64,000 bases of DNA from Branchiostoma floridae (lineage: Eukaryota; Chordata; Leptocardii; Amphioxiformes; Branchiostomatidae). A program made the translations under genes and the position numbers. The stretch lies in NCBI RefSeq assembly GCF_000003815.2, contig NC_049986.1, positions 4,798,556 through 4,862,555 of the forward strand, written 5' to 3'. Below the pieces are notes generated by a model that saw only the letters and a list, made by a program, of their open reading frames with translations, was not told where the DNA came from and did no database searches. This document shows positions 1 through 64,000 of this stretch, piece after piece. How positions within the stretch are numbered: the stretch's first letter is position 1; the number at the start of each line of letters is the position of its first letter.

Positions 1-215
1 TCCTTTTTCGGTGAAATGAGTACCAAGCTTCGGCTAGGGCCGTCCCTCGGATAGGACGTAAAATTGAGGTCCCGTGTCTGGGGAGAGCCATGCCCAGGCA
101 CGTTAAAGAACCCCCACACGTGCGATGGTGCGGTGTGCGATGATGCAAAATCCTTCCGTCTAGAATTGGTGATTCTCTACAAATCACCCGGACTCCAGGA
201 AGAATAGTGACATAA
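1..215 (+). repeat. SINE-like dispersed repeat cassette (window edge)
   Basis: This stretch has the 'cctcggataggacgt ... gaggtcccgtgt ... gcacgttaaagaaccc' layout. From memory, similar cassettes recur in interspersed repeats of many marine invertebrates. No open frame is visible. It is cut by the window start, so its left end is unknown. The family assignment is tentative. Confidence 0.35.
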
Positions 216-234
216 CAGTCGCTATTGGAGATCT

Positions 235-650
235 GTATAACCAAACCAAACCAAACCAAAATCTTCTTTCATCCTTTAGACTCAACAACACTGCGCACCA
301 TCGTCATTCATCCTGTAAATTCAGTAACACAATACACCATCTTCCTGCATCATAAAAAATCAACAACAGAACCTCTATCTCTCTTCCTCCTCGAATCAAA
401 ACACAATACAGCCTCTTCCTTCATTCTATCATAAACTCAACAACACGATATGCCATTAGATAATCTTCCTTCATCCTGTAAACTCAACAACACAACACAC
501 CATCTTCCTTCATCCTCTTATTTCAACAACACGATATGCCATCTTCCGTTATCCTCTAAACTCAACAACACAATTAGATCTTTCTTCATCCTCTTATCTC
601 AACACACAACACACCATTTTTCTTCATCCTGTAATCTCAGAAAATCATAC
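235..650. repeat. Degenerate minisatellite, about 40 bp period
   Basis: Following a short (accaa)n run, a unit built around 'aacacaccatcttccttcat' and 'cctctaaactcaacaac' recurs about nine times with substitutions and small length changes. The short open frames across it are repeat translations with no protein character. Confidence 0.7.
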
Positions 651-989
651 TTCATGCTATACATTAAATAAGCTACAGTACTTCAAAATTGCACCATTGC
701 CAGTAGTTGCATGTCTACTTGAACCTGTTGGATATTAATCTATCCTTTGCATAAATTAACACCTTTTTTTGTGTGTGTGCATGTAACACAGCTTTGTAGA
801 ACTTGTCTCATTGCACATGGCCATTTCACAGTTTGAAGTTGCTGATGAATAATTACTATTAATGACTGACGTCTTTTGTTTTATTGATACATTTTAAAAG
901 ATCTTGGTTCCAAACTGCATTGTATTCCAGCGTAAATTCAAGAGATTCAGGAACCTGTTTTTTAAGATCCCCATCTGCTGTCTTTTCAG

Positions 990-1133
990 CTGTTGGAGAG
1001 GTACCAAGAACAGATGCTACCTGTCGAGTCCATTGCGGAGTATCTGGATGTAGTCGGTCAGTCTCCTTCTATTGTGTACTTGATCACGATTTCACACATT
1101 GTTACAATAGTGATCATCTATGTACTGGATTGA
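990..1133 (+). CDS. Candidate 3'-terminal exon with C-terminal membrane helix (partial gene)
   Basis: A pyrimidine-rich acceptor (tgctgtcttttcag) precedes a frame that stays open for 47 codons and ends at TGA 1131-1133. The peptide begins LLERYQEQMLPVESIAEYLD and continues into a strongly hydrophobic segment (VYLITISHIVTIVIIYVL), which could be a C-terminal transmembrane helix. An ATTAAA (1157-1162) and an AATAAA (1258-1263) lie downstream. I do not recognise the protein. Earlier exons would lie left of the window or in repeat-rich sequence. It could be an alternative last exon of the gene that includes 1500-1591. The frame choice rests only on peptide character and the splice site. Confidence 0.4.
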   Translation: MLERYQEQMLPVESIAEYLDVVGQSPSIVYLITISHIVTIVIIYVLD

Positions 1134-1499
1134 ATTCAATTGTTTGATTTCATTGAATTAAAGATTTAGATAAAGAAGTTTTCTTTTTATTTGCCCTGAA
1201 GAAGATGACAGATGGTCATCAAAATGTGGACTCTTGAAAAGAAGTATTGGTTCTGTGAATAAAGGAATTTGTTATTCAGTCATTTACCAACCTGATGAAA
1301 CCATTGTCATTTTGAAAAGCATTAAAAAGTTTACGTTAATAACAAAAAACATTTTTGTATATAATTATATAATCATTCCATAGTGGTTAGGAAAATTCCA
1401 TAAAGCATACAGTTAGAATGCTGAATTGAACATCTCAGGCACACATTACCAGTAAGTGGCATTCATATTGTGTAAGTGACATTTTTTGTTTGTTTTTAG

Positions 1500-1591
1500 G
1501 CTTGCTGGGAGAGATACAGAATACAGACACTTTTGTCAGCAGCATCTTGGCTTCAGTCAACCAATGAATCCATATGGCTGGCCTAAGTACA
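1500..1591 (+). CDS. Candidate internal exon, unrecognised protein
   Basis: A good acceptor (tttgtttgtttttag) opens a frame reading LAGRDTEYRHFCQQHLGFSQ then PMNPYGWPKY, ending at a consensus donor (A|gtaagt). If unspliced the frame runs on to a stop at 1624-1626. The composition (aromatic, Cys, His, no low complexity) is that of a real protein, but I cannot name it. It probably belongs to a + strand gene converging on gene A. Its exit phase (1) does not join directly to the candidate terminal exon at 4000, so another exon would be needed between them. Confidence 0.4.
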
Positions 1592-1626
1592 GTAAGTGGA
1601 CCGGCAAGGCAACTGCAGTGCTTTGA

Positions 1627-2889
1627 AGTTCATTCTTGAATAGAATCTTAATCTGCCGCATCTGCAAAGTGAATACCCTGTAGATGTGTGGTCTGTATTG
1701 TATTTGTGCCTGGATTTGCTATGGACATGGACCATTTGCAATTGTGTCGTAAGACAGCTGCCACGTGCATAGCAGTAACACAACAAGTCATCAACGTCAA
1801 TTACAGTTAACATGTAGAAGTGTGAGTACAGCTTTTCTGTGTCCATTGAAGTGAAAAGACCTAGAACATGTTAGGGTTCGTACGTATAGTGTTTGTACAT
1901 GTAGTTGCAGCTAATATATATTGAAGCTTTAGTTTCATTTGTGTAATGCTACAAAACAGGCAGAAATTCACTCCTTCAAGCAAACTAGTACTGCATAAAC
2001 CTGTCGATAGCATTGATAGCCAAGTGGCCAGGATAGCAGACCAGGATTTGATCCTTGCTACATGTTATGTGCTTTGGAAGGCACTTCACACAACTTTCCT
2101 CACTCCATGTGTAAATGGGTGACCTGACTTTCTTTTGGGAGGTAAAAAGGTGTACATTGTAGTAGACAGGTGGGCTTTGCCATCCAAAGCAAAGTGGATA
2201 AACAAAAATATTATGGGACCTTTATCTTTTTTTTCTTCTTAGCCCAGTTGAAATATAGTAGTAAAATGATGGTCCAGGGTGATTTTGCAGTGAAGCTATG
2301 ATAAACCAGTATCAATATGACTTTTATGAGAAGGTAATTTGAACTGCTAAGAGAAACCTACATGCATGATAAGTCAGTATAAACGATACAATGTATCAGT
2401 CACAATGACTGAACCAGTAGTAGCTCCTCAAACACAATGTACACTCAGCATATACATGTACATGCAGAAATAGTCTGGAACAGCGGATACATGTCTTGTC
2501 ATGGAATTGATGTGAAGAATAAACAAGAATAAATACCAACTAGTGTTGCACCTCCCTTGTCTTTTCCTTATGTCCCAGTATAGATGTGCATCATTCTTTG
2601 TGCATGTACTTTCAGGATTGTGTTAGAGTTGGGTGACACACGGCCGCTGTATGGTCACAATAGGCAGTGTTTCTGTATCTACGGGACCGTGGCCGCGTTG
2701 GACAGGTGGCCGCTATAGACTATTTCTTAATGCTTAGGTCAATGGAGAAAAAAGCGAGGGACAGACAAAAGTGACTGCAATGACCAGGTGGTCTCTATGA
2801 AAAGGTGGCCACTAATACAGGTTTGACTGTTTGGTATCCTATTCTAATGAAGTAATCCCAAGCGCAGGTGTAGAATGTTAACAAATCTA
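1627..2889. other. Non-coding stretch, nothing recognised
   Basis: I see no convincing exon, RNA gene or structured repeat here. The antisense open frame across 1583-1846 lacks domain features and splice support. Confidence 0.4.
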
Positions 2890-3410
2890 AGGCCACAGCA
2901 AGTAAATTTTATGGATGACATCCTCTGCAGACTGCAAAAATAGTGAGATAGGGCGGGAAAAAAACAAGATGAGTAAAAAAAAACAAGATGGCTTAATTTT
3001 CAAAATAGACACCATAAATGTTGTAAGAAGAGTTAAAGTGACAAAACATGGTAGTACTGACGACAAATCATTCATTCCTGTATTAAAGAAGTGAACTAGT
3101 GTAGTAAAAGTGACACTAGTGTGGTAGACTAGTATCACTTACCAAGTTGGCAACTTCACTTATGATTTCCATAGTGGTGCCACTTTTCCAACTATCCAGC
3201 TGGTTTCACTTCTATAACTACAATCATAGCTACCTCGCTAATGTTACTTCTACAAGTACAATCATTAGGCTCCAACACAACATACTTTCCCATTTTGGTA
3301 CTTTCCTGTCATGTTGACCATCTCCGAAGAAGAAAAAAATTTTTTTTTCTGAAATCAGGCAAAAATTAATGAGCGCGGATGTCATCCATAAAATTTACTT
3401 GCCGTGGCCT
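2890..3410. mobile_element. MITE-like inverted-repeat element
   Basis: The left end reads 'aggccacagcaagtaaattt' followed by 'tatggatgacatcc'. The right end is its reverse complement with one or two mismatches ('...ggatgtcatccataaaatttacttgccgtggcct'). The interior is AT-rich and non-coding. Its termini resemble those of the element at 19128-20008, so the two are probably one superfamily of non-autonomous DNA transposons. Confidence 0.65.
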
Positions 3411-3539
3411 AATCAAGAACAGGAGGGAAAGACATTCTGATCATTTACGCCTGAGGAATTATAGTTTTATGTACCTTTGTGTATTTGCATAATAGATAGC
3501 TTTCTATATTGTTTCTACATCAGTTTATTTATTATGTTA

Positions 3540-3790
3540 TGTTTTGGGCGTATTCGTCTGTCCGGCTGCGAACAGTATAAATCTAGAAGCCTTGGATGGA
3601 TCCTGATGATATTTGGTAGGTGGGTAGGGGCCGTGAAATCGAAGGTCAAGTTTGACAATGGGCCCTCTAGCGGCTTGATAAGGGAAGTTGACCTTTGTTT
3701 TCTCGACCCCTACACACCTACCAAAAATCATCAGGATCCACCCAAGGCTTCTCAAGTCATGCTGTTAACAGACAGACAGACACGCTCAAA
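3540..3790. repeat. Dispersed repeat fragment ('ggatggatcctgatgatatttggtaggtggg' type)
   Basis: The block containing 'gatgatatttggtaggtggg' and 'gggccctctagcggctt' recurs in divergent or inverted form at 20680-20760, 25895-26200, 26690-26850, 46320-46450 and 51930-52040. It ends in an inverted copy of itself ('ctacacacctaccaaaaatcatcaggatcc'). The 164-codon open frame across it is a repeat translation and not a gene. Confidence 0.55.
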
Positions 3791-3999
3791 GCATAACTGC
3801 CTTCTGGCGAAGGTAATAAATGAGAATCCGACGAGAACTGGTACTTATCTTATATCAAGAATGATGCAGGTGTCACTCAAGGACACTAAAATAGACGTGA
3901 CGTATTCTGATATCGAAAGATTCACACCAATGTATTCACTAGAAAGTGGTAAAGAAACAGTTGACAGTTAACGCAGTCAGAAAGAAACAGTTTCAGTAG

Positions 4000-4083
4000 T
4001 GGTTCAAGATTGCCTTCTACAATAGGAGTCTGCCCGTGCCATTAAAGATGCCAATTGACAAAGACTTCAAGAAGTACATGTAA
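4000..4083 (+). CDS. Candidate terminal exon, unrecognised protein
   Basis: Following an acceptor-like 'aacagtttcagtag', the frame WFKIAFYNRSLPVPLKMPID then KDFKKYM ends at TAA 4081-4083. The peptide is basic/aromatic and protein-like, and looks like a conserved C terminus, but I do not recognise it. The gene would end tail to tail with gene A, whose stop is at 4603. An earlier 'ag' would put an in-frame TAG first, so the acceptor choice is uncertain. Confidence 0.35.
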   Translation, partial: WFKIAFYNRSLPVPLKMPIDKDFKKYM

Positions 4084-4602
4084 GTCTTGCTTCCCTACAT
4101 TTTTACTCTCACCTCAAGTAAGCTACATGCAACAACTTTTCTCTACTCAGATGCTGCCTTTACAGTATGAAAATTAATTACGATTATTGTGTAGAAGTAA
4201 TCTTGCTGTTTTTCTTAAGCTACTTCATTAACATTATTGCTATTAGCCATCAGATGATTACTGTGACTGTGTAACAGGCTTAAACTAGACACATAACACA
4301 GCTTTCGTCACATGTTAGCTTGTTTTCATTTGCATTTTGTCAAATCAAATTTTCTTACATCAGAAAATGTCTTTTTGCCATCACCAAATGTGACAGTTCA
4401 ATTCGTATTGGGCTGACACTCCTAAGAACACAGAAGGCAATACTTCTAACGTAATCTAGTTTTTGTGCCGGTATGTATCCAATGGGGGCAGATAACTACC
4501 AACACAACGTTTGATGACGAAGACGGGAACTCGAAATTGTAATAATAGTCCCAACCTTTTTGGTGGAATATGTTGTAACTCAACATTTCCTATTGTTTTG
4601 CT

Positions 4603-4820
4603 TTAGTTGAACCCATGCCTTGCTATAATGTCCTTGACCCATGGCATGAGTTTTGGCAGATGTGTGTAGTAACCGTAACGTCCTTCAGCTGCACAGCCGT
4701 CTCCCCAGGAAACAATCCCCAGCTGTACCCAGCACCTGGTCTTGTCATCCCTCTCCACTTCACACATGAACGGACCTCCGGAGTCACCCTTGCAAGCATC
4801 CTGCTGCGCCTCAGGGTCTC
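4603..4820 (-). CDS. Gene A exon 16 (terminal): catalytic Ser
   Basis: Residues 930-1001, TAA at 4603-4605. QQDACKGDSGGPF has S943 (Ser195) with D937 (Asp189, Arg/Lys specificity) and D942 (Asp194, needed for IVGG activation). GIVSWGDGCAAEGRYGYYTH follows, with Tyr at the position equivalent to 225. The C terminus is PWVKDIIARHGFN. Confidence 0.95.
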
Positions 4821-7800
4821 CTAAACACAGTAAAGTACAAACATACTAGTACTCGTAATCGCTCACAATCGCTCCGCGATTGCTGATTTTACCTACGACT
4901 TATCTGTGATTTACCTGCGATCATCGTGCGATTTACGGGGTATGCTGTGGAAGGTACTAGTACATCGTACGAGCTTTAATAACCTAAATCTTGTACAACG
5001 AGGATGGTGTCTATGGAAAAGTACACAAGATACCGTTGCTTTTTTTTAGGTCTTGGATGCCAGCTTACAATTTTATACACTCCAAGCTGATCTTCAGAGG
5101 CCACTCATGATCTGACTGAAGGGGTGCCAGCTGACAGAAAACGAGGTAAGTCTGGAGAAGGGCTCCCCACCCAACCTCTACATGGAGAGTAGTGTTATCA
5201 TACGTGATAGGCAAGTAATAAGCCCCCTGGGACCGGTAGATAGTATGGAAGCTTGGGGGAAATTTAATTGTGGCGGCCATTGAACCTACCCCATCCGGTC
5301 TTACCCGCACTATCCCAGAAAGCCCGATCTATATTGTGAACCTACATGTATGATTTCAATGTGCAATTACACAATGAATGTGATGAGCTTCAGCAAAACT
5401 TTGTGTAAAATAGTTCCTACCAGCACAGAACATTCTGCTCGTGTAGTGGTTGGCTGGTAAGCGGAGGTTTTTGGTACATTCTTCATCGGTCCGCAGCTTT
5501 ACTTCCACCTGCTGCAACTGAGAAGACACCCGAGTCCTGAAACGGTTATTGTCTTGTTGTTTGGTGTGCCCCCATCCTGTCACAACTCCATACTTACAGC
5601 GATTGAACAGCTCTGTCCCTAATGTGAGGCAGATGAAAGAAGGTTCCAATCAAATTCAAGTCCATGCGTGCAAAGGCTAATTGCAAGTGCATAAGCACAG
5701 GATATACTATTACGATGAGTATCCGGAGAATGCGTTGAGTCTAAATTTAAAAAAAATGTCAGTACGAGTAACATAACGTGTCCTGATTATATACAAATTA
5801 CGAATGACAAGGAGACAGAAATACATGAGAGCTTCTTACGACCCAGTTGTAAACTGTAATGGTAAAATGGAAATAAAAAAAGTTGGAATGTAGCCGACAA
5901 GAGCAGTTCTTAAGCTGTCCTTACCTTCGGCCACACAGTTCCCTTCATTGTCCTGACTGTTGAGCAGGCAGCCTGCCCCAGTACAGGCACAGGAGCAGGG
6001 GAGGCACACTGTGCGAACATACGGGTCCAGAGTACCTCTGCGAGACACGAGATGAACCAAAGCAATGTCGTTGTCATAGATCCCTGTGTCTGGCTGCTTG
6101 TAGTCCTGGTGTACATATGTGGTGATCTCATTCTCTCCCCAGTACTGGACTTTGGGCTTGAATTCATCTGTGTCCAGATTTGTCACACCTGTAGGATATG
6201 ATTTTAGATTGTGAAGATACTGGCGAAACCTATATTCTACCAAACTAATGAAATTATTTTCGTTAGTTGCATCTAATGAAAATCAGTCCAAAACTTTTTT
6301 GCTGATAAGGCTTCAAAGCGGAGACTTTTTGTTAATTCATGAAATAAATGTCATTATTCACTAACACGTTACAAATGCCATGCTGCAGTTTCTGGCTGTT
6401 CCGTTTCTTCCATACCTAGTTTGACGCTGATTTTTGTGTCATCCAAGCGTAGCCCTGTTATTGGGTTGAAGAAGCAATGTGCAGCCGTCAGCACCCAGTC
6501 AGCTGCTATCAGCGACCCACCACACAGAAATAGCTCATGCTAGAAATGGAAACAGTCAAGTATGAAATTGAGACAAAAAGATTATCGGCATTCAGACTGA
6601 GAAGAATCAAATCCATTTCATGGCATTTGTTAAGGATAGTGACTTGCATATGCATTTCGGGTTCATTTCTATGCAACTCTTGTGTACTTTTAAGTATATA
6701 CATACGGACAAATAGATTTAAAAATCTATTTGTCCGTATGTTGATAGTCTTGTATTTTTTGTTCTTGCACACACATTTGTGTTCTATTGGCATTAACAAT
6801 TTCCTTCAGAGGTCTCCATTGCGGCAATTTATGAATTCAATAGTTGGTCATGTGATCAGAAAATTCATACAGTGTAGGCCATGAAAAAGTCGGACATTCT
6901 TGAGGAAACAAGGAAATATCCCAAGCAATCTTAGAAAGTAGAAGTGTCACTGGACAGTTTGAAATTTACACTTACCCTTCCTCTCCTAAAGAAAAGCGCT
7001 GCTTGCCACGGCCAAGCACCTTCATTTGCATCTTGTCCACCAACGATTCGGGCCCTGGAATCTGGCTTAGTGTTGCCAGCTTGTCCACACTTGGAATAGT
7101 CTGAATAGTCATGGAATTGTAAAATTCTAAATCGTGGTGTTTTATCTTAATAATTAGATAACTGCTACGGCACATATGTAAACCGGGCCCGGTCAGGCAG
7201 CTTTCGGGAACGATATGGATGTATATGAAATGCAACAAAACACACAGAATGATAAATGATTCTCAGTTCATGAGAATAATTAAATATAATGTATAACGTT
7301 TTATTTTTACTTTTTGCAAACATCCCGGCTGGGCTCCAAATCGGAAATGTGTCCGCAGTTTTATAAGAGACAGTTGAATTACGTGTTTAGCTACAATAGC
7401 ATCATAGTAGCATGTGGTAGTAATTGCGTTGTCAATTGATTATCAATGTCAACATCTATATATCACCAAATCATACCCACCAACAGAATGATTGGTCAAA
7501 GCATCTATTAGCCACTCAAGACGAAAATAGTCCTTCAGGGTGAACATGTGCTCCTTCTTGGGGCTGGATGCAACAGAGGCTAGCTCCGTCTTGCTGACAT
7601 CATTGCTGATGCCGATGGTGTAGATTTCCAATCCCAGTTCCTCTCTGAGCTTCCTCGCCTCTTCGCTTGGGTCTCCACCTGTGTTCGACTTACCTGCAAT
7701 TTATGATTCATATTGACTTTATCTTGGAAATGTTTTAGATTATTTTTTAACATGTTCTGCACACACACATGCACACACACACACCTACACATACTGGCAC

Positions 7801-10800
7801 AAATATTCACACAAGTATACACAAGCACACACACAAAAAAACAATGCTGAAGTACACAAACACACATACACACAATACACACATTTTTGTACACATTAAA
7901 ACTCATTTTGACAAGAAATCTCGGGCCCCTACTGGAAAAAAAAAATGAAGCTAAAACTTAAACCCATTGAATATTGTGTATGTACAGAAGTGGACTGTGG
8001 TGAAATCATATCATGGAGTGTCTTATGTATGATATGTTAGTCAATGCGTTGTTTACATCCCTGTGTCTAAACAAAACAGATTTTACGATGCAGATTGGAC
8101 TATGTCTTTAGATCCGACAGCCCTCATAATGCTAAGATAGGTAAATACACAGACAATTGCTTTGTGCTTAGAAAAGATAGTGACACTCATGTTTAGCCCC
8201 ACCTGATTGTATGGGGGTTTTCATATTATTATATATTGTTTAGTTAGTAGAGCTTTAAGATGTATTCTGTATGCACTTTTTTGTAGTTTATATTTGACCA
8301 TACAAAAGTCATTGTACTTTACTTGTTGTTGTTGGTTAACACGTATGTTCCGAAATATCATCACGGGTAATGCGGATTTGATCCAAACAGTCTGTTGTGT
8401 TGTGTTCGGAACCATAACTGTTTTTATATTTCAGCCATACCATTCTTGAACGGGGGAATTTTGTAAGATTCATTTTTGGGTTAAACCGTCATTAGTGATT
8501 TTGAAATAGTCTATTGTTGCATGGGGACGGAGATGGCTGAAATATGCTGTATTGCTCTCAAGCAACTGTCGGCCTTTCTAGTTTCTTACATTTTCAGACA
8601 TTGCCGTTTAAGGACGGGATTTTGCAGAATATTAATAATAGAAAATCCATGTAGTTAGTCAATACTTCTACAAGTTGCGATGACATTAGAGTGCATGCAT
8701 GACATCGTTAGACGGTACATGTACCTCTATCTTACCATCTGTGATGAGGAAAAGTGCTTTCTTAGACTCGTCTGGTCGGTCCAACTCTGCAACTGCCTCT
8801 GGAATGACACTTTCTCGCAAAAACTTGAGCGCCAGTCGTGTTGCTGTACCTCCCTCTTTCAAACATATAAAACAAATGGTCATGGTCTCATAAATCGAAG
8901 AACACTAATCTCCAAACATATCTATTGGGGGTATCAAAAGGGCTAAACAATTTCCAATTGACTCCAAACATACGCAGTGCTTTGATAGTTTTACGAGTCA
9001 CTTATACATGTTTCAATGACCTGGTGAAAGGTTAGCACCAAACAGGACGTCCTGTAAATACGGCAAGTAATTGTATCGCATATTTGTCTTGCATGAAGAT
9101 GTCGGGGGCCAAATTAGCGATCTTTTCATTTGGATATTTTCTTGTCCCTACCGCCTAACCCCCCCCCCCCCNNNNNNNNNNNNNNNNNNNNNNNNNNNNN
9201 NNNNNNNNNNNNNNNNNNNNNNNNNNNNNNNNNNNNNNNNNNNNNNNNNNNNNNNNNNNNNNNNNNNNNNNTCATTGATTTAGACAGAAAGTCTTACTCA
9301 TACACTGCTGTTGCTGACATGCGATAATTGACACATTGAAACTTACATGTACATGACAATAACAATGTGTAATATGTAAGAAATGTCACATAATGTCACT
9401 ATGGAACTCATAGAAATTAAGTAAATGAGTTGCAAGCAGAATATACAATGCAGCACAGAAACTTCAACTCTTGAATGTCTTACTTGTATACGGAATCTGC
9501 TGCATAGCATCCACAACTTGCTCGGTGGTTACCAGTGGGTCATGCGGACGGAAGTGTGGTGTGACGTCTGATGCAAAACTGAAGGCCCCGACCCGTGTGC
9601 CACCTGGCTCAGCAGACACCCCGACCTGATGGAAATTAAAGGAATCAAAATGGTATGCTTATGATTGAGCCAGAAGAATCGTTTACAAGTGAAAATTCGA
9701 CATTAGGTCAAATATCTGGAAGTTCGTGACTGCATGTCTGTTTTCTTATCTTTCTCGATTCTAATACCTTTTGGATTAACGCCGTGGCAAAGTTCAGCCC
9801 AATCTTGAAGTTGTCTGAGCCAACACTACCAGACGCATCAAACAGGAAGTACAGGTCCAGTCCCCCAGCAAAACCTAGGTCAAGCACCCTGCCGCGGGTA
9901 GCATTGGATGTCTTGAATTGGTCCAAAATGTGTTTGGACTTGTTGTTGGAGGACGTCGTCAGCTGTAATCCATCCCAGACTTGACTAAGCTTTGGCAAGA
10001 TGTCTCCAACGGAGTCAAAGGAATTCGGATCTGCATTTCAGAGATGATTAAGAAAAATTGTGAAGATGCTTCCATGAATATGATACCGAATACAATTGAC
10101 CAATCCTATGACCCACCTGAATCACAATGTAGAAATCATCACGGCAAAAATGTAGACAGACGGACAGACACGAAAAATAATACCTCCTTCTAATACCTCA
10201 TTCACGGAGGTGCATGAGGTAAGATGCACAGCNNNNNNNNNNNNNNNNNNNNNNNNNNNNNNNNNNNNNNNNNNNNNNNNNNNNNNNNNNNNNNNNNNNN
10301 NNNNNNNNNNNNNNNNNNNNNNNNNNNNNNNNCATCTCACCTGTTGTATCCAGGTTTGCATCTGAACTTGACTACATCTCACCTGTTGTAGCTGCTGCCT
10401 TCCTTCACTCCATTTATAGGAACTCCAGGGTTGATGCAGTAGGATTCTATCATGAGTAAGGAAATGTTGTATTAGCTCACTACTTCTGGTCTTGCGTTTA
10501 GTTTTCTTAACTTACCTACTTGTAAGTTGTAAACAAATGAATAACGTATGCCTTTGACAAATCACGAAAGAATCACTTGGTATTGAAGATTGTAGATTGA
10601 AGGTGAGTCAGTGGTGTAAGGGTTCCACAGTTGACATTTGGTTTTGGTAGATAGTACGAATGTGTAAGGTGTTGATTACATGCAAGTGCCAAGTATTTCT
10701 GGGCATTTAATCACAGTCATTACAATCTCCAGAGTACTGCCATCGTTTCACGAGACAGAGAAAAGTCTCAGATCGGCTTGCATCACAATAACTGGAGACC

Positions 10801-13800
10801 TCATACCACCACGAAATATTTTGATTTGCATGATTTATGCATGGAGATATTCATCATTGACGAACGTACACATGCCACAAGTATGAAATTCCTATCATTA
10901 ATCATTAAGCGGTTGCGCAATGTTTGCATATATCATGCAAGTCAGTTCCTCATTTGCATATTTGGTATCTGCTCATTTTCTGTCTATCATGATTTACATG
11001 TGTTACATTTATTGAAGTCTAGTTATTGAAAATAATGGAATTATACACTTTGCTCTTTATGCGAATTACGTCCTCATTTACATAACATGTATATCATTAT
11101 ACCTAAACTGATGGCAATATGTCGTTCCTTTCTGCAGTTATCCTCTTTGGAATATCTTGACAAAAACTAAATTAATAATTATTCATTAAGGGGGTTAATT
11201 AAATGTTAGGGGCTGAAACTTGCCCCACTTTGTTATAATACTCAATTCTATCTACAACCCAAATGTCAAGATCATATCTACAATGGAAAGATGCTGATAT
11301 AATCATCTCATTGATTATGCAAATGTATTCTGTGTAACATTGTCAAATGTACCTACATACCAAAAAAACATGAAAATCCGTTGTTCCTTTCTTGAATTAT
11401 CCTCTTCAGAAATTTTAGCAAAATTGACCCTGCTACCCCAAAACTAGCCGCTACGAGGCCCAAACTTACGCCATGTCTTCCTGAGCACAAGAGCTATCTA
11501 ACACCCAAAAGACCATAGCTTATTCAGAACTTGAGATTGCAAAACCACTGCTGCACCAATGGAAGCCGCTAGGTGGCCAAAAATCTAATGATTTCCAGAT
11601 TCCATCACACCCTACCCACACACCAAGTGTGAAAGAAAACAGATTGACTTACTGGCATCATCACAGGCGGTGAGCGTTCCGTTCCACCGGCCTCCTGCAC
11701 TGCACCAGCGTTCCGCAGAACCATGCAGGGTGTACCCTGTCTGACATCTGAACTGGACCCTCTCACCAAATCTGTAGGAACTGCCAACTTTCCTGCCATT
11801 CTCAGGGCTTCCAGGATCACTACAAATGATCTCTGAAATGATAGAAATTAAGTAAGATTTAGGAAAGCTTGGTGACACTATTTCTATACTTTCTGTTTGT
11901 TCTTGAGAAGGAAATCTACCCCCCCCCAAAAAAAATGTGTTACACTCCAGTGTTTATTCTGAGTAGCCTCAGGACAATTTTTATACAAAACGTCAGAACA
12001 GGAATTCCCAGATCACTGTGTGTTAGCCTCCACCAGGCTTTCATACGGGGTACGGATCGTAGAATTAAAATTAAAAATTCGGCAAACAATTTATAGGCAG
12101 GAGAGTCAGTCCACGCTAGTGAACATTGCCCCTTGCGGTAATTCAAACCATATGGTAGCAAGACTATAGATTACAATGACAAAATATTCTCCCTATTACT
12201 ACGTACATAAGCCAGCGTAGTTAGTCTGGTAGTCCGTCTCTACAATTATACCGTCGGAGTCATTTCTAGGAATTGGACTGGCTCAACCTTTGGCCACAGT
12301 GTTCTCCATACCTTCACATGTGGGGTGAACCCCAGACCATTCTTTGTTTTGCTGACATGTCCGTTGGCGTGGACCAGACAATTCGAACCCATAGGCACAA
12401 CTGTACTTGACAGTCGAACCAACTCGGAAGAGGATCCTCTCTGCTGATGTCACGTTGGTGTCAGGTGTGCTGAAGTTCTCAAACAATGGCTCTTCTGTTG
12501 TAGTAATGTTCACAGTAGCTAACGGAACACTACTGTTCCCAGCAGTGTCAGTTTGATTAGCTCTGGTATTGCGCAGGTCCTTCTGGGTCTGAAGAATGTG
12601 GACTTCACCATCGAGAGGCGCTTCTGGTACCTCACACAACACCTCTGAGAGGGAACATGACAAGTTTGACTGAACAGGTGGAACCTTCCAATTGCTAGTC
12701 TAACAGTAAATGAAAGCCCGAGGGCTAATTGCAACATGGAACATACAGAATATAACGGTTATATAGTTAACACACAGAAAATAAAACACGTTGGTATAGA
12801 TAACAACGATGACAAGTATAAACAAGTGGCTATTGTAGTAATGATATGTACAGCTGAGAGCTACAATCTAAGCATTTTGGGTTTGACTTCTTTTCTGGAA
12901 GCATTGTCTTTTCTATAATGACTGGGTTATGTGACGTTAACAGGGTTATAGTTTTGTTTTCGTCAGTAAACGTTTGAAGATTTTTGTGGGTTTCGCAGGC
13001 TTTTCTTTCCTGGGCAAATAAAATAAGTACCGTTGCACTTGTATATATATTAGATTTTGTATAGTAATAGTAATCTTTATTGCAAACTCATGCCCGAAGG
13101 CTAATTGCAAACAGCGTGGTATACATAATTGTATACTCAACAAGGAACTTGTATACATAATTGTATACTCAACAAGGAAGGGACAAGATATTTATAGATG
13201 AACGGGGAATAACATCTATTCTAAATCTACTTCTGCTTAAGCTGTTTAATGGGTTTGACTTCTTTTCTGTGTGCAGTGGGAGATGAATTGTCCAACATTT
13301 TCATTGATAAAGGGGTTGGACGACTCAAGCAAGAAAATTGTTTTTTGTTTGTCGGTAAGATGTGAGAAGCTTGGGAAAGTTTCAGTGATTAGATTTTGAA
13401 CCATGGGTGACTTTGAACAGTTCTCGGTCTAATAAACTTTCCATCTTAGCCTTCTGATATAGAATGTGGATTAATTTAACATTGCTTTATCGCATAACTG
13501 TTTCATGACTTCACCTAGTTGTGTCATATATAGATTGGCATATGTAAGGATCCCCACCCTGGCAGGACGGAGGAACATCTGACCAGCTGCCGTTCTGTAG
13601 GCACGTGATGTTGGCAGATCCTGTCAGTCCAAAACCATCATGACAAATGTAGGTGACGTAATCACCCACATGAAACGCTGGCAACACGGAGTCTGTTCTG
13701 TTCCCATTGTCGATCCATCCTGGGTCATCACAGAATATATTTGCTATTGAGGCAGAAAAAAAAAGAATTCACATTAAAGCAATTGTCACATATGAAAACC

Positions 13801-16800
13801 TGAGTAATTACGCAATCAAAGATCCATATGGAATGGCCTAGAAGTGGACAACCTACAACGAGCAATGATCGACAGGGATGCATGGTCAACCATCACAGCT
13901 CGAGACCGGATGGACAAGTAAGCAACAAAAGCCACATACTTTTGTCATAAGTACCTAACTTAGATTTACATTATATATCATTTGCTCACTTCAGTAGAAG
14001 CTGCATGTGTTACCTAGAAGATGATGTTTGCGTCAGCTTCGTCTCTGTCTCTCTTTCTTTGCATGCGCCTGTGTGTGTGTCAACAAATTGACTAGATACT
14101 TTGAAAATTATTAACATTACTGCTGCATGTTTTACATCACAGATTACGTATTTTCTGACCTCTACAAGTTGTAACTTCACCACCCCATGTCTGGTCATCC
14201 TGACAATCTCGAACTGCAGGCCCCTCCAGGATATAGCCCACTTGGCAATAAAAGTCAACTGAGGCACCAACATGAAAATCATTGCCGATTCTACCACCAT
14301 GGTCAGGAGCACCAGGATCAGGACAATGGACCACGCCTGCAAATAAAGGTGAATATATTCAAAGGCCACGTCATACGCATTAAAACTTTCCAAAGAACTT
14401 CATCCTCATTTTCACGTATTTGTTACTCTGTGACTGGAGGGTAACTTCCGTCGACAGAGTAAATTGTAATCGGTCTATGTCTTCGCAAATGTTCGCACCT
14501 TTATCTCTATGTTCCGTTTGCCGCATTCGTAAGTGGTTTGGCATGTCACCTGTACTCAGCTCCGAGATGAAGAACTTTCTTTTTTTCGCAGTAGCTGTTG
14601 TTATAAAGGATGTGATAATTTTAGAAATCACCCCTGTATTTTCGGTATTGTGGAACAGGCAATGTGGTTTCGGCGTTTAGTAATCAGCTTATCTCCAAGC
14701 AGAGGGTTATGTATTGTCTAATGCAAGAACAGCTGTCGCGGTAGAGGAATCCCTAAACGTAATTGAACATATGTTCGTCGTATTATGTGTGATGTAACGA
14801 CAATAGCTGACGTCTCGGGCCAACTGTTTGAGGTATCCCTGACAATGTTGAATAGTTTTCATTTGGTGTCTTTCTTTTGAGACGATGATTTTGCTGTTGA
14901 TTGTATCTTTTTATTTGACAATGATAGGTACCTTATCTTTTGAGTATGTTTTGGTATAAGTCGATATGATGTGTTCTGTATATGATGCAAACACAATGTC
15001 AACAACACAGAAGACAACANNNNNNNNNNNNNNNNNNNNNNNNNNNNNNNNNNNNNNNNNNNNNNNNNNNNNNNNNNNNNNNNNNNNNNNNNNNNNNNNN
15101 NNNNNNNNNNNNNNNNNNNTGATTCGAAATAGTTGCATGGTGCATTGTATTTCGAACCACACGCGGGTAAATGCTAGCTCTCACAACGACTTGCATGGAT
15201 GCCTTATGCGTATATTGTTGCAGCAAGATGGTCGAAACGTCTGTCAGTCATAGGGTAGCCTTCGACTTAGTATTGTAGTTGGGTGATGTGATGTTTGTTC
15301 GCACCTGTGTCTCTATAATGTTCCCTTTGCTGCATGTCGTCTGCTCGTAGTTGCGAGATGATGCATTTTTTTTCACGGTAGCTGTTTGAGTAATGTAATA
15401 TTTTTAGAAATCATTCCTGTTCTCTGTGTTGTGGACCAGGTCATCGATATCACCATGCGGTTTGGACGGAATATCTTCAAGCAGATGTTGGGTTATGTCT
15501 TGACAAATTGATTCAGCAGCTGTTGCTCCGGATGAAACTCGGAGCAGATGTTAGGCTCCGACCATACTTTACTGCATTGATTACTATAACTAGTCTCATG
15601 ATAAACAACAACCTGTACATAAATGGAAACGTATCTCAGCCTAATGTAAAAACGACACGGAGTATGTGACCAACGGTCTCTTGTTTTGATTGCTGTTATG
15701 ACAAACAATCGCGTGTCTCCCGACTGGGAAGGAATCGCACAACGCCACTTATGGGAAAGGTAGTCCGGGATGTGTACTTGAGCTCCAGCTGAGAAAGCCT
15801 TTATACTGAAACGGAATTAGCAGGAATCATGCAGAACCATCCTGAATGAAGTATTTGCAAAATTCGTGCCACATTCGGGCCATTAGGGTGGTAATTCCAA
15901 ATGGACCGTATATCCCCTTCACACGAGAAGGAATTAGCCAAAATGCCGTCAAAATGCCGTCTAGAAATTCTTACTGCATTCCAGATATCTGTGCCCGTTC
16001 TCTTGGCTGGCCCGAAATTTTTTGACATGCTAAAAACTGTCGAGGTGCATTTGAAGTGGAGAAATACCGAACGGCATTCAAAGTGTAATTAGACTATTAT
16101 AACTGCAGTATGACCGCATTATACGACATTCTAACATTATTCGAAACGTTATTATCTCATTCGATGGAGAACCGAAACGGCAAGCCACTTCGAATCCTGC
16201 CAGAATGTGGCCAAAAGAATATCTGGAATGCAATGAGAATTTATACAACACACTACGAATTCCCAGGAATAGAAAAGAATTTTCATTCTGACGGCATTTT
16301 GGCTCATTGCTTCTCGTGTGAAGGTGATTGATATAAGGTCCATTTGGAATTCCCACCTGAATGGCCCCGAATTTTATTTCTACTATACTACTGGGCCCCG
16401 GTTGAGAAATGTGACCATAGCATAACGGCTTATGATTATCTTAATATACTTGGCAATATTATGTAGTCTAAAACCAAATGTTTATTCCTTTACGGAATCC
16501 ATGTTTTTGCAACACCTCTAGCTCTGCGAGACGGACAACACTGACATGTAGCGGACACCGTACAAGTCACCAAAGTCCAAAAGTTTTAATCACTACTGTC
16601 AAATTGAGTATGTTCATGTAGCAGCCCTAACTCTGATTTTTCTTCCGTGTATGAAAGGCGGGGGTCCTTCAAAAAGTAATGATATTGCTTTTATGACAAT
16701 CACAAACGTAAAGGGATATTTCTTTTGAGACATGTGCAGTTTTCGTCTCATACAATAGTTATGCAAATGACTTACACATTTTCATGATTTATGCATGGCG

Positions 16801-19800
16801 ATGTTCATCATGGACTAACATACACATGTCACAAGTATAAAACTCCCATTAATTTTTAAGCGGTTTTGCAATTTTTGCATATATGATGCAAATCAGTTCC
16901 TTATTAGCATATTTGTTATCTGCTTATGCCATCTATCATAATTTACATGTGTTACATTTATTGAAAACAATGGAATCATGCAATTTCCACATTAATTATG
17001 CTAATAAGTCCTCATTTGCATTGTATATCATTATGAACATCTTTGCCTAACTATTGCGTACCTAAATAATGTCAATCCGTGATTCCTTTCTGCCCCTGCA
17101 GTTAATGTTTGGGGGCTGAAACTTGCCCCTCTTTATAATAACGCTAAAAGCTATCTACCACTAAAATGTCAAAACCATATCATGTCCAGGACAAGAGATA
17201 CATTGAAAAAACTGCTATGATAGATTATTCTCATTAATTATACAAATGTACTCCTATTTTACATAATTAGTAATTCATTTTGTACAACATTGTCTGGTAC
17301 CTACATACCAAAAATCATGAAAATTCGTTGTTTCCTTCTTGCGTTATCCACACAAAATGCCCCTGCTATCTCAAAACTGCTAGGAGGCCCAAACTTATGT
17401 CGCTTATTCCTGAGCACAAGAACTGTCTAATACTAAAAATTCGTGACCATAGCTTGTTCAGAAGATAAGAAAACCCACCCGGAAGTTGCGCTGCAGTACG
17501 GTAGCCGATAGGGCCCAAAATCTAATCATTTCCAGCTTTCATCACACCCCACCAACACACCAAGTATAAAACTAATCCACCTAGCCGTTCTTGAGTTATC
17601 TTGTTCACAGACAGACAAACGCTAGTGAAAATATAACCTCCATGACAATGTGGACAACAAATTGAGATATTTCAGGCTAAAGAACATGTATCCTTTTACT
17701 TTTGTGCCAAGTTTAATCTCATTTGATGAAAAAATGAGCTTGTTATAAAACCGATGGTATTACTTCGCTGCACATACGCTATGTTTACGTCTCTCAGTTC
17801 TCGGACCGCGAGATCAGATTATCACCGTGTATGCGAACGCATATCGTATTCGTGCCACAGCTGACCGTGGGACCGATTCCCTGCGATTTACAACGCATGA
17901 GATGTGTAACATGTCAAAATCTATCAGGTGTACTATGCGTATGCGTACCAAAAACTTACACAAAACGATTCAGATGCGTATGAGGTACGCATTGTGCGTA
18001 CGAGTGCTATGAATGAGATTAGCACAAATGTCGATACGGAACGCATTCGCACTTGAAAAAATACATACGTGTGAGTCCCCCTTGATGTTTTTTTATCATT
18101 GATGTGCGTTCGATCTGCGGAAGATTGAGTGAAGTTTTTGGGAAGTTGCGGCACATTTTGTGGAAGATTGCGGTACGTTCTGATAAAGATTACGCGCCGT
18201 TCCGTGGAAAATTGCGGTATTTTCTTTGTAAGATTGCGAGACGTTCTGTGGTAGTTTGCGGGACGTTCGGCGGGATGCTCTGTGGACGGTTTTGTGACGT
18301 TCTGTGGAAGATTAAGGGACGTTCTACGTAAGATTGTGAGACGTTCTATCACAGTGGAAGATGCCTTGCGAAACTTGCGGATGTCCTGCGTCTTCCGTGA
18401 CCTGCTGAGGTAGTACTGTGCGTAGGTTTTGTGACTCGAATAAACATTTTGTAGCCTGCTATGTTCGTATTGTCCATTTCTAAAACCATATCATACTATA
18501 GTTACAATAGATAGACCTGGTGACGTAAGACATAGCTAGAGAAATTAATAACTCACGTTGACACTTCGGTGTTTCCCCGTCCCACTGGTAGCTATCAAGA
18601 CACTCCCGTTCACTGGTTCCCACCAGTTGGAAGCCCGGTTTACACGAATACCTTATCCTGGAGCCCACCGGGAATTTTCGGCTCCTGCGCCCAAATACTT
18701 TCCCTACAAAGCCATGGTGCGGTGATTCTGGTTTGGGGCACCCTCGCGCTGGAAGAACAAGCATTATGTCAGAGTATTAGTTGCCTAAGCATGGCGTGTT
18801 GTGATATTGGAGTAGTATCAGCATGAGTTCATTTAATCTCTCCCAAGGGAATTGCAAGACATTGGACATAGCTCACTCTCCATTTAGATTCCGAGCGCGT
18901 GGGACTTGCTTTGCTGTAGCAGCTCGCTTGCTAGAAATGTAACAGGCATATGTAACAGATCACGACATTTACATTCCGACACACGCCAACCCCCCCAACC
19001 CCACCCCGTATACTAAAGTATGAGAAGTCGTAACGATTTTGGTCCTGCTATCTGGTATTGAAGGACAACAGTTTCAGGGGAATGTTTCATTCACGTTACC
19101 GGAATTATAATGCACCAGTTACATGTAAGGCCATGTTGATTTGATTATATGGATGACATCCGCGCTCGCACCAATTTTTGGCCTTTTCCAAAAAAAAAAA
19201 GTTTTCAACCACACAATAAATTGTGCAAAGAAGCTGTAAAATTAGCACAAATATTCCGTAGATTGAAAAAAAAAGTATCAGAAAACAGATAACTAATGCC
19301 ATAGAATGCCAAAATAAATCTAAAGTCAAAGAATAAGATGTGAAAGGACAGAAAGAAAAAAAAATCTATTGTTGGTTGGGGGAGGTACTAGTACAGAAAA
19401 TTCAGGTCCAGAGGATCATTTCCAGGTCCGGACAGGAACCTGGACCTGATTGTCTGTGGAAACTTGAGAACTGGCAATACTCAAAACAATGGTAATTGAT
19501 CAATTTTGCTACAAAGGAATCTGTTTGGTGGATTATTGAACTCCCACTTTATTTTAAAATCCCATCTCCATGTAATAAAGGCTAACTGTCTCTGTACCTT
19601 TGACTGTAGAAACTTGGTGCAATTGACTATAAACTCTACTTGACTTCGCTCTTGTTGTCTTCTTGCCCCCCCCCCCCCCCGGTTAGATCCCAAATGGCTG
19701 CTGACATAGTGTGTCCATTTTTTAATTGGCGAAACCTGTTCCTCTGGTTTTTTTTCAGGTCTGTTTTTTTCGGATTGGTCAAAGAAGAAAAAAATGTTTT

Positions 19801-22800
19801 GCACCCGTATGATGTACTGGTCCCTACACCAGTACTGTTGGTATACCATACTATGTGTGTTTAGTCCTATGTTCAACCTTCCTGGCCACTTTGATTTCAT
19901 ACTGATGGCAACTTTTTTTTTTGGCCAAACTTTTTTTTTATTCGCTCGCTCGCATCAGTTTTGGAATTCCCGGAGGATGTCATCCATATAATCAAATCAA
20001 CATAGCCTAACGTTATATTACACATGATCAGAGCATGGAGAGCATAAGTGTATATTAACGTGCATGTTTCATGGTAAAATCTACTAACACATCACGAAGC
20101 TCACAAAACTCACCGACACACTGGGGCTGGCCACCTGTCCATGTTCCATCTGCCTGGCATGTTCGAAACTCGGGCCCTCTTAGTCGGTACCCATCGCGGC
20201 ATGTGTAGAATATACTGTACAGTTCTGGGAGTGTCTCGAGAAGTGGACCTTCTCCTGTTAGGTGGTGTATGGTTCCGTGACGGATCTTCCCAGGTTGTGG
20301 ACAATCTGGTGAAATGAATACATCATCATACCTGTGAGATTAGCTCAAACAGAATCTACTGTCCTACCTAGCAGACTTTGTGCCAGCAAGCCTAGATACC
20401 AAGATGACATTATTTAGGAACAGCACAGATGTTAATTGATCCTGTCAACAAAGCTGCCAGTCATAAAAACATAGGACAGATGTCTCGACTGGCTGACCTT
20501 AGTACTGCAGCAGTCTAGCAATTATTTTGTGAATATGGTCCTAGACGTGCTGTGGACTTGATTTGTAGGTGTCAGGTGGGTGTACGCGCGAAGGGGTATT
20601 TGGCCTCCCAGTAGGTTTCTGTGGACCTGCAGGGTCGTTTTCCTTCTTGTGTTTTTTGTGTGCGCATCTGGCGGATTATCTTAAGAACTTCTGGATGGAT
20701 TATGATAATGTTTGTTACGTAGGTAGATGTTATATGTATTAGTGTGATTTGGGGCCCTCTTGTGGCTAACCTTGGTACTGCAACAGAACTTTGGTTTTGG
20801 ACAGATGTAAGGGAGACGTGTCGTAGATAAGGGTCACCTAGCAGGCTCCTGTGGAACTGTAGGGTCATTTGTAGAGTTAAAAACCCCGGGGCTGTGCTTG
20901 TGGTGCTACGTCTTAGACGGTCGCACACTTTCTACTTTACTACTCTCTGCACACGGCTACACGACAAACGTTAGCTGCTACGGTGCACCGCCTTGTCGGC
21001 CAGTCTCTCTCCACCGGAGTCCTCCTTAATGATTCTCCAGGTTATAACATTGCTACAAACCAAAAACTCTTCGACGCTTTGTATTCATTTTTATTATCAA
21101 CAAACCGATTGACAGCACATTCCATCTGCTCCTCCTAGCCTCGTAGCCTAACGATAGTTCATCTTTATTCACGGGGTAACCTATATCCGTTGTACCTAAA
21201 AACAGGATATTTTCATAGGGATACCACGTTGATGGACAGTGGTTTCAAATTGCATTTTTTTGACGACGCCTCAGGGGAGTCGTCAAGTGGTATATATTGC
21301 ATTCAGTCTGCAAAAATTCTAGGAATTGCACAGGCATTTCCACAGGAATGCAGTATGCTGGGTATGCAAGCCCTCCCCCCCAAATCTGTTCCAGATGTAT
21401 CTCTGGTATGCAATGGTGGAATTTAGGTCACACTTCCTCCCTGGAGGAACTTGTATAGCATTCAGTCTGCAAAAATTCTAGGAATTGCACAGGCATTTCC
21501 ACAGGAATGCAGTATGCTGGGTATGCAAGCCCCCCCCCCCCCCCAAATCTTTTGCAGATGTATCTCTGGTATGCAATGGTGGAATGTAGGTCACACTTCC
21601 TCCCTGGAGGAATTTGTCTTTTGAAACTAGACAGGGAACTCTGCACAATGGATCACGTTGCCTTGGTTGTTATGTTATGTTATGAAGGATACATTTTCTT
21701 TTCTAGAGCTTATTCAAGCCATAGGCCACAGGCAGACAGGAAATACTTCTGTAGTGCTCAGCTGTAGTTTAGGTCACTGCAGACCATTGTGCTGTACCGG
21801 GGATAGTACATTTCTGCTGGCTGTAGGTTTATGTTACAGGTGGGCTAGTATATTGTTCCCAGGGATAGCGCGACAGGGAAGTTCCAGTCTATTTCTGATT
21901 TGAGCTGTATTGTTGTACCCTCAATCGTCGTCATGGCTATAATACATTTTTATTGCCAGTCTTGTTGTCATTATAATGCAGTTTGAGACCACCGTCCATC
22001 AACTTGATATCCCGTCGATTGTAATCACCCCCCCCCCCCCATCAGGTTACCATGAACCATTCGTTTTACCTAAATAAGGTAAGACAATCTTCTATGCATT
22101 ATAAGTGACCCAGGACAAAGCAATCCTTCTACAAAGAGCTCTTACGTTGAATACGAGGGGTAATCAATAATTTCTTGGCCAAACCCCAAAATATCTAGAG
22201 TTTGGCGACCTCATACTCCATGAAATATTCAGACCTTTTGTAAATTTTATGCAAATGTCTGGCACATTTACATGATTTTATGCATGGTGATGTTCATCAT
22301 ACACTAACATACTCATGTCACTTTTCAGTATGAAATTCCCATCATTAATCATTGAGCAGTTTTGCAATTTTTGCATATATTATGCAAATCAGTTCGTCAT
22401 TAGCCTATTTGGTATTTGGTAACATAATTTACATGTGTTACATTTATTGAAGTCCAGTTATTGAAAACAATTAAAAAAAAAATTAAAATTAAAAAAAAAA
22501 ACAACAAAAAAACAATGGAATGATAAAACTTGCACATTAATCATGCAAATCAAGTCCTCATTTGCATATCATGTATACCATTATGAACATCTTTGCCTAA
22601 CCTACCCGCATGCCTAAATGGTGTCAATCCGTCGTTCCTGTCTGCAAGTATCCTGATTGGAATCTCTTGACAAAAACACCCTTGCAGTTCCAAGAATTAA
22701 TGTTAGGGGGATGAAACTTGCTCCACTTTGTCATGACGCCGAAAGCTATCTACCACCCAAATGTCAAAACCATATCATGTTTGGGACAAGAGATACATCT

Positions 22801-23838
22801 CATTTATTATGCAAATGTACTCATAATTTGCAAAATTAATAGTTCATTTTGTACAATATTGTATAGTTACATACCAAAAATCATGAAAATACGTTGTTCC
22901 CTTCTTTAGTTGTCCACTTCAGAAGTTTTTGACAAAAATGCCCCTGCTATCTTCTTTCCGAGCACAAGAACTATCTAATAGCCAAAATTCCTGACCATAG
23001 CTTATTCAGAAGATGAGAAAACACACCCGGAATTTTTGCTGCAGTACCAAGGGAAGCCGCTAGGCGGTCCAAAATCTAATCATTTCCAGTTTCATCACAC
23101 CCCACCAACACACCAATCCACCCAACCGTTATTGAGTTATCTTGTTGACCGACAAACACGAAAATATATATGTTACTTCCATGACATTTCATGGAGGTAA
23201 TAAGCACAACTCAGATTTCGAAGCATAGATGTCAAGTATAAAGTCTTATATGAATGTGTATCAAAATCCAAATAGAATTGCCTGAAAATCGCCGGCGATC
23301 CCTAAACATCACAAGATGCTTAGGGATCGAAAAATACTTTCGAAAATGTCATTTAGAGCTCGCAGACTCGTCGTCCGATCGATGTTCGCTACATGGTAGC
23401 TTCGTGACAGTGGTAGTATTATGAATGCAGCCATGCCAAAGGATGCCAAATCCTATATAACGCGAATACTGAAACAACACATTCAAACAACACATACAAA
23501 CATATATCTATGGAGAGAGAGATTGATATACATTTACATATATATATTGACATGTGTACTGTATATACCGTGTTATCGTATACATCTTGGATGTGAAGAA
23601 AGAACAGTTAAACTGTTATCCAGTGGTTTTCCAACCAGATAGGATTATTCACGGATTTTTCACATATTGTACCAGTACGAAGCTGTTTTCACTTATACGT
23701 TTCATACATGGACTACAGCCAAGAATGTTAATCTTAACACGCTACATACAGTACTATACCTGAGGCAACATGGGGTATGGTGAGTCCAGCAAACGTCAGG
23801 AAATACACCGCCCGCAGCAAAGTTCTTTGGTCGTTCAT
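4603..23838 (-). CDS. Gene A: complement factor B/C2-like protease (CCP x6 - vWA - serine protease), 16 exons, 1001 aa
   Basis: Family role: factor B/C2 binds C3b/C4b through its CCP and Mg-dependent vWA domains, is cut just before the vWA domain, and supplies the protease subunit of the C3/C5 convertase. Seen here: signal peptide (1-26), six CCPs (27-446), linker with RGR-V at 492-495, vWA (about 504-692, MIDAS D511/S513/S515, GGTAT 583-587, D621), and protease (711-1001) with H755, D816 and S943. Specificity is trypsin-like (D937, equivalent to Asp189). CLPC follows strand 6, a factor B family signature. Exons: 23760-23838, 20114-20305, 18557-18748, 14160-14336, 13558-13743, 12312-12644, 11653-11832, 9768-10030, 9484-9625, 8736-8855, 7481-7693, 6976-7100, 6416-6539, 5925-6188, 5421-5618, 4603-4820. 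Every junction keeps frame. Unusual points: six CCPs where vertebrates have three, and a canonical R-IVGG activation site at 710/711. Alternative: a related vWA-protease outside complement, less likely given the CLPC and TDGxxNTGGDP motifs. Confidence 0.93.
5421..5618 (-). CDS. Gene A exon 15: protease middle region
   Basis: Residues 864-929, with CKYGVVTGWGHTKQQ and LQQVEVKLRTDEEC through SRMFCAG. These match the strand 7-8 region before the active-site Ser in trypsin-fold proteases. Phase 1-1. Confidence 0.92.
5925..6188 (-). CDS. Gene A exon 14: catalytic Asp and Cys-rich 122 loop
   Basis: Residues 776-863. GIYDNDIALVHL holds catalytic D816 (Asp102). VCLPCSCACTGAGC follows and shares the CLPC signature with factor B, then gains extra cysteines not usual in the family. 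Phase 1-1. Confidence 0.93.
6416..6539 (-). CDS. Gene A exon 13: catalytic His
   Basis: Residues 735-775. LCGGSLIAADWVLTAAHCF contains catalytic H755 (chymotrypsin His57) and its flanking disulfide cysteines. Phase 0 in and phase 1 out. Confidence 0.94.
6700..6741. repeat. Perfect 20-bp-arm palindrome
   Basis: The arm 'acatacggacaaatagattt' is followed by a 2-base centre and its exact reverse complement. It lies in the intron between the protease His exon and the R-IVGG exon. Confidence 0.9.
6976..7100 (-). CDS. Gene A exon 12: protease N terminus with R-IVGG
   Basis: Residues 693-734. C697 could tether the light chain. ARIVGGQDANEGAWPWQAAL is a textbook trypsinogen-type activation site (cut after R710), which vertebrate factor B and C2 lack. 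Phase 1 in and phase 0 out. Confidence 0.93.
7481..7693 (-). CDS. Gene A exon 11: vWA C-terminal part
   Basis: Residues 622-692, with KSNTGGDPSEEARKLREELG, IYTIGISNDV and HMFTLKDYFRLEWLIDAL. This matches the last strands and helix of factor B-type vWA domains. Phase 1-1. Confidence 0.92.
7750..7885. repeat. Imperfect (CA)n microsatellite
   Basis: Runs of ca/ac with scattered interruptions lie within the intron between the vWA exons 7481-7693 and 8736-8855. The Cys/Val-rich antisense frame is a repeat translation. Confidence 0.85.
8440..8600 (+). repeat. Dispersed repeat ('ggagatggctgaaatatgctgtatt' family)
   Basis: The block from 'ggggaattttgtaagatt' to 'gctctcaagcaa' recurs at 27235-27380 in the same orientation, and in divergent inverted form at 30410-30620 and 63250-63360. 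It has no coding potential. Confidence 0.6.
8736..8855 (-). CDS. Gene A exon 10: vWA with MIDAS Thr and Asp
   Basis: Residues 582-621. KGGTATRLAL supplies the MIDAS threonine and LFLITDG the MIDAS aspartate (D621). The split codon joins in frame to the next exon as TDGKSNTGGDP, a strongly conserved factor B/C2 vWA motif. Confidence 0.92.
9172..9271. other. Assembly gap (100 N)
   Basis: Exactly 100 N follow an 11-base C run. This is probably a placeholder of unknown true size. It lies in a gene A intron. Confidence 0.98.
9484..9625 (-). CDS. Gene A exon 9: vWA middle
   Basis: Residues 535-581, phase 0 in and phase 1 out. VGAFSFASDVTPHFRP is the second beta strand region of a vWA fold. The 100-N gap at 9172-9271 lies in the following intron, and the frame resumes correctly after it. 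Confidence 0.9.
9768..10030 (-). CDS. Gene A exon 8: linker and start of vWA domain
   Basis: Residues 447-534, phase 1 in and phase 0 out. After a polar linker comes TRGRVLDLGFAGG, which aligns by position with the factor D cleavage region of vertebrate factor B. LDLYFLFDASGSVGSDNF then supplies the DxSxS half of the MIDAS metal site. Confidence 0.93.
10233..10332. other. Assembly gap (100 N)
   Basis: Exactly 100 N lie in the intron between CCP6 and the vWA linker of gene A. The flank shows a short tandem 'catctcacctgttgta', suggesting the gap is repeat-caused. Confidence 0.98.
10690..11630 (+). repeat. AT-rich interspersed repeat (family R1)
   Basis: This block shares ordered segments with 16690-17640, 22140-23200 and 49735-50740: 'gatttatgcatggagat', 'gttcctcatttgcatat', 'acatgtgttacatttatt', 'gaaaatccgttgttcctt', 'cacaccctacc'. 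It ends near a gene A exon. No open frame or terminal repeat is clear. It is probably a non-autonomous element of about 1 kb. Confidence 0.6.
11653..11832 (-). CDS. Gene A exon 7: CCP6
   Basis: A phase 1-1 exon gives residues 387-446. It reads ICSDPGSPENGRK, FRCQTGYTLHG and RWNGTLTAC. It is the last CCP before the vWA linker, in the position of CCP3 in vertebrate factor B. Confidence 0.92.
12312..12644 (-). CDS. Gene A exon 6: enlarged CCP5 with glycosylation-rich insert
   Basis: A 111-codon phase 1-1 exon gives residues 276-386. The sushi cysteines and Trp are present (LCEVPEAPLDGEV, YSCAYGFELSG, EWSGVHPTC). About 45 extra residues lie between the first two cysteines and carry five N-glycosylation sequons (N305, N312, N321, N332, N339). 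Confidence 0.9.
13558..13743 (-). CDS. Gene A exon 5: CCP4
   Basis: A phase 1-1 exon gives residues 214-275. It reads FCDDPGWIDNGNR, YICHDGFGLTG and SWSDVPPSC with a complete sushi pattern. There is no upstream in-frame ATG, so simple ORF scans miss it. Confidence 0.88.
14160..14336 (-). CDS. Gene A exon 4: CCP3
   Basis: A phase 1-1 exon gives residues 155-213, with HCPDPGAPDHGGR, FYCQVGYILEG and TWGGEVTTC. The four-cysteine/Trp sushi pattern is complete. The 4.2-kb intron before it holds the 15020 gap and several repeats. Confidence 0.9.
14410..14760 (+). repeat. Dispersed repeat (family R2, copy 1)
   Basis: Common order: an opening near 'gtcgacagagta', 'tctctatgttccgtttgccgca', 'tggcatgtc', 'tttttttcgcagtagctgttg', 'ttagaaatcacccctgtatt', then an ending near 'ggaatccctaaac'. 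Copies lie at 15280-15560, 24060-24250 (inverted), 38820-39230 (two partial) and 48540-48870 (inverted). It is probably a MITE family of about 330 bp. Confidence 0.65.
15020..15119. other. Assembly gap (100 N)
   Basis: Exactly 100 N lie in the long intron between CCP2 and CCP3 of gene A. The exon phases on either side agree, so no exon need be missing, but a phase 1-1 CCP exon could be hidden here. Confidence 0.98.
15280..15560 (+). repeat. Dispersed repeat (family R2, copy 2)
   Basis: It shares 'gttcgcacctgtgtctctat', 'ttttttttcacggtagctgtt', 'tagaaatcattcctgtt' and 'caagcagatgttgggttatg' with the copy at 14410-14760. Confidence 0.6.
15790..16415. mobile_element. Fold-back (long inverted repeat) element
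   Basis: The left half ('gaattagccaaaatgccgtc', 'tactgcattccagatatctg') pairs with the right half ('gaatatctggaatgcaatga', 'tgacggcattttggctcatt'). The outer part 'ggtaattccaaatggaccgt' pairs with 'ggtccatttggaattcccacc'. This is a non-autonomous DNA element in a gene A intron. Confidence 0.6.
16690..17640 (+). repeat. AT-rich interspersed repeat (family R1)
   Basis: Second copy of the family described at 10690-11630, with the same ordered blocks. It ends in 'ttgttcacagacagacaaac' followed by 'ataacctccatga'. Confidence 0.6.
18110..18345. repeat. Minisatellite, about 20-22 bp unit
   Basis: A unit near 'tgtggaagattgcgggacgttc' recurs roughly ten times with substitutions, between the CCP2 exon and the R1 repeat. 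The Asn/Pro/Arg-rich frame on the minus strand is a repeat translation. Confidence 0.7.
18557..18748 (-). CDS. Gene A exon 3: CCP2
   Basis: A phase 1-1 exon gives residues 91-154, from GCPKPESPHHG through YSCKPGFQLVG to WDGETPKCQ. The core is basic (KVFGRRSRKF). Four cysteines and the Trp are conserved. Confidence 0.9.
19128..20008. mobile_element. Inverted-repeat DNA element, about 880 bp
   Basis: The left terminus 'aggccatgttgatttgatta' plus 'tatggatgacatcc' matches the reverse complement of the right terminus ('...ggatgtcatccatataatcaaatcaacatagcct') with one mismatch, so the terminal inverted repeat is about 34 bp. The interior has fragments but no transposase I can recognise. It sits in the intron between CCP1 and CCP2 of gene A. 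Confidence 0.7.
20114..20305 (-). CDS. Gene A exon 2: CCP1
   Basis: A 64-codon phase 1-1 exon encodes one sushi domain (residues 27-90). It starts DCPQPGKIRHGT, with the internal YTCRDGYRLRG and the terminal WTGGQPQCV. All four cysteines and the buried Trp are present. Confidence 0.9.
21240..21990 (+). repeat. Dispersed repeat (family R3) with internal 159-bp tandem duplication
   Basis: The segment starting 'gcattcagtctgcaaaaatt' at 21299 is repeated from 21458, a 159-bp period ending near 21617. Each copy includes a C-run and 'agatgtatctctggtatgca'. The same family, including 'tttgacgacgcctcagggga' and the tail 'tttctgatttgagctgtatt', recurs at 52140-52270 and 53750-54040. Confidence 0.75.
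22140..23200 (+). repeat. AT-rich interspersed repeat (family R1)
   Basis: Third copy of the family. It begins near 'ctagagtttggcgacctcat' and ends with 'ttccatgacatttcatggaggt'. It occupies gene A intron 1. Confidence 0.6.
23760..23838 (-). CDS. Gene A exon 1 (coding): signal peptide
   Basis: The ATG at 23836-23838 opens MNDQRTLLRAVYFLTFAGLT then IPHVAS. This is a basic n-region, a hydrophobic core and a small-residue end typical of secretion. The donor is CTCAG|gtatag, phase 1. An acceptor (tttattttcag) lies five bases before the ATG, so the 5' UTR is probably spliced. Confidence 0.9.
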
Positions 23839-24059
23839 TGTTCCTGAAAATAAAGCATTTGAGAAATTAGGCAAAACTCCAAGTGATCAACAGAGAGTAG
23901 TTTTTATGCTTTTTCTACATCCACATCTTTGCAACCCAATTACTGTTGGGAGTGAAATATACTGCAGTTTTTGTACATGACCCCGGATGACCCCAGAAGA
24001 TGCAAGATAGGTCTGGTCTACTAAGCCGTTAGATAAATCAAACATCTGCTTGAAGAAAT

Positions 24060-24260
24060 TCCAGCCAGGGCACACCCACAAAAGTTAAGGACTGTTCCAC
24101 AATACCTAGAACATAGGGGTGATTTTTAAATTTTGTTACATTAGTCCTATGGAAACAGTTCCGGTGAAAGAAACAACGTGCATCAGATACGAGTGGCGAC
24201 ATGCCAAACTACGTACGAATGCAGCAAAGGGCACGAGGAAAAACAACTGCGAACGCTGGT
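24060..24260 (-). repeat. Dispersed repeat (family R2, inverted fragment)
   Basis: 'ttccacaatacctagaacataggggtgatt' and 'gcgacatgccaaactacgta' are the reverse complement of the middle of family R2. Confidence 0.5.
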
Positions 24261-24539
24261 ACCCACCCTACTCCTTCATCAGGTGACTCTCCTTCCCGGA
24301 GCAAAACATTGAGGTTTATACTGAGCACTGGGGGAACTTCTCAGAAACCTTGGCATAAGGCCGAGAAGAAAATATATAGCGTTACATGGGCAGCGTCCTT
24401 ACGACCCCGGGAAAGGCTATAGAAGGCTACAGAATACAAGGTCCAAGGTACAGCTGACTACGTGCCGGGCAAAGGGCAGCGTCGACAGATTTACCTTCCA
24501 ACATAGACAAGAAAACCAAACTTTATCCATGCTGTACAA

Positions 24540-24612
24540 AGGATTTCTGTGTCTGTATCTGTCTTTATCTATATAGCCGGTATAACCACCATTCGGCGTA
24601 ACACACCAATTT
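24540..24612 (+). repeat. Short dispersed repeat ('ctatatagccgg' type)
   Basis: 'tctgtatctgtctttatcta' followed by 'tatagccggtataaccacca' recurs at 26380-26430 with few changes. Both precede 'cggcgtaacacacca'. Confidence 0.5.
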
Positions 24613-24888
24613 GAGCTCAAGCAAACGAAACATTTGGGATCTTATCACCATTACCTGTCCGGAATGCATGTGTACACCGCCTCCCACAAAGTTGTTCTTT
24701 GATTGATCCCTTTAAATATGTTTACCACAGAGGTTAGCATTACGTGTATCTGGTGGAAGTTTGGTCAGCACTTTCTCTACAGTACACGATACCTTCTGCC
24801 TTCGCTGACCAAAATCTTAATTTAAACTCTCACTACTAGAATACTTCTGAAGGTAAATATGATCCCCTAAGTTAGAAATGTACAGTAC

Positions 24889-24960
24889 CTTGTTTCTGCG
24901 CTGTGCTCTACAGAATGACTGGTCGATCCTAGTGCCGCTGAGGAAATGTGCGGCTGCTCA
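24889..24960 (-). other. Candidate 5' UTR exon and promoter side of gene A
   Basis: On the minus strand, 'gcagaaacaag|gtactg' is a plausible donor upstream of the acceptor five bases before the gene A ATG. The adjacent sequence (24890-25060) is more GC-rich than its surroundings. The upstream end is unknown. This is inference only. Confidence 0.25.
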
Positions 24961-25259
24961 AGTCGACTTGCGTGGACAGCCAGCGGAAATGGCAGTTGTG
25001 GCGCTGTGCCCGAATCTTATCGGAAAGCGGGCGGAAGTGGTGAACTGCTAGCTAAGCGCTTTACTTTCTTCCTCTACTTATCCAAGTAAAACGTGATTCA
25101 ATGTTTACAGGCAAGTGTGCGTTCCTGGCTTCGATTCCTGCCGCCAAACCCCTTCACACGGACGTTTACCTGTAACGTTTGTTATATTCAACTCTGCATG
25201 AGTTCCGTATCAGATATTGTCGATATGCCCATCATATGCATCTCAGTGGTTACATGACA

Positions 25260-26031
25260 GTTTTCAGTAGCATGGGAGTGTGTAGAAGGGCTCCGGCGCT
25301 GTATCTCCAGAACGAATCGCGCGATTGCAACTATTTTTTATGCATGGGTTAGAGGTCGTTGTCCGATGCTCAGGTTTGACTTTGGCCCTCCTGGTGTTTG
25401 AACTTGACTCTGCAGTATGCCTTTTGTGTATGTGTGGGGCGTGCACTGTACTTCCAAAACGCGTGATTGTGATGGTATTTGGTACATGGGTTGCTGGTGG
25501 TCACCTGATGGTCAGGTTGAATTTGGGTCTCATTGTGTTTAAACTTGATACTGTAGGTTGAGGCTGTTTGTGTGGCTGGGGTGTCCCCACCAATATCTGC
25601 TTGGTTGTGAATACAGCTGATGGTTGTGTTTGGGTTACCATATGATAGATAGGTCTTAGTTTACATATACCACCGTCTCCTGGGTTGCAGGGGCCTACGC
25701 CACCTTCAATGTATCAGGTTACTCTGATCCGTCCCCTGTTGTAGTAGCAAAATTGTCTCCTGCCAGGTTTCCTCAATCTGTTGTCTGGTCAAGTATCTTT
25801 TTGCTGCTAATTGCCTTCGCTAGAAGGGTATGTTTTCGGTAGCGTCTCTGTGTGTGCGTGTTTGTGTGTAGATTAAGAAGACCAGCAAGAACTACTGGAT
25901 GGATTGTATTGACATTTGGTATATGGGTAGGTCTTGATGAGACCTGGAAACGATTAGATTTTGGCCCCCCTAACGTGTTGTTATTACCTCCATGAAAAAT
26001 GGACGTATAGTTTTTGGTGTGTCTATGTGTA

Positions 26032-26065
<34 letters not shown>

Positions 26066-26210
26066 TGTCTGTGCGTGTGTCCGCATATTTGTGGTCAGCC
26101 TAACTTTAGAACCTCTGAATGGATTGTAATGATATTTGGTATGTGGGTAGGTGTTTGGAAGACAAAGGTCAAGGACGATTTGGGGCCCCCTGGTGTGTGA
26201 CCTTGGTACA
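25260..26210 (+). repeat. Dispersed repeat block with (TG)n tract
   Basis: Several degenerate copies of the '(t)gatggattgtaatgatatttggtatgtggg' motif lie here. A (GT)n microsatellite occupies about 26027-26070. No gene is seen. Confidence 0.55.
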
Positions 26211-26505
26211 CATGTGTCCTAATTCATGTAGTAAATGTAGTAAATGATTGGATTGTCAACATTGTTACCTGTGTAAGTTATGCAAAGGTGTATATAACCA
26301 AGCATAAATTATGCAGATATGCAAGTCATTTGCACAATCAGAATATTTCATGGAGGTTTGAGGTCTTCTAACTCTTGTCTGTATCTGTATCTATATAGCC
26401 GGGATATCCGCCCTTCGGCGTAACACACCAGCTTCGCAGGCACGCGGTGCGGCAGCAGCTGGTTATATTACACCGAAGGACCCGTCACACCTAACTTTTG
26501 CATAT

Positions 26506-26665
26506 CTATCTGCAAGCGTTCTTTAAAACTATAGATGATGCCCCTACTGTGCTTGGTGATAGCAAATTCCACTCTACGGTAGTTCTCGGTAAATACGAAT
26601 TTTGAAAAACATCAATCCTAGGTTTGTAACTCTTGTACTTGAAGTCATGGCTGTTTCTTGCTGCA
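26506..26665 (-). mobile_element. LINE (non-LTR retrotransposon) 3' coding fragment
   Basis: The minus frame contains SYKPRIDVFQNSYLPRTTVE followed by WNLLSPSTV and a terminal FKN-like VLKN. The pattern N-S-[YF]-[LF]-P-R-T-x-x-[EL]-W-N-x-L is typical of the extreme C terminus of CR1/L2-type reverse transcriptases. It is 5'-truncated. Confidence 0.7.
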
Positions 26666-26882
26666 TCTGTTATGGTACTGCAGCGGAACTTCCGGGTTTG
26701 ATATCTCGAGTTCCTGAACATGCTATGGTCGTGATGTTTACTGATAGATAGCTTTGGAGACCGAGAGTATGTGGTACAGGTTTAGGCCCTCTAGCGGCTT
26801 GTTTTGGAACTGCAGTGACCTGTTTAGGGTCAGGCTTTGAAAGGGAATAACCCAAGAAGGGGTAGACGGATCATCATATGAT

Positions 26883-26951
26883 TTATATTCCGACTTGCAT
26901 AATTGATATTTAACATATAGCTAAATATCAATTATGCAAGTCGGAATATAA
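26883..26951. repeat. Perfect 30-bp-arm palindrome
   Basis: The arm at 26883-26912 (starting 'ttatattccgacttgcataa') and its exact reverse complement at 26922-26951 flank a 9-base spacer. It lies in the intergenic region between genes A and B. Confidence 0.93.
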
Positions 26952-27204
26952 TTTGCTTAATTATTGATGAAATTGTGTAAACCTGCCCTGTTCTATATTA
27001 TAGGACTAGATATCGCAACATGTGGCATTTATGAATAAGACAGAGAAGTCAGTTGATGGATTAGCATTATGCAAATAAAATTCTAATTTGCATGATTAAT
27101 GGGAAAATGCTATAATACCACTGTAGTAAATGATTGGTTTCTTCTTCAAAAGGCCAACTTTTCAGTTGGAGTATTTCTGGACTGGTCTATTGTGCAAATT
27201 CACA

Positions 27205-27390
27205 TAGGGTTCACTGGAGTCCATTCTTGCACTGGGGAATTTTGTAAGATTAATTTTTGGGTTAAATCGTCATTAGTAAAAGAGATTTTTCAAATGGGTG
27301 ATTTTGGAACGGTCTATTTTTGCATAGGGAGGGAGATGGCTGAAATATGCTGTATTTGCTCTCAAGCAAATGTCGGCATTTCGAGTTTTA
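27205..27390 (+). repeat. Dispersed repeat ('ggagatggctgaaatatgctgtatt' family, copy 2)
   Basis: Near-identical to 8440-8600 over 'ggaattttgtaagatt', 'tttttgggttaaa', 'cgtcattagt' and 'gctctcaagcaa'. Confidence 0.65.
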
Positions 27391-28232
27391 AGTTGATACT
27401 ATACTTTGTTATCATTGCACTCGTTCACTTTGTACTGATGGTTATATCTCCGGATCCAGAACAAAACGTGCGATCACGATGATATTTTATACATGGGTTA
27501 TACATGACAAAATTGGCGATCACGGTGGTATTTGCATGGGTTCGTGGTGGCCTTTCTGATGCTCAGGCTTGCGCCTCCATTTTAAGCCTCCTGGTAGTTG
27601 AACTTGATACTGCGGTTGGTCTTTTTATTTTAGTGTGTTAAGCCATGGCTATGCTGTGGTCTTGATATTTAAGGGATGCATACCCTTAAATGTAAGTTGG
27701 AAGTGGTATCAGTTTGAGTTTCCTTGCAGCGGCAGGGCCAGTTTGGTCACAATGCCAGAGGACTAACGTTACTGTACAGCTTTTAACTTAAGAGGAAGAA
27801 ATGTAACTTTCCCCCAGACTAACATTTGTTTCCTTTCTGCACGTGATAGACACTTCTCCCAGCCTAGACTAGATTTGTACAGTGTGATGCGCGAGAGTGA
27901 GAGCAATCTGCAAGGTAATGGTAGAAAATTGTGAAGTTTTCTGATCGGTTGGTTTTCTGACAGTCCTTGACACCTCTCTGCTACCTAACATCTGATGAAA
28001 AACTAAACTGAAACCAAATCTAAAATGTATGAACTTGTGTATGTACAGTTGTAAAATCACATTGCAGAAGAAGGATATGAGGCAACAAAATGTCTAATTT
28101 CTCGGTAAATATGATACACTCAGGTACATTCTAGTCTCGGAGTGGCTCTAGCTCAATCCGTGCGTGTTATTGCATCCTCTGACAGAACAGTCTCACCAGG
28201 CTATGGTAAGTCAGGCATAGAAGAAAAGTTGC

Positions 28233-28484
28233 ATGGGAAAAGTATTTGAATTTGAACACAAGTGTCATCTAAAGTTTGTTTACAAGCCGTACATCTGTTA
28301 TCAAGTTGTATTACCATACTCTAGGAGGAAGTTCCACGCTCAGAGCTTTTTTCCAAGAACAACTTCGCTATGGAATGAGCTTCCACGGACCTGCTTTCCC
28401 ATGGGATACAATCTACAACTGTTTAAGTCAAGGGTTAACACACATCTTTCTTCACAATACAGTATTGTAACCCAAAACGTCTAA
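28233..28484 (+). mobile_element. LINE 3' coding fragment
   Basis: The plus frame reads VVLPYSRRKFHAQSFFPRTT then SLWNELPRTCFPMGYNLQLF and KSRVNTHL. This is a typical reverse-transcriptase ORF tail of CR1/L2-like non-LTR retrotransposons, 5'-truncated. It lies in the intergenic region just beyond the gene B 3' end. Confidence 0.8.
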
Positions 28485-29111
28485 GTGGCTCCAACAGCCT
28501 TGTTTTGCGGTGAACTTTAAGTAAATAAGAAAAAATATATGATATGATGCTAATTAAGAAATAGATGTCACTCTATATATGATAAGCGTATTATAAATTG
28601 TTGGCCAACAATTATTGATACCTGGTCAATATTCAATATTTCATCTTGCCATTGAAATACAGTTGATTGCACATTCAACTGATTACCGCACACTTTTGTT
28701 AAATGCACGGAATCCCCAAATCCCAAAGCGATGCGGTCCAGCTATATAACTTTGCTGTATTTCAGAACAGAACAAATCATTGAAATACAAACAATTCAAC
28801 AGGCCACTATATCATTGGAAATGGAATTTTACTATACTGTCTATTTGTTACATCAAAGACGATACTGTACATACATATTTATATATTTTTGTTGCAAAAT
28901 ACTTCTACTGATGTTTGTCATAGAGCCCTTGACACAAATTATGGCATGTATGCAAATATGTATTACTTCAGATATTAACAATTTGTCTGCCTCTTAAAAC
29001 ACAATCTTTGAATTGAGACTATATGTACTTTGTACTCATTCAGTTATCGCCAAACCAAACCAAAATAACACGTCTTCAATATTATGTGTGGAGACTTAAG
29101 GAACATAACTT
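28485..29111. other. Gene B 3' flank / probable 3' UTR
   Basis: AT-rich sequence downstream of the gene B stop. I found no canonical AATAAA on the minus strand here, so the polyadenylation site is not assigned. Confidence 0.35.
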
Positions 29112-29239
29112 CTATCTCTGCCCATTCGTATCTGGTATCCTTAAGTCAGAGAAGATTTCTTCACTTCCAGATAAAGTCGTCAATTCTTCATCAGCAGGTG
29201 TTGGCTGCACAGGATCAAATGCTGCACCTGCCCGTCCAC
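29112..29239 (-). CDS. Gene B exon 24 (terminal): acidic C-terminal tail
   Basis: A 41-residue tail: GRAGAAFDPVQPTPADEELT then acidic SGSEEIFSDL, ending NGQR at TAG 29112-29114. No membrane helix follows, so the product should be secreted. The split Gly codon joins exon 23. Confidence 0.72.
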
Positions 29240-32200
29240 CTGTTAATAAAATACTCATTTAGTGTATTACTCATAATGGCACCACAATTCAATCTGAAAT
29301 TATCATACCTTTAGAAATTATAGTGTGTATAAACACACTTTATACATTACACAAGTACCACTGGTGTACACAGGATAAATCTCTGCAAGGGAAAAATAAG
29401 GTATCTAATACTAGTAGTAGTCATAGGACATACTACTATCTTAAGGATTTGGAAGAGTAGGACTTCCTGACATGTTGCTCCACCCACACAGATCATACTA
29501 AAGATGAGCTTTCTTCCAAAATCATCATACTTCCGACTGCCGGAACGTCAGCAAAGCAAATCAGACATTTGACGAATTCGAAGCTCGCCGAGATCGACCG
29601 AAAAGTCATGGTGAATGTTTCCTTGGTGTTGGAACAAAGCTCAACTTCGTAACTATAGATTCTTTCAACACAGATGAGTTTTCAGTCGAATATATCATGA
29701 TGTACATGCCAGAAGGGCAAATTTTGGGTTACGAGTATGAAGTGCGAAGACACTGCATGGATACATTTATAAGTGTACCATGATTACTAGTATAGAAGTG
29801 AGATAATAAATGAATGAATGAAGACTTTTATTGTGCGTTTTTGCTTTCTAACAAGCTAAATACAGGCCAATATATACCTAGATGTGCCCCTCCACCTGCG
29901 CTGAAGGATGCATCCCCACTTGCTCCCTGTGTTTCATCAACTGTGGGAACAACAGGATAAGTTAATGAGTCTATATAACAATGCTGCAATTTTACTTTAA
30001 AATCTTAAGTTTTTCTTGAAACATTCATTGTATCAAGTGTTAAGGAAGTAAACATGAAATAGAACATGAAGTGCTCACATATGAAATTACTTAAGTGTAG
30101 GGGTAGACAAGTGTGTTTAAATGCCTTCACCTGTACATTCACCATCTTCTGTGATGTGGGAGAACTCGAAGCTGTAGTTAGGCAGACAGTCCGCAGCCAT
30201 CAGCCTGCACTGATTCTCAAACACTGTACCATCCTTGCTGCACACCCTGCCAGAAATGCAAGTCAAGGAACGTTTGGAAGTGGAAGGAAGTGGAAGAACA
30301 ACAAATGATTCACACAGATTGTACGTCTTACTCAGTGGTTTGACAAAAAAACAACTTTGTACAAAAAATGGAAAGCAAACGGAAAGCAAAAGTTAAACTT
30401 CAAAGTAGAAAGGGCGATATGCATTTGCTCCGCAGCAACTACAGTATATTTCACTCCATCACTGACTGACTCCATCTCCCTCCAAATGCAATAAACATGG
30501 ACGGTTCCAAAACAACTTTTTGCAGAAATTGACCAATCATCCAAAATCATACTATTCCAAAAATTAGTTTTCAAAAATTTTGATCCCCTTTTCAAGAATG
30601 GACACTTCCAGAATACCAATTTTCACTCGTACTCTAGGCCCCGTAATGATGCAAAAATTAATACGGATACATCGGCATGTGCTTACATGTGCTTACAGGT
30701 TGAGGTGAGGGAACAGTGCTCAAGATGGCGGGAATTTCCATTTCCCAGCTCTTCTTGGTGTTGTATTTCTAGAAAATGGTCTGTAACGGCCATAACAGGA
30801 TTTTACGATGACATTGACCGCTAATTTTTCCAATTCCCCGCTTTATGCCACAAACTATGATCCCGTAGTACCCGGATGTAATCCGGACTCACGTAATACG
30901 GACTATCAGCACAGCACAGGAGGTCTCGCGAGGTACAACCAAATATGGAAACCGATTGAAAATTAACCAAATAATTTACTGGACGCTTAGCTTACCTCAT
31001 CCCACCTCTGGGGCAGTCTTGGGGACGAATGCAGATGCATCTCCGATGTGAGGATGTTGTATTGACACACTTCTCCCACTCATTGCACACACGATCTCCA
31101 CATAACGTCCGTGGGCGTGGTCTTGACGAGGATTCTAGATAATCATAATTTAACACTTACTGCACTGACAACTTTAGTTCAAAAGCACAGTCTTACTATT
31201 CTACTAATTATTCTGAGCGCTGATCTTATTGCAACAAAGTGTACTTTGAAAAGAGCAATGGAGTAGAGCAAAGGAACACATTTCTCTGACATTGATTATT
31301 CTTGAAGTTATCCTTGAAGTATTTGTTAGTTAGTTGGACACGATAATGAAATTACCATCAATCTCAGCGTGGCATTCAGGAACGTCTGCAGACCATGTCA
31401 AATCAGCCATGCACCGCAGAATCTCCTCTCCAGTAAGAACAAAGTTGGGCTTGCACTGAAATGTGATGGTATCCCCGACATTGTAGGTTGCTTTTGGGCG
31501 AGTATTCACCACATTCTCAGAATGTTCTGGCGCAGGACACTCGTAGTCTAACGGAAAACAAAACAAAAGAACAGGAATTCAATAATTATAGAGAATTGCT
31601 AAACTTTCGGTCCAACACAAAGATAATGTAGGGACTTACCCCTAAATTTTCTATCGGTCGATCTCCGTCGAATGACCCTTTCTCACTCCAGCAGTGACGT
31701 CAGGAAGACACCACTTTTGCAGGAGGGGGTCATAAATATCAGAAAGTCTATGTCGCCACCCGTCTCTGTTGAGTGTGGGCCGATGAGCTCTGATGTGCAA
31801 GGCCCCCTTCACTCCTCGTGCGAAGAAGATACTTTTTCGGAGCTGCGGACGGTAACCACTGCACTAATGAAGTGGCACATCAGAGGTCATCGGCCCACAC
31901 TCAACAGAGACGGGGGGTGACATAGACTTTCTGATATTTATGACCCCCTCCTGCAAAAGTGGTGTCTTCCTGCCGTCACTGCTGGAGCGAGAAAGGGTCA
32001 TTCTGTGAACAAGGTCGACGGGGATCGACCGAAAATTTAGGGGTAAGTCCCTACATTATCTTTGTGTTGGAACGAAAGTTTAGCAATTCTCTATAATGTA
32101 TTCTACCAACACAGATGAACTTTCATGCTAAGGAATTCATTAAGTCAAGTGTTAAACAGACAATGGTCAATATCTCATGACCTTCTAACAACTACACCTC

Positions 32201-35200
32201 TTGGTAATAGTTGTTCACTGGAAAATAAAATCAACTTTGTCAGATCTATCCACAATCCTTCCTTTGGAAAGGAAGGATGTATACATGACAGTACAATATG
32301 TCTGTTGTTTAAAACATCGTCTAGCCTTCATCATCATGTATTGATCACAGCTTCGTTACTTTTAAAATGTTAGAAGAGTAGTAGCAAAACCCAAACCATT
32401 TGATATCTTAGTAAAGAAGGTTGCACTTACTGAGGACATCACATGTCGGGAAACTGTCTGACCAATGTCCACTGGTGAGGCATGTGATCTGTTTGGGGCC
32501 ATTCAAGATAAAGCCTGGCTCACAGCTGAAAGACACGGTGCTGTTGGCAAAGAAGGTCTGTCCCCTCATCTCACCATTGTCAGGCACAGAGGGCACAGGA
32601 CAGCTCACCATCGCTGCGAGCAACAGGTATAGTATCAGTGAATAATCTGCTCTCTGCTTCCAATAAAATCCTTATCACATCACCCGGAGGTACAACCTAC
32701 AGAGGATCGTTTTTACTACAATGCAAACCAATCATAGTTAGTGAGTGAGCATTGCTAAACATGCAAAAATATGTTTTCAAGATCTTTCCAGTAATGTTAT
32801 CTTGAACATCAGGTACTGTATATCCGAAGTATGATATAACTGTACCTCGGGATTTACTCAATGCTGCATAGTAGACCTTATTTTCACCTTTTCATTTGGC
32901 AACAAACATTGACCTTGTTGTCATAGCTACTGTATCATAATGGTCGAGACTGAATGGTCTCAATCGAACAGACTGGTCCTTCCTTCACATCTAACTGAAT
33001 TCACTCACAATGTACATAATATTTGCCCTTTCCTTTTAATCACGTAACTGTAACCGTTGTCTATTTCTTTGTACCTGCACAAGTGGGTGGGTTGTCCGAC
33101 CATGTGCCGTCCCACCTGCACCAGAGGTTAGGAACACCCTGCAGTCGGAAGCCCTCCTGGCATGAGTAGGTCACGTGCTCATTCATGATGAATTTGTTGA
33201 CATAGTATGAACTTCCACTCCTCCTGCTGTATGCTGGGATACCCGGATCTTGGCACGTCACCTCTGAATAACATGTGAAATCAAAATAATTAGTTAATCA
33301 AAAGTTGTCCTGGCCACATTCAGTGCCAAAAATGGGCAGTGACCCTTTCTGTATACCATATGCCAGACTCCACATTATTGTCACCATGTGCCATCATTAG
33401 TGGGCAAATGAAGAATATATAATCTTAAATTCAACCTATTACACACAGCCATTTACAACACTGCCTACTGCTGATATCAAATAGAACAGATCAGAACAGA
33501 AAGCTGTAGTTAAAAATACTGCCTGTCCACATCATTGAAATATGGAACAATCATGGTATTTTGGTTTTTGATCAAAATTTCTAAACTTGGATCATCTACC
33601 AATCACGACAAGCTTTCTAGCTGTTATAATTACATGTTACATTTATAACTGAAAGAACTTTGTGCAATATACAAAATGGCTTGATTAATTTTGTAGGTTT
33701 GAGTCAAGCAGTAAACTCAGTTATCAAATCAGACAGATATACAAAACTATTGTAAAGGAAGCAAAAGACCTGTCAGAAAGCACACCTTGAATGTTAATTC
33801 TGACACTGTGTGAGACCTGTGGATATTTATCACTGTAACATGTGTAGATCCCAGTATCCTGTAGCTGAGGAGGGTTAAAGATCAGTCGTCTGTAGTACTG
33901 CCTTCCTCTGCGCGACCACACAAGTTTGATGCGGCCAGAGTCATCTCGGTATTCTTCACCTATCCGTCTTACTATATGTGGGTACACATCCTGGCCATCC
34001 TTCTGGAACACCTGGTAACCATAGTTGGCAGGTAATGGGTCACAGTCCAGGTAGAAGACTCCAGCAGGGTATACGACAAAGTGTCCATGCTCTGTCTGGT
34101 TCCTAACGAAGAACTGCCCTCGGCTTGTCCTGAATCCTATCCTTACAGGGGATTCATCTGAAATATCAGGTTACAAGATATAATTGCTTTAACATTTCAG
34201 TGCTGAACAATACACATGGTATTTTGGTTTGGAACAGTCTGATAAAAAGGAATTTTACTGCAAGAAGGAAAGTTGAGAAGTGGACATACATAATGTACAT
34301 TGTATTAGTAAGCTGGAAATACAGTTGTGTCAAAACTAATGTTTAAAAAAAGTTTAACATTAGAATTTCATAATGCAGGAATCACCAACATCAAAAGGAT
34401 GAAAAGGACTTACAGTTTTGTATTATTGTCACGAGGTGACATCGTGATCACTCTGTGATCACCCCTGGTGTGGGGAGTGAGTGATCACCCCTGGTGTGGG
34501 GAGTGTCACCCGGGTAATTGAGAGCAGATGTACTGGGTTTTGAGAAGGGACACATATCTGGGAAGGGCATTCGATCGAGAGACAGAGAGAGAGAAAGACG
34601 TGTGTACCAGAGCTGTGAATAAAGCCTATCATATCCGCAACATCATGCCTCTGTCCTGATCCTTGACTTGACTCACTACCATGCCACCGTGACATCTGGT
34701 AGTACGGCTGGGGTGAGTCAGGTTCAACGGACGGGACAGAGGCAAACGGGAGGTGTACAGAGACGCAGGCTGACTTCGACTCAGAGAGCGCCGGCCCGGA
34801 GTACCGAGCCCGCAGGGTTGACCAGCTAGGGGCAAGGCGGCGAGGGAGTGTCGGTGGCCGAGGCGAGCGAGAGGAAGCAGGAGGGGAGGCGTCCGAGAGA
34901 TGCAGACTGACTCGAAGCGATTTGTGATCATGATGACCGCGACAGTAATGGCCTACAGCAGCGGCGAGGGGAGCGGAGTACGGCCACACGGCGGGCGCGG
35001 CAGCAGGGCAGGGGCAGGACGGCCACGCGGCGGTGACCGGAGGAAGAGCGCCCGGCCCGGGCAGAGAGAGACACGGGAGGAAGGTCGGTGGGCTCGCATA
35101 GTATCATTGGCGCACCGTGCACACCGGCCTAGTTCTGTTACTTACTTTGTTCAGCTTTGTTGTAGTAGTTTTAGATTTGTTAGAATGTAGGCAACCAATG

Positions 35201-38200
35201 TTAGATAAATTATGTCAGCGCTATCAGGAATACAGTATAGATTAGCTGAGCAGCGAGTATCATGCGGACGTGGCGGAAGTCAGTGGGGGGGAGTCACCAG
35301 ATGGGTCAGTTTAGATGTAAGATAGACAGATAGAGATGGAATTGTTATAGATAGAACATATGGGTTTTACTCCCCGGGATAGTAATGTGTAGTTCGTATG
35401 ATGTTTCCATAGCAGGTCAGGGGTGTCCGGCGTTTCATGTACATGTAGTTGTCAGAAAGTCTGTATGTTTGTGTTTATGTATTGAGGATATGTATGTCGA
35501 GAGGTAGAGGCAAGAGCAGTGGTAGAGAAGAGTTGAGACGTAGGTGAGGTGTCGAGGTTAGGAGACCGGTGTATGTGCGTCAGTGGTTGCTTTGCGTTGT
35601 CCTGTCCGACCCCAACCTCTACAGGCGAGACTCCACAGCACGACTCGGCAGACAACGACGCCCCGAGGGTCCGACGTCGTATAGGAGTCGTCGTCGTGGG
35701 AGCATCTAGCCGGGAGGCCTCTGTGGACAAGACAAGCCTCTTCCCGAAGGGCAGAGGAGTTCCTGTCGTTTCTCTGTGGTTCCGGGACACACCCGGAAGT
35801 GCGCAAGCCGGCCGCCGAGGAGGAAGTTGGCGCGGGACACCTGGCAACCATTGATGAACTTTTGTTGTTGTTAATTGTTATGTTTTTGTTGTTGTTTTGT
35901 GAATGTCGGAATGACGCTGACCTGTACGAGTATGTTGTTGTTCTTTTACCTTTTCATGATAACTTCATCGCATTGTAGAAGAATTAGTATGTATATATAT
36001 ATATATATAAAAAAAGGCGGTCATCATCTTCATGATAAATGTCCCGGTAATCAATAATGGTTAACAGCTGTCAACAATGTGGAAATTGTTTTCAAAAAGA
36101 TGAGGGGTGAGGTGTCACGAGGTGACATCGTGATCACTCTGTGATCACCCCTGGTGTGGGGAGTGAGTGATCACCCCTGGTGTGGGGAGTGTCACCCGGG
36201 TAATTGAGAGCAGATGTACTGGGTTTTGAGAAGGGACACATATCTGGGAAGGGCATTCGATCGAGAGACAGAGAGAGAGAAAGACGTGTGTACCAGAGCT
36301 GTGAATAAAGCCTATCATATCCGCAACATCATGCCTCTGTCCTGATCCTTGACTTGACTCACTACCATGCCACCGTGACATCATCACTCGCGCAATTGTT
36401 CTGACTCTCTCTCTCTCTCTTACTAATCATGTTCTTGCTTATACTTATAGGGAGGGTGAAAATTGCATTTTGTGGGACATGTTTACAGATAGTATGTAGA
36501 AGAAACGCATCTGTGATGTCAATATCTGGCGTTGTGATGTAACGTTAGGTTGCTATTATCATTAACTTACCACAGGATGGATGGTCTGTGTCGTTCCACC
36601 TCCCATTTAAGCACGTGCGAACCACGGAACCTCGCAATGTGTACTTGCCAATGTCGAAGCACCTGGACACGATCATGTCATTTTGCACAAACTGAGGAGC
36701 TGTGTTCATTTGGATTTCTTTTCCTCTGAAGAAGGAAACCACTTCACTGTTGATGATGGGAGGTTCACATGGCACACCTGTAGGATACATTGTAGGGCAG
36801 AGTAGATACAGTGTTCAGGACACCTCATTCTGACTCTTATCCTTTACTTTACTTTACTCATGATATCATATAGGTAATTCCCCACTGGCAGGCATGACGT
36901 CCCCTTAAAGTCCCCACAAAGACTTCCTTCATCTTATGAATCATCTTTGGTGTCAAATTTGGTAGATAATAATAATAAATATGCATACTTCTCTCATAGT
37001 GGTCCCAACCTACAGCATTCCTCTCAAAGTCGCCACCAACCGTCCATCTGTTCTCAGAGCTCAGCTGACACACTCTGTCCGCCTCATTGTAGTCAAATGA
37101 CAGACAGTTGAACTTGACCTCACGTCGACACTGGTTGGCACACTCCTCCACCTTTGTATCCTGATGTATAACGTTGTTGTGTCCAAGTAATGCTGCATCC
37201 GAAAACTTCTCAAACCCGTTAAGGTCCAGGTCATCCCCTGCACAAAACATGAAGGAATGTCTGGCACGGTGCACAATATACGGGCATTTCAGGAAAGACA
37301 GTAGATTTATCAGGAAAAGCAAACCTTCAAATTCTGAAAGAAAGCTCCATATCTAATTTGGAATGTAGATATCTTTAGGCAGCGGCTATATTACGAGTAT
37401 TTAATAACTTTTTAGTAATGTAGAAATGCATGTACGCTGATGATAAATACTGTGACAGAGATGTTGCTGCTGTGATGGTACATGCACAAGGATGTCTGAT
37501 GGTGGTGTACTCACTGAGTATTGTAACATGATATTGACAAATGTAGCGACGCTTGTAGTGGCAGTAAAAGTCATGCCATTTGTATGCATCAGTTTTGTGC
37601 ATGGCAACACAGTCCTCATCTCCAAACCAGTTCCCATCAGGCTGTCCACTGCCCCACATGTTAAAGCTGCCCAGCGGTGAGCCATCAGAGTAGAGCCAGC
37701 TGCCCTCCTGAGCAGAGTCCCGCAGCCCTATCCAGTACTGTGCGGCATGAAGGCGTCCGACGAGGAAGTCATGCACGGCCCGATTTCTGACTGCCACCAG
37801 TTCAGCACCGTCCCTTCGGCAGCTGTCTCTGGACTCACGGTGTGTTTTGACATCAGAGGATATCTTATAACAACCATCATGGAAGAAGGTGTATCCAGCT
37901 TTGCAGTCTAGAAAACATACCAAGTTGATGGTTTTGACCCCTATCTTTTAACTTATAATTTATCATTGTATGAGGCAAAACATCAATTCCGCCAGATGCC
38001 ATAATACCACCACATGAGAAAAACAACAATTCAAATAAATCGATTTAAAGAAATGTACCAATGCAGCACCAGTAATCCTAAGGTATAAACATTTCAGATA
38101 TTTAGGTCTGGCTAAAAATGCCTGCATATATTTTATGAAAATATCTTAATGTCAATCATTCCTCAGGGCCAGTATATTCTGCAAGGAAGTGATCAGAGGA

Positions 38201-41200
38201 GCTAAGTAGATCTTGAATAGGATGGATACAAGACTACTCAGAATCAGTGTTCAACAGATACCTGTACATTATCATATAACATACACTTCATCGAACCATG
38301 CAGTGAGAGTATAACTTATATCTAAAAAAACAATAAGAATGTCGCCACCTGTGTTGGATCGAATGTACTAGATTGACAAGATTGCAATCGGGAGTAATGT
38401 CTGAGTTTACCATGAATCAAGAAGAAACTACAGAAAGATTCATAATATCACCATTAAAGAAAGATCATCCTAGGCTTACCCAAAATACTTACTTCTTTTG
38501 TCAGACAGACTTGGTTATACTGAATCTCAAAAGAGACCAAATGAACGCTACAAATACACAATGTAGTGACACACGCTATCTACATTGCGTAGCCAGAAGT
38601 CGAAGCTTGACTGGTATGTTACTGGTATGGGTTATATGTGCTTCTAGTGAAATGGTAAGTCAGAAGTCCCTATTTGGGCATTTAGCCTGAAGCATGTTTA
38701 AGAATCACACAAGTCTTGTCAATAAAGTGCTACAGTGTGTCCTGGTGAAATGTGAGAAATGGCAATCAGCAATGCCATCAAAGACATGTCCTGCTCTTAT
38801 GGTCTGTTGTACTGAAGAGTGTTATTAGTCTGTGACCAGAGGGTAACCTGGTTTGGTAGGTCCTCTGTACTGAGGTTGACGATGATGCACGTGAGTTTTT
38901 TTTTTGCGGCAGGTGGTTTTATTATGGATATCATAAAATAACATCCCTACAAAATGTTCGTCTTCCGGTATATTTGTTCATATCTCCTGTATATGGGTAA
39001 TGCGGTAATTGATATTGTCAAGCAGATACGTGGTTTTATCTGATCGTCAAAGTTATTCGCGTTCGCATCCGTATCTGCATGACCCCGTTGTCGCATACGT
39101 ACATTGTTTGGCAAGCCTCTGCACTGAGGTTGACGATGATGCACTTTTTTTCGCGGCTGCTGGTTTTATTATGTATGTATAAAAATATCACCCCTACAAT
39201 TTGTTCGTCTTACGGTGTTTTGGTCCAGGGCCGCTTTGACAGTTGTTCACCTTTCTCGAAATATGTTGGATTATGATTTTACCATACACACAAGTTGACA
39301 GTTGTTCACCTTGCTCGAAATATGTCAACATCTGTGACCAGCTGTGACCAGCTGTTCATGTTGTCAACACGATGAAGCGTGTAAGCCATATCATAAATTA
39401 TAAAATTACATCAAGGTCCTGTTCCGTGCTTCATACTTATTACGTCCATAACAGAAACATGTTAGTACTTGGTGCGTTTGTCAGTCTGCCTGTCGGTCTT
39501 GTAGCACTTGTAGGTGGGTCTTCTGTGAATGTGCCTGTGTATTAGACCATCCGGAGTTTCGAGGACGAATCTTGACAAGACGGTGTAATGTAACAGTAGG
39601 GTTCAAGCACTGCCAATCCGACCATGCAAAACGGCTCTGAGGCTTTTGGCATAGTGGTTTGCTCTGCAGGTTTGTGGTCTGGCCGCCCGGTTTCGGCGCA
39701 GGTTCAAATCCCGGGAGCTAGGATATTGTTTCTGTCTGTTTCTACACCTTTCTGATATACAGTACATGTGAGTGACAGCTATTTGAATGCATTTCTACAC
39801 ACCTTGAGTGCAGTGAGGAGGATGGCTTCTCCAGTTTCCTTCAAAGCACCGGGATGTCATGACTTGGCCAGGACCTTGGCTGCATCTGTAGTTGACTGTT
39901 TCCTGGTGACCGAGTTGGTTTCCTGCCTGGATGTTCCCAATGTACGTGCCATGTTGTAGACCAGGCAATATACATGGTTCTAGTAAGGATGGCAAGAGTT
40001 CATTGTACTGAATCGAATTCAATTATGTCTTAGATCTCGGAGACATAATAAAGTTGAGCAAAGAAATTTAAATCTTTGGAAACGATGTGTAATAAGCATC
40101 AAACTGCAAGGTATGGCAAGATGATTCACAAATTATACAGTATAATGATAATACACTGTAAATGAAGATTGATGATGAGCAGCATATTTACCTGGATGAT
40201 ACAGACAACTTGGGAGGTGTGTTGACCACGTTCCTTGATGACAGCGTATCTTTCCTGATTGCTGTGACGGTTTATAGTTGTCATCACAGACAAGTTCAAT
40301 ATCTCCACCACTGGCCACAAACTGGACTTCTGGTCTGAATGCCCCATGGTCTGTCTTCTTTGGTAATGGACACCAGGCTTGTTCAGAAAAAAATAGTCAT
40401 GGAGTGTCAATTTAGGGACTGGACGATATTTACCGGGGGTGCTGGTGCACTGGGGGAGAGTCACTGAAAGATTTTTTTGGCCTCAAAGGAGGGCGATCGT
40501 TTACAAGTTTACGAGAAAAATATGCCCGTCAAATGCAGGAAATGACATTCAGATGGTCAGGATTTCAAATTTTTCTATGGACACCTCTTGCGACGGCTTG
40601 CGCCTCCGGTGCCGACGACTTGTCGCCATCAAAAATGCTTTTCTCTGACGGAAATGTCATTAAATTTAGCATAGTCAGCAAAGTTTGTTCCGAATCTCAT
40701 AGGGTTCGTGCAAATGCTTAGGCACCGAACAGGTTGCAACGGGGTTTCCGGAATCGATGGGGTGGGCTGCGTTGGTCGCCTAGTGCCTATTCAAGGCCCC
40801 ATGACTGAATGGCTTTGTCCGCCAGGCTCCAATAGTCATGAATAGTTACATGTGTAACGAAAAATGAAAAGAATCAGAGGAAAAGAAACGTATGTCTAAC
40901 CGATCACACATCATAGGCTGTCACAATGCTTTATTTATCATATGCCACGAAGGTAGGGAGGTTGGTAGCAGGCGTGATAACTATGTCAACTAGGTGTAAT
41001 GCTATAACCAAGGCTATTACTGAATTCAGACATTGCAGTTACCTTCAGTGCACGTAGGACTCTGTGGCATCCATCGTCCTCTCTCACAGGTCAGGGTTGT
41101 CTGTGTTTGTCCAGGCGCCACCTCAAAACCTTCAGCACATTGGAATGTCACTCTCTCACCATGTCCAACATCATCAGGGTGGTCATTCTGAGTGTTGACG

Positions 41201-44200
41201 CCATTTCCTGGGCACGGATCTATGGCAGACAATATGAAGACAGTTATACAGTTGTATAAGTTATACAAGACCAATTTTCCATTTCAATGGCTCATTCAAG
41301 ACTGTGACACACGCCAAACTACCATGGGGTGGCCGATAAATACTGTGTTATGCTATCTTAAACGACACTGACCCTGGATTTCTTTTCATTCAAACAATGA
41401 AACTAGTCAAGATGTAGAACTGTACCAAGTTTTAGAACAGAAATCCAAATGGTTGATGAGGTATTTCCAACATTGCACTTCGGCGCCTAGCACAAGTGTA
41501 GACCGTAGCGCTTGTTGGTCTCACAAGTACTTCAACAAATTTATTATTCTGGTTCACTTTTTCTTCTACATGTATATTGCTGGCCCATAATCTAATTCTG
41601 AGTGATTTGGGTTTGGTGTCAAGTGAGCCGACGTCAACTCCTGATAATCGGTCGAATTCAATGTTATTGCCCATCCCTGGGAATTCATGCTTTGGTAGCA
41701 GAGCACAGGTGTAGACCACTTATCGGTCTCGTCATCTCAACAAATTTAATATTCTGACTTGTATGTACTATTTTGTGCCCAAACTTCTATTGATCAAGGG
41801 GGTCGCAGATACACTGTAAATACTGTGTTATGATACTGTAATTAATGTGAACTCCCACCCCATAAATCCGTGAGTGCTAGCTGACCTGCGCTGCTGGACA
41901 ACACTACCAGTTCTGAAAACACTTCCCAGATTACATGTATGGCAGATGGTTAGCTAAAGCTAATGTTGCTCAAACATCACTGTGTGATGTGTCAAGCCCG
42001 GCACCCATCTCCGTTTTATAACCCCAGGGTCACACATAGGTCACTACAGCAGGGGGCTAGTCCACAGGTAGTCTAGTGTATTTAACTTCCATACCCTTCC
42101 TCTTATCTCCCATCCAAGTACTGTCTGGACTGCACGTTGCTTAACTTATATAGGGGTTTGGGTGTGTCAACGCGCCACGACAGTAGCTCAGATGGTTACC
42201 AGGCAATTCAACCCCATTCTTGTACATGCAGCACTGCTAATAGTAATTCAAATAGTTGTTAACATTTCAATAGCATGTGACACCCAGCAGGTGACAGCAA
42301 AACTAAAAAAATGAATGAGAAAAAGCAAGAGTGTCCATGAGTTACTCCCAAGGCCTGGTAAGAGTCCCTGTCAGTGAGCAAATAGCCATTCAGGTGTTTT
42401 ACCTGGGGAGCAGACGGGCTGTCCCTGCCCTTCTCTGTACACCCATTGGCCGTTGTCACACTCAGCCTTCCGTGGCCCCTGAAGCGTGGTGCCGGGTGCA
42501 CATGATATGAGGACCTCTGCTCCTTGGGTTAGGTCATCCTTTTGGAAGAAGCTTTCATACGAACTATCTCTCAGCAGACGGATCTGGGCGTCGTTCACTA
42601 TCTCATCAAGTGGAGGGCACAAGACTGATAGAAAAAACACCATGAAAATTACATTCGGCAGTACATATACCTATATCACTGTCGGTTACGAACATAAGAA
42701 TATCATCATCATCACATCTTATTTCTCCACCACTGTATTCATCTTCAGACAGTGATGTTGGCCTCTCGTACATGTATGTCGGTGTGCAGGTTGGGCCAAG
42801 TACGTAGCTGTAGATCCTTCCCATGAAACAATCTATCTGACATGCACACTGCTACAAAAATTGTTAAAATTATCCTGTTTACTAATCATGGCATCGTAAA
42901 ATGTCATGTAGAACTTAAACGTACAAAGCAGCCACATTACCCATGGCATACAGGGTACCTGTACGCATGTCTGTGCTGCACAGTGTACATATGCATGTCT
43001 GTAATTAACCTACAGCAGTCTGAATCAATGGAGAATATGTGACCAAATTTGCCTTTCCTTAGAAGTGAAATGCTTAAGTAAGCCCAAATAGGTACATGTC
43101 GACATACTAGGTTTGCAGGAAGGCAGTGTTTTCCAGGTTCCAAGATAACACCTTGTCTGTGGGGCACCATCCAGTCGGAAGCCGCGAACACAGCGGAAAG
43201 TGGCCAGGCTGCCATGGGCCAGGCCTGTCACATCTACTTCACCATGAACAATGTCAGGTATGTCGTCACACGGGCCTGAAACAAGGATACATTTGTCGTC
43301 ATTTTAGCTCCTGAACTAACAAGCCAAAAACAGATTCAGCAAGACAAATATTGGATGGATGTCCGACTGAAGTACGTTGTATGAGTGTTGACATCAACAT
43401 GATACCGCCTCGTTTACTACGCTTTCTCAGGCGATACTAATTTGACAAAATGATCAACTCATCATCTTTCCCAGTTACATGTTGCTAGTACAGCTTACCT
43501 TTGCCACTTCTGTTGTGTATCCTTTTTGTGTCTTTTGCTGTGCTAAAAACATTATATCGCTATGATTGTCACCACGGAATTGCGCGGAGAAAGGGCTTGT
43601 GGTTGGAGGAAAAACTCGCACAAATAACTCGCCGTTATGTACCTTTATACATGCAAACATGTAATCAGGCACAGTATTTTGTGAACGACATAACTACACT
43701 GAATGAATTTCATAAGACTCAGAATTGTAACATACGGGGGTTGCATGATGGTAATGCGAAGGTTCCGTTGTCACATGGAACCAGCCTTGCTCCCTCCAGT
43801 CGATAGCCTGTGTTACATGCTACCTCCACAGTATCTCCATGGACCAGCTGCTGTCCATAGTACACCCGGCTGGAGAAGTAGCCATTGGATGGTGGTTGCT
43901 TTATCTCACATTTTCCTGGTGGAAATTGAAATAAATGTGATGTATTCATGACACATAGCAGCTAGTTATATTTTCATATCATCATCATTCAGTCGTGCTA
44001 CATTGAATAGATGCACATGAGTCCCTCCATCCTTTTTTTTCATATCATACAGAATTGATTATTGTCTAGGCGAATAGCAGAGAGGGGTACATGTAAACAG
44101 ATGTGGTTGCGAAAATTAATCAGATTGTCATTTAATGTGCAGCTAGGTCCAATTTACAAATTATTAATATTAATGTAAGAAGTCAGAGGGGCGAGTAGAA

Positions 44201-47200
44201 CAGAAATAAACAATATATACAAATATCTTGACCGACCCGGGAATCGAACCCGGGTCCTCAGGATCACAACACCAGCGGTCTAAATGACTGAGCCAAAAGC
44301 CTGACAGGCGTTTGGCATGGTCAGTTAGCACTACTTCAACCCCCCACTGTTACATTAATAATGAGTGTGAATAGCAAGGTACACGAAAGGACGTTACATA
44401 GCGCTATATAACACAACTTGTACTTCACACAGGCTGCCTGCTATAATTGATATTCATGAATGCACACGGCACAAGTTTTAATCTGATTACCAAGTGTTTT
44501 TTGCTCGTCTTGCTGTTGTTAGCGTGCCTTCTCTAATTAAAATTCATGAGCATGCTACATAGACATAAGATACTCTTGAGGTAAAAGTATGTTAAATCTG
44601 TTTTCCCTCCCCAAAAAATTCTGGTCCTAGTAGTAGTCATTGGTTTCTGTGATGTTTGAAAGTCTCACTAAGAATGAGTATATGAGTATATAGTAGCAAG
44701 AAAAGACATTTGTCCCGTACAGTGCATGTATGTTTATATGTTACAATATGCGGTGTATGACATATTTGCTGGTAATAGGATATACTGTTAAGGACAGGTG
44801 ATCGCTAGAGTAGGACCTACCAAAGCAATGTGGAGACGGGGAGGACCAGGTTTCATCATCTTGACAAACAGCGGACGTGGCTCCAACATGGAGAAACCCT
44901 CGACGACAAGAGAAGCTGATTTCAGCACGGTGACCATAGTCACTGCCTTCCCAGAATCCATTCCACACTGGATCAGGCTCACCACAGTTGATAACTGCAA
45001 CCAGGGAAAAATCAATTTGCACATTCAACAAGGTAGTGTCACTTTACTCTGGAATCTGGAAGACATTGTCCGAGACAAAATGATTTGGCACATTGGTATG
45101 GCTTTATCCAATGGGATAACCAAATTTCATTTGATTATATTAATTTATTCATACATCTGTCTGTATATGGGTATTACTCTATAGCTTTAATTAAGGGTTA
45201 ATGCCCCGCCCTGAGGTGTATATGGTGTCATAACGTTAACGCCTGGTCCTTTGCTATAACCACCGAATAAAACCACCGAGTGCGCGAAGCGGACGAGGTG
45301 GTATGAGGTGGTTATAGCAAAGGACCAGGCGTTATGACACCATGTACACCGAGGAACAGGCGGGTCATTACCGTTATTATCATATAGCCTACTCAAACTT
45401 GCAAACTCCTGTATGATGCATAGATCCTTTGGCACTATACGTGTGAATTCCTTAGTCGAATTTCTAAAAATTCACATTTGTTCTTTGGTACATAGAAAGA
45501 TTGCATTTTGAAACCAAAATTTCCATAGAAAATATTCGAAACATTGCAGTCTTTGGCTTTTTAGAACAACAAAACTCATTACCAATGTTAACAGAAGGAG
45601 CCATCCCCCCTTGCAGTCAGTACTTATTCCCTCTGCCCAGGCATATGTTTAGCTCGATCCTTTTGATTGGCCAAAGCCTGCATATCCCTTACTTTCTTGT
45701 GTGTATCGCTCCTTCTGATTGGTCAGAATAAATCGACAACGGCACCGTTGCCGATGCATATCGACAACGGTGCCGGTGTCGATTCATTCTGACCAATCAG
45801 AAGAGCGATACACACCGGCTGGCCGGAATCTATGTGTGACGGCGTCATATGCATAACAAACGTGGAACGGGGCCGTCTGATTGGTCCGCAGCTCCTGGCT
45901 ATATGATAACTAACTACACATGTATACAGCATTACACTCATTATGAATTACCTGCACAACTTGCCTCCTCCCCGGACCATGTCCCATCAGCACCACAAGT
46001 TCGCTCCGCAGAGCCCCTTACAATGTACCCTGTACTGCAGGTGAACTTCACAACCTTGTTGTAGGTAACATCTGTGCCAAATCGGTGTCCGTTCTCAGGA
46101 TGCTCAAGAACAGGGCAGCTGACAGCTAAGTAAACAGAGTCAAAGGGAATTGCCAACTGTTAAAACCACATGTCCATCCTGTCGTTTACTTTTTGGCTAG
46201 GTACTCTTTTAGTACTACATGAGTGAGACCTTAGACTTAGAGTCCCGAATAAAGACACTATCCACAACAAGCCTTGATCATATGGCGAAGGTATTTGTTT
46301 TGTAGAACTCGATAAGAACAAGATAACTAAAGAACGGCTGGATGGATTGGTTTCATACCTGGTGGGATTTTTTGCCCCCCTAGCGGCTTCCCTTGGTACT
46401 GCAGCGGAACTTCCGGTTTGATATCTCTCGTTCTGAACAATCTATGGTCACGATGAGTGTTTTATATATACGTTTGCATCCAGCAAAACAGTGGACTAAA
46501 AATTTTAAAAGACCGACAACGGTTTTCATTGACGCGTGAGATCGCATAACACTGTTACAGAAGTCCTACAATTGGAACATCATCTCAAACCAAACTTGGA
46601 GTTCTTATCTCAAGAATCAGATCAGAATTTGGATCAGCATCATGAGACAGAAATGAACTCACGTTGACAGCGTGGCAGGGAGCCGCTCCATTGCTGGGTG
46701 GACAGACAGACACGGATAGGTCTCCCCACAAGAGTGTAGCCAGAATTGCAGCGGTACTGGACACGGTTGGGGTAGGTGAAAAGAAGCCCATCCCTCCTGC
46801 CATTGGTGATTTCTCCAGGATTTCCACAGCTACGTGCTTGAGTGATAGGAAAGCTAACTGGTTAGTAAATGCACACGACACTAGTTCTAAATAAATGTCA
46901 TATGGAAAAATTTCTATTAATAATGAAACATTTCTATTAATAGTAAAACCCCAACTGACCCGACATTGGCAATACACTTGACTTTCGCCCAATCTCTTTA
47001 CAGTTTATTCTGGTTTCAATATAAGCATACGCCAGAAGCTCAGATGGTTCAATTGACGAGTGCAAGAATGAGTGTTACAAAGCTGCTGAGACCAAGCATA
47101 TCTATGTTCATGTACCTATTACTGTGGTTATAACTTTCCTTAGAATAGCCAAAATACATTTGTATCACGAATTTGCACAAGAAAAATGATTTTCTCGAGA

Positions 47201-50200
47201 ACAATTGCTCATATTCCATTGAAAAATGCCATGCTATGTTCTTATACTCGCTAAAACAACGCAATTCTAGCGATGTATCACGAGTACGCCATAAGTCGCC
47301 GGTTCGAACCCGGTGGGCGGGGAATTTAATTTTCTTCTTCAACATCCATTAATGACTCGTGATGTTCTTTTTAGATACAACATGTGCCTTTTGCCCGAGG
47401 TTCCTACTTTCTTAAAGGGCCATGTCCATAATAATCTACATTGTGCGCTCAGAGCACGCAATGTATATCATTATGGCTCTGCGTCAATCCTCGGTAGATG
47501 CTATTCAAAGTACTAGTACTCGGAAGCATGCGACCTGCTTGGACTACCCACTCTCCAGCAACGACGGGAACAGCTTACTAAGAAGTTCGGCTACACTTTG
47601 TTGCAATCAAGAACATTCAGACGGTGGCTTTCACCAACCCGAGATGAGGCCAGTGGACGGTGTGTCAGATCACACAACAAACTGACCACTATCAATGCCA
47701 GAACGGAGCGGTATAAGAACAGTGCAATTCAGCACATCGTCGGATCAATGAACTCATAAACTGCATTGTTTGTACCTTATCTGTTGATTTTAACGGTCAA
47801 CCCAATCTGTATACAATTTGATACGTTTGATAACTGTAAAAGATTTTAGATTTATGTGCGTTACAGCTATGTAAGTACAAGAGCAATTCAGGGCCCAATT
47901 TTTTAGTCCTGCTAATCTGTACATTTTAATGGACCAAATAAACCACTATTATATTATTATGGCTCTGAAAACATTTATTGGAGAGAAAAATATAACAAAC
48001 CTTTGCATGTTAGCTGAACTGAGGACCATTGAGCATTCTCCCCACATCGTATATAGGGTTGACCAATTCTGAAGAAACCGCTATTGCAGCGATATAACAG
48101 CCTCTCTCCAACATTGAACGCAGTGCGGTGTCTCTCTCCATCATACATGGCGTGGTCGACATCAGGTGGCTCTCCACACGTAGTAACTGGTAGTAAAAAA
48201 ATGCATACTATTCCCCACCATATGATAAAGTACCTACTATATATATCATCATGCACATCACAAAGCATTCAGTATCCTAGCAAACTCCTCAAGTACTCTC
48301 AAATCAAACAAGGTAATACCCTGTGACGTATTTATGGTTTCCACTGCACCCGTTGCAACAATATACATTATGCCGATGATAATGATATGGACACAGACAG
48401 ACATGTAACGACGAACAGGGAAGAAAACGAAGCTCTGATATTACTGGTAGCTTACCAGGACAAAGTATGCACGTGTTTATTATAGCTCTGGCACTGACTA
48501 ATGCAATGTGCTAGGAAGACAGCAGAGTTAAAACATCTGTTTAGGGATTCCTCTAACGCGACAGATGTTCTTTCCATATCTGCATCACGCAACATCTGCT
48601 TGGCAATATACAATTACCACAAGGACTTAGGCGGAGATAACACAAACCTGGACTAATATACCGAAGGACGTAGCGTGATTTCTGAAATTATTACATTGAT
48701 TATAAAAACAGCTACCGCAAAAAAAGTGCATCATTGCGCAACTGAGTGCAGTCGACATGCCAAACTGCATACGGATGCGGCAAATAGAATATAGAGATAC
48801 AGATGCGAACACTCATCACATCTACCGATCATAATACTCTGTCGACGGAGGTTACAGAGTAATTATTACCTAGCAATCTTAGCTTATGGCTTGATACAAA
48901 TTGTGTCTGACAAAGCTTTAAAAACTGTAGGTTACAAACCTAATTTCAGGGGTCAAATAGTAAACACTCGTTTTGTTATATCTTCTTTGATATCCTATCA
49001 ACAAACGTGTCAAGTTAGGGCGCATCCCCTGTGGCAGCTATTTGAACCTGAAAAAAATTATCACACATCCCGTTGAGAAATGATTGATAAGTATGTATAC
49101 ATCCAACACAATATGAGTATATAACTCAAGGGAAGTCCCTTTACCGTTTCTTGTGCACTCTGGAGTGTGCCAGGTCCATTCCCGGTCCCCGGTGCACTGT
49201 CGCTGTGCCTGTCCGGACAGCACGTATCCATCATCACAGGAGTACACAGCCAGACCATGAAAGGACAACCGATCAAACAGGACTGCACCATTGGTGGGAA
49301 TCTCAGGCTCTCTGCAGGTACCATCTGGAAAATCAAAGGAATCTAGTACCGCGGGCCAAGGCTGAAAAAAGATGCCACAACTGGTTTATGTGGAACTTGG
49401 AAACCTTGGATTACATTTGTGTACTTTTGAATAGAATGAAGTACATGTAGCTCAGTCATAACGAAAGTTCGGAGACGTCATACCTTCATTGAAATTGCAC
49501 AGTATCTTGTTTTATCTTAAATGTCTCATTGATTTTTCCGATAAAAGGCTGTAATGAGCATAATCCATTTCAAATGATGGTCTTTTCTACCAGAATAGAT
49601 TATGTTTTGTGTGTGAAAGTCTGTTTTCCCCTGGCAGAATTCCACTTTGTAATGAACTATTATTAATAATAATTATCTTTATTGCAAATTCATGCCCGAT
49701 GGCTAATTGCATACAAAGTAAAACAGTAGTGGTATAACTAGAGTTCGGCGACCTCATACCTCCATGAAAATTTAGAGCTTTCGTAAATAATTTATGCATG
49801 GTGTTGTTCATCATTGACAAACGTACACATGTCACAATTATAAAATTCCCATTATTAATCAAAAAGCGGTTTTGCGATTTTTACATAAATTATGCAAATA
49901 AGTTCCTCACTACCATATTTGGTATCTGCTTATATTCCACCTATCATAATTAACATGTGTTACATTTAGTGAAGTCCAGTTATTGCAAACAATGGAATTA
50001 TACAATTTCCTCATTAATTATGCAAATTAAGTCCTCACTTGCATAACATGTATATCATTATGAACATCTTTGCCTAAGGTACCCGCATGCCTAGTATGAT
50101 GCCAATCCGTCAATCCTTTCTGCAGTTATCCTCTTTGGAATGTCTTGACAAAAACGCCCCTGCAGTTCCCCAATTAAATGTTGGGGAGCTGAAACTTGCC

Positions 50201-53200
50201 CCACTTTGTCATGACACTAAAAGCTATCTACCACCCAAATTTCAAGACCATATCACGTCCAAGACAAGGGATACATAGAAAAAACTGCTATGGTTGAATG
50301 TTGTCATTAATTATGCAAATTTGCTCCTATTTTGCATAATTAGTATTTCATTTTGTACAACATTGTCTGAGGTACCTACATACCAAAAATCATGAAAATC
50401 CGTTGTTCCCTTCTTGAGTTATCCTCTTCAGAAGTTTTTGACAAAAATGCCCCTGCTGTCCCAAAACTAGACGCTAGGAGGCCCAAACTTATGTCACTTC
50501 TTCCTGAGCACAAGAGCTATCTAATATCCAAAGTCGTGACCATAGCATGTTCAGAACACCGAAATAGCAAAACCGAAAGCTGCACTGCAGTACCAAGGGG
50601 AGCCGCTAGGGGGCCCAAAATCTAATCATTTCCAGCGTTTATCACACCCTACCAACACACTAAGTATGAAACCAATCCACCCAACCGTTCATGAGTTATC
50701 TTGTTTACACACACAAACACACAGACAAACACAGGGTAAACTAGAGTTCCACGAACACATACCTTTGCCAAATAAACCAGGTTTGTTATGTAGAATGTTG
50801 TCTGTAGACATAAATGTGTTACTCATTACATTTTATTTTATATGCCTGGAGTTGGTTCTTAACATTTCGCCATTGCTTATACAAATTAGATCCCTATTAA
50901 CATAATAATATTAAATTGTATCAAGCATCACTTCAGCTATCAGCAGACCAAAAATCATTATGATCCTTTCATCCCTTCTTGACTTATTCTCTTTCAAAGT
51001 AGGAAACTAAACCGGCTACTGCAGTTCAAGAAAAGACATAACCGCACCCAAACATACACCTCTTACACTCTGCCATCTTTCTCAGTTACATATGTGCATC
51101 TGTGACAAGTTTGAAAGTCCTATCACGGAATGCAGTGGATTTATCAACTTTCCGCATTAACTATGCAAATTAGCCGTTAATTTGCATAATTGGTATCTCA
51201 TTATGTAAGTTTTTACGTAGGCTACCTACACACCGGAAATCATGACGATTCGTCAACACGTTCATATTTTCCATTAATTATGGAAATGAGATCATCATCT
51301 GCGCTGCATAATTAATATGTACTGATATTTCTTTTTCTCAGCTACAAATGTGACAAGTTTGAAAGTCCTATAAAGGAATACAGTGGATCTACAAACTTTC
51401 CTCATTAATTATGCAAATTAGCCGTTGATTTGCATAATTAGAATTCCATCATGTAAGTCTTCCCTCTGGCTATCTACATACCAAAAATCATGACGATCAG
51501 TCAACACGTCTATAATTTCCATTAATTATGCAAATGAGGCTGTCATTTGCATAATTAACATGCATTGATATTTCTCTCTTTCTCATCTATATATGTGACA
51601 AGTTTGAAAGTCCTATCATGAAATGCAGTGGATTTATAAACTTTCGTCATTAATTATGCAAATTAGCTACTGATTTGCATAATTAGTATTTTATTATGTA
51701 CATTGTTACTTGGGCTATCTACATACCAAAAATCATGACAATCCATCAACACGTTCTGGAGTTATTCTCGTCCAAAGTTTGAAAGGAAATCGGCGACTGC
51801 AGTTCCAAACAAGCCGCTAGGGGGTCCAAACGTACCGCACTTACTTTCTGCCCCAAGGGCTATCTACCACTTAAAAATCATAACCACAGCATGTCCAGAA
51901 CACGAGATATCAAAAATTGAGGTTCTACTGCAGTACCTTAGCAAGCCGCTAGGGGGCCCATTATCGAACTTGACCTTCGTTTTCCCGACCCCTACCCACC
52001 TACCAAATATCATCTGGATCCATTCAAGGCTTCTCGAGTTTGTTTCTTTCGGAATTGTAATGTGAAAATTGATAAATGAAATGTAGTTCATCTTCCGCTG
52101 CTTTCCCTGAACAGTATTTACATGTTCTCTCGTCAACGGACAGTTTTTTGACGACGCCTCAGGGGAGTCGTCAAGTGGTATATGTTGCATTCAGTCTGCA
52201 AAAATTCTAGGAATTGCACAGGCATTTTTCCACAGGAATGCTAGTACCCCACAACAGTATGCTGGGAATTTGGGTCATGTCCTAGAAAGCTTGGACCTGG
52301 GGGATGGTTGGGTCAACTCAGGTCAACGGATAGGGATAGACATATACCACAGGTAGACAGAAAAGGTTACATATTAAGGCAATAATCTTGAAAGTTGGCA
52401 AATGGTAATTATATTCAGAGCCAAATGTAATTTTCATGTCATGTACTAAAGGTATATCAAGGCCACACACTAGTAATTTTCATGGCATATACTAAAGGTA
52501 TATCAGGGTCACACACTGGTAATTTTAATGGCATATACTAAGGTTATATCAAGGTCACACATTGGTAATTTTCTTGTCATATGCTAACGATATATCAAGA
52601 TCACACACTGGTACACACAGTGTCACACAAACATACAAAATAATGTGTGTATAAAATACAATCACACAAACACAGACACATTGACACTTAAAGGCAGTAC
52701 TGGAAATCCGTTGCATGTGGGATCAGGGGGATGGTTGGGTCAAGTCAGGTCAAGAGGTAGGGAATGCCATAGATTCTTGGAATTGTAGAGGCATGTTTCA
52801 ACGGGCATGTATGGAATGTTAGCTTGGCATGTTTACAGGCATGTATGGAATGCTAGCCTCTCTATGAATATGAAATGGAATTTGGGACATGTCCTAGCCT
52901 AGAGAGAGCATGGTTGGTAATTTTCTTGGTCCGAATCACATTTGTTAGTGAGTAGCTTAACCACCAACAGCAATATTAAGAGTCGATGCACGAAACTCCC
53001 TCTGGCTTTTACCTCTGTCACAGACACAGCAAAGCATCCTCTAGCTGCCCCACAAAAACACCCCCTGCCTTTGAAGTCTGATGCAAGTATAAAGAATTCT
53101 CTTCTTCACTATATAAACTACAGCTCTCTCTCCCGGTAAACCACCTGGCTGTACAGGTGACCTCACACTGCTAAGTATCTTGTCAGATTTCCAGATGTTC

Positions 53201-56200
53201 GCTAATTAGCTTGGTTCATGATAACTAGCTTGCTTTGACAGATCTGGGACAACGGGTGTTTTCTTACAGTTCTGGTACTAGTAAAATGGCCGTTTCTGTA
53301 AGGCAAGTAAAATTCAGCCACTAAGTCAACACAATAGATCCCCGTATCTTGCTTCTTTGGAAGCTGGTTCAGTGAGTGTCATTTGCGTCTGCTAACATTG
53401 TGGTAATTTTCATGTCATATACTAACGATATATCAAGATCACACACTGGTACACACAGTGTCACACAAACATACAAAATCATGTGTATAAAATACAATCA
53501 CACAAACACAGACACATTGACACTTAAAGGCAGTACTGGAAATCCGTTGCATGTGGGATCAGGGGGATGGTTGGGTCAAGTCAGGTCAAGAGATAGGGAA
53601 TGCCATAGATTCTTGGAATTGTAGAGGCATGTTTCGACGGGCATGTATGGAATGTTAGCTTGGCATGTTTACAGGCATGTATGGAATGCTAGCCTCTCGA
53701 TGAATATGAAATGGAATTTGGGACATGTCCATTCCTTTAGAATTCCTATGAACCTTAGGGAACACAGTATGCTGGGTATGCAAGTCTCCCCCCCCCCCCC
53801 CGAATCTGTTCCAGATGTATCTCTGGTATGCAATGGTGGAAGATTTCACCATTGTGCTGTACCTGGTATAGAACAGGCTGGCTGTAGGTTTATGTTACAG
53901 GTGGGCTAGTATATTGTGCCAGGGATAGTGTGACAGGGAAGTTCCAGTCTATTTCTGATTTGAGCTGTATTGTTGTACCCTCAATTGTCGTCATGGCAAT
54001 AATACATTTTTATTGCCAGTCTTGTTGTACCCGCCCCTCTCTGTTTCTAGCGAATGAGCACTTATCCTCATTCTACATAAAGCGGATCTTAGCTCAAAAT
54101 CTGTGTGGTATAGGTATCTCTCCATACTGTACTCAGATTTAAGTTTTTTTGTACAATCCTAACTTACCAGCATTAACAGATAATTGGTGAAGAGATTTTT
54201 GAATATAGATGTCTGATAGCCTTTTCCTTAACGATACACAAACATGCTTGCTATCAACATCTACGTTGTTACTGTACCAGATGAATGAATTATCTAGAAT
54301 TTATTTTTTCGATCTAGAATTTCCAATTTTTCTTGTTATTATTCATCACATCATTTTATTGGGACAATAGAGCGTTTACATGTAAAGGATGTGTACATGT
54401 CCCCAGTTGTCTTAGCCGCAAGCAATATTTAACAATCCTAACTGAAACATCAACATCTAATGGAAATCTTCCGAGTTCAGCTTTACATGCCATGTTGCTG
54501 GCGTTTCTATGAACTCCTGCAAAATTGTTGTGAAGCACTTCAACTGAAGAATTATCCTGCAAGTGGTCTTTACCCAAAATTTCGCTACCATATAGCATGA
54601 TAGGCTTGATACATGTATCAAAAATTTTTGATAAATTCTTTATAGAGATCGGATAGCGGATGAGGGATTTTATACTGAAGACAGCTTTACATGCTTTGAG
54701 AGAAAGTTCTTTTTTGGTAAAGGAAAAAGAACTTTCTCTCAAAGCACGTAAATTATTGTTCCACAACCTCAATTCCCCATTGATTATGCAAAATAATGTC
54801 CTAATCTACATAATTGGTAGGGTGGGTTAGGCGACCCGTCTGCCTGGCCTGCACGTGACAATTTAAGGTGAAGGAGGGGTGTGCACTTCCTTCTCCATCC
54901 TCTCGTCTTCTGGTGCACTAAGACGGCAGATGCAGATTTGTTGTTTGGAGTTTCCGTCTCCTAGGAGACTTCCGACCAAGGATGTATGGCAAGTGCGTCA
55001 TGCCCGAACATGCCTCCATGGCCTGCCACTGCCACTAGCCGCAGCTAGGTACTCATTTACACCTGAGTTAAGTGAGGAAAGTCGTGTAAAGTACCTTTCC
55101 CAAGAGCACAAGATCGGTGACACGGCAGCCGGATTGGAACTCAGGACTTCTTGGACCTGAGCCCAACGCACTGCCGATTGCGCCACGCGATCTCACCCTT
55201 ACCCTACACCATGAAAAAGTACCTGAAAGCACACAAACCCCTAAGTTACACCTCAGAAGAGGCACTTATCATCTGCAAGTAAACGATCGCAAAATTCGAA
55301 ACCTAGGACTAAGTACGCCCAATTTAGCGCGTGCCTGCAAACTTTACCTGCAATAAATTAAATTTGCAAGCTGTCAGCTGTGTGACGCTTGAGGTCAGTC
55401 GGGATGGATAAAAATGAATTTTCAACCATAAAAAACATATCATGCAGTCGTTTACGTTTTGGATAGGTATTCTTTTAGCAGTATCTGAATGAGACCTAAA
55501 GTATTGAATAACGGCTCTCTCCAAAATGAGCCTTGACTATTTGACGAAGGTATGTGTTCGTGTAACTCCACAGTACAGGTTCGACAGACTGTAGGCTTTA
55601 AAGTCAACCTTCCGCTAGTGTTAGAGCCATCCTTATCCATCCATGACATTGATTGACTGACATAATCTTGATTGACTGACCAATTAATTGATTGATTGGT
55701 TGATTGGATGATTCATCGATAAATTTATAAGTTAATGGATATCAAATAACTTACTGGGGTTAACACAGCTCATGCCACAAGGACCATCACACAGACACCT
55801 CTTGTTGCGCCCTCTGCAGTCTGAGTCCACAGTACATCTCTTCCTGCTGCAGCTACGACCCTCTGCAGTCGCGGCAGCAGCGCTGGGGACACACAGGCTC
55901 TCATTGTCTGGAAACAACAGAGACATTGGCCATAGAATGATCCCAATTGTCAAATGATATTTACAAAGTTATGAATGATATCTCTTATCCCTAGTATGTT
56001 CCGGTTCCTTATGCATTAAGCTATGTTGATTTCATTTAATCAATTTTCGTCCATTTTTACACCAAAATGAATTTCAACTATACTATAAATGGTACAAAAC
56101 TATTGCAAAACTAGAGTTCCACGACCCCATACCTTCACTAAATGATTTTAATCACAACTGGTGTGTTAATTGTGTTTGTCGTTAATTATGCAAATACGGC

Positions 56201-58907
56201 CCTAATGTGCATAAATGATCACAACTCCCATGCGACCAGTCAGAGATTCTTGTCATTTACTACAATGGGACTGTAGCATTTTCCCATCAACTATGAATAT
56301 TGGGTCTTTATTTGCATAATATTTATCTATCAATATTCTTACTCATTTACCAATGTCACATGCTGCAATAGTCCTCATTAATCATGAAAATTAGATTCCG
56401 ATATGCATAATCGATATTCAACTAGCGTTCCACGACCCCATACCTTCGCTAAATGATTTTAACCTTTACAACTGGCGTTTCTCTAATCATGCAAATAAGG
56501 TCCTAATTTGCATAAATAATATCAGTTAATCACCTCTTCTATCCAATGACAGACATACACAAGCTATATTAAGAAAGAATGAAATAAAGAAAGAAAAACA
56601 TTTTTTTCATTAATAATGGAAATTAGATTTCAATTTTCATAATCAATCTTTGATATATGAAGCATAACTTCTGTCAGCCCCTTCTTGAGTTATTCCCTTT
56701 CAAAGTCTGACACTAACCCGGTTCTTGCAGGTCCAAAACAAGCCACTAGGGGGCCCAAACCAACACCACTTATTGTGTTGTTAAGAGCTATCTTCCACTT
56801 AAAAATTATGACCACAGCATGTCCAGAACTCTAGATATCAAACCCAGAAGTTCCACTGCAGTACCATACCAAGCAGCTAGAGAGTCCAAAATCTAATTAT
56901 TTCCAGGTCTCATCAAGACCTACCAACATACCAAATATCAATACAATCCATGCAGGCGTTCTCGAGTTACGGTGGTCTTCTACAAACACACACACAGACG
57001 CTACCGAAAATATAACCTTCAACTAGAGTTCCACGACCCCATACCTTCGCCAAATGATCCGAACCTTTCTCTACAACTGCTGTATTAATTGTGTTTTTCA
57101 TTAATTATGCAAATAAGGTTCTCATTTGTATAAATCATATCAGTTGATCATCTCCTCCACCAGAAGTACACAATCTATGCTAAGAAAGAAGCATTTTTCT
57201 GATAAATTATGTAAATTAGGATCTCATTTGCATAATAAACGTTCAACGATGTTCACCTGCACACTTCCAAATGCTACAAGTAAGAAGTTCCTGTCATTTT
57301 CCAAAACGAATTTATAGCATTTTCTCATTCATTATGCAAATTAGGTCTTTATTTTGCATGATATGTATCATTCTTCTCCTTCTCAGTACAAATGTCACAT
57401 GTTGCAATGGTCCCATAATGGGACTAAGTTTGTTTACAAAGTGTCCTAATCAGTTATGCAAATTAGATACCAATTTACATAATTGATATGTCATTATACA
57501 TCACTTAAGCTATCTACATGACAAAAATCATAAAAATCCGTTTACCCCTTCTTGAGTTATTCCCTTTTAAAGCCTGACACTAAACCTGCTCTGCAGTTCC
57601 AAAACAAGCCACTATGGGGCCCAAACCTACACCGTTTACTCTCGGCATCAAGAGCTGTCTACCACTCAAAAATCATAGCCACAGCATGTTCAAAACGTGA
57701 GATATCAAACCAGGAAGTTCTGCTGCAGTACCGTAACAGGCTGCTAGGGGGCCCAAAGTCTAATCGTTTCCAGGTCTCATCAAGACCTACCCACAGACCA
57801 AATATCGACACAATGCATTCAGGCTTTCTTGAGTTATGCTGGTCTTCTACAAACACACATACAGACGCTACCCAAAATATAACCTTCTTGACGAAGTTAA
57901 CTATATTAAGCATCACTTAAGCTATCTACATACCACAAATCATGAAGATCTATCACCCCCTCCTTGAGTTATTCCCTTTTAAAGTCTGGCACTAAACCTG
58001 CCCCTGCAGTTCCAAAACAAGACGCATGCCTACACCACTTACTCTTTACCCCAAGGGCTATCTAGCACTTAAAGTCGTGACCACAGCATGTCCGGAACTC
58101 GAGATATCAAACCCGGAAGTCCTGGGTCGCTTATGTTTACGTTGATTTGATCAAGTGGGACATAACCACGTTTGATTGAGAAGGGGGGTGGCTCGTGCTG
58201 AATGGGGCGGACAGGGTGTACCTACCGTCGAACACAGTGAGCTAAACGTTACAGCATACATATGTTTGTGGTTCAAATGTTTCTATGGTAGCACGCTATC
58301 GTTACGATATCGTAACGTCCCTATCTCAATATCGTACGCGTACTTTAACACTTTTTAAAACGTTATTTTGACACGGAAATTGCAAAGTTGTATGAAGAGA
58401 CATATGGACATCATTCAAAAGTCCCCTTTCAGTCCTACCGAAAACGACGTTTTGTTCAAAGCATCGTTGACGTATTTACGTTTATTTTCGTTTAGTTAAG
58501 GTACCTTTTCCAATACGAAATTTTGACACGGTAATGACGCCATAGTACACCGAAGTGGGAGGGTGGACTAATGTTCCAGTATTTTTTTTAGCAAAAAATC
58601 GGTTTAAACTCCACTCCAAATTCAGTCTTATTGATGTTGCCTTTGCACCATTGGCGGGGCGTAAACATCACTGTCCCATCTTTACACAGACTGTAACTGT
58701 AAGCGTGCCCTCTTGCACGTTTTACAACTTCCTGGTAAGATATTAGCAGATCTTGTCTTATGTGAGATCTGTTCTCTTGACGTCTGACACGAAACACAAA
58801 CAACACTATGAGGATATGAGTGAGAGTGGGTAGAACCTACCTGCCATAATGGTGTACCCATAAAAACTGAGCAGTGCCCACACCAAAATCTCGAGTTGTA
58901 CCGCCAT
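29112..58907 (-). CDS. Gene B: secreted mosaic protein WAP - CCP x11 - C-type lectin - PAN - CCP - Ig - CCP x3 - FIMAC, 24 exons, 1482 aa
   Basis: Not recognised as a named gene. Seen: signal peptide 1-22; WAP-like 23-73; CCP1-11 74-739; C-type lectin 740-870; PAN/apple 871-953; CCP12 954-1022; Ig-like 1023-1146; CCP13-15 1147-1334; FIMAC about 1335-1419; Gly-rich then acidic tail to 1482. No membrane helix, GPI signal or enzyme domain. Exons: 58841-58907, 55755-55907, 49145-49324, 48001-48186, 46663-46836, 45952-46125, 44821-44994, 43736-43915, 43108-43275, 42403-42624, 41043-41219, 40192-40377, 39803-39979, 37515-37907, 36989-37237, 36571-36777, 33786-34157, 33075-33263, 32431-32613, 31356-31547, 30996-31134, 30131-30246, 29878-29940, 29112-29239. 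All borders are GT/AG and all phases join. Known: FIMAC occurs in complement factor I, C6 and C7; CCP arrays bind C3b/C4b; lectin and PAN domains bind glycans or proteins. Inference: a soluble recognition or regulatory component beside a factor B-like gene. Confidence 0.9.
29878..29940 (-). CDS. Gene B exon 23: Gly/Ala-rich tail
   Basis: A 21-codon phase 1-1 mini-exon: DETQGASGDASFSAGGGAHL. It is likely flexible. The acceptor (ttcccacag) and donor (CTAG|gtatat) are plausible, and the frame joins both neighbours. Confidence 0.7.
   Translation of the reverse strand: MMKHREQVGMHPSAQVEGHI
30131..30246 (-). CDS. Gene B exon 22: FIMAC domain, Kazal-like second half
   Basis: Residues 1381-1419, phase 2 in and phase 1 out. 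VCSKDGTVFENQCRLMAADC followed by ...GECTG completes the domain. VC-x3-G-x-x-[FY]-x-N-x-C is the Kazal-like core. The single-base lead exactly completes the Arg codon opened by the previous exon. Confidence 0.88.
30410..30620 (-). repeat. Dispersed repeat ('ggagatgg' family, divergent inverted copy)
   Basis: 'actccatctccctccaaatg' and 'ttttcaagaatggacac' mirror the 8440-8600 family on the opposite strand, in a gene B intron. Confidence 0.45.
30996..31134 (-). CDS. Gene B exon 21: FIMAC domain, first half
   Basis: Residues 1335-1380, phase 1 in and phase 2 out. LCGDRVCNEWEKCVNTTSSH then RRCICIRPQDCPRGG matches the FIMAC/follistatin-like pattern (C-x-W-x-x-C ... C-x-C-x-x-P-x-x-C-P). No ATG, so ORF scans miss it. 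Confidence 0.85.
31356..31547 (-). CDS. Gene B exon 20: CCP15
   Basis: A phase 1-1 sushi exon with ECPAPEHSENVV, FQCKPNFVLTG and TWSADVPEC (residues 1271-1334). Last CCP before the FIMAC domain, an order also seen in C6/C7. Confidence 0.9.
31584..32097. mobile_element. Fold-back element, 514 bp with long arms
   Basis: The left arm runs from 'attatagagaattgctaaac' through 'gtagggacttacccctaaat' and 'aagacaccacttttgcagga' to 'ctctgttgagtgtgggccga'. The right arm is its near-perfect reverse complement, ending 'gcaattctctataat'. Arms are about 210 bp around a non-coding centre of about 90 bp. A related fragment is at 29575-29680. In the intron between CCP14 and CCP15 of gene B. Confidence 0.85.
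32431..32613 (-). CDS. Gene B exon 19: CCP14
   Basis: A phase 1-1 sushi exon with SCPVPSVPDNGEM, FSCEPGFILNG and HWSDSFPTC (residues 1210-1270). There is one sequon (NST). Confidence 0.92.
33075..33263 (-). CDS. Gene B exon 18: CCP13
   Basis: A phase 1-1 sushi exon with TCQDPGIPAYSRR, YSCQEGFRLQG and TWSDNPPTC (residues 1147-1209). Confidence 0.92.
33786..34157 (-). CDS. Gene B exon 17: Ig-like domain
   Basis: A 124-codon phase 1-1 exon, residues 1023-1146. FYLDCDPLP gives the first Ig cysteine. LIFNPPQLQDTGIYTCYSD gives the D-x-G-x-Y-x-C motif of strand F, and SVRINIQ strand G. Confidence 0.85.
34427..36380 (+). mobile_element. Non-autonomous LTR retrotransposon (TRIM/LARD-like), 1954 bp
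   Basis: Two direct 268-bp LTRs (34427-34694 and 36113-36380) begin TGTCACGAGG and end CCGTGACA. By eye they are identical, so insertion was recent. Each carries an AATAAA and a duplicated 'gtgatcacccctggtgtggg' block in the U3 part. Two bases after the 5' LTR, 'tggtagtacggctgggg' could be a tRNA primer-binding site. A polypurine tract (aaaaagatgaggggtgagg) precedes the 3' LTR. The 1.4-kb GC-rich interior encodes no gag, protease, RT or integrase I can recognise. No clean target-site duplication is seen. It sits antisense in a gene B intron between CCP12 and the Ig exon. Confidence 0.9.
36571..36777 (-). CDS. Gene B exon 16: CCP12
   Basis: A 69-codon phase 1-1 exon, residues 954-1022: PCEPPIINSEVVS, SRCFDIGKYTLRG, RTCLNGRWN and DHPSC. 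The LTR retrotransposon lies just downstream, in the next intron. Confidence 0.87.
36989..37237 (-). CDS. Gene B exon 15: PAN/apple domain
   Basis: A phase 1-1 exon, residues 871-953. KVEECANQCRREVKFNCLSF then DYNEADRVCQLS fits the apple pattern (C-x3-C-x6-F-x-C-x-S-F-x-Y ... C-x-L-S). Such domains bind proteins or glycans. Confidence 0.88.
37515..37907 (-). CDS. Gene B exon 14: C-type lectin domain
   Basis: A 131-codon phase 1-1 exon, residues 740-870. It starts CKAGYTFFHDGCYK and carries YWIGLRD (797-803), a QPD sugar-binding motif (828-830), DEDC (836-839), WHD (850-852) and RYICQY. QPD usually predicts Ca-dependent galactose/GalNAc-type binding. WHD in place of WND is a departure at a Ca ligand. 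Confidence 0.95.
38820..39230 (+). repeat. Dispersed repeat (family R2), two partial tandem copies
   Basis: 'ctgaggttgacgatgatgca' with a T-run, 'ggttttattatg' and 'ttcgtctt' occurs twice (38860-38970 and 39115-39220). Both relate to family R2 at 14410. Confidence 0.6.
39583..39725 (+). repeat. tRNA-derived SINE, copy 1
   Basis: It has a head 'taatgtaacagtagggttca', 'gaccatgcaaaacg', 'aggcttttggcatagtggtt' and a B-box-like 'ggttcaaatccc'. It shares its whole layout with the minus-strand copy at 44226-44360. It sits about 80 bp from the CCP11 exon of gene B. Confidence 0.65.
39803..39979 (-). CDS. Gene B exon 13: CCP11
   Basis: A phase 1-1 sushi exon with PCILPGLQHGTYI, YRCSQGPGQVM and NWRSHPPHC (residues 681-739). 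The glycine-rich turn replaces the usual G-[FY] motif. Confidence 0.88.
40192..40377 (-). CDS. Gene B exon 12: CCP10
   Basis: A phase 1-1 exon, residues 619-680: WCPLPKKTDHGAF, LVCDDNYKPSQ and TWSTHLPSC. The acceptor is cagaacaag-like and weaker than the others, but frame and domain are clear. Confidence 0.87.
41043..41219 (-). CDS. Gene B exon 11: CCP9
   Basis: A phase 1-1 sushi exon with PCPGNGVNTQNDH, FQCAEGFEVAPG and RWMPQSPTC (residues 560-618). Confidence 0.9.
42403..42624 (-). CDS. Gene B exon 10: CCP8 (long)
   Basis: A 74-codon phase 1-1 exon: LCPPLDEIVNDAQ, ISCAPGTTLQG and QWVYREGQGQPVC (residues 486-559). A longer first loop and last loop than in the other CCPs. Confidence 0.88.
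43108..43275 (-). CDS. Gene B exon 9: CCP7
   Basis: A phase 1-1 sushi exon with PCDDIPDIVHGEV, FRCVRGFRLDG and TWKTLPSC (residues 430-485). Confidence 0.9.
43736..43915 (-). CDS. Gene B exon 8: CCP6
   Basis: A phase 1-1 sushi exon with KCEIKQPPSNGYF, VACNTGYRLEG and the ending DNGTFALPSC (residues 370-429). The usual Trp before the last cysteine is replaced by Phe. Confidence 0.88.
44226..44360 (-). repeat. tRNA-derived SINE, copy 2
   Basis: On the minus strand: 'taatgtaacagtggggggtt', 'gaccatgccaaacg', 'aggcttttggctcagtcatt' (A box) and 'gggttcgattccc' (B box). It could be mistaken for a tRNA gene, but the 5' extension shared with 39583-39725 marks it as a SINE. Confidence 0.65.
44821..44994 (-). 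CDS. Gene B exon 7: CCP5
   Basis: A phase 1-1 sushi exon with NCGEPDPVWNGFW, FSCRRGFLHVG and TWSSPSPHC (residues 312-369). Confidence 0.9.
45198..45372. mobile_element. MITE with about 65-bp inverted arms
   Basis: 'aacgcctggtcctttgctat' plus 'aaccacc' pairs with 'ggtggttatagcaaaggacc' plus 'aggcgtt'. The arms extend outward through 'ggtgtcataac' to 'cccgcc'. The centre is short (gagtgcgcgaagcgg). Intron between CCP4 and CCP5 of gene B. Confidence 0.85.
45699..45815. mobile_element. Short palindromic MITE
   Basis: The left arm 'gtgtgtatcgctccttctga' plus 'ttggtcagaat' pairs with 'attctgaccaatcagaagag' plus 'cgatacacac'. The inner arms 'cgacaacggcaccg' also pair. Two fold-back elements thus lie within 350 bp. 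Confidence 0.8.
45952..46125 (-). CDS. Gene B exon 6: CCP4
   Basis: A phase 1-1 sushi exon with SCPVLEHPENGHR, FTCSTGYIVRG and TWSGEEASC (residues 254-311). Confidence 0.9.
46663..46836 (-). CDS. Gene B exon 5: CCP3
   Basis: A phase 1-1 sushi exon with SCGNPGEITNGRR, YRCNSGYTLVG and QWSGSLPRC (residues 196-253). The frame has no upstream ATG, so simple ORF scans show only a shadow. Confidence 0.88.
47538..47759 (+). mobile_element. LINE ORF2 C-terminal fragment
   Basis: The frame LGLPTLQQRREQLTKKFGYT, LLQSRTFRRWLSPTRDEASG, then NARTERYKNSAIQHIVGSMN-S ends at TAA 47757-47759. This is the typical C terminus of a CR1/L2-like reverse transcriptase ORF. It has no ATG, and the frame is broken just upstream. 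In a gene B intron. Confidence 0.85.
48001..48186 (-). CDS. Gene B exon 4: CCP2
   Basis: A phase 1-1 sushi exon with TCGEPPDVDHAMY, YRCNSGFFRIG and QWSSVQLTC (residues 134-195). Confidence 0.9.
48540..48870 (-). repeat. Dispersed repeat (family R2, inverted copy)
   Basis: 'ttagggattcctctaacgcg', 'gcgacagatg', 'aacagctaccgcaaaaaaag' and 'ctgtcgacggaggttacaga' are the reverse complement of 14410-14760. It is close to a full-length copy. Confidence 0.7.
49145..49324 (-). CDS. Gene B exon 3: CCP1
   Basis: A phase 1-1 sushi exon with TCREPEIPTNGAV, YSCDDGYVLSG and EWTWHTPEC (residues 74-133). The intron before it is 6.4 kb and full of repeats. Confidence 0.9.
49735..50740 (+). repeat. AT-rich interspersed repeat (family R1, near full length)
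   Basis: It starts 'ctagagttcggcgacctcat' and ends 'gagttatcttgtttacac'. It is the clearest copy of the family, colinear with 22140-23200 and 16690-17640. The repeat fills gene B intron 2. Confidence 0.65.
51085..51740 (+). repeat. Tandem repeat, about 246-bp period, three copies
   Basis: The anchor 'gtgacaagtttgaaagtcct' occurs near 51103, 51350 and 51595. Each is followed by 'cagtggat', 'attaattatgcaaattag' and 'ataccaaaaatcatgac'. Copies differ by 10-15 percent by eye. Confidence 0.8.
52140..54040 (+). repeat. Composite repeat block with 330-bp direct duplication
   Basis: Segment 52563-52893 is repeated at 53402-53730 with few differences (both contain 'ggtacacacagtgtcacaca', 'gttgcatgtgggatcagggg' and 'gcttggcatgtttacaggca'). 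Before it, a 46-bp unit starting 'gtaatttt' repeats four times (52427, 52473, 52519, 52564). Family R3 ends flank the block (52147-52250 and 53755-54030), so an R3 element seems to contain the duplication. Confidence 0.8.
54356..54772 (-). mobile_element. LINE reverse-transcriptase C-terminal fragment with terminal fold-back
   Basis: The minus frame includes ISIKNLSKIFDTCIKPIMLY, GSEILGKDH, VEVLHNNFAGVHRNASNMAC and ELGRFPLDVDVSVRIVKYC. This matches the region after the RT palm in CR1/RTE-like LINEs (cIkPimlYGsEiwG ... F.k...gv...asn ... ElGrfPl). The upstream end is a fold-back: 54686-54714 pairs with 54725-54753 (10-base spacer). Confidence 0.85.
54985..55195 (-). repeat. tRNA-derived SINE (second type)
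   Basis: On the minus strand 'tggcgcaatcggcagtgcgt' gives an A box and 'gagttccaatcc' a B box. Then come 'cttgtgctcttggg', 'aaggtactttacacgac' and 'ggtgtaaatgagtacctagc', a body typical of tRNA-headed SINEs in marine invertebrates. Gene B intron 2. Confidence 0.7.
55755..55907 (-). CDS. Gene B exon 2: WAP-like four-disulfide domain
   Basis: A phase 1-1 exon encodes residues 23-73 with eight cysteines. RCTVDSDCRGRNKRCLCDGP followed by CGMSCVNP fits the WAP pattern C-x3-5-D-x-DC-x5-KxC-x-C-x3-C-x3-C-x-x-P. Spacing in the first half is looser (Ala-rich SAAAATAEG), so the call is WAP-like. Confidence 0.8.
56100..58125 (+). repeat. AT-rich repeat array related to family R1
   Basis: 'actagagttccacgacccca' starts sub-blocks near 56109, 56411 and 57023. 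They carry recurring 'attatgcaaat...ggtc' and 'catacaccaaa'-type tracts and 'ccacagcatgtccagaactc'. It fills gene B intron 1. Confidence 0.6.
58841..58907 (-). CDS. Gene B exon 1: signal peptide
   Basis: ATG at 58905-58907 opens MAVQLEILVWALLSFYGYTI then MA, with a hydrophobic core and no basic cluster. The donor is GGCAG|gtaggt, phase 1. The next phase-compatible exon is the WAP-like one at 55907. Confidence 0.85.
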
Positions 58908-59182
58908 TCTGTGAACGGGTCCGATCTACAGGCGTGGATGTGCGGGGACTAAACATGTGGATGGATACATACCGGAAGTGAGTGGGTTGAGTGACCTCCC
59001 CAACACGAGAGAGAGGACAAATAACCTGAAGTCTTCTCGGTAGTGCACAAGGCCCAGTTTTAATATATCCGTGATGACTCGTACTCTAGGGGAAAGAACG
59101 CAAATCAAAATTAGTAACGTTTAAATGAAAACAGTTGCCTCATATCTCCAATGTACTATGATGCACATATTGGGAGTTCGTG

Positions 59183-59315
59183 ACGTAGTTCTCCTAGCAG
59201 AGGTTGATGAGGAAAATTTGCTTATATGCCGTTTTTCTCTGTGCTGACAGGAAAAGACGGCATATAAGGAAAAGGTCACGATTCTCCCCATTAACCTCTG
59301 CTTGAAGAGTAACGT
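59183..59315. repeat. Imperfect inverted repeat upstream of gene B
   Basis: 'cttatatgccgt' pairs with 'acggcatataag'. The outer 'agcagaggttgatgagga' pairs with 'ccccattaacctctgct'. It is a MITE-like stem about 280-410 bp upstream of the gene B ATG. Confidence 0.65.
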
Positions 59316-59772
59316 AGTCTACCACCTCCTCCCTCTATCCAGGAAGCCCGACTGTTGCAGGGCCCACTATACTTTTAACGTTAATCTCGGAGTCCAGCCT
59401 CTGCTGAGCCTTGTTAGCTTTACTCGGTTTCCAAGTCCCTCAGGACTCCAAGTTATAACTCTACATGTCGATAAAAAATGATTGAAATTTGCCAAACGAC
59501 AGACAACACACTAGAGATAGCCGGCTCAAAACTGCAGTTTCCAACTGTACTTTAAAAACTGTATTGATAACGGAAGAAAAGTACTGCTTTAATTTAGCAG
59601 TTCACCGTAACCTTAGATGTCGAATATGACTTGGTCACTCGGAAGAGGATATAACTTTAATAGTTATATGATTTCATGCGACAGTTTGACACATGTAATT
59701 AGCCAACAAAAAGGTAAATGTAACGTAATACCTTATAAGTGTACCAAGACATGGAAAAGTAAAAACCTTTGG

Positions 59773-59929
59773 AATGATGAAAAGTTAGAGATGGAGAAAC
59801 AGATTCTCTTTTATTGACGGTGTTTCATATGCCCTGTATTCAGATAAAACGACAGATGGCCATGCATAATTGTTTCTAACACATTCAATAAAAGGGAATC
59901 TGTTTTTCCATCTTTAACTTTTCATCATT
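59773..59929. repeat. Inverted repeat, about 45-bp arms
   Basis: 'aatgatgaaaagttagagat' through 'ctcttttattga' pairs with 'tcaataaaagggaatctgtt' through 'aacttttcatcatt', with four or so mismatches and a spacer of about 65 bases. Confidence 0.8.
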
Positions 59930-60012
59930 AAAGCAAGGCCTATGCAAAAGTTGTGTTCCACAGATAACAGTCTTCATCGCGGTAAGCGCCTTCTGTCACA
60001 ACTTTTTTTTTT

Positions 60013-60521
60013 TTACAAAAACTGCACTGCGCCATTGGGAAGAACACAAAGGAAACGGCAATGCACAGTGACAAACCGATAGACAAGCCATACGTCTATA
60101 TTATATTCCATCCCCTGGGCTGCCGTACTGAATCCAGGACGTTTGTGATAACGCCCCAAGATAAACTCTAAAATACGAGAAAGGCCGAGAAACAGCGAGT
60201 GAGCCTCACGTGCTCCGAACATGAAGCGGATTGTCCCGTCACCCTGCCGTGACCTGCCCGCTGAGCGCGAGTCGCAGTGCTGGCTCAGCAGTGGCCTGTT
60301 GTCGGTAAACATGCGGATGTGCAGTCGTGCCTGTTCCTGGGAACTTCCTGTCGGATACCGGGGCAGCCGCCTGGCCCTGTGCCCGCTCACACAGCTGTCA
60401 ACATGTGATAAGTTGTTTCCCACGTGACACATTAAAGGCCAACGTTGTCGTTCTTCTCCCATACTGATCACCACGTTTCTCGACTGCCCTTCCTCACGCC
60501 AGGTACGCACCTCGTGAATTC
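60013..60521 (-). CDS. Unidentified 165-codon-plus open frame (possible exon)
   Basis: A good minus-strand acceptor (aaaattaatattgtag) precedes a long GC-rich open frame. Peptide pieces include WPLMCHVGNNLSHVDSCVSG, RLHIRMFTDNRPLLSQHCDS and DGTIRFMFGAREAHSLFLGL. It ends at a stop followed by A-12, like a retrocopy tail. No domain is recognised and no downstream donor is convincing. It could be an exon of an unknown gene, a retrosequence or chance. It lies upstream of gene B on the same strand. Confidence 0.3.
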
Positions 60522-60589
60522 CTACAATATTAATTTTCTCGTGGTTGTTGTTGACTGATGTTATTGTGACAGACGTTGGCTAGTTCACC

Positions 60590-62275
60590 TTTCATCCGCA
60601 GGGTAAGCTTTATCTGTTGTTTTTAAACACTACCAACTGACCATTTCAAATGGTCCGGACCTGTCCGCGTACTGGTGACGAACGTAACGTTAGTCTATGT
60701 AACACAAGCTCTGCTGTTTTGGACTGTAACTGGAGGTAGGCCGGGTGGTTTTAAGGTATAAACAGTCTTTGATGTATTTGTACACATTAAGGGTTATCGC
60801 CTCCCAGAATGTTGTTGAATCTATCAATATCTATACAACGGAAAGTATCAAATTCAAAGGTTAATGTTATGTTTTATTGACCTGTCAATTGTGAAAGAAA
60901 TTTCTTATTAACAGGCTTAGCCTGTCAATAGCGGGGGAAAATTCTTATTGACACGAAACGCTAGAGGCGAGTAGAATTTAATCTCCAGGCAGATTTACCG
61001 GTGGCATAGCAGATTACAGTTTTCGGCCTATAGTACCAGAGGTTGACTGGCATCGACGCGGATAGTCCATGTATACGAACGGTTTGAGATGTCAGTCGCA
61101 CTGTAACAAGCCGCCTTAAAAGTACTGTAAATGCATTTAAGTTCGCGGGGATTTAATTTCGCGGTAGCGGGAAAAATGACTTTTCGCGGTGGATTTAATT
61201 TCGCGGTAACACCATCGACTGCAGTCTAATACCTTAATAGAATAATGTTCGCGGTGGATTTAAGTGGTCGCCGCGAAAACCGCGAACATTAATCCACCGC
61301 GAACATTTCTGCATTTACAGTATTGGACTTGGATTTCTTTTAATTCATACAGCCAGAGTTCCACGACCCCATACCCTCGCCAAATGATGCCTTTACAACT
61401 ATTGTTGTATCAGCACCCCGCGGCATAGGGGTATTCCCCATACAAGGCAGAAGGGGGGGTGGGGGGTGAGTGGCCACGGTAAGTCCCATAGTTAAGTATA
61501 GGCGGCGCTTATAGCGACCGTTGCTATTTCAAGTATGTCAACGTCAATAGTCAACATTCCACACGATTTTGCCCGAATATAACGTTATTGAGAATCCATG
61601 GCCATTACCCGCTGTGGTTAATGGTACCAGAGTACAGTTTTCGGCCAATGGGGATTCCCATAGTTAAGAGCAGACATCGACGCGCATAAAATCATAGTAG
61701 AGTGTATTCTGAAGCACGACCAACGAATATGTTGAAGTTAAGGGTATAATCTACAAAATATCTGAAAAAAAAAACACAAAGAAGTTATGTTTTTAGAAAG
61801 ATTTTAACGATCTCTTTTAGATAGGGTCATGCGGGACCATGGGGAACTGCAGCCTACTCACGCTGGCAGCCAGCGGTAGAGTTGACGCGAATTTCTGCAC
61901 AGACCGGGCAAACTTGAGATCTGCCTGATTAGTCTAGTGATAGTCTAGCCCATAACCCCATCCCCGGAATTACTAGTACAGCCCAAGACAATAGAGCTTG
62001 TGTTACATAGACGTGAAAAGGCTAGGACCACTTGAAATGGTCAGTTGGTGGTGCTTACACTCCACTGTTACAGATAGTCTGACACAAACTCCGCTGTCCA
62101 GGGCTGTAACTGGCCCCTCCCCCAGGGGACCGGCGGATGTTTGGCGGGCTGCTATAAGCGAGATTTAATCAGGCTATGTTACAGACAGGCTAGCCTACTC
62201 AATAGCCTCTGTCTTTTTTATTTTGACAACAACGGATAACGCTTACCCTGTGGATAAAGGTGAACAACAGATATA
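60590..62275. mobile_element. Candidate large inverted-repeat element
   Basis: The ends 'ttcacctttcatccgcaggg' (60591) and 'ccctgtggataaaggtgaa' (about 62270) pair. Further in, 'accaactgaccatttcaaat' and 'ctatgtaacacaagctc' (60630-60715) pair with 'gagcttgtgttacatag' and 'acttgaaatggtcagttggt' (61988-62051). The arms are offset by about 180 bp. The interior is non-coding and hosts a smaller MITE (61123-61322). Confidence 0.5.
61123..61322. mobile_element. Mariner-type MITE, 200 bp
   Basis: The ends 'tactgtaaatgcatttaagt' and 'aacatttctgcatttacagta' are inverted and bounded by TA. The interior is built of 'ttcgcggtggatttaa' and its inverse. From memory, elements of this type are common in marine invertebrate genomes. 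Confidence 0.85.
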
Positions 62276-62981
62276 GGTTACCTCACGGATGAAGGAGAAC
62301 AGATGTTAGGATGGACAATCGTACAGTTTTCTGGGCAACAGACTTTTTTCTATCAAGCTATCCTCCTCACCTTCACTTGTACCCCACTATTAGAGAAACG
62401 ACCGGTGGCAAACCTATCTCGATTGCTATTTTGATCTCATCTTGTAATTAGGGTCTGCAGGGGGTTCCCAACAACGGTTTACGCTGAATTTAGAAGAAAT
62501 CTCTACGTACTACGCTAAAATCAAGGGAGGTTGTTATGAAAATAATGATGACCTTTTTGCAAATAACGTGAACAAGACAGCAGTGAGCTTTTCCTCTAGA
62601 TTACAGGACATCAAAATACCCTGCCTCTGCCTTACTGAAAAGGGCCATGCAAAAGGGCCCTCTATTGATTCCAAGCTGGTGAAAGATCTCATTATTTGTT
62701 ATGTGCATTTTTGCATTCACAAGTATGAAATAGGGTCTTTACATAATCAATATGCAGCCGTGGTCACGTTCATTCCATATTTCAATTTGCTTGAATGATG
62801 CTCAAGCACGCATCATCGTCATCATACCAGGGTGTCCAACCCCCTTCATGCTCACTTGTTGCGGTGTGTCTGGGAACTCATGAATCAATAGGTTCGTCAA
62901 TGTTCTAAGTTATAGCTGTGTTTTTAACTCATGGAGATTATTTTCTGTGACTCGTATGATGTTGTATTGTAGGAGTATAAG
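62276..62981. promoter_or_regulatory. Candidate 5' region of gene C
   Basis: Between the inverted-repeat element and the gene C start. An acceptor-like 'gatgttgtattgtag' ends nine bases before the ATG, so a 5' UTR intron may cover part of this. No TATA box or other element can be named with confidence. Confidence 0.25.
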
Positions 62982-63042
62982 ATGGAGATGCCGTGCTTGC
63001 TGTTGCTGTTGGTGCTGCAATTCTTGAGCCCAGGAGCCAGAG
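62982..63042 (+). CDS. Gene C exon 1: signal peptide (partial gene, runs off window)
   Basis: MEMPCLLLLLVLQFLSPGAR is a clear secretion signal. It ends at a phase-1 donor (CCAGAG|gtaaat), the same exit phase as the signal exons of genes A and B. No later exon is seen to 64000. It is transcribed divergently from gene B and could be another secreted modular protein, but its product is unknown. Confidence 0.6.
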
Positions 63043-63249
63043 GTAAATGTCTGCATAATCGTGACCATTGAAACTGGAACCATCCTCTCATGATGGGCAT
63101 GTCAGCTGTATAATGACATGAGAGGATGATTTTACAGTAGACTGAGCTTTTCTAAGAGTTTCAAAGTATCATACTTAGTATTGACTAGACGGCCCTAATT
63201 GACCAGCAATTATTTGTTGACGTTACTAACGTACTGAAACTAGACAGGC

Positions 63250-63360
63250 CGATATTTGCTTATAAGTAAATTCAGCATATTTCAGCCCACCTCCCTCCTT
63301 ATGCAAAACTGGACTGTTCTAAAATTGAATTTGAAGTTATCCCCTGCGAGAATAGACTCA
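63250..63360 (-). repeat. Dispersed repeat ('ggagatgg' family, inverted copy)
   Basis: 'cagcatatttcagcccacct' followed by 'ccctccttatgcaaaactgg' mirrors 8440-8600. It lies in gene C intron 1. Confidence 0.5.
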
Positions 63361-64000
63361 TCATAATGTACATTTTAGGTCTAGTAATCACTCAAATCCC
63401 TTGTATTTAAACCCAAGACGCTTCAGCGAAAGACGACCTTTTGCAGAAAAACGATGTTTTTGAGTGCCTTATTATCAGCTGCAGGAAAACGGGATTTTTT
63501 GGGAAATAAAAAGAATTATTATACACTGCTTTAGCGGTAGCCGAAAAATTGAGAGCCAAAACTAGGGTGGCGACCTATGATTTTATTTTCACGGACTACT
63601 TTGCCATCCGATGATATCAAATTCCGAACCGGAACCTAGAGGCACATACCTCATGTAATATCTTAACCTCTGACCTCCACTCCATCTTTTGACCTTTTTT
63701 GGTTTTGACCCTTGAACGCTTATTGACTTGAGTTATTGACACTGATTTTGTTTTGACGCCTTGGTTTTCGTGTGATATACTGTTTGTTGCCCAATGGCAA
63801 TGGTGTCTTAACTTTGAATGTAACACATTTTGTTACATGTATGGTGCTCCCTCGGACATTAATTTTCAGACGTTGTAGGGGCCACCCACCCGTCATGCGG
63901 TGAAATAGAATAAATAAATAAACAACTGTTTAATCAAAGTACAGCTACGCATAACCCAATATCTGCTCGGAGATATTCCACCCAAACCACACCGAGTATA
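63361..64000. other. Intronic sequence of gene C, nothing recognised
   Basis: No exon with domain character or a matching phase-1 acceptor is seen. The minus-strand frame at 63617-63826 has no domain or splice support. Confidence 0.35.

Follow-up and report, generated by a model that had tools for sequence, protein, structure and literature searches.

Does the run of cysteine-rich open reading frames (ORFs) on the minus strand of this lancelet locus, from 58.9 to 30.1 kb of the window (the whole stretch of 64,000 nucleotides analysed here), belong to a single gene and, if so, what kind of protein does this gene encode? Picking splice sites around each module, we built a minus-strand exon chain that runs from 58907 to 29112 and comprises 23 exons with 4386 coding bases, translating into 1461 residues followed by a stop. 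The predicted mosaic protein consists, in this order, of a signal peptide, a WAP-like module, 11 CCP, a C-type lectin domain (CTLD), PAN, a CCP, an Ig-like domain, 3 CCP and FIMAC. The start at 58907, the stop at 29112 and the domain order proposed in the initial annotation are borne out by the rebuilt model and by Pfam, whereas its counts of 24 exons and 1482 residues were not recovered. The features of the locus are as follows:

58841..58907, minus strand: exon 1, ATG and signal peptide with a phase 1 donor (donor 8/9, hydrophobic core)
55755..55907, minus strand: exon 2, WAP-like, 8 cysteines (Pfam WAP E 0.0078, under the cut-off)
49145..49324, minus strand: exon 3, CCP1 (exon model and Pfam)
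48001..48186, minus strand: exon 4, CCP2 (exon model and Pfam)
46663..46836, minus strand: exon 5, CCP3 (exon model and Pfam)
45952..46125, minus strand: exon 6, CCP4 (exon model and Pfam)
44821..44994, minus strand: exon 7, CCP5 (exon model and Pfam)
43736..43915, minus strand: exon 8, CCP6 (exon model and Pfam)
43108..43275, minus strand: exon 9, CCP7 (exon model and Pfam)
42403..42624, minus strand: exon 10, CCP8 (exon model and Pfam)
41043..41219, minus strand: exon 11, CCP9 (exon model and Pfam)
40192..40377, minus strand: exon 12, CCP10 (exon model and Pfam)
39803..39979, minus strand: exon 13, CCP11 (exon model and Pfam)
37515..37907, minus strand: exon 14, CTLD with QPD, WHD replacing WND (Pfam 4e-19)
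36989..37237, minus strand: exon 15, PAN domain (Pfam 3e-12)
36571..36777, minus strand: exon 16, CCP12, divergent (Pfam 0.14; cysteine and tryptophan pattern)
34427..36382, no strand assigned: LTR-like element within the CCP12-Ig intron, bounded by two identical 270-bp direct repeats
33786..34157, minus strand: exon 17, Ig-like domain, LxDxGxYxC (Pfam 0.013)
33075..33263, minus strand: exon 18, CCP13 (exon model and Pfam)
32431..32613, minus strand: exon 19, CCP14 (exon model, Pfam and C6 alignment)
31356..31547, minus strand: exon 20, CCP15 (exon model, Pfam and C6 alignment)
30996..31134, minus strand: exon 21, first part of FIMAC (Pfam and C6/factor I matches)
30131..30246, minus strand: exon 22, second part of FIMAC, the unspliced frame soon reaching a stop (C6/factor I matches)
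29112..29239, minus strand: exon 23, putative C-terminal tail and stop, weakly supported

All exon junctions are in phase 1 except for a phase-2 junction inside FIMAC. When every AG and GT in the vicinity of a border was ranked by consensus score, with the frame disregarded, 18 of the 22 acceptors and 21 of the 22 donors in the model came out locally on top, and the best-scoring site was in the phase of the model at 41 of 44 borders (one third expected; binomial p about 1e-16). At the 5′ end, the signal-peptide exon at 58907 is fairly good, with a hydrophobicity of 2.52 and a donor of 8/9 that were equalled by none of 59 plus-strand control candidates in the window. Conversely, the terminal exon (29239-29112) is no better than chance, because its acceptor is poor (9 pyrimidines among 18; second of 7 in the local ranking) and 34 comparable acceptor-to-stop candidates, some of them overlapping, lie between 30100 and 20306 (at least 40 codons and at least 10 pyrimidines each). 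After the stop at 29112, there is no AATAAA before 27629. The unspliced frame of exon 22 meets a stop just past FIMAC (ORF end 30120), and an AATAAA is located at 29832; we think that this simpler 3′ end, with the stop directly after FIMAC, is at least as likely as the spliced tail exon. The earlier claim of one real gene is well supported for the internal exons, but this does not extend to the last one.

On the opposite strand, Pfam detected no domain of the mosaic gene in 83 of the 153 plus-strand ORFs, one of which has an LPD15 match at 0.004. The three 100-base runs of N in the window (9172, 10233 and 15020) all fall outside the mosaic gene, and a search of the window with Rfam (gathering thresholds) and ARAGORN found nothing. 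The LTR-like element is apparently young: its 270-bp repeat copies, starting at 34427 and 36113, each begin with TG and have no model exon between them; it shows no matching target-site duplication, and the three ORFs scanned in it contain no recognised gene. Diverged interspersed repeat families (D1-D5 and D8) are present in the introns that flank the WAP exon (50010-58001).

The assignment of the modules differs in strength. Of those named initially, the domain search of the predicted protein recovers the lectin (Lectin_C, 4e-19), PAN (PAN_1, 3e-12) and the CCP arrays, with Sushi matches of 7e-82 over 11 stretches in the first 740 residues and 5e-34 over 3 stretches in the last 314 residues (stretches counted at a lenient cut-off). 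By contrast, WAP (0.0078), ig (0.013) and CCP12 (0.14) are all below the Pfam cut-offs and were assigned because of their cysteine patterns and motifs. FIMAC matches Kazal_2 above the cut-off (3e-5) and Kazal_CFAI at 6e-6, with 27.1 bits against a cut-off of 27.7, that is, 0.6 bit short. The remaining matches, to UL45, Ig_6, zf-CCHC_3, F54D1_6_C, Kazal_1 and EGF_3, are all below the cut-offs and chance-like. The WAP four-disulphide core has eight cysteines, the fifth and sixth of which are adjacent; the WAP-like exon has the eight cysteines, but CLC where CC is expected. In the Ig-like exon, LxDxGxYxC is present and the best solved matches are T-cell receptor chains (E 0.008); its single-sequence AlphaFold model is unusable (pLDDT 38.7). 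The sugar site of C-type lectins is formed by EPN or QPD together with WND, and the CTLD of the mosaic protein keeps QPD but has WHD at the position that reads WND in 8 of 9 lancelet relatives.

The C-terminal module is like that of complement proteins. Compared with the PDB, FIMAC alone matches C6 (8e-8) and factor I (6e-7) ahead of follistatin (0.003), and in the alignment of the piece from CCP13 to the end with C6 (3t5o), the best stretch covers query residues 59-275, spanning CCP-CCP-FIMAC, with an E value of 2e-14. CR1, CR2 and factor H outscore C6 over this tail piece because they have more CCPs, and C6 is absent from the 45 sequences that match a 211-residue tail piece at E 1e-12 or better. 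The C-terminal CCP-CCP-FIMAC, aligned with C6, is thus shared with C6/C7, but the mosaic protein lacks their MACPF, TSP1 and LDLa in Pfam searches, and no MACPF was found in the model or in the flanking ORFs scanned (95 on the minus strand; 83 of 153 on the plus strand). Furthermore, vertebrate C6 has two FIMAC, according to a published account (PMC11312191), as opposed to one in the mosaic protein. With factor I, the shared element is FIMAC (E 6e-7 to a factor I chain), but SRCR, LDLa and the protease domain of factor I are missing by Pfam, and FIMAC lies at the C terminus rather than at the start of the chain. The same account describes a lancelet C7-like protein with TSP1-FIMAC, its FIMAC being considered primitive, and a lancelet C6-like protein with TSP1-LDLa-MACPF-EGF but without FIMAC (PMC11312191); compared by description, the mosaic gene differs from both in combining FIMAC with CCPs in the absence of MACPF. 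A genome profile search with PF21287 yielded 43 matches at E up to 1, which we take to be mostly Kazal domains, with one of them above the cut-off; given that the intron-split FIMAC of the mosaic gene itself is missing from these matches, the search is uninformative on other FIMACs.

The neighbourhood of the mosaic gene points in the same direction. Downstream lies the following gene:

4603..23838, minus strand: factor-B/C2-like neighbour with signal peptide, 6 CCP, VWA (DASGS) and trypsin (16 exons, phases consistent)

Its predicted product of 1001 residues follows the order of factor B/C2, from CCPs through VWA to trypsin, and the trypsin domain has GDSGG and a standard IVGG start. Among the best 60 of 382 solved matches to the VWA-protease half, thrombin and factor XI predominate, and hepsin and a collagen VI VWA also occur; none of these 60 is factor B or C2, and we therefore denote the gene 'factor-B-like'. 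The signal exon (23838-23760; hydrophobicity 1.9, donor 6/9) had to be chosen from five weak phase-1 candidates within 9.8 kb, and 16 candidates as good were found on the control strand. The three N gaps sit in introns of this gene, so that exons could be missing there. Among 95 minus-strand ORFs scanned outside the mosaic gene, Pfam finds 6 Sushi, 3 VWA and 4 trypsin matches, with three further families represented by one ORF each at 0.002-0.007. The genome search with the first VWA exon lists one other relative, at 15.06 Mb on the same contig (44% identical); this exon (C8:15058876-15059130) marks a further factor-B-like candidate.

A second factor-B-like gene, in divergent orientation on the plus strand, is predicted from unspliced pieces just past position 64000 of the window (L048 801-9760; L049 311-3775), its first CCP being located about 6 kb from the start of the mosaic gene; no first exon was found for it. 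The pieces include a weak CCP (0.005), a weak EGF fragment (0.004), two CCPs, three VWA and three trypsin matches; this gene has fewer CCPs than the 23838-4603 gene and the weak EGF fragment between them. In the 10 kb past the left end of the window (1695 N included), tblastn matched neither protein. The mosaic gene is, on these predictions, flanked by factor-B-like genes on both sides, an arrangement newly noticed here, and the complement reading is therefore stronger.

In the genome (513 Mb, 431 contigs), the WAP, Ig and CCP12 exons (E 0.01) and the FIMAC and tail exons (E 0.1) match only themselves, the best-scoring other PAN is 37% identical, and the best-scoring other CTLD is 42% identical, with 43% the highest identity among the matches listed (150 scored of 1194 candidates). 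Because WAP, Ig, FIMAC and CCP12 are found only once and the other PAN and CTLD are this distant, the mosaic gene looks single-copy, although a search of this kind can miss distant relatives, the VWA exon query having overlooked the VWA of the second factor-B-like gene. A tandem family was considered and rejected, no close paralogue of the WAP, PAN, CCP12, Ig, CTLD or FIMAC exons having been found. The best other PAN lies on contig C3 near 5.28 Mb, on the minus strand (L046 309-76; L045 1933-1766), with CTLD pieces about 8 kb further on the same strand and an LDLa-looking ORF before the PAN; this is perhaps another PAN-CTLD mosaic gene. At C15:11345529-11351813, a single open frame of 2423 codons with many CCP matches forms an intronless CCP array, in contrast to the layout of one exon per CCP in the mosaic gene.

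Taken as a whole, the locus is best read, with a probability that we put at roughly 45%, as an apparently single-copy gene for one secreted, soluble, complement-type recognition/regulatory protein within a small complement cluster. The initial reading of a secreted soluble recognition/regulatory protein stands in so far as the protein appears to be secreted and of complement type, because a simple hydropathy scan shows no transmembrane-like stretch outside the signal peptide, there are 90 cysteines (cleavage after residue 22 assumed), and FIMAC is nearest to those of C6 and factor I. Several points weigh against it: Asn is missing from the WND of the CTLD, the 3′ end of the gene is poorly defined, the single FIMAC is 0.6 bit below the Pfam cut-off, CR1, CR2 and factor H outscore C6 over the tail, and CCP and CTLD exons are very numerous in the lancelet genome, so that such mosaics are perhaps common.

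The mosaic protein could instead be a matrix or adhesion protein that, like other CCP/CTLD/PAN mosaics, is built of complement-type modules without a role in complement. Matrix and adhesion proteins also carry all these modules bar FIMAC, and the CTLD finds its strongest solved matches in receptors with several CTLDs, among them the mannose receptor and the secretory phospholipase A2 receptor. Nevertheless, FIMAC is of the C6/factor I kind, which is known to us only from complement and complement-related proteins, and both neighbours are factor-B-like, making this alternative somewhat unlikely.

A less likely scenario is that two adjacent genes, for instance, one for the signal peptide, WAP and 11 CCP and a second one starting from the lectin exon, were joined in our model via their shared phase 1. 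Indeed, phase-1 modules always join in frame, so that phase alone cannot mark gene borders, and chimaeric prediction of neighbouring genes is a recognised error (PMC3927609). A new start before the lectin exon, already envisaged in the initial annotation, was looked for, and a single weak signal-exon candidate was found between CCP11 and that exon (hydrophobicity 1.82, donor 5/9). This candidate is poor compared with the exon at 58907, the CTLD exon owns the best local acceptor, and the intergenic space would be shorter than 2 kb, so that we consider the division into two genes unlikely.

That FIMAC instead splices on into the downstream CCP-VWA-trypsin exons to yield a giant lectin-bearing factor-B-like protease is improbable. 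In its favour, phase 1 is common to the FIMAC donor (30131) and to the CCP that comes first in the factor-B-like gene (20305), the last exon of the mosaic gene is of chance quality, and the downstream signal exon has the competitors noted above. Against it, that signal exon is still plausible and yields a complete factor-B-like reading frame, and there is the poly-A signal at 29832.

For the complement-type protein favoured here, the closest described kind known to us is the sea urchin SpCRL, for which Multerer and Smith 2004 is reportedly the original paper; SpCRS is a further complement-related mosaic protein of the sea urchin. SpCRL is composed of an F-type lectin, CCPs, an S/T/P domain and FIMAC (PMC5712786). 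Thus, the SpCRL/SpCRS type and the lancelet protein share a CCP array together with FIMAC, but, compared by description, SpCRL has an F-type lectin and the S/T/P region, whereas the mosaic protein has a mid-chain C-type lectin along with WAP-like, PAN and Ig-like modules; Pfam found no match to an F-type lectin domain in it. No protein with the same module order was found in the literature searched, which was accessible in part and leaves most subscription journals outside; the initial statement that no such protein had been described holds within these bounds but left the close precedent of SpCRL unnamed, and a public annotation of the locus may well already include a model of the gene. With factor H and other CCP-array regulators, for which a motif pattern has been published (PMC6683126), the mosaic protein shares the long CCP arrays, and it matches CR1, CR2 and factor H chains strongly, but it contains other modules besides CCPs. 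Judged from its sequence, the predicted mosaic protein appears to be a complement component not described so far.

How such a protein might act can be outlined by analogy. The CTLD, perhaps together with the PAN and Ig modules, would dock the protein on glycans of microbes or altered self, and the long CCP arrays would both extend its reach and bind to C3b-like fragments. In C6, the CCP and FIM domains at the C terminus are reported to wrap around the thioester domain of C5b (PMC5483522), and the CCP14-CCP15-FIMAC tail may likewise clasp an activated C3-like thioester protein. A published account (PMC11312191) reports C3 from Cephalochordata, with C4 and C5 confined to vertebrates, as well as an oyster C-type lectin that contains a CCP domain and activates a MASP-like/C3 pathway. 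In the lancelet, targeting would fall to the lectin, and the convertase proteases would come from the neighbouring factor-B-like genes. Because the mosaic protein has neither a protease nor a pore domain, a role in cutting or lysing is not expected, and the net effect might be to focus or regulate the convertases of the neighbours.

A bolder and distinctly less probable version of this scenario would make the mosaic protein a relative of the terminal complement components with a lectin but without a pore domain, in which CCP-CCP-FIMAC catches an activated C3-like protein on lectin-marked surfaces. The cluster with the two factor-B-like proteases would then be ancient, and the gene would represent the FIMAC-bearing, MACPF-free kind of protein that supplied the tails of C6, C7 and factor I. 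On the question of how factor I and the terminal pathway acquired FIMAC tails, open as far as we know, the mosaic gene provides a concrete protein for testing the idea that FIMAC tails first served in C3 docking, and the cluster that it forms with the factor-B-like genes is a useful landmark for annotating lancelet complement.
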